Shown here one piece after another: positions 1-64,000 of a stretch of 64,000 nucleotides of DNA. Position numbers and translations under genes: made by a program. Position 1 is the stretch's first letter. Every line of letters starts with the position of its first letter. The notes under the pieces were generated by a model. It had not been told where the DNA came from. It saw nothing but the letters and a program-made list of their open reading frames with translations, and did not search any database. This stretch comes from Taeniopygia guttata. Its lineage: Eukaryota > Chordata > Aves > Passeriformes > Estrildidae. The DNA lies in contig NC_133059.1 of NCBI RefSeq assembly GCF_048771995.1, forward strand, positions 3,461,001 through 3,525,000. The letters are read 5' to 3'.

Positions 1-480
1 CCAAAATTCCCAAAATTCCTGAGGGAAAATTGGAATTTGGACAGGGCCAGGCCCAAAATTCCTGAGGGAAAAGTGGGAATGGGACAAGGCCAGGCCCAAA
101 ATTCCAAGATTTCTGAGGGGGAAAATTGGGATTTGGGGTAGGCCAAGGTGAAAATTCCCAAAATTCCTGAGGGAAAATTGGGAATTGGGAGGTTCCAGGC
201 CCAAAATTCCCAAAATTCCTGAGGGAAAAGTGGGAATTGGGCAGGGCCAGGCCCCAAAATTCCTGAGGGAAAAATGGGAATTGGGAGGTTCCAGGCCCAA
301 AATTCCCAAAATTCCTGAGGGAAAAGTGGGAATGGGACAAGGCCAGGCCCAAAATTCCAAGATTTTAGGGGAAAATTGGGAATTGAGACATGCCAGGCCC
401 AAAATTCCAAGGTTTTGGAGGGAAAATTGGGATTTGAGTTGTTCCAGGCCCAAAATTCCAAGATTTCTGAGGGAAAAAAA
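1..480. repeat. Minisatellite, about 55-65 bp unit
   Basis: Seven to eight imperfect units built around ccaggcccaaaattcc and ctgagggaaaattggg. Short open frames through it are by-products of the repeat. The array probably continues to the left of the window. Confidence 0.85.
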
Positions 481-1559
481 TTCTCCAACCCTGCCCTAAT
501 TCCAAGAAATTCACCCCAAAACTTCGGGAATTTGGGATTTTCCTTGTCCCAACCAATAAAATTCCTTTTTTGAATCCCTAAATCCAATTTTGGGATTTTT
601 TTTCCCCCATTTTTCCAAGCCCCAGGTGAACATTCCCAAATCCAGGCGTGGCCCAAAACTCCGGGAAAAAAAAAAATTCCTTCGGAACCGGAGAATCCAG
701 GAGTTAAAAACCCCCCAAAAATCCCCAAAAATCGGATTTTTCCACCCGGAAAATAATTCCTGGATTTAAAAAATGTGGAATTCCGGCCTAAATTACATAA
801 GGAAAAGGGGGGTGAGGGGGGAATTTTATCCAGGTGCCGGAAAATCCCGATTTTCCAGGAAAAAAAGATGGAGCAACCCTGGAATGCTTTTTTTAAAGGT
901 CAGAACACCTCCAAAATACCATTTTTTTCCTCAAAAAACCAGGATTTTCCTTAGGAAAAAAGCAATTTTTTCATGCTCTAACCACCAAATCTCCCCTCGG
1001 AGCTGCAGAATTCCCGGAAAAAATGAAAATATTGGAATTTTGGGCTGGTTTAGAGTGAAAAATGTGATTTTTTTAATCGGGAAAAATGAGTATTTTATCC
1101 TGATTTTTCTCGGGGGAAAAATTCCCGGTGGGAATCCTCAATGCCACCGCCTGGGGGGTCGGGATTTGGGGAAAAAAATGGGAATTTTGGGGGGATTTGA
1201 GGGGGTTTTTCCAAGAAAATTCCTCCGCCGCAACGCGTGAAGGACGCGCCCAGCTCGGGAAAAAAAAACCGGGAATTGCAGGAGCCGGGAGGGGGAAAAA
1301 CCGGGAAAAAAACCGGGAAAAATGAATTTAAAACCATCAAATGGGGGTTTTAACAGGGATTTTTGGGAAAATTTGGGGGAAATTTTGGGGAAAATTGGGG
1401 GAAAATGGGGGAAATGGCCGAGGGGGGGAGGGGAGGGAACACCTGGAGCGGGAACACCTGGAGCAGCCACACCTGGATGACACGGCGGATTTATGGGATG
1501 CTGCAAAAACCGGGAAAAGCCCAAAATGCCCAAAAATCAGCCCAAAAAATCCCTAAAAA
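481..1559. other. A/T- and C-run rich spacer, no gene recognised
   Basis: Homopolymer-rich sequence of the tttttgggaattcc type without recognisable coding similarity on either strand. At about 1,430-1,490 there is a short tandem of a gaacacctggagcagcc-like motif. If a minus-strand gene starts near 2.3 kb, this would lie in its first intron. Confidence 0.5.
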
Positions 1560-1975
1560 AATCCCTTAAAAATCCCAAAAAAATCCCAAAAAAAAAAACC
1601 TTTAAAATCCATTAAAAATCGCGGAAAAATCCCTAAAAAATCCATTAAAAATCCTTTTAAAAATCCCCCAAACCCCCAAAGGTTGGGGATCGTCCGACAA
1701 ACCCCAAAAATCCCAAAAAATCCTTAAAAATCCATTAAAAAATCCCGAAAAAAAACCCAAACCCCAAGGGTTGGAGATCACCCGGCAAACCCCAAAAATC
1801 CCTAAAAAATCCATTAAAAACCCCAAAAAATTCCCTAAAAAATCCCCAAACCCCAAGGACCGAGAATCGCCCGGCAAACCCCAAAAAACCCCAAAAAACC
1901 CCCAAAAATTCCCTAAAAAAAAATAAAAATTCCCAAAGCCCCAAGGGCCGGAGGCGCCCTCGGTTATTCCAGGCA
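1560..1975. repeat. Minisatellite, about 90 bp unit, 4 copies
   Basis: Four units share a core ccaaggnnggagatcnnccggcaaacccc, at about 1,680, 1,770, 1,855 and 1,940. The spacers are made of aaaaatccc blocks. I could not match the more conserved core to a known exon. Confidence 0.7.
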
Positions 1976-2039
1976 AGGGTTAAAAAAGCTGGAAAATTTG
2001 GGAGGGGTCGCCGCTGGAAAAGCGGGGTGGGGGATGCGT

Positions 2040-2310
2040 TTTATCCCGATTTATCCCGATTTATCCCGATTTATCCCGATTTATCCCCATTTATCCCCAT
2101 TTTATCCCGATTTATCCAATTTTTACCCCATTTTATCCCGAATTTATCCGCTTTTTCCGCTGTTTTATCCCGGTTTTAACCCGATTTTTCCGCCGTTTTA
2201 TCCCGGTTTTTCGCCCATTTTTCCAGTTTTTTCCCCCTCATTTTTCCAAATTTTTTTCCCCTCATTTTTTTATCTTTTCCCGGTTTTTTTCCCCGTTTTT
2301 CCCGTTTTTT
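2040..2310. repeat. Short-unit array (atttatcccg)
   Basis: Tandem 10-bp units at 2,040-2,130 decay into ttttatcccggttttt and pyrimidine runs. On the minus strand it lies directly downstream of the donor at 2,319, so it would be the start of an intron. Confidence 0.7.
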
Positions 2311-2319
2311 TCCACTCAC

Positions 2320-2665
2320 CTTTTCCCGCCGGCGCCTTCAGGGGGGCGGCGACCCCCGCGCCCCCCCCGGGGGTCCCGAGCCTTCCATGGCCGGGAGCGA
2401 TCCCGGGAGGAGCAGCGGGGCCGGGAAAAAGCAGGAAAAAAAAGCAGGAAAAGGGAAAAAAAAGAAAAAAAGGAGGAAAAAAGAGGAGGAGGAGGAGGAG
2501 GAGGAGGAAGGGGAGGAAGAGGAGGAGGAGCCCCCGCCCCTCCCCCCCCTGCGGCCGCGGGAAGGGGCGGGGCCAAAGGACGGGGCGGGGCCAAAAGGGG
2601 CGGGGCCAAAAGGGGCGGGGTCAAAGGAAGGGGCGTGGCCGAAGAAAGGGGCGTGGCCGGGGAGG
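2320..2665 (-). promoter_or_regulatory. GC-box promoter with candidate first exon
   Basis: Between about 2,560 and 2,660 there are five or six tandem GC or CACCC boxes (ggggcgggg, ggggcgtgg) 14-22 bp apart. Read on the minus strand they are followed by a CpG-rich block at 2,330-2,440 that ends in a good splice donor, AAAAG then gtgagt (exon end 2,320). No convincing coding frame crosses it, so it fits a non-coding first exon. In human, DHX34 follows C5AR1/C5AR2 in the same orientation, so DHX34 is the syntenic guess; no DHX34 protein sequence is visible in the window. Confidence 0.4.
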
Positions 2666-4428
2666 GACCCCGCGGGAATTTCGGGAATTTCGTGAATTTC
2701 GGGAATTTCGGGGTTTTTTTTGGGATGGGAACGGCGGTTTTGGGGAATTTTTGGGAATTTTGGAAATTTTGGGAATTTCGGGGTTTTTTTTGGGATGGGA
2801 ACGACGGTTTTGGGGAATTTTTGGGGTTTTTGGGAATTTCGGGAATTTCGAAGGGTTTTTTTGGATGGGAACAGCGGTTTTGGGGAATTTTTGGGGTTTT
2901 TGGGAATTTCTGGGATTTTTGGGGATTTCGGGAATTTCGGAGGGTTTTTTTGGGATGGGAACGGCGGTTTTGGGGAATTTTTGGGGTTTTTGGGAATTTT
3001 GGGAATTTTGGGAATTTCAGGGGGGTTTTTTGGGATGGAAACGGCGGTTTTGGGGAATTTTTGGGGTTTTTTGGGAATTTCTGGGAATTTGGGGAATTTC
3101 GGGAATTTCGAGGGGTTTTTTTGGGGATGGAAACGGCGGTTTGGGGGAATTTGGGGGTTTTTTGGGGAATTACTGGGAATTTTGGGAATTTTGGGAATTT
3201 CGGGGGTTTTTTTTGGGATGGGAACGGCGGTTTTGGGGAATTTTTGGGTTTTTGGGGAATTTCTGGGATTTTTGGGGATTTCGGGAATTTCAGGGGGTTT
3301 TTTTTGGGATGGGAACGGCGGTTTTGGGGAATTTTTGGGTTTTTTGGGAATTTCTGGGAATTTTGGGAATTTTGGGAATTGTGGGAATTTCGGGGGTTTT
3401 TTTTGGGATGGGAACGGCGGTTTTGGGGAATTTTTGGGGTTTTTTGGGAATTTCGGGGAATTTTATGGGATTTCTGGGATTTTGGGGAATTTTCGTGGGG
3501 TTTTTGGGATGGGAACGGCGGTTTTGGGGAATTTTTGGGGTTTTTGGGAATTTCTGGGAATTTGGGGAATTTCGGGGAATTTTCGTGGGGTTTTTTTGGG
3601 ATGGGAACGGCGGTTTTGGGGAATTTTTGGGGTTTTGGGGAATTTCTGGGAATTTTGGGAATTTCGGGAATTTCGGAGGGTTTTTTTGGGATGGGAACGG
3701 CGGTTTTGAGGAATTTTTGGGGTTTTTTGGGAATTTCTGGGAATTTTGGGAATTTCGGGAATTTCAGGGGGGTTTTTTTGGGATGGGAACGGCGGCTTTG
3801 GGGAATTTTTGGGGTTTTTGGGAATTTCTGGGAATTTGGGGAATTTCGGGGAATTTTCGTGGGGTTTTTTTGGGATGGGAACGGCGGTTTTGGGGAATTT
3901 TTGGGGTTTTGGGGAATTTCTGGGAATTTCGGGAATTTCGGGAATTTTGGGGTTTTTTTTTGGGATGGGAACGGCGGTTTTGGGGAATTTTTGGGGATTT
4001 TGGGAATTTATGGGATTTTTGGGAATTTTGGGAATTTCGGGAATTTCGGGGTTTTTTTTTGGGATGGGAACGGCGGTTTTGGGGAATTTTTGGGGTTTTT
4101 GGGAATTTCTGGGAATTTTGGGAATTTTGGGAATTTCGGGGGGGGGTTTTGGGATGGGAACGGCGGTTTTGGGGAATTTTTGGGGTTTTTGGGAATTTTG
4201 GAAATTTCGGGAATTTCGAGGATTTCGGGGGGTTTTTTTGGGATGGGAACGGCAGTTTGGGGGAATTTTTGGGGTTTTTTGGGAATTTCTGGGAATTTTG
4301 GGGATTTAGGAAATTTTCGGGGTTTTTTTGGGATGGGAACGGCGGTTTTGGGGAATTTTTGGGGTTTTTTGGGAATTTCTGGGGCTTTTTGGGAATTTTG
4401 GGAATTTTGGGGGATGGGAACGGTTGGT
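2666..4428. repeat. G-rich minisatellite, about 90 bp unit, about 20 copies
   Basis: Each unit has gggatgggaacggcggtttt followed by ggggaatttttggggtt and a variable run of gggaattt repeats. Copies start at about 2,723, 2,798, 2,865, 2,954, 3,033 and so on to 4,413. The plus strand has almost no TA, so all three plus frames stay open for hundreds of codons. These are not genes. The G-runs could form quadruplexes. Confidence 0.9.
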
Positions 4429-4745
4429 CCCAAATGTTCCCAAGGGTCCCCAAATGTCCCCAGGTGTCCCCAGGGCCACCCCCATTGTCCCCAAGGGTCC
4501 CCAGTGCCACCCCCAGTGTCCCAAATGTCCCCAAAGTGTCCCCAGTGCCACCCACCCAAATGTCCCCAAATGTCCCCAAAGTGTCCCCAGTGCCACCCCC
4601 ATTGTCCCAAATGTCCCCAGGGCCACCCCCAGTGTCCCCAAATGTCCCCAAAGTGTCCCCAAGTGTCCTCAAGGGTCCCCAGGTGTCTCCAAATGTCCCC
4701 AAATGTCCCCAGGGCCACCCTCAGTGTCCCCAAATGTCCCCAAGA
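4429..4745. repeat. Minisatellite of tgtcccca-type units
   Basis: About 10-40 bp units of tgtccccaaatgtcccca and agtgccacccccattgtc. The array ends sharply at a short gacagaggga tandem at 4,744-4,780. Confidence 0.85.
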
Positions 4746-5240
4746 CAGAGGGACAGAGGGACAGAGGGACAGAGAGGGGGACAGGTGAGGAGGAGGAGAA
4801 GGGGATGAAGAAGATGAGGAAGAGGAGGAGAAAGAAGAGGAGGAAGAAAAGGAGGAGGAAGAGGAGGAGAAGGAGGAAAAAGAGGGAAAAATGGAGGAAG
4901 AAAAGGGGGAGATGAGGAAGAGGAGGAGGAAGAAGAGGAGGAAGAGGAGGAGGAGGAAGAAGAAGAGGAGGAGGAAGAGGCGAGGAGGAGTAAGAGGAGG
5001 AAGAGGAGGAGGAGGAGGAAGAAGAGGAGGAGGAAGAGGAGAGGAGGAGGAGGAGGAGTAAGAAGAGGAAGAAGAGGGGGAAAAAGGAGGAAGAAAAGGA
5101 GGAGATGAAGAAGGGGAGGAAGAAAAGGAGGAGGAGGAGGAGGAGAAGGAGGAGGAAGAAGAGGAAGAAGAAGAAGAAGAGGGGAAAGTGGAGGAAGAAA
5201 AGGAGGAGATGAGGAGGAGGAGGAAGAAGAAGAGGAGAAA

Positions 5241-5272
<32 letters not shown>

Positions 5273-5590
5273 GGAGGAAGAAGAGGAGGAGGAGGAGTAA
5301 GAGGAGGAAGAAGAGGAGGAAGAAGAGGAGGAGGAGAAGGAGGAGGAAGAGGAGGAGAAGGAGGAAGAAGAAGAGGGAAAAATGGAGGAAGAAAAGGAGG
5401 AGATGAGGAAGAGGAGGAAGAAGAGGAGGAGGAAGAGGAGGAGGAGATGGAGAGGAGGAGGAGGAAGAAGAGGAGGAGGAAGAAGAGGAGAGTAGGAGGA
5501 GTAAGAGGAGGAAGAAGAGGAGGAAAAAGGAGGATGAAAAGGAGGAGATGAAGAAGGGGAGGAGGAGGAGGAGGAGGAGGAGGAGGAAGA
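4746..5590. repeat. Polypurine tract (gaggaggaagagg)n
   Basis: About 845 bp of nearly pure purine on the plus strand, with longer internal repeats around gggaaaaatggaggaagaaaagg. Lys/Glu-rich plus frames and Ser/Pro-rich minus frames are repeat shadows. Such tracts can form triplex DNA. Confidence 0.9.
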
Positions 5591-5644
5591 GCTGCCCATC
5601 CCCCCACGCTCACACCCCCGTTCTGCCGCTCTGGTGGGACCCCA

Positions 5645-7660
5645 AAGTGACGATGACAACAACGACACCGACAACGGTGAGGAAGAGGATGACGACGATG
5701 ATGAAGATGACAATTACAATGATGATGAAGATGATGACCATGACAATGATGACCACGACAACGACAACGACAACGACGATGACGATGACCATGGTGATGA
5801 AGATGAAATGACGATGATGACCATGACAAGGACGATGTTTATGACGATGATGATGATGAGCACCATGATGACGATGATGATGATGAGCACCATGACGATG
5901 ATGATGATGAAGACGACGACCATTGACAACGATGACGATGATGAAGATGACCATGACAACGATGAAGACGATGACCATGACCATGGTGGTTTTCCTTCAC
6001 CTGACCATGACCGTGATGATGATGATAAAAATGACCATGACCATGACCAGGCCCATGAGGATGATGATGACGATGACGATGATGAAGATGACTGTGACAA
6101 GAACCATGACAATGACAACGATGACCACGACAACAACGATGGCAGTGACAATGACGATGATAACGACAATGGTGATGAAGATCATGACCATGACCATGAC
6201 CATGACCATGACCAGTCAATGATGATGAAAATGACCATGACCATGACAATGAAGACAATGATGACGGTGAAAACGACGATGACCATGACCATGCCAAATG
6301 ACCACGACGATGACAACAATAACGACAACGATGATGAAGATGACGACCACGATGATGATGATGATGAAAATGACAATTGACAATAATGACAATGATGATG
6401 ACGATGACGACCATGACAATGATGGTGAAAATGACCATGACCATGACCATGACCAGTCAATGATGATAAAAATGAACATGACCATGACCATGACCATGAC
6501 CAGACAATGATGATGAAAATGACCATGACCATGACCACAACCAGACGATGATGATGAAAATGACCGTGACCATGACCACGACAATGAAGACGATGACGGT
6601 GAAAATGACAATTACCAAATGACCACAACGATGACAACGATAACACCAACGACGACGAAGACGACGACCGCGACGCCGATGACGAAAACGACCATGACCA
6701 TGACCACAATGACCATGACCATGACCATGACCATGACCATGACCACGACCAGACGATGATGATGAAAATGACCATGACCATGACCATGACCATGATGACC
6801 ATGATGAAAACGACCATGACCATGACAATGAAGATGATGATGGTGAAAATGACGATTACCACACCAAATGACCACGACGATGACAACGATAACGCCAACG
6901 ACGACGAAGACGACAACCGCGACGCCGATGACGAAAACGACCATGACCATGACCATGACCAGTCAATGATGGTAAAAATGACCATGACCATGACCACGAC
7001 CAGACGATGATGATGAAAATGACCATGACCATGACCATGACCAGACGATGATGATAAAAATGACCATGACCATGACAACGATGATGAGGATGACAGTGAA
7101 AACAACGATGACCATGACCATTACCAGTCAATGATGATGAAAATGATGATGACGGTGAAAATGATGATGATGATGACCACGACCAGTCAATGATGATGAA
7201 AATGACCATGACCATGACCATGACCATGACCAGACGATGATGATGAAAATGACCACGACCATGACCATGACCATGATGAAAATGACCATGACCATGACCA
7301 CAACCAGTCAATGATGATAAAAATGACCATGACCATGACCATGACAATGAAGACGATGACGGTGAAAACAACGATTACCAAATGACCACGACGATGACAA
7401 CGATAACGCCAACGATGACGAAGACGACGACCGCGACGCCGATGACGAAAATGACCATGACCATGACCACGACCAGACGATGATGATGAAAATGACCATG
7501 ACCATGACCATGACTATGACCATGACATGACCATGACCATGACCATGACAATGAAGATGATGACGGTGAAAACGACGATCACCAAATGACCACAACGATG
7601 ACAACGATAACGCCAACGACGACGAAGACGACGACCGCGACGCCGATGACGAAAACGAGC
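5645..7660. repeat. (gaccat/gatgac)n array with higher-order modules
   Basis: About 2 kb of hexamer-based repeat directly downstream of the C5AR1 stop codon. Sense of C5AR1 it reads ggtcat repeats. A more complex 65-bp module (gacaacgataacgccaacga to gacgccgatgacgaaaac) recurs at about 6,635, 6,877, 7,398 and 7,598, with a decayed copy near 6,320. The last copy abuts the receptor's 3' end, so the modules look like copies of the gene's own 3' flank. No polyadenylation hexamer for C5AR1 was seen here. Confidence 0.85.
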
Positions 7661-7679
7661 GCCGCCGCGCCGGCGCCCC

Positions 7680-8777
7680 TCAGACCGCCGTGCCCTCGAG
7701 GCCGTCCTCGGTGGTGGCGGCGCTGCGGGCCCGGCTGTCCCCGGCCGCGCTGGCGGGGTCGTCGCTGAGCACCCCCTTGAGCAACGCCCGCCACGAGCGC
7801 CGCGCCCGGCCCAGCCCCCGCCCCATCACCAGGTAGATGATGGGGTTGACGCAACCGTTGACGTAGGCCAACCCGGCCACCGCGGGGTCGGCGGCCTGGG
7901 CGCGGCGGAACGCCGCCGTGTCGGGCGCGGCGGCCGCCAGCACCAGCCCCACCACGTGGTAGGGCAGCCAACAGACGAAGAAGCTGATGATGACCACCAG
8001 CACCGTCCTGGTGGCCCTCTGTGACCGAGCCAAGCCCCGCGCCCGCACGCGGCACAGGAGGCGGCCGTAACACCCCGAGATGACGGTGAACGGCCCGAGG
8101 AAACCGCAGAGGAAGCGCACGACGGCCGTGGTCATCTCCGCGCCGCGCCGGTGCCGCCGCACCGCGCCGTAGGCCAACACGCAGGTGGCCTTGGCCGAGA
8201 AGGGGTCAACGCGGACGGCGCGGAACAGGAAGGACGGGATGGTCAACAACGCCGCCGCCGCCCACGCGCCGGCGCACGCCGCGGCGGCCAAGGCGGGCGT
8301 GCGGCGGTTGTGGCACCAGACCGGGCGGGTGACCAGCGCGCAGCGGTCGGCGCTGATGGCCGTCAGCAGAAGGACGCTGGAGAACATGGCCAAGACGGTC
8401 AACGATGGCAGAACCTTGCAGGCGGCACCACCCAAGGGCCAGTGGTGGTCGGTGGTCAGCGGCAAGGCCAGGAAGGGCAGCGCCAGGCAGCTCAGGAGGT
8501 CGGCCAAGGCCAAGTTGGAGAACCAAACGCCGTTGACCGTCCGGCGCAGCTCGGCCGCCGTCACCCAGAGCACGGCGCCGTTGCCCAGCACGCCCAGCAG
8601 GAAGATGGCGGCGTAGAGGACCAGCACGGCGCGGTGGCCCGGAGGGATCTCGGACGCGTCCAGGTCTTCGTAGAGGTCGCCCCAGGTGTCGTCCCAGGTG
8701 TCGTTCCAGGTGTCGTTCCAGGTGTCGCTCCAGGTGTCACCCCAGGTGTCGTTCCAGGTGTCGTTCCAGGTGTCCAT
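7680..8777 (-). CDS. C5AR1: C5a anaphylatoxin chemotactic receptor 1
   Basis: Class A GPCR of 365 aa (human 350), intact, in one exon. It binds complement C5a at the leukocyte surface and signals through Gi. Visible landmarks: TM1 GVLGN (N66), TM2 LALADLLSCLALP (D93), HHWPLGGAAC with the TM3 cysteine C120, SADRC (D144-R145) where human has ADRF, LLTIPSFLFR in TM4/ECL2, SFFVCWLPYHVVGL in TM6, NPIIY at 311-315, and a Ser/Thr tail ending GTAV. The intact DR and NPxxY argue for C5AR1 rather than the decoy C5AR2. The N-terminus is unusual: eight DTW(N/G/S/D) repeats with four N-D-T sequons, then DLYEDLD, a likely tyrosine-sulfation site. The ATG sits in ccaccATGG; an AG acceptor at 8,795/8,796 could join a 5'UTR exon. 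It lies downstream of CCDC9 in the same orientation, as in human. Confidence 0.93.
   Translation of the reverse strand: MDTWNDTWNDTWGDTWSDTWNDTWNDTWDDTWGDLYEDLDASEIPPGHRAVLVLYAAIFLLGVLGNGAVLWVTAAELRRTVNGVWFSNLALADLLSCLALPFLALPLTTDHHWPLGGAACKVLPSLTVLAMFSSVLLLTAISADRCALVTRPVWCHNRRTPALAAAACAGAWAAAALLTIPSFLFRAVRVDPFSAKATCVLAYGAVRRHRRGAEMTTAVVRFLCGFLGPFTVISGCYGRLLCRVRARGLARSQRATRTVLVVIISFFVCWLPYHVVGLVLAAAAPDTAAFRRAQAADPAVAGLAYVNGCVNPIIYLVMGRGLGRARRSWRALLKGVLSDDPASAAGDSRARSAATTEDGLEGTAV
8680..8774 (-). repeat. C5AR1: In-frame 12-bp coding minisatellite in C5AR1
   Basis: Eight head-to-tail 12-bp units (sense GACACCTGGAAC and variants) encode DTWN, DTWN, DTWG, DTWS, DTWN, DTWN, DTWD and DTWG. Because the unit is a multiple of three, copy-number change keeps the frame but alters the extracellular N-terminus, which in this family helps bind the ligand. 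Confidence 0.95.
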
Positions 8778-8814
8778 GGTGGGGGTGGGGACACCTGGAG
8801 ATGGGTGGGGGTGG

Positions 8815-9470
8815 GGAAAAGTGGTCAGGGGTGGGTCAAGGTGGGTTCTTCACCTGGCCAGGTGGTCAAGGAACTTTCCAAAGGTGACCAAAGGTGGTTA
8901 GGGATGGGTCAAGGTGGATCTTCACCTGGCCAGGTGGTCCTGAAGACCCCAGGGTGGTTCTTCACCTGGCCAGGTGGTCAAGGACGTTCCCAAAAGTGAC
9001 CAAAGGTGGTCAGGGGTGGGTCAAGGTGGGTTCTTCACCTGGCCAGGTGGTCCTGAAGACCCCAAGGTGGGTCCTTCGCCTGGCCAGGTGGTCAAGGACC
9101 TTCCCAGAGGTGACCAAAGGTGGTCAGGGGTGGGTCAAGGTGGGTCCTTCACCTGGCCAGGTGGTCCTGAAGACCCCAAGGTGGATCTTCACCTGGCCAG
9201 GTGGTCAAGGACCTTCCAAATGACCCCCTGACCCATCCCAAGGTGGTTCTTTACCTGGCCAGGTGGTCAAGGACCTTCCAAATGACCCCCTGGGTGAGTC
9301 CTTAACCTGGCCAGGTGGTCCTGAAGACCCCAAGGTGGGTCCTTCACCTGGCCAGGTGGTCAAGGACCTTCCCAGAGGTGACCAAAGGTGGTCAGGGATG
9401 AGTCAAGGTGGTTCTTCACCTGGCCAGGTGGTCAAGGACCTCCTAAAAGACCCCCAACCCCACCCCACCA
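8815..9470. repeat. Minisatellite upstream of C5AR1
   Basis: Units of about 50 and 100 bp contain cacctggccaggtggtc and gaccaaaggtggtcagggg. About 12 copies of the ctggccagg core are seen. It occupies the proximal 5' flank of C5AR1, where a promoter or 5'UTR intron would be expected. Confidence 0.88.
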
Positions 9471-9479
9471 GGTAACCAA

Positions 9480-10145
9480 AGTGTTTTTGGGGTCTCCAGC
9501 CCCATTTTTGGGGTACCCACCTCCATTTTTTAAGGTACTCACCTCCATTTTGGGCTCCTCAGCCCCATTTTGGGGGTCCCCAGCACTATTTTGGGGGTCT
9601 CCAGCTCCATTTTTGAGGTCCCCAGCCCCAATTTTGGGTTCCTCACCCCAATTTTGGGGTCCCTCACCCCAATTTGAGGTCCCCAGCCCCATTTTTGGGT
9701 TCCTCACCCCAATTTTGGGTTCCTCACCCCAATTTGGGGTCCCTCACCCCCATTTTTGGTGTCCCCACCCCCATTTTTGGGGTCTCCAGCCCCATTTTTG
9801 GGGTCCCCACTCCCGTTTTTGAGGTCCCCAGCCCCATTTTTGGGTTCCTCACCCCAATTTTGGGATCCCTCACCCCATTTTTGGGTTCCTCACCCCAATT
9901 TTGGGGTCCCCAGCCCAAATTTTGGGTTCCTCACCCCAATTTTGGGTCCCTCACCCCAATTTTGGGGTCCCTCACCCCATTTTTGGTGTCCCCACCCCAT
10001 TTCTGGGGTCCCCACTCCCATTTTTGAGGTCTCCAGCCCCATTTTTGGGTTCCTCAGCCCATTTCTGGTGTCCCCAGCCCCATTTTTGGTGTCCCCAGCT
10101 CCATTTTTGGGGTCCCCAACCCCATTTCTGGTGTCCCCACCCCGT
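9480..10145. repeat. Inverted minisatellite, left arm
   Basis: Units of 19-40 bp such as ccccaattttggggtccc and cagccccatttttgggttcc. The same units appear in reverse complement at 10,300-10,905, making a long imperfect inverted repeat around a spacer of about 155 bp. Confidence 0.88.
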
Positions 10146-10299
10146 TTTTGGGGTCCCCCCCCCTCTCCCGGCCGGATTTGGGATTTCTTCATCCTCCCCT
10201 CCCCCACCCCGGCCCATGGCGCAAGAATTTGGGAGAGGAACTTGGAGGGGGGGAGGGGCAACTCCACCCTTCCCCCCCCTCGCTGGGTGGGGTCCCCAA
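10146..10299. other. Unique spacer between the inverted arms
   Basis: CpG-poor unique sequence (ggatttgggatttcttcatcc, ggcgcaagaatttgggagagg). I recognise no coding or RNA signal. It would form the loop if the arms paired. Confidence 0.5.
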
Positions 10300-10905
10300 A
10301 AACGGGGCTGGGGACCCCCAAAATTGGGGTGAGGGACCCAAAATTGGGGTGAGGGACCCAAAATTGGGGTGAGGGACCCAAACATGGGGTGAGTGACCCA
10401 AAAATTGGGGTGAGGGACCCAAAATTGGGGTGAGGGACCCAAACATGGGGCTGGGGACCCCCAAAATTGGGGTGAGGGACCCAAAATTGGGGTGAGGGAC
10501 CCAAAATTGGGGTGAGGGATCCAAAAATGGGGCTGGGGACCCCCAAAATTGGGGTGAGTGACCCCAAAATTGGAATGGGGACCCCAAAATGAAGCCGGGA
10601 ATCATCAAAATGGGTCTGGGGACCCCAAAAAATGGAGTGGGAACCCCAGAAATGGAGCTGAGGACCCCAAAATTGGTGCTGGGGACACCAAAATTGGGGT
10701 GAGGAACCCAAAAATGGGGCTGGGGACACCAAAAAATGGAGTGGGGACCCCAAAAATGGGGCAGTGAACTCCAGAAATGGGGGTAGGGACCCCAAAAATG
10801 GGGCTGGGGTCCCCAAAAATGGGGCTGGGGACCTCAAAAATGGGGCTGGGGAACCAAAACTGGGGCAGGGGACCCCAAAAATGGGGCCGGGGACCCCAAA
10901 ATGAG
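10300..10905. repeat. Inverted minisatellite, right arm
   Basis: Units such as ggggtgagggacccaaaatt and ggggctggggacccc, the reverse complement of the left arm at 9,480-10,145. Minus-strand translations of this arm repeat the plus-strand translations of the left arm, which confirms the inversion. Confidence 0.88.
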
Positions 10906-11505
10906 GCCGAGACCCCCCCCAACTGGTCCGGAGACCCCCCCCAAACTGGTCTGAACTGGGAGGGGCCCCCCCAAACCCCCCCAAGAGAACAAAACCCCCC
11001 CCAAAATGGGACTAAAGAGCCCCAAAAAGCCCAAAATCGAGGCCAAAACCCCAAAATTCAGGCCGGGATCCCCCCAAAAATGAGGCGAGGACCCCCTAAA
11101 ATTGGGTTGGAGGGGGAGGGGTCCCCAAAAACCCCCCCGGGACCCCCCAAAATCCGCCCCCCCCCCTCACCTGGAGCGGCGCCGCCGTTTTCAGTGGAAA
11201 CCGCGGGAAGGGGAAATAAACCGGGGGGGGGCAGGAAATCCCAAAAAAGGGGGGCTGGGAGGGGCCGGGGGGGTGGGGAACCCCAAAATTTTGGGGGCAG
11301 GGTTGGGGACACCCCCACTCCAAAATTTGGGTCTTATTTTAGGGTAAAAACCCCCAAAATTTGATTTTTTAATGGAGGAAAAAAGCTCCAAATTTTTTTT
11401 TTTTTTTTGAGGAACCGCCCAAAAATTTGGGGTTTATTTTTGTGGGGGGGGGTGAAAGAGACCGGGGGGACCCCCAAAATTAATGGGGACACCCAAAAAT
11501 TAAGG
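10906..11505. other. C/G-run rich spacer past the CCDC9 3' end
   Basis: Degenerate ccccccaaaa and ggggggg runs. A slightly CpG-richer block at 11,160-11,220 (cacctggagcggcgccgccg) shows no recognisable frame. Human INAFM1 would be expected between CCDC9 and C5AR1, but no InaF-like protein is visible. Confidence 0.45.
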
Positions 11506-11529
11506 ACGAAGCCGGAGGAGTTTTGAAGT

Positions 11530-11535
11530 TTTATT
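11530..11535 (-). terminator. CCDC9: Polyadenylation signal AATAAA for CCDC9
   Basis: The minus strand reads gttgAATAAAacttc, about 270 bp past the proposed CCDC9 stop at 11,801. Cleavage would fall near 11,505-11,515, where the sequence becomes run-rich spacer. It is the only sense-orientation AATAAA I noticed near this gene end. Confidence 0.6.
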
Positions 11536-11589
11536 CAACAAAAAGACAAAACTGGAGAGGGGGGGGGACCCCAAAATCCCCACGGGGGG

Positions 11590-11800
11590 AAAACTGGGGA
11601 CCCCCCCCAAGGTGAAATTTGGGATTTTTGGGGTTCCCCAAGGGAATTTTGGGTTTTTTTGGGCCCCCCCAGGTGAGATTTGGGATTTTTGGGGCCCCCC
11701 CAAGGGAATTTTGGGTCCCCCAGGTGAGATTTGGGTTTTTTGGGGTCCCCCCAGGTGAGATTTGGGATTTTTTGGGGTCCCGGTCCCACCTGGGGGGGGT
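11590..11800. repeat. CCDC9: Array in the CCDC9 3'UTR
   Basis: Units of about 45 bp contain ccccccaggtgagatttgg and ttttggggtcccc. It lies between the proposed stop codon and the poly(A) signal. Confidence 0.75.
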
Positions 11801-14800
11801 TCAGGTGGGATTTGGGGTCCCCCCCCCGTCACACCTGGGGGGGGTCGCTGGTTCCTCCTGTGGGGGGAGAGAGAAAAAGGGGCTGGAGACCCCAAAAACC
11901 CCCAAATTCCCCAAACCCCGCTGGGGCTGGGACCCCCCAGGGGAGTTTTGGAGCCCCCCAGGTGAGTTTTGGGACCCCCCAGGTGCCCCCCCAGGTGATT
12001 TTGGGACCCCCCCAGGTAAATTTAGGGACCCCCAGGTGAGTTTTGGGGCCCCCCAGGTGATTTTGGGGCCCCCCAGGTGATTTTGGGAACGAACCCTCTG
12101 CAAATCTGAGCTCTCCACCTCCGGCCCTGCGGGAACAGCACCAGTATGGACCAGTATAAACCAGTATGGACCAGTATGGACCAGTACAAACCAGTATGGA
12201 TCAGTATAAACCAGTACACACCAGTCCAGACCAGCCCAAACCAGTCCAGACCAGTATAAACCACTAACGACCCTCCCAGTTCCCCCCAGTTCCCTCCCAG
12301 TTTGATCCCAGTTTGATCCCAGTCCCTCCCAGTTCCTCCCAGTTCCCTCCCAGTTCCCCCCAGTTTGTCCCAGTTCCCCCCCCAGTTCCCCTCCCAGTTC
12401 CCCCCAGTCCCCCCAGTACCGTGGGGGGGGGTCCCGCTGCGCTCCGGGGTTTCCGGGGGGCTCCGGCAGGGGCTGGGGGGGGGGAGGGGCGCTGCTGGGG
12501 GAGAGACTGGGAGTTACTGGTTTGAACTGGTTTGAACTGGGAGAGACTGGTTTGAATTGGGAGAGACTGGGGGGGGTCACTGGGAGTTACTGGTTTGAAC
12601 TGGGAGAGACTGGTTTGAACTGGGGGAGACTGGGGGAGTCACTGGGAGTTACTGGGAGTTAGTGGTTTGAACTGGTCTGAACTGGGAGAGACTGGGGGGG
12701 TCACTGGGAGTTACTGGTTTGAACTGGTTTGAACTGGGAGAGACTGGGGGGGTCACTGGGAGTTACTGGTTTGAACTGGTTTGAACTGGGAGAGACTGGT
12801 TTGAACTGGGAGAGACTGGGGGGGTCACTGGGAGTTACTGGTTTGAACTGGGAGAGACTGGGCGTTACTGGTTTGGACTGGTTTGGACTGGGACACACCT
12901 GGGGGCTCACTGGGCGTTACTGGTCCGGACTGGTCCGTACTGGGCGTTACTGGTTTGGACTGGTCCGAACTGGGCGTTACTGGTCCGGACTGGTCTGAAC
13001 TGGGCGTTACTGGTTTGGACTGGTCTGAACTGGGACACACCTGGGGGCTCAGCGGGCGTTACTGGTTTGAACTGGTCCGAACTGGGCGTTACTGGTCTGG
13101 ACTGGTCTGAACTGGGCATTACTGGTTTGGACTGGGAGAAACTGGGAGTTACTGGTTTGGACTGGTTTGGACTGGTCTGAACTGGGACACACCTGGGGGC
13201 TCACTGGGGGTTACTGGTTTGCACTGGTCTGAACTGGGCGTTACTGGTTTGAACTGGTCTGAACTGGTTTGAACTGGGACACACCTGGGGGCTCACTGGG
13301 CGTTACTGGTTTGGACTGGTCCGAACTGGGCGTTACTGGTTTGGACTGGTCCGAACTGGGCGTTACTGGTTTGAACTGGTCCGAACTGGGCGTTACTGGT
13401 TTGGACTGGTCTGAACTGGGCCCCTCCTGTCCGTCCTCGTCGTCGTCGCTCAGATCCTCCCACTGGTCGGAGTCCCCCGGGGATCCGGGAGCTTCCGGAA
13501 CCTTCCCCGGGACCTGCCAGCCCCAAATCCGGGAAAATCCCAAATTTCCAAAGGGCTCCAAATTCCCAAATCCCAAAATTCCAATTCCCAAATCCCAAAA
13601 TTCCAAAGGGGTCCGAATTCCCAAATTCCCAAATCCCAAAATCCCAAAATTCTGAGAGGCTCCAAATTCCCAAATCCCAAATCCCAAATGGTCCCAAAAT
13701 CCCAAAATTCCAAAGGGGTCTGAATTCCCAAATCCCAAATTCCCAAATCCCAAAATCTGGGAAAATCCCAAAATCCTGAGGAGGCTCCAAATTCCCAAAT
13801 CCCAAATGGTCCCAAAATCCCAAAATTCCAAAGGGGTCCAAATTCCCAAATTCCAAAATCCCAAATCCCAAAATCCCAAAATCCCAAAATCTGGGAAAAT
13901 CCCCAAATCCTGAGGAGGCTCCAAATTCCCAAATTCCCCAATTCCAAATCCCAAAATCAGGGGAAATCCCAAAATCCCAAATCAAATCCCAAATCCCAAA
14001 ATCTGGGGAAATCCCAAATTTCCGAGGGGTTCCAAATTCCCAAATCCCAAAATCCCAAATCCCAAAATCCCACAGGGGTCCGAATTCCCAAATCCCAAAA
14101 TTCCAAATCCCAAAATCCTGAGGAGGCTCCAAATTCCCAAATTCCCCAATTCCAAATCCCAAAATCAGCGGAAATCCCAAAATCCCAAATCAAATCCCAA
14201 ATCCCAAAATCTGGGAAAATCCCAAATTTCCGAGGGGTTCCAAATTCCCAAATCCCAAAATCCCAAATCCCAAAATTCCAAAATCCCAAAATCCCAAAAT
14301 TCCGAAGGGGTCCAAATTCCAAATATCCAAAATTCCAAATCCCAAAATACGGGAAAATCTCAAAATCCCAAAATCCCAAATCCCAAAATTCCAAAATCAT
14401 GAAGGGGTCCAAATTCCAAAATTCCAAAATTCCAAATCCCAAAATATGGGAAAATCCCAAAATCCCAACCCCCAAAATTCTAAATCCCAAAATTCCAGAG
14501 GGTCCCAAAATCCCAAAATTCTGTGGGGTCCCAAAATGCCAAATCCCCAAATCCCAAAATCCCGGGGGGGGGTTCCAAAATCCCAAATCCCAAAATTCCA
14601 AAATCCCAAATCCCAAAATTCCAGCGGATCCCAAAATCCCGGGGGGGGGATCCCCAAATTTTGGGGTCACCTGAGGGGTTTCGGGGTCCGGGGGCGGCTC
14701 CGGCTGCGGCTCCCAACGATCGTCGTGGAAACTGGAACGGAATTCACGGAAAAATTTGGGAATTCGGGCAAAAATTTGGGAAATTCCCCAAAAAAAAATC

Positions 14801-17800
14801 CCCAAAAATGGGAATTCGGCCCAAAATTCCTGGAAAAAAGAAGGAGAAGGGGATTTCCCCCGAAAATTCCCCCCAAAAATCCCCTCCAAAAAATACAAAT
14901 GTCCCCCTAAAAGCGTCCCAAAAAATCCCAAATCCACAAAAATCCCCCAAAATCCACAAAAATCCATTAAAAAAAACCTTAAAATCCCTAAAAATCCCCC
15001 CCAAAAAACAAAATACTCCCCCCAAATTCCCCAAAAATCCCCCCAAACTTCCCCAAACCCCCCAAAATCCACAAAAAAATCCCCCTAACCCCCCAAATTC
15101 CCCAAAAATCCCCCCAAAATCCACAAAATTCCCTCAAAATCCACAAAAATCCCCCCAAAAAACAGAATTCTCCCCCAAAATCCACAAAAATCCCCAAATT
15201 TCCCCAAATCCCCCCCAAAAAACCAGAATTCTCCCCCAAAATCCACAAAAAAAACCCAAATCCAGAAAATCCCCCCAAAAACCAAAGTTCCCCCCCAAAT
15301 CCACAAAAATCCCCCCAAAATCCCCCCGAAATCCTCCAAAACCCCAAAATCCCCCCGAAATTCCCCCAAAACCCCCAAATTTTCCCCAAATCTCCCCAAA
15401 ATTCCCCCAAAACCCCCAAATTTTCCCCAAATCTCCCCAAAACCCCCCAAATCTCCCCAAATTTCCCCAAAATCCCCCAAATTTCCCCAAAATCCCCCCA
15501 AAATCCCAAAATCCTCCCCATAACCCCCCAAAATCCCCCCAAATTTCCTCAAATTTCCCCAAAATCTCCCCAAAATCCCCCAAATTTCCCCAAAATCTCC
15601 CCAAAACCCCCCAAAATCCCCCAAATTTCCCCAAAATCCCCCCAAATCTCCCCAAAATCCCAAAATCCCCCCAAAATCCTCCCAAAACCCCAAATTTCCC
15701 CCAAATCCCCCCAAATTTTCCCCAAATTTCCCCCAAAATCCCCCAAATTTCCCCCAAATCCCCCAAATTTCCCCAGAATCCCCCAAATTTCCCCAAAATC
15801 CCCCGAATCCCCCCAAAATCCCCTCACCTGTAGGGGCGGCCCCTCCCCCGCCCTCGGCCCCTCCGGCGGCGTTGGGGGTGGGGGAGGGGCGGGGGGGGGC
15901 CTGGGGGGGCCCCTCCCCCCTCGGGCTCCTCCGGGACCCCCGAGAACCTGCGGGGGAGGGGCAGAGGTGGGACCCCAAATTCACCCCCAAATTCACCCAA
16001 AAACCCAATTCACCTGAAAACCCCAAATTCACCCCCAAATTCACCCAAAAATTCATCGAAAAACCCAAAATTCACCCCAAAAATTCACCTGAAAACCCCA
16101 AAATTCACGCCAAAAATTCACCCCAAAAATTCACCTGAAAACCCAAAATTCACCCAAAAATTCACCCCAAAAATTCACCTGAAAACCCAAAATTCACCCA
16201 AAAATGTATCCCAAAATTCACCCCAAAATTTCTCCCAAAATTCACCTCAAAATTTACCTGAAAACCCAAAATTCACCCCAAAATTTATCCCAAAATTTAC
16301 CCAAAATCCCATTTTTGGTCTAAAAATCCCATTTTTTTGTCTAAACATCCCATTTTTTCCTCCAAAAGTCCCATTTTTTGGTCCAAAAATCCCATTTTTT
16401 GGCCTAAACCTCCATTTTTTCCCTCAATCCCTGATTTTTCTCCCTAAATCCCCATCTTTTTTCCCAAACACCCCAAAAATCCCTTTTTTTCTTCCAAAAA
16501 TCCCAATTTTTCTTCCAAAAATCCAATCTTTCCCCCCCGAAATCCAATTTTTTGTCTAAATATCCCATATTTCTTCCAAAAATCCAATCTTTTTCAGAAA
16601 AATCCCATTTTTCCCGTCCAAAAATCCCATTTTTTATCCAAAAATCCCATTTTTTTGTCTAAACATCCCATTTTTTCACCCCAAAATCCCGTTTTTTGGC
16701 CTAAAAATCCCATTTTTTTATCCAAATGGCCCATTTTTTGGTCCAAAAATCAAATTTTTTCTTCCAAAAATCCCATTTTTTAACCTAAAAACCCCATTTT
16801 TTGCCCTAAAAACCTCATTTTTTTTCCCCCAAACCCCATTTTTTTTCCCCAAACCCCCCAAAATCCCATTTTTTTGTCTAAAAACCCCATTTTTTTCCCC
16901 CGGACCCACATGCTGTCGGGTTTCTGGGCGTCCCACTCCCGTCTCCAGGCGCCGCGGGGGTCCCGGTGCCGCTGCAGCCGGGGGCTTTTCCCCAAAATCC
17001 CACTTTTTGTCTAAAAATCCCATTTTTTTTGTCTAAAAACCCCATTTTTTGTCTACATATCCCATTTTTTAATCCAAAAATCCCATTTTTAATCCAAAAA
17101 TCCCATTTTTTGCTCTAAAAACCCCCTTTTTTCGTCCAAAAATCCCATTTTTTTGTCTAAAAATCACATTTTCTGCCATAAAAACCCCATTTTTTTGCCT
17201 AAAAACCTCATTTTTTTTCCCCCAAACCCCAATTTTTTTCCCAAAATTCCATTTTTTTCCCCCAGACCCACATGCCGTCGGGTTTCTGGGCGTCCCACTC
17301 CCGTCTCCAGGCGCCGCGGGGGTCCCGGTGCCGCTGCAGCCGGGGGCTTTTCCCCAAAATCCCACTTTTTGTCTAAAAACCCCATTTTTTTGGTCTAAAA
17401 ACCCCATTTTTTGGTCTAAATATCCCATTTTCTGCCATAAAACCCCCATTTTTTGTCTCAATATCCCATATTTTAATCCAAAAATCCCATTTTTTTGGCC
17501 TAAAACCCCCATTTTTTCATCCAAAACCCCCATTTTTTTGTCTAAAAATCCCATTTTTTTTGTCTAAAAACCCCATTTTTTGTCTAAAAACCCAATTTCT
17601 TTGTCTAAAAATCCCATTTTTGACCTAAAACCCCAGTTTTTTGTCTAACATCCCATTTTTTAATCCAAAAATCCCATTTTTTTAATCCAAATGGCCCATT
17701 TTTTGGTCCAAAAATCCCATTTTTTGGCCTAAAAACCCCATTTTTTTTGTGTAAAAACCCCGTTTTTTGCCCTAAAAATCCCATTTTTTTTTCCCAAATC

Positions 17801-20800
17801 CCAATTTTTTTCCCCAAAATCCCATTTTTTCCCCCGGACCCACATGCCGTCGGGTTTCTGGGCGTCCCACTCCCGTCTCCAGGCGCCACGGGGGTTTTTC
17901 CCTAAAATCCCACTTTTTGTCTAAAAACCCCATTTTTTTTTCTCTAAAAACCCCATTTTTTGTCTACATATCCCATTTTTTAATCCAAAAATCCCATTTT
18001 TCATCCAAAAATCCAATTTTTTGGCCTAAAAACCCCATTTTTTCACCCAAAAATCCCATTTTTTCGTCCAAAAATCCCATTTTTTTGTCCAAAAATCCCA
18101 ATTTTTGGGCTAAAAACCCCATTTTTTTGGTGTAAAAACCCCATTTTTTTCCCCAAACCCCCCAAAATCCCATTTTTTGGTCCAAAAATCCCATTTTTTC
18201 TTCCAAAAATCCCATTTTTTGGCCTAGAAACCCCATTTTTTTTGTGTAAAAACCCCATTTTTTGCCCTAAAAACCCCATTTTTTTCCCCAAACCCCCCAA
18301 AATCCCATTTTTTTTCCCCAGACCCACATGCCGTCGGGTTTCTGTGCGTCCCACTCCCGTCTCCAGGCGCCGCGGGGGTCCCGGTGCCGCTGCAGCCGCT
18401 CGCGGTCGATCCGTTCCCGCTCCCGTTTCCAGCGCTCGTACTCCGCCCGCTGCCGCCCCGTCATCCACAGCGTCGGGTCCAGCGGCGGAGAGACCCCCGC
18501 CCGGGCAGCCCCCCGCCGCGCCTGGGGGGAAAAACGGGGAAATTGGGCCAAAAATGGGAAATGACAAAAAAACCCGAGAGAATCGCAAAAAACCCCGAGA
18601 GAATCGGGCCTAAAATGGGGAAAATGCAAAAAAAACCCCGAGAGAATCGCAAAAAACCCCGAGAGAATCAGGCCAAAAATGGGGAAAATACCCAAAAATT
18701 GACTCAGGAAAATCCCAAAGGCCCCGCCGGGTCTGGGGGAAAAAGGGGAAAATCGTCCCAAAAATGGGAAATCCCCAAAAACCCCCGAGAGAATCGGCCC
18801 AAAAATGGGGAAAATACAAAAAAACCCCCGAGAGAATCGGCCCAAAAATGGGGAAAATACAAAAAAAACCCCCGAGAGAATCGGCCCAAAAATGGGGAAA
18901 ATACAAAAAAAACCCCAAGAGAATCAGGCCAAAAATGGGGAAAATACAAAAAAAAACCCCCAAAAAACCCCGAGAGAATCGGGCCAAAAATGGGGAAAAT
19001 AAAAAAAAAAACCCCCGAGAGAATCACAAAAAAACCCCGAGAGAATCGGGCCAAAAATGGGGAAAATACAAAAAAAAAAACCTCAAAAAAATCCCAAAAA
19101 CCCCGAGAGAATCGGTCCAAAAATGGGAAATCCCAAAAAAACCCCGAGAGAATCGCAGAAAACCCCGAGAGAATTGGGCCTAAAATGGGGAAAATAGAAA
19201 AAAAAAACCCCAAAAAACCCCGAGAGAATCGGGCCAAAAATGGGGAAAATACAAAAAAAAACCCCCGAGAGAATCACAAAAAAACCCCGAGAGAATCGGC
19301 CCAAAAATAGGGAAAATATAAACAAAACCCCCCAAAAAATCCCAAAAACCCCAAAAAAATCCCAAAAACCCCGAGAGAATCGGGCTAAAAATGGGAAATC
19401 CCAAAAAAAACCCCGAGAGAATCGCAAAAAACCCCGAGAGAATCGGGCCAAAAATAGGGAAAATGCAAAAAAAACCCCAAAAAAACTCCCCGAAATAATC
19501 CCAAAAACCCCAAGAGAATTGGGCCAAAAATGGGGAAAATAGAAAAAAAAACCCAAAAAAAATCGCCCAAAAAAACCCTGAGAGAATGGGGCCAAAAATG
19601 GGGAAAATACAAAAAAAAACCCCAAAAAAATCTCATGAAAAATGGGGAAAATCTCCTCCAAAAAACCCCAGAAACAGAGAAAATCCCAAAAAAGCCCGAA
19701 AAATGGAGAAAATTCCCCCAAAAAATACCCCAAAATAGGGGAAAATAAAGGAGATTTTGGGAATTTTTTTGGGATTTTTTTGGGAGGATTTGTTTTAGGA
19801 CTTTTTGAGGGTGGTTTTGGATTTTTGGGGATTTTTTTTTGATTTTTTGGGGCTTTTTGTGTGTTTTTGGGGATTTTTTGGGGGGATTTTTTTGGCTTTT
19901 TTGAGGATTTTTGGAGGAAGTTTTTGGGATTTTTTGGGGGGAAGTTTTGGGGGTTTTTTTTGATTATTTGGGGGATTTTTTTGGGGATTCTTTTGGGTTT
20001 TTTTTTCTATTTCTGAGGGTTTTTGGATTTTTGGGAGATTTTTTGGGGGCTTTGTGTGTTTTTGGGGATTCTTTTGCTTTTTTTGGTGGGATTTTTTTGG
20101 CTTTTTGGGGGGATTTTTGGGGTATTTTTGGGGGATTTTTGAAGGAAGATTTTGGGATTTTTTGGTGGGATTTTTTGGTGGGATATTTTTTGGGGGTTTT
20201 TTTGGGGTGTTTTTGGGGTTTTTGGGGTACCCACCGCGGCCTTGCCGAAGTCGGGGCCCCCCCAGTTGCGCTGGTGCCGCCGGGGGCCCCCCCCGGGCCC
20301 CCCCCCGGGCTCGGGGCCGCAGCGCCGCGGATCGTCCAGAAAGTTCCGCACCGGGTTCCGCTCCGGGAGCCCCTCCTGCGGGAAACTGGGATCACTGGGA
20401 GCACTGGGAGGGAACTGGGGGGCACTGGGGGGCACTGGGAGGGGAGCTGGGGGCACTGGGATAAACTGGGAGGGGATCTGGGGGCACTGGGAGCGACTGG
20501 GAGGGGACTGGGATAAACTGGGGGGCACTGGGAGGGGACTGGGAGCAACTGGGAGGGGACTGGAATGAACTGGGATAAACTGGGAGGGGATTTGGGGGCA
20601 CTGGGGGGCACTGGGAGCGACTGGAGGGCACTGGGAGGGGATCTGGGGTTACTGGGAGGGACTGGGAGGGACTGGGATAAACTGGGAGGGGACTGGGATG
20701 GACTGGGATAAACTGGGAGGGGATCTGGGGGCACTGGGAGGGACTGGGATGGACTGGGAGGGGACTGGAATGAACTGGGATAAACTGGGAGGGGATCTGG

Positions 20801-23800
20801 GGGCACTGGGAGGGACTGGGATAAACTGGGGGGCATTGGGAGGGGACTGGGATAAACTGGGAGGGGATTTGGGGGAACTGGGAGGGACTGGGAGGGGATT
20901 TTGGGCACTGGGAGGGACTGGGATAAACTGGGAGGGACTGGGAGAGGACTGGGATAAACTGGGAGGCACTGGGGGGGACTGGGAGCGACTGGGAGGGGAC
21001 TGGAATGAACTGGGATAAACTGGGAGGGGATCTGGGGGCACTGGGAGGGACTGGGAGGGGATTTGGGGGCACTGGGAGGGACTGGGAGCAACTGGGAGGG
21101 ACTGGCAGGGGACTGGGATAAACTGGGAGGGGACTGGGATGGACTGGGAGGGGATTTGGGGTTACTGGGACAAACTGGGAGGGACTGGGGCGGAACTGGG
21201 ATGAACTGGGATAAACTGGGCTAACAGGTGTGTAGTGATCTATGCTGGTCTATACAGCTCTGAACTGGTTTGTACTGGTCTGTGCTGGTTTGTACTGGTC
21301 CGTGCTGGTTTGTACTGGTCCGTGCTGGTTTGTACTGGTCTGTGCTGGTCTATACTGGTCCGTACTGGTCTATACTGGTCCGTACTGGTTTATACTGGTC
21401 CGTACTGGTTTATACCGGTCCGTACTGGTCTATACTGGTCCGTACTGGTCTATACTGGTCCGTACTGGTGCCTCACCCTGCGGCCGCGTTCGTACTCGGC
21501 GATTTTCTCCATCTCCTCGTTCATCTGCTCGATGTTCTGCAGCCGCCGCTGCTCCCACTCCTGGGGACCCCAAAACCGCCCAAATTCACCCCAAAATCGG
21601 CCCAAATTCACCCCAAAATTCACCCCAAAATCAGCCCAAATTCACCCCAAAATTCACCCCAAAATCCGCCACAATTCACCCCAAAATCCGACAAAATTCA
21701 GTCAAAATTACGTCAAAATTCACCCCAAAATTCAGCCAAAATTCAGCCAAAATTCCCACAAAAATCCCCCCAAATCCCCAAATTTCCACAAAATTTCCCC
21801 AAATTCCCCCCAAATCCCCCAAATTTTCCCCAAATCCCACCAAAATCCCCCAAATATCTCCAAATATCCCCAAATTTCCACAAAAATCCCCCCAAATCCC
21901 CGAATTTCCACAAAAAATCCCCAAAATTCCCACAAGAATCCCCCCAAATAGCTCCAAATTTCCACAAAATCTCCCAAATTTCCCAAAATTTCCACAAAAA
22001 TCCCCCCAAATCCCCGAATTTCCACAAAATTTCCCCAAATCCCCCAAAAATCTCCCCAAAATGCCCAAATTTCCCCAAATCCCCCCAAATCTCACCTGGG
22101 ATTTTCGGTCGCCGCCGTCGCCCCCCCCCGCCCCTCCCCCCCTCCCGCGGGGTCGTGACCCCCCGGCCCCTCCCCCACCCCCCCGGGGGGGGCGCCCCGA
22201 AATCCGGGGGGGGCCCGGGGGCTTCTTCTCCTTGGGCTGGTCCTGTTGGGGGGCAGAGAGCCCAAAAAAACCCAAAATCAACCCAAAATCCACCCAAAAC
22301 AGTCCCCAAAATCCTCATTGAGAGACCTCGAAATAAACCCAAATAAACCTCAAATAAACCCCAAAATAAACCCAAAATTCACCCAAAATAATCCCCAAAA
22401 TCCTCATTGAGAGACTGCGAAATAAATCCAAATAAATCCCAAAATAAACCCCAAATAAACCCAAATAAACCCCAAAATAAACCCAAATAAACCCCCCAAA
22501 AAACTCCAAAACAATCCCCAAAATCCCCACTGAGAGACCTCGAAATAAACCCAAATAAACCCCAAAATAAAACTCAAATAAACCCAAATAAACCCCTAAA
22601 TCCACCCAAAACAATCCCCAAAATTCCCATTGAGAGCCCTCAAAATAAACCCAAATAAACCCCAAAATAAACCCAAATAATCCCCAAAATAAAACTCAAA
22701 TAAACCCCAATAAACCCAAATAAACCCCAAAATCCACCCAAAATAATCCCCAAAATCCCCATTGAGAGACCTCGAAATAAACCCAAATAAACCCCAAAAT
22801 AAAACTCAAATAAACCCCAAATAAACCCAAAATAAACCTCAAATAAACCCAAATAAACCCCAAAATCCACCCAAAATAATCCCCAAAATCCCCATTGAGA
22901 GACCTCAAAATAAACCCAAATAAACCCCAAAATAAAACTCAAATAAACCCCAAAATCCACCCAAAATAATCCCCAAAACCCCACTGAGAGACCGCGAAAT
23001 AAACCCAAATAAAGCCCAAAATAAACCCCAAATAAACCCAAAATAAACCCAAAATTCACCCAAAATAATCCCCAAAATCCCCATTGAGAGACTGCGAAAT
23101 AAACCCAAATAAAGCCCAAAATAAACCCCAAATAAACCCAAATAAACCCAAAATTCACCCAAAATAATCCCCAAAATCCCCATTGAGAGCCCTCAAAATA
23201 AACCCAAATAAACCCCAAAATAAAAGTCAAATAAACCCAAATAAACCCAAAATTCACCCAAAATAATCCCCAAAATCCCCACTGAGAGACCTCGAAATAA
23301 ACCCAAATAAACCCCAAAATAAACCTCAAAATAATCCCAAATAAACCCCAAAATAAACCTCGAAATAAACCAAATAATTAAAGCTCAAAATAAACCCAAA
23401 TAAACCCCAAAATAAAGCTCAACATAAACCCAAATAAACCCCAAAATAAATCCCAAATAAATCCAAAAATCCCCAAAATCCCCCCAAAGAATCCCCAAAT
23501 CCCCCCAAAAAAACCCCAAATCCCTCGAGATCCCCCAAAAATCCCCAAATCCCCCCCAAAAAATCCCCAAATCTCCCCCAATTCCCCACTTAGACACCCC
23601 AAAAAAAACCCCAAAATCCCCCCAAAAACCCCAAAAAGCCCCAAATAGCCCCAAATCTCACCCCGGGGGGTCCCGGGGGGTCTCTGTCCCCCCCCCGCCG
23701 GGGGGGCCGGGCGGTCACAGCCCCCCCCTCGCGCTCCGCCCGCCGCCGATCCTCCTCGATCTCCTGGAATTTGGGGGAAATTTGGGAATTTTGGGAATTT

Positions 23801-26800
23801 TTGGGAGTTTTTTGGGAATTTTTTGGGGTTTTTCTGAGGAATTTTTGGGGATTTTTGGGGATTTTTTGGGGGATTTGGGGGGGGATTTGGGGTCACAGCC
23901 CCCCCCTCGCGCTCCGCCCGCCGCCGATCCTCCTCCATCTCCTGGATTTGGGGAAAATTTGGGAATTTTGGGGTTTTTTGGGAATTTTTTGGGTTTTTTT
24001 CAGGAATTTTTGGGGTTTTTAGGGATTATTTTGGGTTTTTTGGGGGGGATTTGGGGTCACAGCCCCTCCCTCGCGCTCCGCCTGGTGCCGATCCTCCTCA
24101 ATCTCCTGAATTTTGGGAAATTTGGGGATTTTGGGGGAATTTGGGAATTTTGGGGAATTTTGGGAATTTTCTGGGGTTTTTCTGAGGAATTTTGGGGGGT
24201 TTTTTTGGGTTTTTAGGGATTATTTTGGGTTTTTTGGGGGGAGATTTGGGGTCACAGCATCCCCCCCTCGCGCTCCGCCCGGCGCCGATCCTCCTCGATC
24301 TCCTGGATTTGGGGGAAATTTGGGAATTTTGGGGGAATTTGGGAATTTTTGGGTTTTTTTCAGGAATTTTTGGGGATTTTTAAGGATTTTTTTGGGGTTT
24401 TTGGGGGGGATTTGGGGTCCCAGCCCCCCCTCGCACTCAGCCCGGCGCCGATCCTCCTCCATCTCCTGGATTTTGGGGAAATTTGGGAATTTTTGGGGTT
24501 TTTGGCAATTTTTGGGGTTTTTCTGAGGACTTTTTGGGGATTTTTAGGGAATTTTTGGGATTTTTGGGGATTATTTTGGGGGATTTTTGGGGGGGATTTG
24601 GGGAGTCCCGGGGGGATTTTCAGGGAGATCTTTGGGGGGATTTTTTGGGGGGGTCCTGAGAACTTTGAGGGAAATTTTTGGGGAGTCTCGGGGGGATTTT
24701 TGGGGGGTCCCGGGGGGGGGGTTTTGGGGGGATTTTTGGGGGGTCCCGGGGGGGTGGTTTTGGGGGGATTTTTGGGGGGGTCCTGAGGAATTTTAGGGAA
24801 ATTTTTGGGAAGATCTCGGGGGGATTTTTGGGGGAGTCCTGAGGAATTTTTGGGGGGGTCCTGAGGAATTTTTGGGGAGATCTCGGGGGGATTTTTGGGG
24901 AGATCTGGGGGGGCATTTTTGGGGATTCTCGGGGGTATTTTTTGGGGGGTCCCGGGGGGGATTTTTTTGGGGTTTTTGGGGAGATCTCGGGGGGGGTTTT
25001 GGGTGATTTTTGGGGAGTTTCGGGGGGATTTTTGGGGATTCTTGGGGGTATTTTTTGGGGGGTCCCGGGGGGAATTTTTTTGGGAGATCTCAGGGAGGAT
25101 TTTTGGGGGGTCCCAGTGGGATTTTTGGGTGATTTTTGGGGAGATCTTGGGGGGGATTTTTGGGGGAGTCCTGAGGAATTTTTGGGGGGTTTTTGGAGAG
25201 ATCTCAGGGGGATTTTTGGGTGATTTTTGGGGAGATCTCGGCGGGATTTTTGGGGAGATCTTGGGGGGGACTTTTTTGGGGAGTCCTGAGGAATTTTTGG
25301 GGGGGTCCCGGGGGGATTTTTGGGTGATATTTGGGGAGATCTCTGGGGGGATTTTTGGGGGAGTCCTGAGGAATTTTTGGGGGATTTTTGGGGAGTCTTG
25401 GGGGGATTTTTGGGTGATTTTTTGGGGCTCTCAGGGGAGATTTTTGAGGGGTCCCGGGGGGGGTTTTGGGTGATTTTTGGGGAGATCTCGGGGGGATTTT
25501 TGGGGGGTCCCGGGGGGATTTTTGGGTGATTTTTAGGGAGTCTCGGGGGGATTTTTGGGGGGATCTCGGGGGTATTTTTTGGGAGGTCCTGGGGGGGGAT
25601 TTTTGGGGAGATCGGGGGGGGATTTTTGGGGGGTCTTGGGGGGATTTTTTTGGGGAGTCCTGAGGAATTTTTGGGGAGTCCCGGGGGGAATTTTTGGGTG
25701 ATTTTTGGGGAGATCTGGGGGGGGATTTTTGGGGGGTCCCGGGGGGATTTTTGGGTAATTTTTGGGGAGTCTCGGGGGGATTTTTGGGGAGATCTGGGGG
25801 GGGATTTTTGGGGGGTCCCGGGGGGTTTTTTGGGGAGATCTCAGGGAGGATTTTTGGGGAGATCTTGGGGTCGTTTTTTGGGGAGATCCGGAGGGGGATT
25901 TTTGGGGAGTCTCGGGGGGATTTTTGGGTGATTTTTTGGGGAGTTTCGGGGGGATTTTTGGGTGATTTTTTGGGGAGTCTCGGGGGGATTTTTGGGGAGA
26001 TCTTGGGGGGGATTTTTTTGGGGAGTCCTGAGGAATTTTTGGGTGATTTTTGGGGAATCTCGGGGGGATTTTTCGGTGATTTTTTGGGGCTCTCAGGGGA
26101 GAATTTTGGGGAGTCTCGGGGGGGAATTTTTGGGGGAATCCTGAGGAATTTTTGGGTGATTTTTGGGGAGTCTCGGGAGGATTTTGGGGGGATTTTTTTG
26201 GGGAGTCCTGAGGAATTTTTGGGGGGTCCCGGGGGGATTTTTGGGGGATTTTTGGGGAGGGGTCGGCCCCCCTGGCCTGACCTGGTAGCGCCGCACCAGC
26301 GCCTCGTTCTTCCTGCGCAGGGCGGCGATTCTCCGGTCCAGCTCCGCGTCCTTCTCCAGCGCCGCCGCCTGCGGGGGAGGGGAGGGGAGGGGAGGAGGGG
26401 ATTTTTGGGGAGGGGGCTTTGGTCAGCCTGAACCCCCCGGGGGAGGGCAGAGACCCCCCAAAAAAATCCAGAAATTACCCATAAGAAAATCCCCAAAAAA
26501 AACCCCAAAAAAATCAAAAAAATGCAAAAAAAATCCCAAAAAACCCCACAAAAATAATAAAAAAACCAATAAAAAACCCAAAAAATACCCCCAAAAAAAT
26601 CCCGAAAATACCCATAAGAAAATCCCCCCCAAAAAAAAAAATCCGAAAAATTAAAAAAAAATCCCAAAAAAAACCCCACAAAAATAAAAAAAAACCAAAC
26701 AAAAAAAACCCCAAAAAAACCCACCAAGGACGGAGAGACCCCCCCCCCACAAAATAACCCCGAAAAACACTAAAAAAAATCCTCAAAAAATATATAACCC

Positions 26801-27062
26801 AAATCTCAAATAACCCCAAACCCCCCCCGAGCCCCGAGCCCGGTCCGGGACCCCCGAAACGACCCCGGGACCACCGGAACGACCCCGGGAGGGACCACGG
26901 GACCCTCGGAACGACCCCACGACCCCCCCGGGACCCCCCGAGACCCTCCGGGACCCTCCGGGACCCCCGAAACGACCCCGGGACCCTCCGGGACCCCTTC
27001 GGGACCTCCCCGTGACCCCCCCGGACCCTCCGGGACCCTCCGGGACCCTCCGGGCCCACCAT
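11801..27062 (-). CDS. CCDC9: Coiled-coil domain-containing protein 9
   Basis: CCDC9 is an RNA-binding protein reported with the exon junction complex. Exons (minus): 1 ends 27,060 (ATG then gtgggc); 2 26,282-26,368; 3 23,662-23,763; 4 22,096-22,242; 5 21,477-21,560; 6 20,235-20,375; 7 18,328-18,521; 8 15,828-15,947; 9 14,671-14,731; 10 starts 13,513. All junctions from 1 to 10 have AG/GT and matching phase. Conserved blocks: M/AAALEKDAELDRRI, LRRKNEALVRRYQ, EIEEDRRRAEREG, EWEQRRLQNIEQMNEEMEK, NPVRNFLDDPRR, NWGGPDF, LWMTGRQRAEYERWK, RERLQRHRDPRG, WRREWDAQKPDGMF, HDDRWEPQ, DQWEDLSDDDEDG. Exons 1-9 give 313 aa. Exon 10 runs into minisatellite without a clear donor. The last exon is inferred (acceptor near 12,126, PEVESSDLQR, stop 11,801), so the C-terminus is uncertain. 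Confidence 0.88.
11935..12090. repeat. CCDC9: Array within the proposed CCDC9 last exon
   Basis: Units of about 20-35 bp, cccccaggtgattttgggg type. On the minus strand they stay open and encode Gly/Pro-rich NSPGG-like repeats, in frame with the PEVESSDLQR segment. Confidence 0.65.
12130..12420. repeat. CCAGTA / CCCAGT arrays
   Basis: Two short arrays: ccagtataaaccagtatgga (12,135-12,260), then cccagttccctcccagttt (12,260-12,420). Beyond them, at 12,421-12,472, a possible minus-strand exon (acceptor AG at 12,473/12,474, PLPEPPGNPGAQRD) ends at a gtactg donor, but its phase does not fit the inferred last exon. Confidence 0.7.
12500..13432. repeat. CCDC9: ACTGG-core minisatellite abutting CCDC9 exon 10
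   Basis: Units of about 25-50 bp: actggtttgaactgggagag, and in the right half ctggtccgaactgggcgtta. On the minus strand the last 180 bp continues the exon 10 frame as PSSDQSKPVT-like repeats to a stop at 13,241, so either coding sequence extends into the array or a non-obvious donor lies at its edge. Confidence 0.9.
13530..14650. repeat. CCDC9: Array in CCDC9 intron 9
   Basis: Units of cccaaatcccaaaattccaa with longer periods marked by aaggggtccaaattccc and tctgggaaaatccc. It fills the intron between exons 9 and 10. Sense-strand sequence is rich in TTTGGGATTTGGG. Confidence 0.9.
14780..15825. repeat. CCDC9: CCCCAAA array in CCDC9 intron 8
   Basis: Roughly 1 kb of ccccaaatttccccaaaatc units. 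The CCDC9 sense strand is a continuous series of GGGG runs spaced by TTTT or AAAT, ideal for quadruplex formation and G-run splicing elements. Confidence 0.9.
15965..16310. repeat. CCDC9: aaattcacc array in CCDC9 intron 7
   Basis: Units of about 20-38 bp: aattcaccccaaaaattcac and acctgaaaacccaaaattca. Confidence 0.85.
16310..18310. repeat. CCDC9: Array in CCDC9 intron 7 with copies of the exon 7 end
   Basis: Mostly 25-40 bp units (aaaaatcccattttttggtc, cctaaaaaccccatttttt). Embedded at about 16,908-16,983, 17,268-17,343 and 17,838-17,890 are three copies of the last 50-80 bp of exon 7 plus its donor (sense: CGTCTCCAGGCGCCGCGG segment through GACGGCAT and gtgggtc). The functional copy is at 18,328-18,405. 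Confidence 0.92.
18535..19745. repeat. CCDC9: Array in CCDC9 intron 6 (gagagaatcgg unit)
   Basis: About 25 units of 35-50 bp with ccccgagagaatcgggcc, aaaaatggggaaaatac and poly(A) runs. Confidence 0.9.
19746..20228. other. T/G-run region of CCDC9 intron 6
   Basis: Plus strand made of gattttttgggg runs with a loose period of 50-80 bp (tggggttttttgtgtgttttt recurs at about 19,855 and 20,055). No coding signal. Confidence 0.6.
20385..21225. repeat. CCDC9: ACTGGGA array in CCDC9 intron 5
   Basis: Units of 11-50 bp: actgggaggggactgggata, aaactgggaggggatctggg and gggcactgggagg. Same ACTGG core as the arrays at 12.5 and 28.5 kb. Confidence 0.9.
21230..21470. repeat. CCDC9: ACTGGT(C/T) array at the CCDC9 exon 5 donor
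   Basis: 10-bp units: tatactggtc, cgtactggtt, tgtgctggtt. It starts about 6 bp inside intron 5. Confidence 0.9.
21562..22092. repeat. CCDC9: Arrays in CCDC9 intron 4
   Basis: caaattcaccccaaaatc units to about 21,760, then ccccaaatttccacaaaaatc units up to the exon 4 donor. Confidence 0.88.
22255..23460. repeat. CCDC9: aaataaaccc array in CCDC9 intron 3
   Basis: Higher-order units of about 110-180 bp bounded by cccattgagagacctcgaaa, filled with aataaacccaaataaacccc. The plus strand carries dozens of AATAAA hexamers; the CCDC9 sense strand carries TTTATT instead. Confidence 0.92.
23764..24590. repeat. CCDC9: Array with four copies of the CCDC9 exon 3 start
   Basis: Units of about 165-190 bp each contain 50-60 bp of the 5' edge of exon 3 with its splice acceptor (sense GAGATCGAGGAGGATCGGCG through GCGGAGCGCGAGGG). 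Copies lie at about 23,893-23,944, 24,056-24,111, 24,248-24,306 and 24,417-24,470; the functional edge is at 23,763. They are separated by ggaatttttggggttttt spacers. Confidence 0.93.
24590..26270. repeat. CCDC9: G-rich array in CCDC9 intron 2
   Basis: About 1.7 kb of 25-45 bp units: gggggatttttggggagatc, tcggggggatttttgggtga, gtcctgaggaatttttgggg. Plus strand G-rich, that is template-strand G for CCDC9, the opposite of most other arrays in this gene. Confidence 0.92.
26430..26740. repeat. A-rich imperfect duplication in CCDC9 intron 1
   Basis: Two copies of a segment of about 125 bp that starts cccataagaaaatcccc (about 26,478 and 26,608) and continues through poly(A) and cccaaaaaa runs. Confidence 0.65.
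26815..27056. repeat. ccgggaccctc array next to CCDC9 exon 1
   Basis: 11-bp units gggaccctccg with variants cccgaaacgacc, ending immediately at the exon 1 donor. Confidence 0.8.
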
Positions 27063-27200
27063 GGCGGCGCCGGTCCCGGTTCGCCGCTACTTCCGCTTCC
27101 GGTATGGGCGGAAGGAGGAGCGGAGCTTAAAGGGGCGATGGTGCCAAAGTGGGGCCCACCGGGGCGGCTTAAAAGGGCAACGGGGACGGGGACACGGGAG
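27060..27200 (-). promoter_or_regulatory. CCDC9: CCDC9 promoter and 5'UTR
   Basis: CpG-rich block upstream of the CCDC9 ATG with two adjoining ETS-type sites (plus strand acttccgcttccgg, 27,089-27,102). The sequence CCATGG at 27,059-27,064 gives an ATG on both strands. The minus ATG is followed at once by a gtgggc donor, so exon 1 would contribute only the initiator methionine. Confidence 0.6.
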
Positions 27201-27204
27201 CGGC

Positions 27205-27330
27205 GCGGGTGACACCGATGGCACCGATGGCACCTCTGGGGTGGCACCGATGGCACTTCTGGGGTGGTGGCACCGCTGTGACCCCCCGGAGGTGGCACCT
27301 GGTGTCCCCTTGTCACCCCCGGGCGCTGTC
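27205..27330. repeat. Short ggcaccgatggcac tandem
   Basis: About five imperfect units of 15-30 bp: accgatggcaccgatggcac, cacttctggggtggtggc. Confidence 0.6.
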
Positions 27331-27424
27331 ACTTCGTTTTGGGTCATTTTTGTCACCCTCTGGAGGGGCACCTCCTGTTGGTGGCACTTTTGTCACCCCC
27401 GGGCGGTGCCACCCCGTGTGTCCC

Positions 27425-28268
27425 TTTGTCACCTCCTGTCCCCTCTCTGTCCCTCTGTCCCTCTGTCTGTCCCTCTGTCCCTCTGTCCCTCTGTCCCTCT
27501 GTCCCCTCTGTCCCTCTGTCCCTCTGTCCCTCTGTCCCCTCTCTGTCCCTCTGTCCCCTCTCTGTCCCTCTGTCCCTCTGTCTGTCCCTCTGTCCGTCTG
27601 TCCCTCTGTCCCTTTCTGTCCCTCTGTCCCTCTGTCCCTCTGTCCCCTCTCTGTCCCTCTGTCTGTCCCTCTGTCCCTCTGTCCCTCTGTCCCTCTCTGT
27701 CCCTCTGTCTGTCCCTCTGTCCCTCTGTCCCTCTGTCCGTCTGTCCCTCTGTCCCTCTGTCCCTCTGTCCCTCTGTCCGTCTGTCCCTCTGTCCCTCTGT
27801 CCCCTCTCTGTCCCTCTGTCCGTCTGTCCCTCTGTCCCTCTGTCCCTCTGTCCCCTCTCTGTCCCTCTGTCCGTCTGTCCGTCTGTCCCTCTGTCCCTCT
27901 GTCCCTCTGTCTGTCCCTCTGTCCCTCTGTCCCTCTGTCCCCTCTGTCTGTCCCTCTGTCCCTCTGTCCCTCTGTCCCTCTGTCTGTCCCTCTGTCCCTC
28001 TGTCCCTCTGTCCCCTCTCTGTCCCTCTGTCCCCTCTCTGTCCCTCTGTCCCTCTGTCCCTCTCTGTCCCTCTGTCCCTCTGTCCCTCTGTCCCTCTGTC
28101 CCTCTCTGTCCCTCTGTCCCTCTGTCCCTCTGTCCCTCTGTCCCCTCTGTCCCCGCTCTGTCCCTCTGTCCCTCTGTCCCTCTGTCCCCTCTCTGTCCCT
28201 CTGTCCCTCTGTCCCCTCTCTGTCCCTCTGTCCCCTCTCTGTCCCTCTGTCTGTCCCTCTGTCCCCCC
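27425..28268. repeat. (tccctctg)n microsatellite-like array
   Basis: About 840 bp of tccctctgtc, with tctg and cccctc variants. Long open frames on both strands (PSVPLSLC and RDRGTEGQ repeats) come from the repeat and are not genes. Confidence 0.95.
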
Positions 28269-28299
28269 CCCGCCCCATTCTCGCTCCCCCCTCCCCTTT

Positions 28300-28490
28300 G
28301 TGGGCGTGGTCACGCTTGGCCCCGCCCATTCTGGGCGTGTACTGGGGCAGGCGATGGGCGTGGCCTCGCTGGCCCCGCCCCCCGGCTGTCTCCATGGCAG
28401 CTGAGGCTCTGACCGCGGCCGCGAACGCTGATTGGCTGAGCCGGGGGCGCGCGCGGCGCCGGGGGCGGGGCCGGGCGGGGCTGGGGGGGG
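28300..28490. promoter_or_regulatory. CpG island with CCAAT and GC boxes
   Basis: Several cccgccc and gggcgtgg boxes, an inverted CCAAT box (attgg, 28,431-28,435) and the CpG block gggggcgcgcgcggcgccgg. It sits between the divergent CCDC9 and BBC3-like genes and could be an alternative promoter of either. No first exon is evident. Confidence 0.45.
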
Positions 28491-28494
28491 CGGG

Positions 28495-29290
28495 GGGGGA
28501 ACTGGGAATAACGGGGGGAGAAACTGGGAATAACTGGGAATAACTGGGGGAGAAACTGGGGGGAAACTGGGGGAGAAACTGGGAATAACTGGGGGGGAAG
28601 TGGGAATAACTGGGGGGAAACTGGGAATAACTGGGAATAACTGGGGGGGGAACTGGGGGGGAAACTGGGAATGATTGGGGGGGAACTGGGGGGGGAACTG
28701 GGAATAACTGGGGGGGGACTGGGGGGAAACTGGGAATGACTGGGAATAACTGGGAATAACTGGGGGGAAACTGGGAATAACTGGGAATAACTGGGGGGGG
28801 GAACTGGGAATAACTGGGAATAACTGGGGGGGGACTGGGGGGAAACTGGGAATAACTGCGAATAACTGGGGGAAACTGGGGGAGAAACTGGGAATAACTG
28901 GGGGGGAACGGGGGGGAGAAACTGGGAATTACTGAGAATAACTGGGGGAAAGTGGGCGGGAAACTGGGAATGACGGGGGGGAAAGTGGGAATAACTGGGG
29001 GGGGAACTGGGGGGGAAACTGGGAATAACTGGGGGAGAAACTGGGAATAACTGGGGGGGGAAGTGGGAATAACTGGGGGGGAACTGGGGGAAAAACTGGG
29101 AATAACTGGGGGAGAAACTGGGAATAACTGGGAATAACTGGGGGGGAAACTGGGGGGAAACTGGGAATAAGTGGGGGGAAACTGGGGGAGAAACTGGGAA
29201 TAACTGGGAATAACTGGGGGGAAAGTGGGCGGGAAACTGGAAATGACTGGGGAGAAACTGAGAATAACTGGGGGGGAACTGGGAATAACT
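28495..29290. repeat. actgggaataactgg array
   Basis: Units of 11-30 bp: aactgggaataactgggg, gggaaactgggggag. Shares the ACTGGGA core with arrays in CCDC9 and ZC3H4. Confidence 0.92.
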
Positions 29291-30190
29291 CGGAATAACC
29301 TGTACCTGTGCCAACACCTGTATGGGTACCCGTACCTGTGCCAACACCTGTATCAATACCTATACCTGTGCCAACACCTGTATCAATACCTATACCTGTG
29401 CCAACACCTGTGCCCACACCTGAGTCCAGGCCACACCTGTGCCTGTATCTCTGTACCTGTCACCTCACCGGTCCCTGTCCCCTCACCTGTCCCTCTCCCT
29501 TCTCACCTGTCCCTGTCCCCTCACCTGTCTCTGTCCCCTCTCACCTGTCCCCGTCCCCTCTCACCTGTCCCTGTCCCCCTGTCTCACCTGTCCCTGTCCC
29601 TGTGTCTCACCTGTCCCTGTCCCCTCTCCCGTCCCCTCTCCCCTGTCCCCTCTCCCCTGTCCCCTCTCACCTGTCCCCCATCACCTGTCCCTGTCCCCTC
29701 TCACCTGTCCCTGTCCCCTCTCACCTGTCCCTGTCCCCCTGTCTCACCTGTCCCCTCTCACCTGTCCCTGTGCCCCCTCACCTGTCCCTGTCCCCTCTCA
29801 CCTGTCCCTGTCCCCTCTCACCTGTCCCTGTCCCCCTGTCTCACCTGTCCCCTCTCACCTGTCCCTGTGCCCCCTCACCTGTCCCTGTGCCCCCTCACCT
29901 GTCCCTGTCCCCTCTCACCTGTCCCTGTCCCCCTGTCTCACCTGTCCCCTCTCACCTGTCCCCTGTCCCCTCTCACCTGTCCCTGTCCCCCTGTCTCACC
30001 TGTCCCCTCTCACCTGTCCCCTGTCCCCTCTCACCTGTCCCTGTCCCCCTGTCTCACCTGTCCCCCTGTCCCTGTCCCCCTGTCCCACCTGTCCCTGTCC
30101 CCGCTGTCTCACCTGTCCCCTCACCTGTCCCTGTCCCTGTCCCCTCACCTGTCCCTGTCCTGTCTCACCTGTCCCCTCTCTCACCTGTCC
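29290..30190. repeat. cacctgt arrays
   Basis: First acctgtgccaacacctgtat (29,300-29,430), then cacctgtccctgtcccctct (29,440-30,190). Open frames through it are repeat-derived. Confidence 0.92.
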
Positions 30191-30224
30191 CGCCCCCCCC
30201 CCTTTTTCCCGCGCTCTCTCTCCC

Positions 30225-30345
30225 GCGCTCCGCTGGAGACAGCAACCGCCGCGCGCTCTGATTGGCCGCTCCCCTCGCGCCGCCGACCAATCCCGTCGCG
30301 GCGCGGCAGCGCGCGGCCCGGGGGGGGCGTGGCCGCCGCCGCCCA
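30225..30345. promoter_or_regulatory. CpG island with paired CCAAT boxes
   Basis: Very CpG-rich block with an inverted CCAAT (attgg, 30,261-30,265) and a direct CCAAT (30,287-30,291) 22 bp apart. It lies upstream of the BBC3-like gene. Which gene it serves is unknown. Confidence 0.45.
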
Positions 30346-30397
30346 AGGGGGGGGGAAAGAACGAGGGGGGGGAAGGGGGGGGAGCCCCCTCGGTCAG

Positions 30398-30410
30398 AGG
30401 TCAAAGGTCA
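30398..30410 (+). promoter_or_regulatory. Perfect DR1 nuclear-receptor element
   Basis: AGGTCA A AGGTCA: two consensus half-sites with one spacer base, the arrangement used by RXR heterodimers, HNF4 and COUP-TF. It lies 0.7 kb upstream of the BBC3-like promoter. Occupancy is not implied. Confidence 0.5.
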
Positions 30411-30599
30411 GGCGGTGACCCCAGCCCCGTTTTTTGGGGGGTTTCGGGGGGTCCCGGGGGTCGCGGGCGGGGTCTGGCGGCGGCGGCGGCGCCTGGTTGG
30501 ACCTTCCCGCTGTTACCGGGGCGGCGGCGGCCGCAGCTTCGCCTGGAAACGGGGGGGGGGCGGCGGCTGAGTGGCTGCGGCCGCCCCGGGACCGCCCCG

Positions 30600-31115
30600 G
30601 GACCCCCCCCAAAATGGGGAGGGGGCGGGAAAACCCCGGGTGGGGGCGGGGAGGGACCCCCGGCACTGGGGAGTGGGGGGGACCCACGTGCGGCACCCCT
30701 GGAATTGGGGGGGGGTTGTTTTGGGGTGGGGGTCGCACTTTTGGGGTGCGGGGGGGGTTTATTTTGGGGCGAGGGGCGTAGTTTTGGGGTGGGGGGGGTT
30801 ATTTTGGGGTGGGGGTCGTTAATTTGGGGTGGGGGTCGCTAATTTGGGGGGGCATCGCACTTTTGGGCTGTGTCAGAATTTGGGGGGGGCGCGATTTAGA
30901 GCTGGAATTTTTTTGGGGGGGATTTTCGGAGTTTGGCCGAATTTGGGGGGGGGAGGGAAGGGGGGGGGGGTCCCGTTTGAGGCAAAGAATTTTTTGGGGG
31001 GCGCCGCTAAATTTTAAATATTTTTGGATTATTTTGGGTGAAACCCGCCGATTTTCCCAAAGTGGGGGTGGGGACACAATTTGGGGAGGGGGATCCCCAC
31101 CCCCCCCCCCCCCAA
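30600..31115. other. G-run region upstream of the BBC3-like promoter
   Basis: Imperfect ttttggggtgggggtcg units at 30,715-30,860, then G/T-rich spacer. No coding signal. Confidence 0.6.
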
Positions 31116-31125
31116 AGTCGGGGTG

Positions 31126-31145
31126 GCACAAGCCCGAACTTGTCC
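31126..31145 (+). promoter_or_regulatory. BBC3: p53-type response element
   Basis: Two adjoining decamers, GCACAAGCCC and GAACTTGTCC, match RRRCWWGYYY at 19 of 20 positions with no spacer; the right half is perfect. It closely resembles the known human PUMA promoter element (CTGCAAGTCC TGACTTGTCC). It lies about 110 bp upstream of the exon 1 donor. Binding is inferred. Confidence 0.75.
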
Positions 31146-31253
31146 GGGGCGGGGCGGGGCGGTGACGTCACGGTTGGGCGGTGACGTCACGGGTGGGCGT
31201 GGCGCGCTCCGCCGGTGCCGATCGCGCCCGTCCCGAGCGGTTCATGCGGCTCC
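31146..31253 (+). promoter_or_regulatory. BBC3: BBC3-like core promoter and exon 1
   Basis: Tandem GC boxes (ggggcggggcgggg, 31,146-31,160) and two full CRE palindromes TGACGTCA at 31,163-31,170 and 31,182-31,189, then a CpG-rich segment ending at the donor gtgagt (exon end 31,253). No TATA box. Exon 1 contains ATGCGGCTCC, which after splicing would open an upstream frame overlapping the main start. Confidence 0.65.
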
Positions 31254-32140
31254 GTGAGTGGGGGGGGCCCGGGGGGGCCCGGGGGGGCCCGGGGGGTCCC
31301 GGGGTCACCCAAGGGTGGGGGACACCCCCCGGGGTGGGGGAGGGGCGGGGGGGTTATTTTGGGGGGGGGGACACAGCGGGGACACGCGCGGGTGGCACTT
31401 GGGGGGACGCGTGGGGGGGGGTGGGGGAGATTTTGGGATGGGGGGGCGCCAAAAATTGAGGGGGGGGCTCCAAAAATTGAGGGGGGTCCCCAAAATTGAG
31501 GGGGGGCTCCAAAAATTGAGGGGGGTCCCCAAAATTGGGGTGCTCAGGTTGTGGGGGGGTGCTCAGGTTGAGGGGGGGGACCCACGCGGGACAGGGAGGG
31601 GAGGAGGGGGGGGGTCCCCAAAATTCACAGTGGGGGGGGTCCCTAAAATTCACAGCGGGGGGGGTTCCCAAAATTCACAGCGTGGGGAGGGGGGGTCCCC
31701 AAAATTCACACCGGGGGGGTCCCCAAAATTCACAGGGGGGGGAGGTCCCACAAATTGAGGTCCCCAAATAGAGTCGGGGGGTGGCCAAAAATTGAGGTGG
31801 GGGTCGCGCTTAATGGACGGGGTCCCCAAATAGAGGGGGGGTCCCCAAATTTTGGGGAGGGTGGGGGGGGAATATCACATAGAGGAGGGTCCTAAAATTG
31901 AGGAGGGGTCCCCAAATTTGGGGTGGGGTGGGGGGGGTGAGCGGGACAGGGAGGGGACACAAGGGGGGGGGGGGCAGCGACAGCGACACCGCACATGGCC
32001 GGGGGGGGGGAGGGGGGGGAAGGGACCCTCCCGGGGGGGGGTTTTTTTGGGGAGGGGTTTTTTTTTGGGGGGGGGGCACGGAGCAGGGGTGGGGGTCGTT
32101 TTTGGGGGTCGCTGTTTTTGGGGGGCGCGCGGGGGTCGCT
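31254..32140. repeat. BBC3: G-rich arrays in BBC3-like intron 1
   Basis: ggggggcccg units at 31,260-31,310; ggggggctccaaaaattgag at 31,440-31,560; gtccccaaaattcacagcg at 31,610-31,770; related ggggtccccaaat units to about 31,930. Sense strand G-rich. Confidence 0.8.
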
Positions 32141-32147
32141 GCGCGGT

Positions 32148-32155
32148 TTGTTTAC
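32148..32155 (+). promoter_or_regulatory. BBC3: FOXO (forkhead) consensus in intron 1
   Basis: TTGTTTAC, the reverse complement of the FOXO core GTAAACAA, in a CpG-rich island about 150 bp before exon 2. Human PUMA is a FOXO3 target and a forkhead element has been described in its first intron. An AT-rich block (ttaattaatttttaattaat) follows at about 32,210-32,240. Confidence 0.6.
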
Positions 32156-32172
32156 AAACAGCGCCCGCCCGC

Positions 32173-32191
32173 GGCGCGCCCCCTGCCGGCC
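32173..32191. promoter_or_regulatory. CTCF-like motif in BBC3-like intron 1
   Basis: ggcgcgccccctgccggcc resembles the CTCF core (gcgccccctggtggc) with few mismatches. Confidence 0.4.
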
Positions 32192-32320
32192 GAGCCGCGC
32201 TATTGCTTTTAATTTTTAATTAATTTTTAATTAATTTTTTGGGGAGGGGGCGATGTGAGGACCCCCCCACGCTAAAATTGGGGTGTCCCCCCCTCTCCTC
32301 CTCAGAGCCCCCCGGGAGCG

Positions 32321-35300
32321 ATGGCCAGACCGCTGCGGGAAGGGACCCTCGGGGAGCCCCCAGCCCCCCTCCCCTCGCACCCCTCCTGTGGGGGGGGCGG
32401 GGGGCGCCCCCCCACGCGCGACCCCCGCCCCTCCCCCACGCGCCTCAACTGCGGGGACCCCCCCCCCGGGACCCCCCCGGATTTTGGGATCTACGGGTGG
32501 GGAGCGCACGGTGAGTGCTTAAAGGGGGGGGGGGGGTCCCCAATTTAGGGGGGGGTGTGATTTATTGGGGGGGGGTCCCGAATTATGGGGGGTGGTCCCG
32601 AATTATGGGGGGTGGTCCTGATTTATTGGGGGGGAGGGTCCCCAATTTATGGGGAGAGGTCCCAAATTTATGAGGGGGGGGGTCCCGATTTATGAGGAGA
32701 GGTCCCCAATTTATGGGGGGGGGGGGGGGTCCTGATTTATTGGGGGGGAGGGTCCCAATTTATGGGGAGAGGTCCCCAATTTATGAGGGAGGGGGTCCCG
32801 ATTTATGGGGAGGGGTCCCCAATTTATGGGGGGGCTCCTGATTTATTGGGGGGTCCCGAATTATGGGGAGAGGTCCCCAATTTATGGGGGGGGTCCTGAT
32901 TTATTGAGGGGTCCCGAATTATGGGGGGTGGTCCTGATTTATTGGGGGGGGGAGGGTCCCAATTTATGGGGAGAGGTCCCCAATTTAGGAGGGGGGGGTC
33001 CCGAATTTATGGGGGGGGGTCCTGATTTATTGAGGGGGGGGTCCCGAAATATGTAGGGGGTCCCGAATTATGGGGGTTGGTCCCAATTTATGGGGAGAGG
33101 TCCCCAATTTATAGGGGGGGGGGTGTCACGATTTATTGGGGGGTCCTGATCTATGGGGAGGGGTCCCCAATTTATGGGGGGGGGGGGTCCTGATTTATTG
33201 GGGTGGTCCCCAATTATGGGAGGGGGGTCCCGAATTTATGGGGGGGTGGTGGTCCCCAATCCCAATTTTTGGGGGGGGGGGGGTCCCAATTCCCAATTTA
33301 TGGGAGGGTCCCCAATTTATGGGGAGGGACTCTCAGTTTGGGGGTGGTCCCCAATCCCAATTTTTGGGGGGGGGTCCCCAATTTCTGAGATCCCCAATCC
33401 GATGTGGGGGGGGGTCCCCAATTCCTTAGGGGGGGGGCAGCTCCTCACTTTTAGGGGGTCCCCAACCCCCTCCCACCCATTTTTTGGGGGGTGTGGCTCA
33501 CCTTGGACCCCCCAAAATATTTGGGGGGGGGCGTGGCTGACGCTGCCCCCCCTTTCCCCTCCCCCCAGGTGATTTCGGCCCCTCGGAGCCCCGCGGGACC
33601 CCCCAAATTGGGGGGGGTCCCGTCCCCAACGGGCGCCTGCCCGGACCCCCCCCCGGGCCGGAGCAGATTTTGGGGGCGCGGCTGCGGCTCCTCGGGGACG
33701 CCTTCCAGCACAGCCACGAGCGGCAGGTGAGGGCACCCCGAAATCGGGGGGGACACCCCAAAAATTCGGGTGGGACTCCCCCAAAATTCTCCATGTTGGG
33801 ATTATCCCAAAATTCTGGGGGTGCACCCCAAAAATTCGGGTGGGGACTGAAAAAATTGGGGTGGGGATTGAAAAATTTGGGGGTGACACCTCAAAATTCG
33901 AGGGGGGACACCCCAAAAATTCGGGTGGGACTCCCCAAAAATTCTCCATGTTGGGGTTATCCCAAAATTTGGGGGGTGCACCCCAAAAATTCGGGTGGGA
34001 ACTGAAAAAATTGGGGTGGGACATCCCAAAAATTGGGGTGGGACTCCTAAAAAATTCTCCGTGTTGGGGTTATCCCAAAATTTGGGGGGTGCACCCCAAA
34101 AATTCGGGTGGGACTCCCCAAAAATTCTCTGTGTTGGGGTTATCCCAAAATTTGGGGGACGCACCCCAAAAATTCGGGTGGGACTCCCCAAAAATTCTCC
34201 ATGTTGGGATTATTCCAAAATTTGGGGGTGCACCCCAAAAATTTGGGTGGGAACTGAAAAAATTGGGGTGGGGATTGAAAAATTTGGGGGTGACACCTCA
34301 AAATTCGAGGGGGGACCCAAAAAATTTGGAGGGGATGGCCAAAATTTGGGTGGGGAGCGGGAAATTTGGAGGGGAACCCAATGGGATGATCCCAAAATTT
34401 GAGGGGTGCACCCCAAAAATTCGGGTGGGAACTGAAAAAATTGGGGTGGGACTCCCCAAAAATTCTCCATGTTGGGGTTATCCCAAAATTTGAGGGGTGC
34501 ACCCCAAAAATCGGAGGGGGGACACCCCAAAATTTGGGTGGGAACTGAAAATTTCCCAAAATTTTGACCCTCCCCCCCCATTCCCGGTGTCACTTTGGGT
34601 GGTTTTTAGGCTTTTTTTGGGTTGGGGGCTCCCCAAATTGACAGGAAAACCCCAAAATTAAGTGGGAACACCCCAAAATTCGGGGGGGACACCCCAAAAT
34701 GACTCAGGACACACCCTGGGGTTACTTTTTTAGGGAAAATCCCCGAAAAATTCCTATTTTTCCCCCATTTCTCCTCCCCGTGGCTGGATTTTGGGGGAGC
34801 AGCCCAAAATTTGGAGGAGACGCCCTAAAATTTAGGGGGGACCCCCAAAATTGGGCGGGGCGCACCCCGTGAGGCCGCGTTTTTGGGGGGAAAACCCCCA
34901 AAATTCAGTTTTTTTCCCCGTTTTAGCTCCACCTCTCCCAACTGCCACTGCCAGGGCTGGGATTGGAGGAAAACCCCGAAAATTTAGGGGAAATGCCCCA
35001 AAATTTAGGAAAGAACCCCAAAAATTGAATAGGGACACTCAAAATGAGGCTGAATATCACTTTTTTTGGGGGGATTCCCCCCAAAATTCCTTTTTTCCGC
35101 ATCCCAGCTCCATCCCCCAAAATTTCATTTGGTGGGGTGGGAGAGGCTGGAATTGGAAGGGAACCCCCAAAATCCACAGGAGAACCCCCAAAATTTTATC
35201 GGGAAACCCCAAAATCCACATTAGAACCTGCAAAATGTATCGGGAACCCCCAAAATCCACATGAAAACCCCCAAAATCCACGGGAGAACCCCCAAAATCC

Positions 35301-35932
35301 ACAGGAGAAACCCCAAAATCCACGGGAGAACCCCCAAAATTTATCAGGAAAACCCCCAAAATCTATGGGGAAACCCCAAAATCCGCAGGACAACCCCCAA
35401 AATTTTATCGGGAACCCCCAAAATTTTATCGGGAACCCCCAAAATCCACATTAGAACCCCCAAAATGTATCGGGAAACCCCAAAATCCACATTAGAACCC
35501 CCAAAATGTATAGGGAAACCCCAAAATTTATCAGGAAAACCCCCAAAATTTCATCGGGAACCCCCAAAATTTTATCGAGAACCCCCAAAATTTTTTGGGA
35601 CCCCCAAAATCCACAGGAAAACCCCCAAAACCCGAGGAGGGAGAAGCCCCAAAACCCGACTCAAACCACCCAAACCGAACCCAACCCCCATTTTTGGGGC
35701 GCAAAAACCCCCCCAAAACTCCTCATTTCCCCCGCCAGGGGCAGGGCTGGGTGCGGCGGGTTGGGGGGGTGGGTGGCGGTAATTAGCGGCGCTAATTAGC
35801 GGCGGTAATTAAGGAAAGAACCGGCTCGTCCCGCAGCGCCGCGGGTTGTTCTGGGGGCCGCTCCTCCGCTGGGTGGCGCCCTGGCTCGGCAACGCGCCCG
35901 CAGCGCCCCTGGCGGCCAGAGGCGGGAACTGA
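32321..35932 (+). CDS. BBC3: BH3-only apoptosis activator, PUMA-like
   Basis: Coding exons: 32,321-32,510 (acceptor before 32,306, donor gtgagt), 33,569-33,726 and 35,837-35,932. Phases match and give 147 aa (human PUMA-alpha 193). PUMA binds BCL2-family guardians through its BH3 helix at mitochondria. The start MARPLREGTLGEP resembles human MARARQEGSSPEP. A Pro/Gly-rich middle follows. The BH3 at residues 98-116, LGARLRLLGDAFQHSHERQ, aligns without gaps to BIM and keeps L-x-x-L-G-D (G106, D107). The tail LFWGPLLRWVAPWLG is hydrophobic like PUMA's mitochondrial tail. It is convergent with SAE1 and divergent from CCDC9, exactly as human BBC3. The promoter has p53 and CRE elements and intron 1 a FOXO element. 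BMF also has a similar BH3-tail layout; synteny and promoter favour BBC3. Confidence 0.85.
32520..33440. repeat. BBC3: gatttattgggg array in BBC3-like intron 2
   Basis: Units of 30-45 bp: ggggggtcctgatttattgg, ggtccccaatttatgggg, gtcccgaattatgggg. Confidence 0.9.
33727..34560. repeat. BBC3: Array in BBC3-like intron 3
   Basis: Higher-order units of about 90-180 bp: caccccaaaaattcgggtgg, actccccaaaaattctccat, gttggggttatcccaaaatt. Confidence 0.9.
34561..35155. other. Mostly unique part of BBC3-like intron 3
   Basis: Run-rich intronic DNA. Two related segments (tttttttccccgttttagctccacctc near 34,915 and ttttttccgcatcccagctccatcc near 35,093, each ending in a tggaattgga-like stretch) suggest a 180-bp duplication. 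No coding frame recognised. Confidence 0.5.
35160..35640. repeat. BBC3: acccccaaaatccaca array in BBC3-like intron 3
   Basis: About 20 units of 22-25 bp: aacccccaaaatccacagga, ccaaaattttatcgggaa, ccaaaatgtatcgggaa. Confidence 0.9.
35900..35922. promoter_or_regulatory. BBC3: CTCF-like motif inside the last BBC3-like coding exon
   Basis: gcagcgcccctggcggccagagg is a near match to the long CTCF motif (reverse-complement form gcgccccctggtggcca). It overlaps the codons for PAAPLAARG. Confidence 0.45.
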
Positions 35933-35937
35933 CCTGC

Positions 35938-36025
35938 GGAACACCTGGAAAACACCTGGAAAACCGCTGGAAAACAGCTGGAAAACACCTGGAAAACACC
36001 TGGAAAACTCATAAACACCTGGAGG
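35938..36025. repeat. BBC3: acctggaaaac short tandem in 3'UTR
   Basis: Seven 11-12 bp units, aacacctggaaa and variants, starting just past the stop codon. Confidence 0.8.
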
Positions 36026-36284
36026 AACCCGCGCGACGCTGACAGGACAGCGGGAAAAGCGACGCGACCCCGATTTAAAGGGAACACGCAAAGCACAACC
36101 CCCCCCCCCCCCAAATGGGAGTCGGTAGCGCCCGACCCCCCATTGGGTTTTATTTATTTGGGGTAATTTATTCATAAAAAGGGGGGGGGGATTTTAGGGG
36201 TTGGGGGGTTCTCAAAATGGGGTTGGGAGCCCCAAAAATGGGGGGGAAAGGGGGACCCCCCACCCCAAAAAAAAGGGTTTGTAA

Positions 36285-36690
36285 ATGGTGTAAATTAGGG
36301 GGTGTATATTTAAATTTTGGGTGTATATTTAAATTTTTGGGGTGTATATTTAAATTTTTGGGGTGTAAATTAAAATTTTGGGGTGTATATTTAAATTTTT
36401 GGGGTGTAAATTTAAAATTTTAGGTGTAAATTTAAAATTTTGGGGTGTACATTTGAAATTTGGGGTGTACATTTCAAATTTGGGGTGTATATTTGAATTT
36501 TAGGGTGTAAATTGAAATTTTGGGTGTACATTTAAATTTTTGGGGTGTATATTTAAATTTTTGGGGTGTATATTTAAATTTTTGGGGTGTACATTTAAAA
36601 TTTGGGGTGTACATTTAAATTTTGGGGTGTAAATTTAAAATTTTGGGTTGTAAATTGAAATTTTTGGGGTGTAAATTTTAACTTTTAGGG
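36285..36690 (+). repeat. BBC3: gtgtatatttaaat array in the BBC3-like 3'UTR
   Basis: About 20 units of 19-22 bp: ggtgtatatttaaatttttg, ggtgtaaatttaaaatttt, ggtgtacatttgaaatttg. As RNA it is a series of UGUA cores in AU-rich context, close to Pumilio sites (UGUANAUA). Confidence 0.88.
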
Positions 36691-36839
36691 TTTTTTAAGG
36701 GGCAAAATAAAGGGCAGGTCAGGACCACCCCCCCAAATTTTATTTTTTGGGGGGGGGGCACCCCCAAACCAGCCCTGAACCCCCAAAAAAGGGTTTTGGG
36801 GAACCCCAAAAAAGCCCCGAACCCCCCAAAACGGGGCTG

Positions 36840-37080
36840 TACATGCTGTACATTGTACATAGGCTGTACATTGAATTTTTGGGGTTTTTTGTACATTTTT
36901 GGGGTTTTTCTGTACATTTTGGGGTTTTTCTGTACATTTTGGGTTTTTTTCTGTACATTTTGGGGTTTTTCTGTACATTTTGGGGTTTTTTTTGTACATT
37001 TTAGGGGTTTTTCTGTACATTTTGGGGTTTTTTCTGTACATTTTGGGGTTTTTCTGTACATTTTTGGGGTCTGTACATGG
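36840..37080 (+). repeat. BBC3: ctgtacattttgggg array in the BBC3-like 3'UTR
   Basis: Ten to twelve units of 19-21 bp: tttctgtacattttggggt. A perfect Pumilio element TGTACATA lies at 36,854-36,861. Confidence 0.88.
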
Positions 37081-37146
37081 ATTCGGGGGGGGTTGTACAG
37101 GAATTTGTTTTTGGGGGGGGTCCCCGTTTTTTGTACCTTTGTTTGC

Positions 37147-37152
37147 AATAAA
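37147..37152 (+). terminator. BBC3: Polyadenylation signal AATAAA for the BBC3-like gene
   Basis: tttgcAATAAAagcg, about 1.2 kb past the stop at 35,930-35,932. It faces the SAE1 poly(A) signal 630 bp away, so the two genes are convergent without overlapping ends if both are used. Confidence 0.65.
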
Positions 37153-37164
37153 AGCGATTTACCA

Positions 37165-37665
37165 CTTTGGGGGGTTTGGGGCAATTATGGGGGTTTATGG
37201 GATTTTGGGGGGTTTTTAGGATTTTGGGGGTTTTGGGGGGTTTGGGGGAGTCTGTGAGATTTTGGGGGATTTATGGGATTTTGGGGGGTTTGGGGGATTT
37301 ATGGGAATTTGGGGGGGTTTGGGGCATTCGTGGGATTTTGGGATGTTTATAAGATTTTGGGCGTTTCGGGGGGTTTTTAGGATTTTGGGAGGTTTTGGGG
37401 GATTTATGGGAATTTGGGGGGATTTTGGGGTCTGTGGGATTTTGGGGGGTTTGTAGGATTTTGGGAGGTTTTGGGGGATTTATGGGAATTTGGGGGGGTT
37501 TTGGGGTCTGTGGGATTTTGGGGGGGTTTATGGGGTTTGGGGGGCTCAGGAATTTTGGGGGATTTATGGGGTTTGGGAGCCTTTATAGGATTTTGGGGCA
37601 TTTATAGGATTTTGGGGGATTTATGGGATTTGGGGGTGACCTACAGGATTTTGGGGGTGTCTATG
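37165..37665. repeat. gggggatttatgggatttt array between gene ends
   Basis: Units of 20-60 bp: ggtttgggggatttatggga, ttttgggaggttttggggg. It fills the gap between the convergent 3' ends. Confidence 0.88.
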
Positions 37666-37780
37666 GGATTGCAGAGTCCCCAGATTTTGGGGTTCCCCCT
37701 TTTTTGGGGTCTCTGTGAGTCCCCCCCCCCCCCCCCCCAAATTCCAACCCCAAAATCGGCCACGATTTTCTGGGAATTTC

Positions 37781-37786
37781 TTTATT
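37781..37786 (-). terminator. SAE1: Polyadenylation signal AATAAA for SAE1
   Basis: The minus strand reads gggtcAATAAAgaaat, 1.6 kb past the SAE1 stop. The repeat array ends just before it, so it is the first usable-looking signal after the coding end. Confidence 0.65.
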
Positions 37787-37849
37787 GACCCTTCCAGACC
37801 CCCCCAAACCCGGGGGGAGGGACCCCAAAACCCCCAAACCCCCTCCCCA

Positions 37850-39394
37850 AATTGGGGGTGCCTCATTTCGGGGGTCCCGGGCACTCCAAACCCCCTCCAG
37901 GATTTGGGGTGCCCCTGAAGGGTTCAGGACCCCCCAAACCCCCTCCCCAAATTCTGGGGTGCCCCTGGAGGGGTTCAGGACCCCCCAAACCCCCTCCCTG
38001 AAGGGTTCAGGACCCCCCAGACCCCCTCCCCAAATTGGGGGTGCCTCATTTTGGGGGTCCCGGGCACTCCAAACCCCCTCCCCAAATTTGGGGTGCTTCA
38101 TTTCGGGGGTCCCAGGCACCCCAAACCCCCTCCCCAAATTTTGGGGTGCTCCAGGAAGGGTTCAGGACCCCCCAAACCCCCTCCCCAAATTGGGGGTGCC
38201 TCATTTTGGGGGTCCCAGGCACTCCAAAGCCCCTCCAGGATTTGGGGTGCCCCTGAAGGGGTTCAGGACCCCCCAAACCCCCTCCCCAAATTCGGGGTGC
38301 CTCATTTCGGGGGTCCCGGGCACTCCAAACCCCCTCCCCAAATTTGGGGTGCCTCATTTTGGGGGTCCCGGGCACTCCAAACCCCCTCCAGGATTTTGGG
38401 GTGCCCCTGGGGGGGTTCAGGACCCCCCAAACCCCCTCCCCAAATTGGGGGGGCCTCATTTCGGGGGTCCCGGGCACCCCAAACCCCCTCCCCAAATTGG
38501 GGGTGCCTCATTTCGGGGGTCCCAGGCACTCCAGACCCCCTCCCCAGATTTTGGGGTGCCCCTGGGGGGTTTCAGGACCCCCCAAACCCCCTCCCCAGGA
38601 TTTTGGGGTGCCCCTGGGGGGGTTCTGGACACCCCAAAGCCCCTCCCCAAATTGGGGGTGCCTCATTTCGGGGGTCCCAGGCACCCCAAACCCCCTCCAG
38701 GATGGGTTCAGGACCCCCCAAACCCCCTCCCCAAATTTTGGGGTGCCCCTGGAGGGGTTCAGGACCCCCCAGACCCCCTCCCCAAATTCGGGGGGCCTCA
38801 TTTCGGGGGTCCCGGGCACCCCAAACCCCCTCCAGGATTTTGGGGTGCCTCTGGAGGGGTTCAGGACCCCCCAAACCCCCTCCCCAAATTTTGGGGTGCC
38901 TCATTTCGGGGGTCCCGGGCACTCCAAACCCCCTCCTCAAGGGTTCAGGACCCCCCAAACCCCCTCCCCAAATTTTGGGGTGCCTCATTTCGGGGTCCTG
39001 GGCACTCCAAACCCCCTCCAGGATTTGGGGTGCCCCTGGGGGGTTTGGGGTCCCTCATTTTGGGGGTCCCGGGCACCCCAAACCCCCTCCCCAAATTCGG
39101 GGTGCCTCATTTCGGGGGTCCCAGGCACCCCAAATCCCCTCCCCAAATTGGGGGGGCCTCATTTCGGGGGTCCCAGGCACTCCAAACCCCCTCCAGGAAT
39201 TTGGGGTGCCCCTGGAAGGGTTCAGGACCCCCCAAACCCCCTCCCCAAATTGGGGTGCCTCATTTCGGGGGTCCCAGGCACTCCAAACCCCCTCCTCAAG
39301 GGTTCAGGACCCCCCAAGCCCCCTCCCCAGGATTTTGGGGTGCCCCTGGAGGGGTTCTGGACACCCCAAACCCCCTCCCCAAATTGGGGGTGCC
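37850..39394 (-). repeat. SAE1: SAE1 3'UTR array made from the SAE1 coding end
   Basis: About 1.5 kb of 50-55 bp units. At least 15 contain the terminal codons and stop of SAE1 (sense GGAGTGCCTGGGACCCCCGA then AATGAGGC, encoding ECLGPPK-stop or ECPGPPK-stop), followed by AATTTGGGGAGGGGGTTTGG. Interleaved units carry ggttcaggaccccccaaacc. The functional stop is the copy next to exon 9 (39,395-39,397). Confidence 0.93.
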
Positions 39395-42300
39395 TCATTT
39401 CGGGGGTCCCAGGCACTCCACCATGCCCTGGCCCCTGACGCCGTCGAAGAAGAAGAAATTGTTGTGGGGGGGGTCCCGCTGGGACAGAGCCTGGGGGGGA
39501 CACAGGGGGGTCACAGGGGGGATTTGGGGACCCCCCAAAATCCCCCAGACCCCCCAAAATCCCCCCAAAATCCCCCCAGGCCGTACCTTGACCACCTCCT
39601 GGCCCAGCACGCCCCCGACCACGGCGCACACCGGCGCCATCTCCGAGAAGCAGAAGCTGGAAAGGGGAAAAAAGGGGAAAATTCAGCAGGAAAATCCCCC
39701 AAATCGGGGGGGTTCACCCCAAAAAATGGGAGGGGAGGGACCGAAAAATCCCCAGGGTTCAGGTCTGAGAGGATTGGGAGGAAACGCTGAGGTTTTATCC
39801 CAAAAAAGCTGCTTAAACCCCAAAAAATGCTTAAAACCCCAAAAAACTGCTTAAAACCCCGAGGTTTCACCCCAAAAAAGCTGTTTAAAACCCCGAGGTT
39901 TCACCCCAAAAAAAGGCCTTAAAACCCTGAGGTTTCACCCCAAAAAAAGCTGCTTAAAACCCCGAGGTTTCACCCCAAAAAAGGTCCTTAAAACCACGGG
40001 GTTTCACCCCAAAAAAGGTCCTTAAAACCCCGACGTTTGACCCCAAAAAAGCTTCTTAAAAGTGTGGAAGTGTCCCCTGTCCCCTCACCTGTCCAGGTGT
40101 CCCCTCTGTGTCCCCTCACCTGTCCCCTCACCTGTCCAGGTGTCCCCTCACCTGTCCCCTCACCTGTGCAGTTGTCCCCTGTCCCCTCAGTGTCCCTTCA
40201 CCTGTCCAGGTGTCCCCTCACCTGTGCAGGTGTCCCCTCATCTGTCCCCTCACCTGTGCAGGTGTCCCCTCTGTGTCCCCTCCCCTGTCCAGGTGTCCCC
40301 TCACCTGTCTCCTCACCTGTGGAAGGTGTCCCCTGTCCCCTCAGTGTCCCCTCACCTGTCCAGGTGTCCCCTCACCTGTCCCCTCACCTGTGGAAGGTGT
40401 CCCCTCAGGTGTCCCTCACCTGTGCAGGTGTTCCCTCACCTGTGCAGGTGTCCCCTGTCCCCTCAGTGTCCCCTCACCTGTGGAAGGTGTCCCCTGTCCC
40501 CTCACCTGTGCAGGTGTCACCTGTCCCCTCACCTGTCCCTCACCTGTGGAAGGTGTCTGCTGTCCCTCACCTGTGCAGGTGTCACCTGTCCCCTCACCTG
40601 TCCCTCACCTGTGCAGGTGTCCCCTGTCCCCTCACCTGTGGAAGGTGTCCCCTGTCCCCTCACCTGTCCCTTCCCCTGTCCCCTCACCTGTGGAAGGTGT
40701 CCCCTCTGTGTCCCCTCACCTGTGGAAGGTGTCCCCTGTCCCCTCACCTGTCCCCTCACCTGTGGAAGGTGTCCGGCAGCAGCTGTGTCCCCACCCCCAG
40801 CGCCTCCAGCACCTCCCGGCGCAGCCGCAGCAGCCGCTGAGAGTCCTCGGTGGCGCTGCGGGGACACGGGTCACGGCCGGCCTCGGTACGGAACCGGAGC
40901 AACACTGGGGACAAGGGACACCAAAGAGACATTGTCACTGTCACTGTCATTGTGACATTGTCACTGTGTCACTGTCACTGTGTCACCGTCACTGTGTCAT
41001 TGTCACTGTCACTGTCACCTCGGTGGCACTGCGGGGACACGGGTCATGGCCAAACTCGGTACGGAACCGGAGCAACACTGAAACGGGACACCAAAGGGAC
41101 ATTGTCACTGTGTCATTGTCACCATCACTGTGATTGTCACTGTCACTGTCACTGTGTCACTGTGTTACTGTCACTGTCACCTCGGTGGCACTGCGGGGAC
41201 ACGGGTCACGGCCGGTGTCTGTCCTGAACTGCAACAGAACTGGGGACAAGGGACATTGTCACTGTGATTGTCACTGTGTCACCATCACTGTGTCACTGTC
41301 ACTGTCACTGTCACCTCGGTGGCACTGCGGGGACACGGGTCACGGCCGGTGTCTGTCCTGAACTGCAACAGAACTGAAACACAATATTGTCATTGTCATT
41401 GTCATTGTCATTGTCACCATCACTGTGTCATTGTCACTGTGTCACTGTCATTGTCATTGTCACCTCGGTGGCGCTGCGGGGACACGGGTCACGGCCGGTG
41501 TCAGAGCGGAACTGCAACAGAACTGGGGACAAGGGACATTGTCATTGTCACTGTGTCACTGTGTCACCGTCACTGTCACTGTGTCACTGTCACTGTCACT
41601 GTGTCACTGTCACCTCGGTGGCACTGCGGGGACACGGGTCACGGCCGGTGTCAGAGCGGAACTGTAACAGAACTGCAAAGGGACATTGTCATTGTCAGTG
41701 TCACTGTGTCACTGTGACATTGTCACTGTGTCACTGGCACTGTGTCACCGTCACTGTGTCACAGTCACAGTCACAGTCACTGTCACTGTCACTGTGTCAC
41801 TGTCACTGTCACTGTGTCACTGTCACTGTCACTGTGTCACAGTCACAGTCACAGTCACTGTCACTGTCACTGTGTCACTGTCACTGTCACTGTGTCACTG
41901 TCACTGTCACTGTGTCACAGTCACAGTCACAGTCACTGTCACTGTCACTGTGTCACTGTCACTGTCACTGTGTCACTGTCACTGTCACTGTGTCACAGTC
42001 ACAGTCACAGTCACTGTCACTCTGTCACTGTCACTGTGTCACTGTCACTGTCACTGTGTCACTGTCACCGTCACTGTGTCATTGTGTCACGGTGTCACTG
42101 TCACTGTCACTGTCACCGTCACCAGGACACAGGGACAAGGACCTTGGGAACACTTTTATGTTTTTTTACCCATAAATAGTATTTTTTTTCCCCCGGAAAT
42201 GAGATTTTTTTCGCAAAAATGAGATATTTTTTCCCCAAAGAGACCTTTTTCCCCAAAAATGAGAATTTTTTTCCCCCAAAAATGAGATTTTTTCCCCAGA

Positions 42301-45300
42301 AATGAGATTTTTCTCCAAAAAATTAGATGTATTTTCCCCTGAAATGAGATTTTTTTCCCCAAAAATAAGATTTTGTTTTCCCCCCAGAAATGAGATTTTT
42401 TTTCCCACAAACTAGATTTTTTTTTTTCCCAAAACTGAGACTTTTTTCCCCACAATGACATTTTTTCCCAAAACACGCTATTTTTTGGGGAAACCGCCCG
42501 GGAATTCACCTTGGAGCAGGAAATAGTCGGGGGCCGTTTTCCTCAGCGCCGCCGCCGCCTCCTCCCCGCGCCACTGCACGGCCAGGGCCTCGCGCAGCGG
42601 GCAGAACTGCAGCCTCTGTTTGGGGCAAAAAACGGAGATTTTGGGTGTTTGGGGGGAAAAACAGCAATTCCCACAGCGGGCAGAACTGCAGCCTCTGTTT
42701 GGGGCAAAAAACCCGGATTTTGGGTGTCTGGGGGGGAAAACAGCAATTCCCACAGCGGGCAGAACTGCAGCCTCTGTTTGGGGCAAAAAACGGAGATTTT
42801 GGGGCAAAAAACCCAGATTTTGGGTGTTTGGGGGGAAAAACAGCAATTCCCACAGCGGGCAGAACTGCAGCCTCTGTTTGGGGCAAAAAATGGAGATTTT
42901 GGGTGTGGAGAAAGAATGAAAACTCCCAGTTCCAGGGAACAGGAATTGGGAATTCTCCCAATTTCAGGGTTTAGGGATTTGGGAATTCTCCCAATTTCGG
43001 GGAACAGGAATTGGGAATTCTCCCAGTTTTAGGGAAACAGGAATAGGGAATTCTCCCAATTTTGGGGAACAGGAATTGGGAATTCTCAGGAACAAAGCCC
43101 AGCCCCATTCCGGGGCTCTGGAATCCCAAAAATGGATCCCCGGGAATTCCCACGGGATTGGGACCAGCAGCTGCTCCTGGTGGCATCTGGGGACATTCCC
43201 AGGGACATTCCCGGGATTTTGGGGTCCATCCCAGGATTTTGGGTTCCATCTCAGGATTTTGGGGTCCATCCCGGGACTTCCGGGTCCATCCCGGGATTTT
43301 GGGGTCTATCCCAGGATTTTGGGGCCCATCCCAGGATTTTGGGGTTCTGGGGTCATGACCCACTGACCTTTTTGACCATGGTGGTCTCGGCCGGCTCCAG
43401 CCGGGCCCGTTTGGGGTTTGATTTTGGGGTTTATCCCAGGATTTTGGGGCCCATCCCGGGATTTTGGGGCCCATCCCGGGATTTTGGGGTTTGGGGTCAC
43501 GACCCACTGACCTTTTTGACCATGGTGGTCTCGGGCGGCTCCAGCCGGGCCCGTTTGGGGTTTGATTTTGGGGTTTATCCCAGGATTTTGGGGTCTATCC
43601 CGGGATTTTGGGGTTTATCCCAGGATTTTGGGATTTATCCCAGGATTTTGGGGTCCATCCCAGGATTTTGGGGCCCATCCCAGGATTTTGGGGCTCTGGG
43701 GTCACGACCCACTGACCTTTTTGACCATGGTGGTCTCGGCCGGCTCCAGCCGGGCCCGTTTGGCCTCGGGTCCATCCTCCACCCCCGCGCTCACCTTGGC
43801 CACCTTGGGCTTCTCCCTGAGGACGGAAACGCCCGGAATTCCAGCAGGAGCGCCCCAAAATCCCGGGATTTCGGGGGTTCCGCCCCAAAACTCACTCCAC
43901 GAACTCGTGCTCGCCCAGGTCAGCGAACATGTAGCCGTGGTAGCCGAAGACGTCGCCGGTGAAGAACTTGACGCCGTTTTTGTGGCAGATCTGGTTGATC
44001 CTCACCATGGACTCCCGGGAGCAGCAGGTGAGGCACACCTGGCGGGGAAATTTGGGGAATCAGCCCCGGATTTTGGGGGGTTTTATGGGGGAAAAGCGGA
44101 ATGGGGCAGGGGGAAGAGTGGGATGGGGTTGGGTGGTTTGCTTTTTTTGGGATAGAAGGGAATTGTACCCCAAAATGGGGAGATTTTGCCCCAAAACAGG
44201 GGATTCCACCCTAAAATGGAATGATTATACCTCAAAATGGAAAGATTTTACCCCAAAATGGGGTGATTCCACCCTAAAATGGAATGATTCTACCTCAAAA
44301 TGGGGAGTTTTACCCCAAAATGGCGGATTCCACCATAAAATGGGGTGATTCTATCCCAAAATGGGGGGTTCTATCCCAGAATGGGATCATTCTACCTCAA
44401 AATGGGGAGATTTTACCCCAAAATGGGGGGATTCCACCTCAAAAGGGGATAAACCCAGCCCAGAATGGATAAACCCCAAACCCCCCCAAACCCGTGCCAA
44501 ACCCCCCCAAACCTGTGCCAATCCCCCCCAAACCCGTGCCAAACCCCCCAAACCTGTGCCAAACCCCCCCAAACCCGTGACAACTCCCTCAAACCCGTGA
44601 CAATCCCCTCAAACCTGTAACAATTCTATCCCAAACCTCCCCAAACCTGTGCCAAACCCCCCCAAACCTGTGCCAAACCCCTCAAACCTGTACCAATTCT
44701 ATCCCAAACTCCCCCAAACCCATGCCAAATCCCCCCAAACCCGTGCCAAATCCCCCCCAAACCTGTGCCAATCCCCTCAAACCCGTGCCAAACCCCCCCA
44801 AACCCGTGCCAATGCCCCCCAAACCCGTTCCAAACCCCCCCAAACCCGTGCCAAGCCCCCCCAAACCCATGCCAAACCCCTCCAAACCTGTGCCAAACCC
44901 CCCCAAACCCATGCCAAACCCCCCCAAACCTGTGCCAATCCCCCCCAAACCCATGCCAATCCCCCCCAAACCTGTGCCAAACCCCCCCAAACCTGTGACA
45001 ACTCCCTCAAACCTGTAACAATTCTATCCAATCCCCCCCAAACCTGTGGCAATCCCCCCAAACCCGTGCCAATCCCCCCCAAACCCGTGCCAAATCCCCC
45101 CAAACCCATGCCAAACCCCCCCAAACCCGTGCCAAACCCCCCCAACACCCCGAAATTGGGGCAGCCCCGCGGTACCGCGTCGAACTGTGTGAAGAACTCG
45201 TGGGGTTTGCTGTCCACGCTCTCGGCGTCGGCCTTCACCTCCACCATGGGGTTGAGGCTCTGCGCCCGCTCCAGCGACGCCTCGGCCCGGTTCCGGCCCA

Positions 45301-48300
45301 CGGAGCCCGCCGGGATCAGGAACTGCGCCCGGCTGTCCTCGGCACACACCTGGGAACGGCAATTCCCGGATTTCGGGGGGCGGGAATGGGAATTCCCGGA
45401 TTTTGGGGATCAGGAACTGCGCCCGGCTGTCCTCGGCACACACCTGGGAACGGCAATTCCCGGATTTCGGGGGGTGGGAACGGGAATTCCCAGATTTTGG
45501 GGGGCGGGAACGGGAATTCCCACATTTTGGGCATCAGGAACTGCGCCCGGCTGTCCTCGGCACACACCTGGGAACGGCAATTCCCGGATTTCGGGGGGTG
45601 GGAATGGGAATTCCCAGATTTTGGGGATCAGGAACTGCGCCTGGCTGTCCTCGGGACACACCTGGGAATGGGAATTCCCGGATTTTGGGGGGCAGGAATG
45701 GGAATTCCTGGATTTTGGGGATCAGGAACTGTGCCCGGCTGTCCTCGGCACACACCTGGGAATGGGAATTCCCGGATTTCGGGGGGCGGGAATGGGAATT
45801 CCCGGATTTTGGGGATCAGGAACTGCGCCCGGCTGTCCTCGGGACACACCTGGGAATGGGAATTCCTGGATTTTGGGGGGCAGGAACGGGAATTCCCAGA
45901 TTTCGGGGGGCGGGAATGGGAATTCCCGGATTTTGGGGATCAGGAACTGCGCCCGGCTGTCCTCGGCACACACCTGGGAACGGGAATTCCTGGATTTTGG
46001 GGGGTGGGAACGGGAATTCCCAGATTTTGGGGAGCAGGAACTGCGCCCGGCTGTCCTCGGCACACACCTGGGAATGGGAATTCCTGGATTTTGGGGGGCG
46101 GGAACGGGAATTCCCAGATTTTGGGGGGTGGGAACGGCAATTCCCGGATTTTGGGGGGCAGGAACGGGAATTCTCGGATTTTGGGGAGGAGGAATGGGAA
46201 TTCCCAGATTTTGAGGATCAGGAACTGCGCCCGGCTGTCCTCGGCACACACCTGGGAACGGGAATTCCCAGATTTCGGGGAGCTGGAATGGGAATTCCCA
46301 CATTTTGGGGAGCAGGAACGGGAATTCACAGATTTCGGGGATCAGGAACTGCGCCCGGCTGTCCTCGGCACACACCTGGGAATGGGAATTCCTGGATTTC
46401 GGGGGGCAGGAACGGGAATTCCCACATTTCAGGCAGCAGGAATGGGAATTCCCGGATTTCGGGGGGTGGGAACGGCAATTCCCGGATTTTGGGGAGCAGG
46501 AACTGCGCCCGGCTGTCCTCGGCACACACCTGGGAACGGCAATTCCCGGATTTCGGGGGGCAGGAACGGGAATTCCCGGATTTTGGGGATCAGGAATGGG
46601 AATTCCCGGATTTTGGGGATCAGGAATGGGAATTCCCGGATTTTGGGGATCAGGAACTGCGCCCGGCTGTCCTCGGCACACACCTGGGAACGGCAATTCC
46701 CGGATTTCGGGGGGCGGGAACGGGAATTCCCAGATTTTGGGGGTGTTTGTGAGGGGGGAAAACCCAGGTGTGGACAGGATGAAATTCCCAGATTTTGGGA
46801 GAGAATCGCAGGGATGGAGGCGATGAAATTCCCAGATTTTGGGGCTGTTCTGAAGGGAAAACTCCGGGGATGGAAATTATGAAATTCCCAGATTTTGGGA
46901 GAGAAACACAGGGATGAAGGTGATGAAATTCCAAGATTCTGGGGCTCCTCCAGGTGTGCCCAGGTGTGTGCCCAGGTGTGTCCCCTCCCCCCAGGTATGC
47001 CCAGGTGTGTGCCCAGGTGTGTCCCCAGGTATGCCCAGGTGCGTGCCCAGGTGTGTCCCCAGGTGTGCCCAGGTGTGCCCAGGTGTGTCCCCAGGTGTGT
47101 GCCCCTCACCTGTTGGTGGTCCAGCAGGGTGAGGCCCCTGACCCCGGCCAGGATGAGGCTGTGCCCAGGTGTGGGTGTGTTCCCCCCACCCAGGTGCGTG
47201 CCCAGGTGTGTCCAGGTGTGCCCAGGTGTGTCCAGGTGTGTCCCCAGGTATTCCCAGGTGTGCCCAGGTGTGTCCCCAGCTGTGCCCCCAGGTGTGTCCC
47301 CAGGTGTGCCCCTCACCTGTTGGTGGTCCAGCAGGGTGAGGCCCCTGACCCCGGCCAGGATGAGGCTGTGCCCAGGTGTGGGTGTGTCCCCTCCCCCCAG
47401 GTGCGTGCCCAGGTGTGTCCAGGTGTGTCCCCAGGTGTGCCCCCAGGTGCCCCCCTCACCTGTTGGTGGTCCAGCAGGGTGAGGCCCCTGACCCCGGCCA
47501 GGATGAGGTTTTTGGCCACCTCGGCGCCGAGCCCGCGCAGCCCCACCAGCAGCACCCGCGACGCCCGCAGCCTGTGGGGCACCGGGAAAAACGGGAATTA
47601 TCCTCGGGATACGCCCCGAGAACGGCAACGGGAACCCAAAAGCGGGGAGAGGCACCCCCAGAGCCCTACAGGGACCCCCAGAGCCCTACAGGGACCTCCC
47701 AGACCCCTACAGGGACCCCCAGACCCCTACAGGGACCCCCAGACCCCTACAGGGACCCCCAGACCCCTATAGGGACCTCCCAGACCGCCACAGGGACCTC
47801 CAGACCCCCATAGGGACCCCCCAGACCTCTACAGGGACCCCCAGAGCCCTACAGGGACCCCCAGACCCCCATAGAAACCTCCCAGACCCCTACAGGGACC
47901 CCCAGACCCCTACAGGGACCCCCAGACCCCCATAGGAACTTCCCAGACCCCTACAAGGACCCCCAGACCCCCATAGGAACCTCCCAGACCCCTACAGGGA
48001 CCCCCAGAGCCCTATAGGGACCCCCCAGACCCCTACAGGGACCCCCAGACCCCTATAGGGACCCCCAGACCCCCACTGGGACCTCCCAGACCCCTACAAG
48101 GACCCCCCAGACCCCCATAGGAATCTCCCAGAGCCCTACAGGGACCCCCAGATCCCCATAGAAACCTCCCAGACCCCCATAGGAACTTCCCAGACCCCTA
48201 CAGGGACCCCCAGAACTCTATAAGGACCCCCAGACCCCCATAGGAACTTCCCAGACCCCTACAGGGACCCCCAGACCCCTATAGGGACCCCCAGACCCCC

Positions 48301-49032
48301 ATAGGAACTTCCCAGACCCCTACAGGGACCCCCAGACCCCTGTAGGAACTTCCCAGACCCCTATAGGGACCCCCAGACCCCCACTGGGACCTCCCAGACC
48401 CCTACAAGGACCCCCCAGACCCCCATAGGAACCTCCCAGACCCCTACAGGGACCCCCCAGACCTCTACAGGGACCCCAGACCCCTACAGGGACCCCCAGA
48501 GCCCTATAGGGACCCCCAGACCCCCATAGGAACTTCCCAGACCCCTACAGGGACCCCCAGACCCCTGTAGGAACTTCCCAGACCCCTATAGGGACCCCCA
48601 GACCCCCACTGGGACCTCCCAGACCCCTACAAGGACCCCCCAGACCCCCATAGGAACCTCCCAGACCCCTACAGGGACCCCCCAGACCTCTACAGGGACC
48701 CCAGACCCCTACAGGGACCCCCAGAGCCCTACAGGGACCCCTAAGCTGCTATAGGAACCTCCCAGACCCCTACAGGGACCCCCAGAGCCCTACAGGGACC
48801 CCCAAAAGCCCCTATAAAGCCCTCTTAAATCCTTTATAGGGCTCGTATAACTCCTGCAAAGCTCTGACCCCTCCCATAGGACCCCCCAAGCCCATACAGA
48901 GACCCCCCCAGGACCCCCCAGCCCCACAGACCGTTTCTGGGCCTCGAGCCCCCAGAGGCGGATCTGGCGGTCGTACTGAGCCGCCTCCTCCTCGCTGATG
49001 CCGCCGGGGCTGGACTCGTCCTTCTCCACCAT
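39395..49032 (-). CDS. SAE1: SUMO-activating enzyme subunit 1
   Basis: SAE1 pairs with UBA2 as the SUMO E1, which adenylates SUMO in the nucleus. Nine coding exons (minus): 48,932-49,032; 47,460-47,571; 45,176-45,349; 43,896-44,038; 43,717-43,816; 42,510-42,615; 40,760-40,904; 39,587-39,656; 39,395-39,490. They total 1,047 bp, all in phase, 348 aa (human 346), with AG acceptors and GT donors throughout. Landmarks: MVEKDESSPGGISEEEAAQY, DRQIRLWGLEAQKR, the Rossmann start RVLLVGLRGLGAEVAKNLIL, SVGRNRAEASLERAQSLNPM, FFTQFDAVCLTCCSRE, ICHKNGVKFFTGDVFGYHGY, AKRARLEPAETTMVKK, FCFSEMAPVCAVVGG, DPPHNNFFFFDGV, ECLGPPK. Exon 6 begins RLQFCP where human has KVVFCP. Seven exon edges have been copied into minisatellites. 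It is convergent with the BBC3-like gene and divergent from ZC3H4. Confidence 0.97.
39780..40050. repeat. SAE1: ttaaaaccccgaggtttcacc array in SAE1 intron 7
   Basis: About eight units of 35-40 bp: cccgaggtttcaccccaaaa, aagctgcttaaaacc. Confidence 0.88.
40070..40759 (-). repeat. SAE1: Array of SAE1 exon 7 3' edge copies
   Basis: Units of 16-45 bp. Seven contain cacctgtggaaggtgtcc, the reverse of the exon 7 end plus its donor (sense GGACACCTTCCACAG then gtgag): about 40,314, 40,386, 40,477, 40,546, 40,637, 40,689 and 40,727. Many more are decayed (cacctgtccaggtgtcccc). Confidence 0.9.
40920..41680 (-). repeat. SAE1: Array of SAE1 exon 7 5' edge copies
   Basis: Units of about 130-165 bp. Five carry the acceptor and first 45-50 bp of exon 7 (plus strand cctcggtggcactgcgggga through cgggtcacggcc), at about 41,018, 41,178, 41,308, 41,460 and 41,607. 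They are separated by (cactgt)n. The functional edge is at 40,904. Confidence 0.92.
41680..42125. repeat. SAE1: (cactgt)n array in SAE1 intron 6
   Basis: tcactgtcactgtgtcac units, with three higher-order copies of about 80 bp marked by tgtgtcacagtcacagtcac. Long open frames (SLSLCHCH) are repeat shadows. Confidence 0.93.
42165..42480. repeat. SAE1: aaatgagatttttttcccc array in SAE1 intron 6
   Basis: Ten to twelve units of 20-30 bp, up to about 25 bp from the exon 6 donor. Confidence 0.88.
42616..42915 (-). repeat. SAE1: Array of SAE1 exon 6 5' edge copies
   Basis: Three extra copies (about 42,676, 42,757 and 42,857) of the acceptor and first 20 bp of exon 6 (plus strand agcgggcagaactgcagcct then ctgtttggggcaaaaa), unit 80-105 bp. 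The functional acceptor is at 42,616/42,617. Confidence 0.92.
42925..43110. repeat. SAE1: gggaattctcccaatttc array in SAE1 intron 5
   Basis: Six units of about 30 bp: attgggaattctcccaattt, cggggaacagga. Confidence 0.88.
43195..43710 (-). repeat. SAE1: Array with SAE1 exon 5 3' edge copies
   Basis: 18-bp units gggtccatcccaggattt alternate with two copies (about 43,356-43,417 and 43,495-43,557) of the last 45 bp of exon 5 with its donor (sense CCGGCCGAGACCACCATGGT then CAAAAAGgtcagtggg). The functional donor is at 43,716/43,717. Confidence 0.92.
44160..45150. repeat. SAE1: Arrays in SAE1 intron 3
   Basis: accccaaaatggggagatttt units (44,160-44,470), then aaacctgtgccaaaccccccc units of 22-23 bp (44,470-45,150). 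Confidence 0.92.
45350..46740 (-). repeat. SAE1: Array of SAE1 exon 3 5' edge copies
   Basis: Units of 94, 124 or about 155 bp. Eleven copies contain the acceptor and first 35-40 bp of exon 3 (plus strand caggaactgcgcccggctgt then cctcggcacacacctggga; sense VCAEDSRAQFLIP), at about 45,411, 45,535, 45,629, 45,723, 45,817, 45,941, 46,035, 46,217, 46,341, 46,496 and 46,650. Between them are cgggaattcccggattttgg units. The functional acceptor adjoins 45,349. Confidence 0.95.
46741..46960. repeat. SAE1: gatgaaattcccagattttgg units in SAE1 intron 2
   Basis: Four units of about 50-55 bp with a gggagagaancncagggatgg core. Confidence 0.75.
46965..47459 (-). repeat. SAE1: Array with SAE1 exon 2 3' edge copies
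   Basis: cccaggtgtgtccccaggtg units with two copies (47,105-47,165 and 47,306-47,368) of the last 45 bp of exon 2 and its donor (plus strand cacctgttggtggtccagca then gggtgaggcccctgacccc). The functional donor is at 47,459/47,460. Confidence 0.93.
47640..48830. repeat. SAE1: agacccctacagggaccccc array in SAE1 intron 1
   Basis: About 45 units of 19-27 bp: gacccctacagggaccccca and gacccccataggaacttccca. A higher-order copy of about 240 bp is repeated near 48,330 and 48,570. Confidence 0.93.
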
Positions 49033-49139
49033 GGCCGCGGCCCCGAGACCCCTCTGAGGATCCCCACAAAGCCCCTCAGGACACCTAAAAACCCCTCTGA
49101 GCTTCCAAACCCCCTCTCGACACCTCACAGCTCCTCCCG

Positions 49140-51030
49140 GGCCATCACAAACCCTCCTGACCCCTCAGACCCCTCACGGCCCCCAAACCCCTCACGGCCC
49201 CTCACGGCCCCCAAACCCCTCACGGCCCCCCAGATCCCCTCACAGCCCCTCACAACCCCCAGATCCCCTCACGGCCCCTCACGAACCCCAAACCCCTCAT
49301 GGCCCCCAAACCCCTCACGGCCCCTCACGAACCCCAAACCCCTCACAGCCCCTCACGAACCCCAAACCCCTCACGGCCCCCAAACCCCTCACAGCCCCTC
49401 ACGGCCCCCAAACCCCTCACAGCCCCTCACGAACCCCAAACCCCTCACGAACCCCCAGACCGCTCACGGCCCCTCACGAACCCCCAGACCCCTCACAGCC
49501 CCTCACGAACCCCCATACCCCTCACGGCCCCCAAACCCCTCACAGCCCCTCACGGCCCCCAAACCCCTCACAGCCCCTCACGAACCCCAAACCCCTCACA
49601 AACCCCTCAGACCCCTCATGAACCCCAAACCCCTCACGGCCCCTCACAACCCCCCAGACCCCTCACGGCCCCCAAACCCCTCACAGCCCCTCACGGCCCC
49701 CAAACCCCTCACGGCCCCTCACGGCCCCTCGCGGCCCCTCACGGCCCCCAAACCCCTCACAGCCCCTCACGGCCCCCAAACCCCTCACGGCCCCTCACGA
49801 ACCCCAAACCCCTCACAGCCCCTCACGGCCCCTCACGGCTCCTCACGAACCCCAAACCCCTCACGGCCCCTCACGAACCCCAAACCCCTCACAGCCCCTC
49901 ACGGCCCCTCACGGCCCCTCACGAACCCCAAACCCCTCACGGCCCCTCACGAACCCCAAACCCCTCACAGCCCCCAAACCCCTCACGAACCCCCAGACCC
50001 CTCACGGCCCCTCACGAACCCCAAACCCCTCACGGTCTCCAAACCCCTCACGGCCCCTCACAACCCCCCAGATCCCCTCACGGCCCCTCACAACCCCCAG
50101 ATCCCCTCATGGCCCCTCACGAACCCCAAACCCCTCATGGCCCCTCACGAACCCCAAACCCCTCACAGCCCCTCACGGCCCCCAAACCCCTCACAGCCCC
50201 TCACGAACCCCAAACCCCTCACAGCCCCTCACGAACCCCAAACCCCTCACGAACCCCCAGATCCCCTCATGGCCCCTCACGGCCCCCAAACCCCTCACAG
50301 CCCCTCACGAACCCCTAGACCCCTCACAGCCCCTCACGAACCCCCAGACCCCTCACGGCCCTAAACCCCTCACAACCCCCCAGATCCCTTCACGGCCCCC
50401 AAACCCCTCACGGCCCCTCACGAACCCCCAGACCCCTCACAGCCCCCAAACCCCTCACGGCCCCTCACAAACCCCCAGACCCCTCACGGCCCCCAAACCC
50501 CTCACGGCCCCTCACGAACCCCCAAACCCCTCACGGCCCCCCAAACCCCTCACAGCCCCTCCCAACCCCTCAGACCCTTCACGAACCCCAAACCCCTCAC
50601 AGCCTCTCACAACCCCCCAGATCCCCTCACAGCCCCCAAACCCCTCACTGCCCCCCAAACCCCTCACGGCCCCTCACGAACCCCCAGACCCCTCACAACC
50701 CCCAGATCCCCTCACGACCCCCAAACCCCTCACGGCCCCCAAACCCCTCACGGCCCCCAGACCCCTCACAGCCCCTCACGAACCCCCAGACCCCTCACGG
50801 TCCCTCACGGCCCCCAAACCCCTCACAATCCCCCAGATCCCCTCACGGCCCCTCACGAACCCCAAACCCCTCACGGCCCCCAAACCCCTCACGGCCCCCA
50901 AACCCCTCACGGCCCCTCACGAACCCCCAGACCCCTCACGGCCCCTCACGAACCCCAAACCCCTCACGGCCCCCAAACCCCTCAGACCCCTCACGAACCC
51001 CCAGACCCCTCACGGCCCCTCACGGCCCCT
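49140..51030. repeat. ctcacggcccctcacgaacc array upstream of SAE1
   Basis: About 1.9 kb of 11-28 bp units: cctcacggcccccaaacccc, tcacgaaccccaaacccc. It begins about 110 bp upstream of the SAE1 start codon, so any conventional proximal promoter is very short or lies beyond the array. Confidence 0.93.
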
Positions 51031-51125
51031 CACGGAACTCACAGCGCCCTCTAGCGGCCCGCGCAAACCCCCGCGCGCGGCGCCCGCTGCCGCTCCACAT
51101 CCCACCGGGCGGGTTGGGGGGGGGG
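51031..51125. promoter_or_regulatory. CpG block with CTCF-like motif beyond the SAE1 array
   Basis: cagcgccctctagcggccc at 51,042-51,060 is a good CTCF-type match. It is followed by gcgcgcggcgcccgctgccg. It may hold a distal SAE1 promoter or mark the SAE1/ZC3H4 boundary. Confidence 0.4.
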
Positions 51126-51930
51126 GATGCACCGAATCCGCTCCCGGTACCCGCAGGCCCTCAGGAGAAAAGAACGTCCAGACCTTTTTTTCTGCTGTTA
51201 TTTCACCCCGGTGTGGCGGCGCGAGGCCGCGGTCACGGATTTTGGGGGGGTCTTCCCGTGAGCCGTGTGGTACAACCCGTGTTGTGCCCCCCTCCTTTCC
51301 ACACTGAGATGGACTCGTCCTCCTCCCATTGCGGGCGTTCCCGCCATCCCCGCTCGGCTTCGTCAATCTCCGGGAATCTTCGGAAGGACTCGGAAAACTT
51401 CGGGAACACTCGGAGAATTTTGGAGAACTTCGCGGAAATCCCAGGATTTCCTCATCCCAAAGAAACGAAGCGGCCAAACCCGTGCAAAAATCCCGTCAAT
51501 AATTAGAGAAATCGGGGCTTTTGGGGTTGTTTTATAAAGTCTGTGTGTTTTTTTTCCAAGTCACAAGCAGATCCCTAACTCTCTTCCCGCTCCTCCCACC
51601 TTGCATAGATTTTCCTATAAATTCAGCAAATTCGCGACATTTTGGGGGTTTGGAGATTTTTTCCTGACCGACATTTGGATGTGGAGAACATCCCGTGACC
51701 AGTGGAAATTCCCTGTCCTGATCTGAACTCCGAGGTGGGAAGAGGATTTTGGGGAAACATTGAGTCCAATTATCAACGAGTTTGGGAGGGATTTTGGGTA
51801 GGGAAAGAGAAATCCGTGAGGGGAAAAATACTCCAAATCTCCTTATAAGCACTTTTTCTTACATAAATCTCCTTATATATCCTTTTTCTTCCTGAAAAAC
51901 TCTCCTTAATTTTTTTTTTTTAAATGAAAA
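51126..51930. other. Mostly unique intergenic DNA between SAE1 and ZC3H4
   Basis: The least repetitive stretch of the window. A TTCGGA-rich segment lies at 51,370-51,490. Open frames of 90-155 codons exist on both strands but show no family motif or conserved look, and I do not call them genes. Confidence 0.45.
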
Positions 51931-52318
51931 TTCGCACATGCGAAGACTTTCGGAAACATTCGGAGAATTTCGTGAGAGTCCCGGAGAGAATCGGAGACTC
52001 GCGGAGGCGTTCGGAAACGCTCGGCACGAAGCGGAAAAACCCGATGAGGTCTTCGTGCATCTCCGGGGCTTTTCGGGACCCTCCGAAGCGGCGGCGCTCG
52101 GGTGTTTTCGGCGGTTCTCGGGTGTTTTCGGCAGTGTTCGGGTGTTTTCGGCGGCGCTCGGGTGTTTCCGGCGGCCGCCGGGGCGCTGCCTCAGGGCGGG
52201 CGCCATTTTGTGTGTCCGCCCGCGGAGCGCGGGGCGCGGGCGGAGGAGCCGCCGGGCCGAGCCCCCCGCGCCGTTCAGTGACTGTGCCCCCCGTTCTCCA
52301 CCCCTTTGCCCGTTACCC
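51931..52318 (+). promoter_or_regulatory. ZC3H4: ZC3H4 promoter / 5'UTR CpG island
   Basis: CpG-rich. Tandem tcgggtgttttcggcgg units at 52,098-52,175, a YY1-like gccattttg at 52,202-52,210, and the dense CpG block gcggagcgcggggcgcgggc run up to the ATG at 52,319. No TATA box. Confidence 0.6.
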
Positions 52319-55300
52319 ATGGCCGTGGAGAGCCCGAGTGTCCCCCCCGCCGCCGCCGCCGCCTCCCCCCCCAGCCCGCACTGCTCCCCCCCTTCTCCGT
52401 CCTGCCATGGCAGCTGCAGCCTCCCCCGGCCGCCGCCGCCGCTCCAAGGGCACCATCACGGCCCGGACGAAAGGTCCAGTAACCGCCTCTCCCGAGCGCC
52501 TTCTCTGTGTGCCTGGGGCCCAGGTTTGGGGAGGGGGCGGCGGGAGGGCAGGGGAGGGCAGGGCCCGGGGGCTGAGGGGGGCGGCCTGTGGGGAGGGGGC
52601 TCGGGGGGATGAGGAGGAGGAGGAGGGTGAGGAAGGGCCTGAGGGGGATTGGGGGGCTGAGGAGGAGGAGGAGGGTGAGGAAGGTGCTGAGGAGGAGGAG
52701 GAGGGTGAGGAAGGCCTCAGGGGGCTCGGGGGGCTGAGGAGGAGGAGGGTGAGGAAGGGGCTGAGGAGGAGGAGGAGGAGGGTGAGGAAGGCCCCAGGGG
52801 GCTCGGGGGGCTGAGGAGGAGGAGGAGGGTGAGGAAGGCCCCAGGGGGCTCGGGGGCTGAGGAGGAGGAGGAGGGTGAGGAAGGCCCCAAGGGGCTCGGG
52901 GGGCTGAGGAGGAGGAGGAGGGTGAGGAAGGGCCTGAGGGGGATTGGGGGGCTGAGGAGGAGGAGGGTGAGGAAGGCCCCAAGGGGCTCGGGGGGCTGAG
53001 GAGGAGGAGGAGGGTGAGGAAGGCCACAGGGGGAGTGGGGGAGGCCCGGGAGGCTCTGAGGAGGAGGAGGGTGAGGAAGGGCCTGAGGGGGATTTGGGGG
53101 GCGTGAGGAGGAGGAGGAGGAGGAAGGGCCTGAGGGGGATTTGAGGAGGAAGAGGAGGGTGAGGAAGGGCCTGAGGAGGAAGAGGAGGGTGGGGAAGGGC
53201 CTGAGGAGGAAGAGGATGGTGAGGAAGGGCCTGAGGGGGATTTGAGGAGGAGGAGGAGGGTGAGGAAGGTTCTGAGGAGGAAGAGGAGGGTGAGGAAGGG
53301 CCTGAGGAAGATTTGGGGGGGTCCTGAGGAGGCTGAAGGGCCTGAGGGGGATTGGAGGAGGAAGAGGAGGGTGAGAAAGGTTCTGAGGAGGAAGAGGGGG
53401 TGAGGAAAGGTCTGAGGGGGAATTTGAGGAGGAGGAAGGAGCTGAGGGGAGTGAGGAAGGAGCTGAGGGGGGATTTGAGGGGGAGGAGGGTGAGGAAGGA
53501 GCTGAGGAGGATTTGGAGGGGTCCTGAGGAAGAGGAAGGGCCTGAGGGGGATTTGAGAGGAGGAGGAGGAGGAAGGAGCTGAGGGGGATTTGAGGAGGAG
53601 GAAGGTGAGGAAGGGCCTGAGGAGGATTTGGGGGGTCCTGAGGAGGCTGAAGGGCCTGAGGGGGATTTGAGGAGGAAGAGGAAGGTGAGGAAGGGCCTGA
53701 GGGGGATTTGAGGAGGAGGAGGGTGAGGAAGGGCCTGAGGAGGAAGAGGGGGGTGAGGAAGGGCCTGAGGGGGATTTGAGAGGAGGAGGAAGGGCCTGAG
53801 GGGGGTGAGGAAGGAGCTGAGGGGGGATTTGAGGAGGAGGAGGGTGAGGAAGGAGCTGAGGAGGAAGAGGAGGGTGAGGAAGGGCCTGAGGGGGATTTGA
53901 GGAGGAAGAGGAGGGTGAGGAAGGGCCTGAGGGGGATTTGAGAGGAGGAGGAGGAGGAGGAAGGAGCTGAGGGGGGATTTGAGGAGGAAGAGGAGGGTGA
54001 GGAAGGGCCTGAGGGGGATTTGAGAGGAGGAGGAGGAGGAGGAAGGAGCTGAGGGGGGATTTGAGGAGGAAGAGTGGGGTGAGGAAGGGCCTGAGGGGGA
54101 TTTGAGAGGAGGAGGAAGGGCCTGAGGGGGGTGAGGAAGGAGCTGAGGGGGGATTTGAGGAAGAGGAGGGTGAGGAAGGGCCTGAGGGGGATTGGAGGAG
54201 GAAGAGGAGGGTGAGGAAGGTTCTGAGGAGGATTTGGGGGGGCCCTGAGGAGGCTGAAGGGCCTGAGGGGGATTGGAGGAGGAGGAGGAGGAGGAGGAAG
54301 GAGCTGAGGGGGATTTGAGAGGAGGAAGGTGAGGAAGGTTCTGAGGAGGATTTGGGGGGGTCCTGAGGAAGAGGAAGGGCCTGAGGGGGATTTGAGGAGG
54401 AAGAAGAGGGTGAGGAAGGGCCTGAGGAGGATTTGGGGGGCCCTGAGGAGGAAGAAGAGGGGAGGAAGGCAGCGCAAGCCTCGGGGGAGGGGATTTGGGA
54501 TATTTTGGGGGATTTTGGAAGGCTGATCCATGGTGAGGGAGGGGAGTTAGGTGATTTTTGGGGGGTTTAACCCAAATTTTGGGGATTTTGGGTCTTTCCT
54601 GAGGGAGTCCCACCCCTTTTTTTAGGGGATTTAATTTGGGGAGGGGGTTTCGTTCCTCTTTAGAGAAAACTAAAACTCCTTTTTTGGGGGGGTGAGTTTC
54701 AAGGTTTTGGGGGGTTAAAACCATTTTTTGGGGGGCTTGACCCCTTTTTGGGGATTAAAATCCTCATTTTGGGTTTAACCCCTTTTTTTAGGGATTAAAA
54801 TCCTCATTTTGGGTTTAACCCCTTTTTGTAGGGATTAAAATCTTAATTTTGGGGTGTTGAACCCCTTTTTTTTTATAAATCCTCATTTTGGAGGATTTTA
54901 GGGGTTCAACTTTTTTGGGGAAAGTTTAATTCCAGAGGGTGGGGGGGTCTAGTTGAGTTTTTTTGGGGGGATTTAGGTTTTTTTTGGGGGGTTTAACCCT
55001 TTTTTGGGATATTTAGGTGCTGGGGGGGTTATCCCTATTTTGGGGGGTTTTAGACCATTTTTGGGGGTTTAAACCAATTTTTTGGGGATTAAAATCCTCA
55101 TTTTGGGGGATTTTAGGAGTTCAACTTTTTTTTTTGGGAAAGTTCAATTCCAGAGAGGGTCTAACTGGGTTTTTTGGGGGATTTTAGCCCTTTTTTAGTG
55201 ATATTTAGGTGCTTGGTTGGTTTAACCCCTATTTTGGGGGATTTTAGCTCCTTTTGGATCTTTTTGGGGGGAATGGTCCTGAATGAGTTCTTCATTTCCT

Positions 55301-58300
55301 CCTAAAAATTCCATTTTTTTCCTTAAAATCCCCCCCAAATTTGGATCAGGAGGTTTGGCGGTCCCTGCAGGGATTTGAAATGTTCCAAAATCTCCAAATC
55401 TGCCCCCAAAAATCCCCTTTTCCCTCTTTTTGTGCCCCCTCATCGCAATAATTCGGAGCCATTTCTTGAATTCCCTTTTTTTTTGGGTAATTTAATCCAA
55501 AAATGTGAGAAAAACAGAAAAAAAGTAAAATTAGGGAGGTTTGGGGAGAATTTGTAGGGAAAATGGTAAATTCAGGGAGTTTTGGGGTGTTTGTAGGGAA
55601 AAAAGTGAATTTGAGGAGATTTTTAGGGGAAAAAAAAAGAATTTTTGGGGGAAAAAAGGGAAATCCAGGGAGTTTTGTAGGGGAAAAAGGGAATTTGGGG
55701 ATATTTTAAGAGGGAAAAAGTGAATTCTAGGGTGTTTTTAGGGGAAAAAAGAGAATTTTTAGGGTATTTTTTAGGGGGAAAAAGGTAAATATAGGGAGTT
55801 TGGAGTTGTTTTTAGGAAGAAAAGGGTAACTAAGAGAGTTTGGGGGATATTTTTTAGGATAAAAATGTAAATCCAGGGGATTTGGGGGGATTTTTAGGAA
55901 AAAAAAAAGTGAAAGGAGGGAGGTTTTTTGGTTATTTTTAGTAAAAAACGAGAAATAAAGGAAATTTGGGGCTGTTTTTAGATAAAAAGGTGAAATAAGG
56001 GATTTTTAGGTGTATTTTTAAGGGACAATATAAATTTTTGGGGTATTTTTAGGGGGAAAAATGTAAATCCAGACAGTTTGGGGATATTTTTAGGGGAAAA
56101 AAAGCAAATAAAAGGAAGTTTGGGGATATTTCTTTAAAAAAAAAACCAATCCCAGGGATTTTTGGGGGGTTTTCCTGGGAAAAAAAGGCAAATCCAGGGA
56201 ATTTTGGGGAGCTGGGCTTCATTTCCATGTGGGGAATGGGTGGGAAATGGGTGGAAAATGTGGAATTTTGTATTTTCTTGGTGCCTTTTCTCCCCTAAAC
56301 GTGGAAATCCCCCCCGGTGTGTCCCAAACCAAGCAGAAACCCCCCCAAAAAAAGTCACAAAAGCACACAGTTCCCAAAAAAACCCCAAAAATCCCAAAAA
56401 ATCCCAAAAAAGGGACGTTCCCAGGTGCAACACCCCGAGCTGGAACGGGAATTTCCACCCCGGCCGTGGAAAAGTTGGTGGAAATCACCGGAAAAGTGTG
56501 TGAAAATCATCCAAAAAGGTGGTAAAAAGCACCTCACACTGCCCCGTGCCCCCAGGTGTGCCCAGGTGTGCCCCAGGTGTGCCCCAAGTGTGTCCAGGTG
56601 TCCCCAGGTGTGCCCAGATGTGCCCCAGGTGTCCCCAGGTGTCCCCAAGTGTGCCCAGGTGTATCCCAGGTGTGCCCAGGTGTGCCCCAGGTGTGCCCCA
56701 ATTGTCCCCAGGTGTCCCCAAGTGTGCCCAGGTGTGCCCCAGGTGTGCCCAGGTGTGCCCCAGGTGTCCCCAGGTGTGCCCCAATTGTCCCCAGGTGTAC
56801 CCCAAGTGTGCCCCAGGTGTGCCCCAATTGTGCCCAGGTGTATCCCAGCTGTGCCCAGGTGTGCCCCAGTTGTGCCCAGGTGTCCGCAGGTGTGCCCCAA
56901 TTGTGCCTAGGTGTGCCCAGTTGTGCCCAGGTGTACCCCAAGTATGCCCCAGGTGTGTCCCAGTTGTGCCCAGTTGTGCCCAGGTGTATCCCAGGTGTCC
57001 CCAAGTGTGCCCAGGTGTGCCCCAATTGTCCCCAGGTGTCCCCAAGTGTCTCCAGTTCTCGCCCGGTGTGCCCAGGTGTGTCCAGGTGTACCCCAAGTAT
57101 GTCCCAGGTGTCCCCAGGTGTGCCCCAGGTGTCCCCAGGTGTCCCCAGATATGCCCCAGTTGTGCCCAGGTGTCCCCAAATGTGCCCCAGGTGTGCCCCA
57201 ATTGTCCCCAGGTGTGCCCAGGTGTGTCTCAGGTGTGCCCCAGGTGTCCCCAGGTGTGCCGAGCTGTGCCCAGGTGTGTCCCAGTTGTGCTCAGGTGTAT
57301 CTGAGATGTGCCCACATGTATCCCAGGTGTGCCCAGGTGTGCCCAGCTGTGCCCCAGTTGTGCCCCCAGGTATGCCCAGGTGTGCCCAGGTGTACCCCAG
57401 GTGTGCCCAGCTGTCCCCAGGTGTGCCCAGGGTTATCCCAGCTCTGCCCAGGTGTGCCCAGGTGTATCTGAGATGTGCCCAGTTGTGTCCCGGGTGTGCC
57501 CAGCTGTATCCCAGGTATGCCCAGCTGTGCCCAGGTGTGCCCAGGATTATCCCAGCTGTGCCCAGGTGTGCCCCAGCTGTGCCCAGGGTTATCCCAGGTG
57601 CACCTAGGTGTGCCCCAGCTGTGCCCAGGTGTATCTCAGGTGTGCCCAGGTATATCCCATGTGTGCCGAGCTGTGCCCAGGTGGGCTCAGGTGTGCCCCA
57701 GGTGTGCCCAGGTGTGTCCCAAGTGTGCCCCAGGTGTGCCCCAGGTGTGCCCAGCTGCATCCCAGCTGTGCCCAGGTATATCCTAGCTGTGCCCAGGTGT
57801 GTCCCAGCTGTGCCCAGGTGTGTCTCAGGTATATCCCAGCTGTGCCCAGGTGTGCCCCGGTGTATTCCAGGTGTGCCCAGGTGTATCCCAGCTGTGCCCA
57901 GGTGTGCCCAGGTGTGCCCCAGGTGTGCCCCAGGTGTGCCCAGGTGCACCCAGGGTTATCCCAGGTGCGCCTAGGTGTGTCCCAGCTGTGCCCCAGGTGT
58001 GTCCCAGGTGTGTCCCAGCTGTGCCCCAGGTGTGTCCCAGGTGTGTCCCAGCTGTGCCCAGGTGTGCTCAGCTGTATCTCAGGTGTGCCCAGGTGTATCC
58101 CAGCTGTGCCCAGGTATATCCCAGGTGTATCCCAGGTGTGCCCAGGTGTATCCCAGGTGTGCCCCAGCTGTGCCCAGGTGTGCCCCAGCTGTGCCCAGGT
58201 GTATCCCAGGTGTGCCCAGGTGTATCCCAGGTGTGCCCAGGTGTATCCCAGGTGTGCCCCAGCTGTGCCCAGGTATATCCCATGTGTGCCCAGGTGTATC

Positions 58301-61300
58301 CCAGGTGTGCCCAGGTGTGCCCAGGTATATCCCAGGTGTGCCCAGGTGTGCCCAAGTGTGCCCAGCTGTGCCCAGGTATATCCCAGGTGTATCCCAGGTG
58401 TGCCCCAGCTGTGCCCAGGTGTATCCTAGCTGTGCCCAGGTGTATCCCATGTATGCCCAGCTGTGCCCAGGTGTGTCCCAAGTGTGCCCCAGGTGTGCCC
58501 AGCTGTGCCCCAATTGTGCCCAGGTGTCCCCAGGTGTGCCCAGGTGTGTCCCAAGTGTGCCCCAGTTGTGCCCAAGTGTGCCCCAGGTGTCCCCAGGTGT
58601 GCCCAGGTTCCCCTCGCTGGTAAAGCACAAATTGGGAATTATTCCCAAAAAAATCCCCATCGTTTCTCCCCAGAAAAATCCCATTTTTCCCAAAAAAATC
58701 CTATTTCCCCCCATAAATTCCCATTTCTTCACCATTTCCCCCAAAAAATCCCATTTTCCCCAAAAAAATCCCATTTTTCCCCATAAAATCCCATTTTTTT
58801 CACCATTTTCCCCAGAAAGAATCCCATTTTCCCCAAAAAAATCCCATTTTCCCCAGAAAAATCCTATTTCCCCCATAAATTCCCATTTTTTCACCATTTT
58901 CCCCAGAAAAATCCTATTTTTCCCAAAAAAATCCCATTTTTTCCATAAAATCCCATTTTTTCACCATTTTTTCCCCAGCAAGTCCCATTTTCCCCCCCAA
59001 ATCCCATAAAATTCCCGTTTTTTTCCCGGAAGAACAGGGAGCCTCAGGAGGAGCCACAATTCCCATTTCCCTCTCCAAACCCCATTTATATTTCACCAGA
59101 AAAATCCCATTTTTTCCCCAAAAAATCACAGAAAAATCCCATTTTTTCACCAAAAAATCCCATTTTTTCACCGAAAAATCACATTTTTTCTGTATTTTTT
59201 CCCCAAAAATCCTGGAAATTCCTGTTTTTTTGCAGAGATTACAGGGAGCCTCAGGAGGATCCACAATTCCCATTTCCCTCTCCAAACCCCATTGGTTTTC
59301 CCCAGAAAAATCCCATTTTTTCACCATTTTTTCGCCGAAAACTCCCATTTTTTCATCAAAAAATCCCATTTTTTCCCTATTTTTTCCCCAAAATCCCATA
59401 AAATTCCCAATTTTTTTCCAGGAAGAACAGGGAGCCTCAGGAGGATCCACAATTCCCATTTCCCTCTCCAAACCCCATTGGTTTTCCCCAGAAAAATCCC
59501 ATTTTTTCACCGAAAAATCCCATTTCTTCCGTATTTTTTCCCCAAAAACCCAGGAAATTCCCGTTTTTTTCCAGGAAGAACAGGGAGCCTCAGGAGGAGC
59601 CACAATTCCCATTTCCCTCTCCAAACCCCATTATATTTCCCCAGAAAAATCCCATTTTTTCCCCAAAAAATCCCAGAAAAATCCCATTTTTTCACCTAAA
59701 ATTCCCATTTTTTCACCGAAAAATCTCATTTTTTCCATATTTTTTCCCCAAAAACCCGGGAAATTCCTGGTTTTTTCCAGGAAGAACAGGGAGCCTCAGG
59801 AGGATCCACAATTCCCATTTCCCTCTCCAAACCCCATTACATTTCCCCAGAAAAATCCCATTTATTCACCATTTTTTCGACGAAAAATCCCATTTTTTCA
59901 CAGAAAAATCCCATTTTTCCCCCAAAATCACAGAAAAATCCCAATTTTTTTCCAGGAAGAACAGGGAACCTCAGGAGGATCCACAATTCCCATTTCCCTC
60001 TCCAAACCCCATTGGTTTTCCCCAGAAAAATCCCATTTTTTCACCGTTTTTTCGCCGAAAAATCCCATTTTTCCCCAAAAAAATCCCATTCTTTCACCGA
60101 AAAATCCCATTTTTTCCATATCTTTTCCCCAAAAACCCTGGAAATTCCTGTTTTTCTGTAGGAAGAACAGGGAGCCTCAGGAGGATCCACAATTCCCATT
60201 TCCCTCTCCAAACCCCATTGGTTTTCCCCAGAAAAATCCCATTTTTTCACCGAAAAATCCCATTTTTTCACCATTTTTTCACCGAAAAATCCCATTTTTT
60301 CACGGAAAATTCCCATTTTTTCACCGTTTTTTCACATAAATTCCCTTTTCCCCCCGCAGGGAGGACGGGGAGCTGGAGGAGGGCGAGCTGGAGGACGATG
60401 GCGCCGAGGAGGCGGCTCCGAGCTCCCGGTCCCGCTCACTCTCCCAGCAGGACAAACCCCAGAAAAATCCCATTTTCCCCCAAAATCCCATAAAATTCCC
60501 TTTTTTTTCCAGGAAGAACAGGGAGCCTCAGGAGGATCCACAATTCCCATTTCCCTCTCCAAACCCCATTACATTTCCCCAGAAAAATCCCATTTTTTCC
60601 CCAAAAAATCCCAGAAAAATCCCATTTTTTCGCCGAAAAATCCAATTTTTTCCGTATTTTTTCCCCAAAATCCCATAAAATTCCCAATTTTTTTCCAGGA
60701 AGAACAGGGAGCCTCAGGAGGAGCCACAATTCCCATTTCCCTCTCCAAACCCCGTTACATTTCCCCAGAAAAATCCCATTTTTTCACCGTTTTTTCGCCG
60801 AAAAATCCCATTTTTTCATCAAAAAATCCCATTTTTTCCGTATTTTTTCCCCAAAAATCCTGGAAATTCCTGTTTTTTTGCAGGGATTACAGGGAGCCTC
60901 AGGTTGATCCACAATTCCCATTTCCATCTCCAAACCCCATTACATTTCCCCAGAAAAATCCCATTTTTTCACCGAAAAATCCCATTTTTTCACCGTTTTT
61001 TCACCGAAAAATCCCATTTTTTCACGGAAAATTCCCGTTTTTTCACGGAAAATTCCCTTTTCCCCCCGCAGGGAGGACGGGGAGCTGGAGGAGGGCGAGC
61101 TGGAGGACGACGGCGCCGAGGAGGCGGCTCCGAGCTCCCGGTCCCGCTCGCGGCGCCGCAGCGGATCCCCCCAGGACCGAGCCCACCGGCGGCTGAAGCG
61201 CAAACGCCGCAAGGACCGGGACCGGGACCGGGACCGGGACCGGGACCGGGACCGGGACAGGGACAAGAGGAGGGCCAAGAAAAGGAGGAAATCCAAGCAC

Positions 61301-62868
61301 AGGGTGAGAATTTCCGGGAATTTTCCTGAATTTTCGGGGGGAAAAACGGCTTTTTCCCGGGGTTTTTTCCCATCAGAAACGGCTGAAATCTGGTTTTTTT
61401 GCGATTTAACGATGGGGTTTTTGTGTAATTTGTTCAGGTTGCAGGAGAAATCCTTTTTTTGGGGGTTTAAATAAGGGATTTCCTGAGAATTTCCATCAAA
61501 TTCCAAGAAAAATCATTTTTTTTTTGTGCCTCAAGGCACGGATTATCCTAAAATACTTCCCAGTTTCCAGGAAAATCCATGTTTTGTGTCTCAAGTCCTG
61601 AATTTTCTAAAATTCCCCCTAGTTTCCAGGAAAAATCCGTATTTTGTGTCTGAAGTCCTGAATTTTCTAAAATTACCCCCTAGTTTCCAGGAAAAATCCG
61701 TATTTTGTGTCTCAAGTCCTGAATTTTCTAAAATTCCCCCCAATTTCCAGGAAAAATCCATATTTTATCTCTCAAGTCCTGAATTTCCTGAAAATTCCCC
61801 TCAAATCCCAAGAAAAATCCTTTTATTTTGTGCCTCAAGTCACGAATTTCCTAAAATTCCCCTCAAGTTCCATGAAAAATCTATTTTTTGATCTCTTTAT
61901 TCCAAAGTTCTATAAGAATTCCCCTCAATTTCCAGGAAAAATCCATATTTTGTGTCTAAAGTCCTGAATTTCCTGAAAATTCCCCCCAATTTCCATGAAA
62001 AATCCATTTTTTTGTGTCTCAAGTCACAAATTTCCTGAAAATTCCTCCCAAATTCCAGGAAAAATCAATTTTTTGGCATCTTAATCCCAAATTTCCATAA
62101 GAATTTCCCTCCAGTTCCAGGAAAGATTGATATTTTTTTTTTGTGTCCCAACCCTCAAATTTCCTAAAAATTTTCCTCAAATTCCAGGAAAAACCCATTT
62201 TTTAGCATTTAAATCCCAGAATCAGGAATTCCAGAGGCTGGGAAGGGCTCAGGGCTGATTTTTTCCCAGGAAAATTGGGAATTTGGGGATCTGGGAAGGG
62301 CTCAGGGCTGGAAAATTGGGAATTCTGGGACTTGGGAAGGGCTTACCGCTGACTTTCTCGGGAAAATTGGGAATTCTGGGATTTGGGGAGGGCTCAGGGC
62401 TGGAAAAATGGGAATTTGGGGATTTGGGGAGGGCTCAGGGCTGGAAAATTGGGAATTTGGGGATTTGGGGAGGGCTCAGGGCTGGAAAATTGGGAATTTG
62501 GGGATTTGGGGAGGGCTCAGGGCTGGAAAATTGGGAATTTGGGGGTTTGGGGAGGGCTCAGGGCTGGAAAATTGGGAATTCTGGGATTTGGGGAGGGCTC
62601 AGGGCTGGAAAATTGGGGATTTGGGGATTTGGGGAGGGCTCAGGGCTGACTTTTCCCAGGAAAAATGGGAATTTGGGGATTTGGGGAGGGCTCAGGGCTG
62701 GAAAATTGGGAATTTGGGGATTTGGGAAGGGCTCAGGACTGACTTTTCCGGGTTTTCCAGAGGCACGCCTCGTCCAGCGAGGAATTTTCGGATCTCAGCG
62801 ACGACTCCGATTACAGCCCCGGAGAGAAGGGACACCGGAAATACCGGGAATACAGCCCGGCCTATCCC
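52319..62868 (+). CDS. ZC3H4: Zinc finger CCCH domain-containing protein 4, 5' part
   Basis: ZC3H4 is a nuclear CCCH protein that acts with WDR82 to end extragenic transcription. Three coding exons are seen: 52,319-52,473 (51 aa, Pro/Ala-rich, ending HHHGPDE; donor gtccag is weak but in phase), 61,072-61,303 and 62,761-62,868. Joined they read [65 protein letters not shown] and [16 protein letters not shown], nearly the same as human ZC3H4. Exon 2 has a hexamer-encoded RD run (61,214-61,262). The CCCH fingers lie in later exons beyond the window. The next exon's start is probably represented by the repeats after 63,240. It is divergent from SAE1, as in human. Intron 1 (8.6 kb) is almost all minisatellite. 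Confidence 0.93.
52600..54480. repeat. ZC3H4: Purine-rich array in ZC3H4 intron 1
   Basis: About 1.9 kb of 20-60 bp units: gaggaggaggagggtgagga, agggcctgagggggatttga. The minus strand is polypyrimidine, giving Pro/Ser/Leu-rich open frames up to 800 codons that are not genes. Confidence 0.93.
54500..55500. repeat. T/G-rich imperfect repeats in ZC3H4 intron 1
   Basis: Units around gggattaaaatcctcatttt and gggtttaacccctttttt at 54,750-55,250. No coding signal. Confidence 0.7.
55530..56165. repeat. ttaggggaaaaaag array in ZC3H4 intron 1
   Basis: Units of about 50-60 bp: gaatttnnggagattttnagg, gggggaaaaaggtaaat. Confidence 0.8.
56166..56535. other. Unique part of ZC3H4 intron 1
   Basis: Run-rich DNA with no recognised feature. 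Confidence 0.5.
56536..58618. repeat. ZC3H4: gtgtgcccaggtgtgcccc array in ZC3H4 intron 1
   Basis: About 2.1 kb of 10-13 bp units: cccaggtgtg, ccccaggtgtg, ccagctgtg, caggtgtatcc. Each unit holds an E-box (cacctg on the other strand) and a donor-like CAG/gtgtg on the sense strand. Open frames on both strands are repeat shadows. Confidence 0.95.
58640..60960 (+). repeat. ZC3H4: Array with ZC3H4 exon 2 5' edge copies
   Basis: aaaaatcccattttttcacc units carry about ten diverged copies of a segment starting ccag then gaagaacagggagcctcagg (59,024 to 60,880, spacing 150-210 bp), which aligns with the exon 2 start (cag then ggaggacggggagctggagg). One much closer copy at 60,352-60,445 matches about the first 80 bp of exon 2 with its acceptor, then departs at gtcccgctc. 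Confidence 0.85.
61540..62210. repeat. ZC3H4: Array in ZC3H4 intron 2 (first part)
   Basis: About ten units of 60-65 bp: cccagtttccaggaaaaatc, ttttgtgtctcaagtcctga, attttctaaaattcccc. Confidence 0.9.
62230..62750. repeat. ZC3H4: Array in ZC3H4 intron 2 (second part)
   Basis: About eleven units of 42-60 bp: gggctcagggctggaaaatt, gggaatttggggatttgg. It ends at the exon 3 acceptor. Confidence 0.92.
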
Positions 62869-63235
62869 GTGAGTTTACTGGGAATACTGGGAGTAAAAAC
62901 TGGGAATGAAAACTGGGAATACAGCCCGGCCTATCCCGTGAGTTTACTGGGAATACTGGGAGTAAAAACTGGGAATGAAAACTGGGAATACAGCCCGGCC
63001 TATCCCGTGAGTTTACTGGGAATACTGGGAGTAAAAACTGGGAATGAAAACTGGGAATGGTCACTGGGAAATCCTGGGAATACAGCCCAGCGTATCCCGT
63101 GAGTTTACTGGGAATACTGGGAGTGAAAACTGGGAATGAAAACTGGGAATACAGCCCGGCCTATTCCGTGAGTTTTACTGGGAATACTGGGAGTAAAAAC
63201 TGGGAATTACTGGGAGTAAAAACTGGGAATTTTTG
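62869..63235 (+). repeat. ZC3H4: Array of ZC3H4 exon 3 3' edge copies
   Basis: Four further copies (about 62,921, 62,991, 63,082 and 63,151) of the last 20 bp of exon 3 with its donor (aatacagcccggcctatccc then gtgagtttactgggaa), unit about 70 bp, filled with actgggaatgaaaactggga. Confidence 0.94.
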
Positions 63236-63239
63236 GGAA

Positions 63240-64000
63240 TTCCAGATCCCAACCTGTCCTATCCCATTCCCAGTGCCACCAGTACTCCCAGTTACCCTGC
63301 AATTTTTGGGAATTTTTGGGAATTTTTGTGAATTTTTGGGAATTCCGGATCCCGACCTGCCCCATCCCATTCCCAGTGCCACCAGTACTCCCAGTTACCC
63401 TGGAATTTTTGGGAATTTTTGAGAATTTTTGGGAATTTTTGTGAATTTTTGGGAATTTTTGAGAATTTTTGGGAATTTTTGGGAATTTTTGGGAATTCCT
63501 CATCCCAACCTCTCCCATCCCATTCCCAGTGCCACCAGTACTCCCAGTTGCCCTGGAATTTTGGGAATTTTTGAGAATTTTTGGGAATTTTTTGGAATTC
63601 CTCATCTCGACCTGTCCCCTCCCATTCCCAGTGCCACCAGTACTCCCAGTTGCCCCTCAAGCCCCATCCCAAGGGAATAAAAACTGGGAATTTTTGGGAA
63701 TTTTTGGGAATTCCGGATCCCGACCTGTCCCATCCCATTCCCAGTGCCACCAGTACCCCCAGTTGTCCTGGAATTTTGGGAATTTTTGGGAATTTTTGGG
63801 AATTCCGGATCCCGACCTCTCCAATCCCGTTCCCAGTGCCACCAGTACTCCCAGTTGCCCCTCAAGCCCCATCCCAAGGGAATAAAAACTGGGAATTTTT
63901 GGGGATTCTGGATCCTGACCTGTCCCCTCCCGTTCCCAGTGCCACCAGTACTCCCAGTTACCCTGGAATTTTGGGAATTTTAGGGAATTTTAGGGAATTC
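63240..64000 (+). repeat. ZC3H4: Array of probable ZC3H4 exon 4 5' edge copies
   Basis: Seven units of about 90-150 bp contain an acceptor-like cattcccag followed by tgccaccagtactcccagtt, at about 63,270, 63,380, 63,520, 63,628, 63,740, 63,828 and 63,938. In frame after exon 3 this reads CHQYSQLP, similar to human SHQQYPPS, the expected next residues. Two copies extend further (cccctcaagccccatcccaa). The functional exon probably lies just beyond the window. Confidence 0.75.

What the first reader, a model, noticed from the sequence alone, without database searches (positions are those of the whole stretch)
1..64000. Minisatellites repeatedly built from exon edges with their splice sites
At eleven or more exon-intron borders in three unrelated genes, 20-80 bp of the exon edge plus its acceptor or donor has been copied 1-15 times into the adjoining intron or 3'UTR as part of a tandem array. 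It affects 5' edges (SAE1 exons 3, 6, 7; CCDC9 exon 3; ZC3H4 exons 2 and probably 4) and 3' edges (SAE1 exons 2, 5, 7, 9; CCDC9 exon 7; ZC3H4 exon 3). The arrays spread only on the intronic or UTR side. This suggests one local mechanism, such as slippage or template switching anchored at junctions, and creates many decoy splice sites per intron.
Basis: seen in the sequence. Interest (0 to 1): 0.88.

Follow-up and report, generated by a model that had tools for sequence, protein, structure and literature searches.

The report
Exon edges caught in bird minisatellites
On a small, repeat-filled chromosome that is probably a bird's, the tandem repeats that fill the introns have often swallowed and multiplied the edges of neighbouring exons together with intact-looking splice signals; this effect was described in chickens in 2026 as 'exon stuttering', and here the repeats cover exon borders less often than they cover the rest of the non-coding DNA.

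Summary
Confirmed as an observation. In the window plus 200 kb of the same contig I mapped 127 exons of six genes (SAE1, CCDC9, ZC3H4, CKM, ERCC2, part of RYR1). After removing one false edge, 68 of 248 edges (65 at the published 42.1-bit cut) have 1-15 copies; 50 of 120 introns are affected; 275 of 275 copies lie on the intron/UTR side; the antisense control has none at >=42.1 bits.

Sidedness is geometry: a tandem duplication spanning an exon edge must leave the extra copy outside the exon. Local repeats cover 83% of random non-coding DNA here but 33% of junctions, falling to zero 78 bp inside exons, with no peak at the junction. Blind tandem duplication with about 1 in 4 junction-spanning events retained reproduces the intron-side profile, not the fall inside exons. 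A stop codon and an AT-AC donor are copied too.

Hron et al. 2026 (PMC12954441) describe this in chicken as 'exon stuttering'. This is a new, dense, quantified member.

The parts
45312..46683 (-). SAE1 exon 3 (45176-45349) 5' edge, 35-38 bp plus acceptor, copied 11 times upstream into intron 2; spacing 94-184 bp
47110..47508 (-). SAE1 exon 2 (47460-47571) 3' edge, 49 bp plus donor, 2 copies downstream in intron 2
43368..43763 (-). SAE1 exon 5 (43717-43816) 3' edge, 47 bp plus donor, 2 copies in intron 5
42595..42873 (-). SAE1 exon 6 (42510-42615) 5' edge, 21 bp plus acceptor, 3 copies in intron 5
40845..41672 (-). SAE1 exon 7 (40760-40904) 5' edge, up to 60 bp plus acceptor, 5 copies in intron 6 (4 of the 5 alignments cover exon bases 25-60 only)
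40720..40774 (-). SAE1 exon 7 3' edge: 15-bp exon piece plus donor repeated 40 bp downstream (weak, below the cut)
   Evidence: sequence shown
37863..39420 (-). SAE1 exon 9 (39395-39490) end: last 22-26 bp including the stop codon, 14 copies in the 3'UTR (10 of them at >=42.1 bits); no splice site involved
23713..24465 (-). CCDC9 exon 3 (23662-23763) 5' edge, 42-51 bp plus acceptor, 4 copies in intron 2
16906..18398 (-). CCDC9 exon 7 (18324-18521) 3' edge, 56-75 bp plus donor, 3 copies in intron 7
60360..61149 (+). ZC3H4 exon 2 (61072-61303) 5' edge, 78 bp plus acceptor, 1 copy 712 bp upstream
62846..63167 (+). ZC3H4 exon 3 (62761-62868) 3' edge, 20-23 bp plus donor, 3 copies in intron 3
63274..63983 (+). 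six of eight copies of the ZC3H4 exon 4 5' edge; exon 4 itself is 64318-64525 in extended coordinates, just outside the window

Best explanation
Exon stuttering by blind tandem duplication plus purifying selection. On this small chromosome non-coding DNA is repeatedly duplicated in tandem (copy spacing at exon edges mostly 75-210 bp) wherever the event happens to fall. If a unit spans an exon edge, the copy joined to the rest of the exon stays the functional edge and the other copy is left in the intron or UTR as a decoy with an intact-looking splice site, so copies always look as if they spread outwards. Most such events are removed by selection (about a quarter retained in the simulation, ever fewer as more exon is included). 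The retained decoys are probably ignored because exon definition prefers the nearby, complete exon. Shown: copies, sidedness, depletion at junctions, intact splice dinucleotides, conserved exon edges, almost no local repeats in six sampled stretches of other contigs. Inferred: the mutational process (slippage or unequal exchange), selection as the cause of the depletion, non-use of the decoys.
For: 68 of 248 edges carry copies and 275 of 275 copies are on the outer side (69 of 249 and 280 of 280 before removing one false edge); repeat-cover profile through the junction without a peak; simulation of blind duplication with 25% acceptance gives .94 .84 .73 .60 .44 .31 at -240, -150, -60, -24, -6, 0 against observed .90 .83 .70 .63 .43 .33; exon breakpoints without special composition (68 breakpoints); a stop codon and an AT-AC donor copied like GT-AG edges; no clear frame preference of the first offset (25/22/21); innermost decoys, if used, would cause a frameshift in 38 of 58 and an in-frame stop in 13 of 58 (SAE1, CKM, ERCC2, RYR1), so they are presumably little used; exon edges with copies are about as conserved as others (59 edges 0.809 vs 133 edges 0.831 amino-acid identity to the human proteins, p=0.20), consistent with the exon being the source; local repeat cover 0-0.009 in six 10-kb pieces of other contigs against 0.75-0.84 in five pieces of C36.
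Against: The simulation does not reproduce the fall inside exons: it predicts about 0.3 cover up to +72, observed 0.20 at +36, 0.09 at +54, 0 at +78; a length-dependent penalty or an intron bias of the process has to be added. The simulation was run for eight parameter settings of my choice; only the setting s=0.25 with 100 steps fits that well (60 steps give 0.24 at the junction for s=0.25 and 0.46 for s=0.5). Exon constraint could hide old copies and so lower the measured cover. The profile rests on fewer edges deeper in (153 at +54, 67 at +78). Junction microhomology could not be read: in all 12 single-copy edges the match at the shift was shorter than the unit. The ZC3H4 last exon shows that arrays can also lie inside coding sequence.
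Confidence: 0.8

Rival explanations
1. Junction-anchored copying: slippage or template switching is triggered at exon-intron borders, for instance by transcription, R-loops or nucleosome position, and preferentially copies edges.
For: First offsets have a main class near 120-210 bp (43 of 68), a nucleosome-like scale; 27% of edges are affected.
Against: Junctions are covered less (0.33) than random non-coding DNA (0.83), with no local maximum; exon breakpoints are scattered without a motif; a stop codon is copied as well; the 135-210 bp class is also seen among random non-coding probes (71 of 322 probes that have a strong local copy).
Confidence: 0.07
2. The duplication process itself avoids exons (it needs pre-existing repeat homology, which mostly introns have), and selection plays little part; exons are caught only when the end of a unit overshoots.
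For: The exon part is shorter than the intron part in nearly all arrays (p/u <= 0.51 in 66 of 68); cover falls with depth into the exon.
Against: Not tested directly: exon and intron breakpoints could not be compared for microhomology. 12 of 68 edges have a single copy, i.e. events not obviously seeded by an older edge array; and a coding array does occur in the last ZC3H4 exon.
Confidence: 0.2
3. Assembly artefact: arrays made or inflated by mis-assembly of long reads.
For: The contig is repeat-dense; no reads could be examined here.
Against: Copies differ from each other by substitutions and sit at irregular offsets (SAE1 e3); the pattern recurs in all six genes; six stretches of other contigs show almost none; Hron et al. 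report that the tandem structure of PHF8 introns was verified in raw nanopore reads of chicken (PMC12954441, passage read).
Confidence: 0.03

Closest known systems
Exon stuttering / sequence stuttering of avian dot-chromosome genes (Hron et al. 2026, Genome Biol Evol evag038, PMC12954441; read: abstract, the Discussion, part 1 of section 8, and passages mainly of sections 7 and 16; supplements with the gene list not seen)
   Same: Tandem copies of exon edges with the adjacent donor or acceptor in the neighbouring intron; dot-chromosome genes; coding exon intact; exon part 20-187 bp, median 36, there against 18-78 bp, median 41, here; 1-44 copies there, 1-15 here.
   Different: Described in chicken, with 190 of 5,572 dot introns (3.4%) positive; here 49 of 120 introns (41%) of six genes at the same bit cut, but with another annotation and without their manual filter, so the rates are not strictly comparable. 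The paper says that local repeat expansions were also seen in some other birds. Its main text does not mention SAE1, CCDC9, ZC3H4 or UTRs. Added here: cover profile across junctions, stop-codon and AT-AC edges, decoy integrity and frame. Not testable here: length polymorphism.
[quoted passage not shown] only the reference entry seen; the paper is not held; detail recalled: human IFI6-16)
   Same: A tandem array that spans an exon-intron border and offers many donors.
   Different: One human gene with a 12-bp unit (recalled); here many edges, longer units, acceptors as well.
[quoted passage not shown] potato RdRp case, PMC4974935, passages read)
   Same: A duplication crossing an intron-exon border duplicates the splice signals.
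   Different: There a new intron arises; here an existing intron grows and no new intron is inferred.

Membership tests
Exon stuttering (Hron et al. [quoted passage not shown]
   65 of 248 edges; antisense control 0 at that cut
Exon stuttering (Hron et al. 2026) | Copied part lies at the exon border (published: over 90% within 1 base) | tested here: met
   263 of 275 copies reach within 8 bp of the edge; 236 of 275 (86%) within 1 base, slightly under the published figure for the latter
Exon stuttering (Hron et al. 2026) | Introns heavily covered by tandem repeats | tested here: met
   mean local direct-repeat cover 0.83 in 120 random non-coding pieces
Exon stuttering (Hron et al. 2026) | Concentrated on dot chromosomes | tested here: inconclusive
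   C36 is 4.45 Mb and local repeat cover is 0-0.009 in six 10-kb pieces of other contigs; exon copies on other contigs were not searched (genome search unavailable)
Exon stuttering (Hron et al. 2026) | Intron length polymorphism among individuals | not testable with these tools
   one assembly only
Exon stuttering (Hron et al. 2026) | Host is a bird | tested here: inconclusive
   1.14 Gb in 41 contigs, contigs C1 of 115.9 and C2 of 72.1 Mb fit a songbird chr1/chr1A by recall; no species name was given
Tandem-duplication intron gain | A new spliced intron bounded by duplicated signals | tested here: not met
   the models follow the human proteins in order and the copies lie in the gaps between mapped exons; no RNA data

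The most novel reading that the evidence does not exclude
The arrays record a length-dependent filter set by splicing: a decoy exon edge is tolerated only while it carries little exon (retention of about a quarter at the junction, falling to none beyond about 78 nt), because longer pieces would begin to be recognised as exons. If so, dot chromosomes are a natural saturation experiment on exon definition, with about 225 intact-looking acceptor and donor decoys in 264 kb that the spliceosome must ignore, and a songbird dot chromosome stutters far more than chicken's.
Probability: 0.3. Interest if true: 0.65.

Novelty: new member of a known kind. Interest (0 to 1): 0.42.

Why it matters
It shows the recently described exon stuttering in a genome that is probably not chicken's, at very high density, and turns 'is it anchored at splice junctions?' into a measured answer for this stretch: no, junctions are under-covered. 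It also lists a couple of hundred intact-looking decoy splice sites at known distances from the real ones, which long-read RNA could use to test how exon definition picks the right copy.

Tried and rejected
Junction anchoring: rejected by the cover profile, the scattered breakpoints and the non-splice edges. Frame selection on decoys: no clear bias (first offsets 25/22/21). Corruption of exon ends by the arrays: not seen. Sequence signature at exon breakpoints: none. Junction microhomology: could not be read. Inserted or shuffled exon pieces rather than tandem duplication: 12 of 275 copies do not reach within 8 bp of an edge; all but one of the arrays concerned also have copies that do, the exception being the CKM exon at 103848-103971 with a single interior match. 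Recalled proteins AP2S1, NAPA, CALM3, SNRPD2, KDELR1 and RPS19 gave no match at E 0.01 in the 264 kb; ERCC1 gave one weak, low-complexity match inside the window; the MARK and KLC pieces gave none. One search was void (wrong database name; its zeros mean nothing) and was redone. Rows dropped before counting: six RYR1 model pieces of low confidence; the 5' edges of CCDC9 15828 and of ZC3H4 80284 and 81172; the 3' edges of ZC3H4 76427 and CCDC9 13421; ZC3H4 and CCDC9 model exons without clear homology; copies overlapping another mapped exon; copies more than 2.6 kb away. The counted edges include coding starts and ends of SAE1 and CKM, which are not splice junctions; the 120 introns are gaps between consecutive mapped exons and may in CCDC9 and ZC3H4 hide unmapped exons. 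The p = 162 entry comes from one weak interior match in an RYR1 exon whose edge copies reach 73 bp.

Full report
What the window is. It lies at 3,461,001-3,525,000 of contig C36 (4,447,500 bp) of a 1.14-Gb assembly in 41 contigs. SAE1 and CCDC9 are on the minus strand; the 5' part of ZC3H4 is on the plus strand, head to head with SAE1. The translated SAE1 model matches SUMO-activating enzyme subunit 1 in the PDB over its whole length (1y8q_A, E 1e-176). Fetching the next 200 kb added the rest of ZC3H4, all coding exons of CKM (best PDB match 8ci4_A, creatine kinase M-type, E 9.5e-245), ERCC2 and 75 model exons of RYR1, of which 69 were kept. Contigs C1 and C2 of 115.9 and 72.1 Mb fit a songbird with chromosomes 1 and 1A, and the CKM protein differs from the chicken one as I recall it; both are recall, not tests.

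The observation. With the published search style (blastn-short, exon against neighbourhood), 69 of 249 testable exon edges have at least one copy at >=36 bits. 59 exons and 50 of 120 introns are affected (49 of 120 at 42.1 bits). 275 of 275 copies are on the outer side of the edge they resemble; 263 of 275 reach within 8 bp of it, 236 of 275 within 1 base. Controls: the antisense strand gives 8 matches at >=36 bits (none above 36.2) and none at >=42.1; locally shuffled sequence reaches 24.3 bits, or 36.2 bits against the whole shuffled window.

Why sidedness is no evidence for a special mechanism. If a segment spanning an exon edge is duplicated in tandem, one copy stays joined to the rest of the exon; the other must lie outside it. 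Whichever is older, the second is seen 'in the intron'. This holds for acceptors, donors and the end of the coding sequence.

Is the edge special? Around 249 edges, cover by local direct repeats is 0.90 at -240, 0.83 at -150, 0.70 at -60, 0.63 at -24, 0.33 at the junction, 0.27 at +18, 0.20 at +36, 0.09 at +54 (153 edges) and 0 at +78 (67 edges); 120 random non-coding pieces have a mean of 0.83. Junctions are thus under-represented in arrays, the fall is steepest in the last 24 intron bases, and the curve has no bump at the junction. Exon breakpoints are spread over 18-78 bp and look like random exon sequence (longest run 2.81 vs 2.78, GC 0.71 vs 0.70; 68 breakpoints, one of them the false edge). 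Edges that are not GT-AG junctions behave the same: the SAE1 stop codon with 14 copies in the 3'UTR, and a ZC3H4 donor reading ATATCCTG (AT-AC, U12-like by recall) with three copies. Copy spacing is 75-210 bp in 227 of 275 cases; the 135-210 bp class also occurs among random non-coding probes (71 of 322 with a strong local copy; 78 of 400 probes had none).

A model. I simulated blind tandem duplication and deletion around an exon that must stay intact, accepting junction-spanning duplications with probability s, in eight settings. With s = 0.25 and 100 steps the intron-side profile is .94 .84 .73 .60 .44 .31 at -240, -150, -60, -24, -6, 0, against .90 .83 .70 .63 .43 .33 observed. With s = 1 the junction would be covered 0.68 (60 steps) or 0.77 (100 steps). 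The simulation fails inside the exon, where it stays near 0.3 while the data fall to zero by +78. So either selection grows with the length of exon copied or the process has an intron bias; I cannot separate these here. A rough Poisson reading of the same cover values gives 0.23 at the junction relative to -150.

Decoys. Acceptor copies keep AG in 134 of 135 cases where the true site is AG; donor copies keep GT in 93 of 98 (91 of 93 without the false edge). Of 25 donor arrays, 6 have a decoy with a higher simple donor score than the true site, two of them clearly (ERCC2 133362 and 120774). Using the innermost decoy would shift the frame in 38 of 58 cases and add a stop in 13; 7 would stay open. 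First offsets show no clear frame bias (25/22/21). Exon ends with copies are about as conserved as ends without (59 edges 0.809, 133 edges 0.831 identity to the human proteins, p = 0.20). The simplest inference is that the decoys are hardly used and that the exon-joined copy is chosen by exon definition; there is no RNA evidence here.

Where it happens. Five 10-kb pieces of C36 have a local repeat cover of 0.75-0.84; six 10-kb pieces of other contigs have 0 to 0.009. A paralogue control (RYR2/RYR3) could not be run, because the genome search stayed unavailable.

What is known. Hron et al. 2026 (PMC12954441; abstract, Discussion, part 1 of section 8 and passages mainly of sections 7 and 16 read) describe 'sequence stuttering' in chicken: 115 genes and 236 introns with copied exon edges, 190 of them on dot chromosomes, including adjacent splice donors and acceptors, with strong length polymorphism; they mention similar expansions in some other birds, and leave the mechanism open (replication or repair under stress, or meiotic events). 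The present case meets the sequence features of that kind. It adds a genome that is probably not chicken's, a much higher share of introns (not strictly comparable with their 3.4%), copied edges without a GT-AG site, and the measured depletion at junctions. None of the seven paper searches made (open-licence PMC papers only) listed a paper on junction depletion or decoy use in dot chromosomes, but none was aimed at exactly that.

Noticed in passing
80286-82307 (window-based coordinates, beyond the window, L010): The last ZC3H4 exon is open throughout and holds an in-frame coding tandem array (units reading like DPRLSRNREPSPDPGPW, more than ten copies), so stuttering can also lie inside coding sequence.
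   Followed up: partly
71576-71687 and 72715 (window-based coordinates, beyond the window, L009): A ZC3H4 intron looks U12-type AT-AC: donor ATATCCTG, branch-like TTCCTTGAC, acceptor CAC; the following exon reads in frame. Its donor edge is itself copied three times.
   Followed up: partly
12906-13513, minus strand: The last mapped CCDC9 exon runs in frame into a tandem array (repeats reading like DQSKPVTPSS), so an array may have become coding at the C-terminus.
   Followed up: no
4787-7655: Long GAG-rich and GAC/GAT/ATG-rich arrays (period 3 to about 200), unlike the arrays at the exon edges.
   Followed up: no
7683-8849, minus strand: A 389-codon open frame of non-trivial composition over a CCAGGTGTCGTT array; possibly part of another gene or a chance frame.
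   Followed up: no
18324 and 48932, minus strand: CCDC9 exon 7 and SAE1 exon 1 have poor donor sites (GTCTGG, GTCTGT); in CCDC9 exon 7 the decoys score equally poorly.
   Followed up: partly
whole 264 kb: Spacings of exon-edge copies fall into two classes, about 75-105 and 120-210 bp; the latter is a nucleosome- or Okazaki-like scale. Cause unknown.
   Followed up: partly
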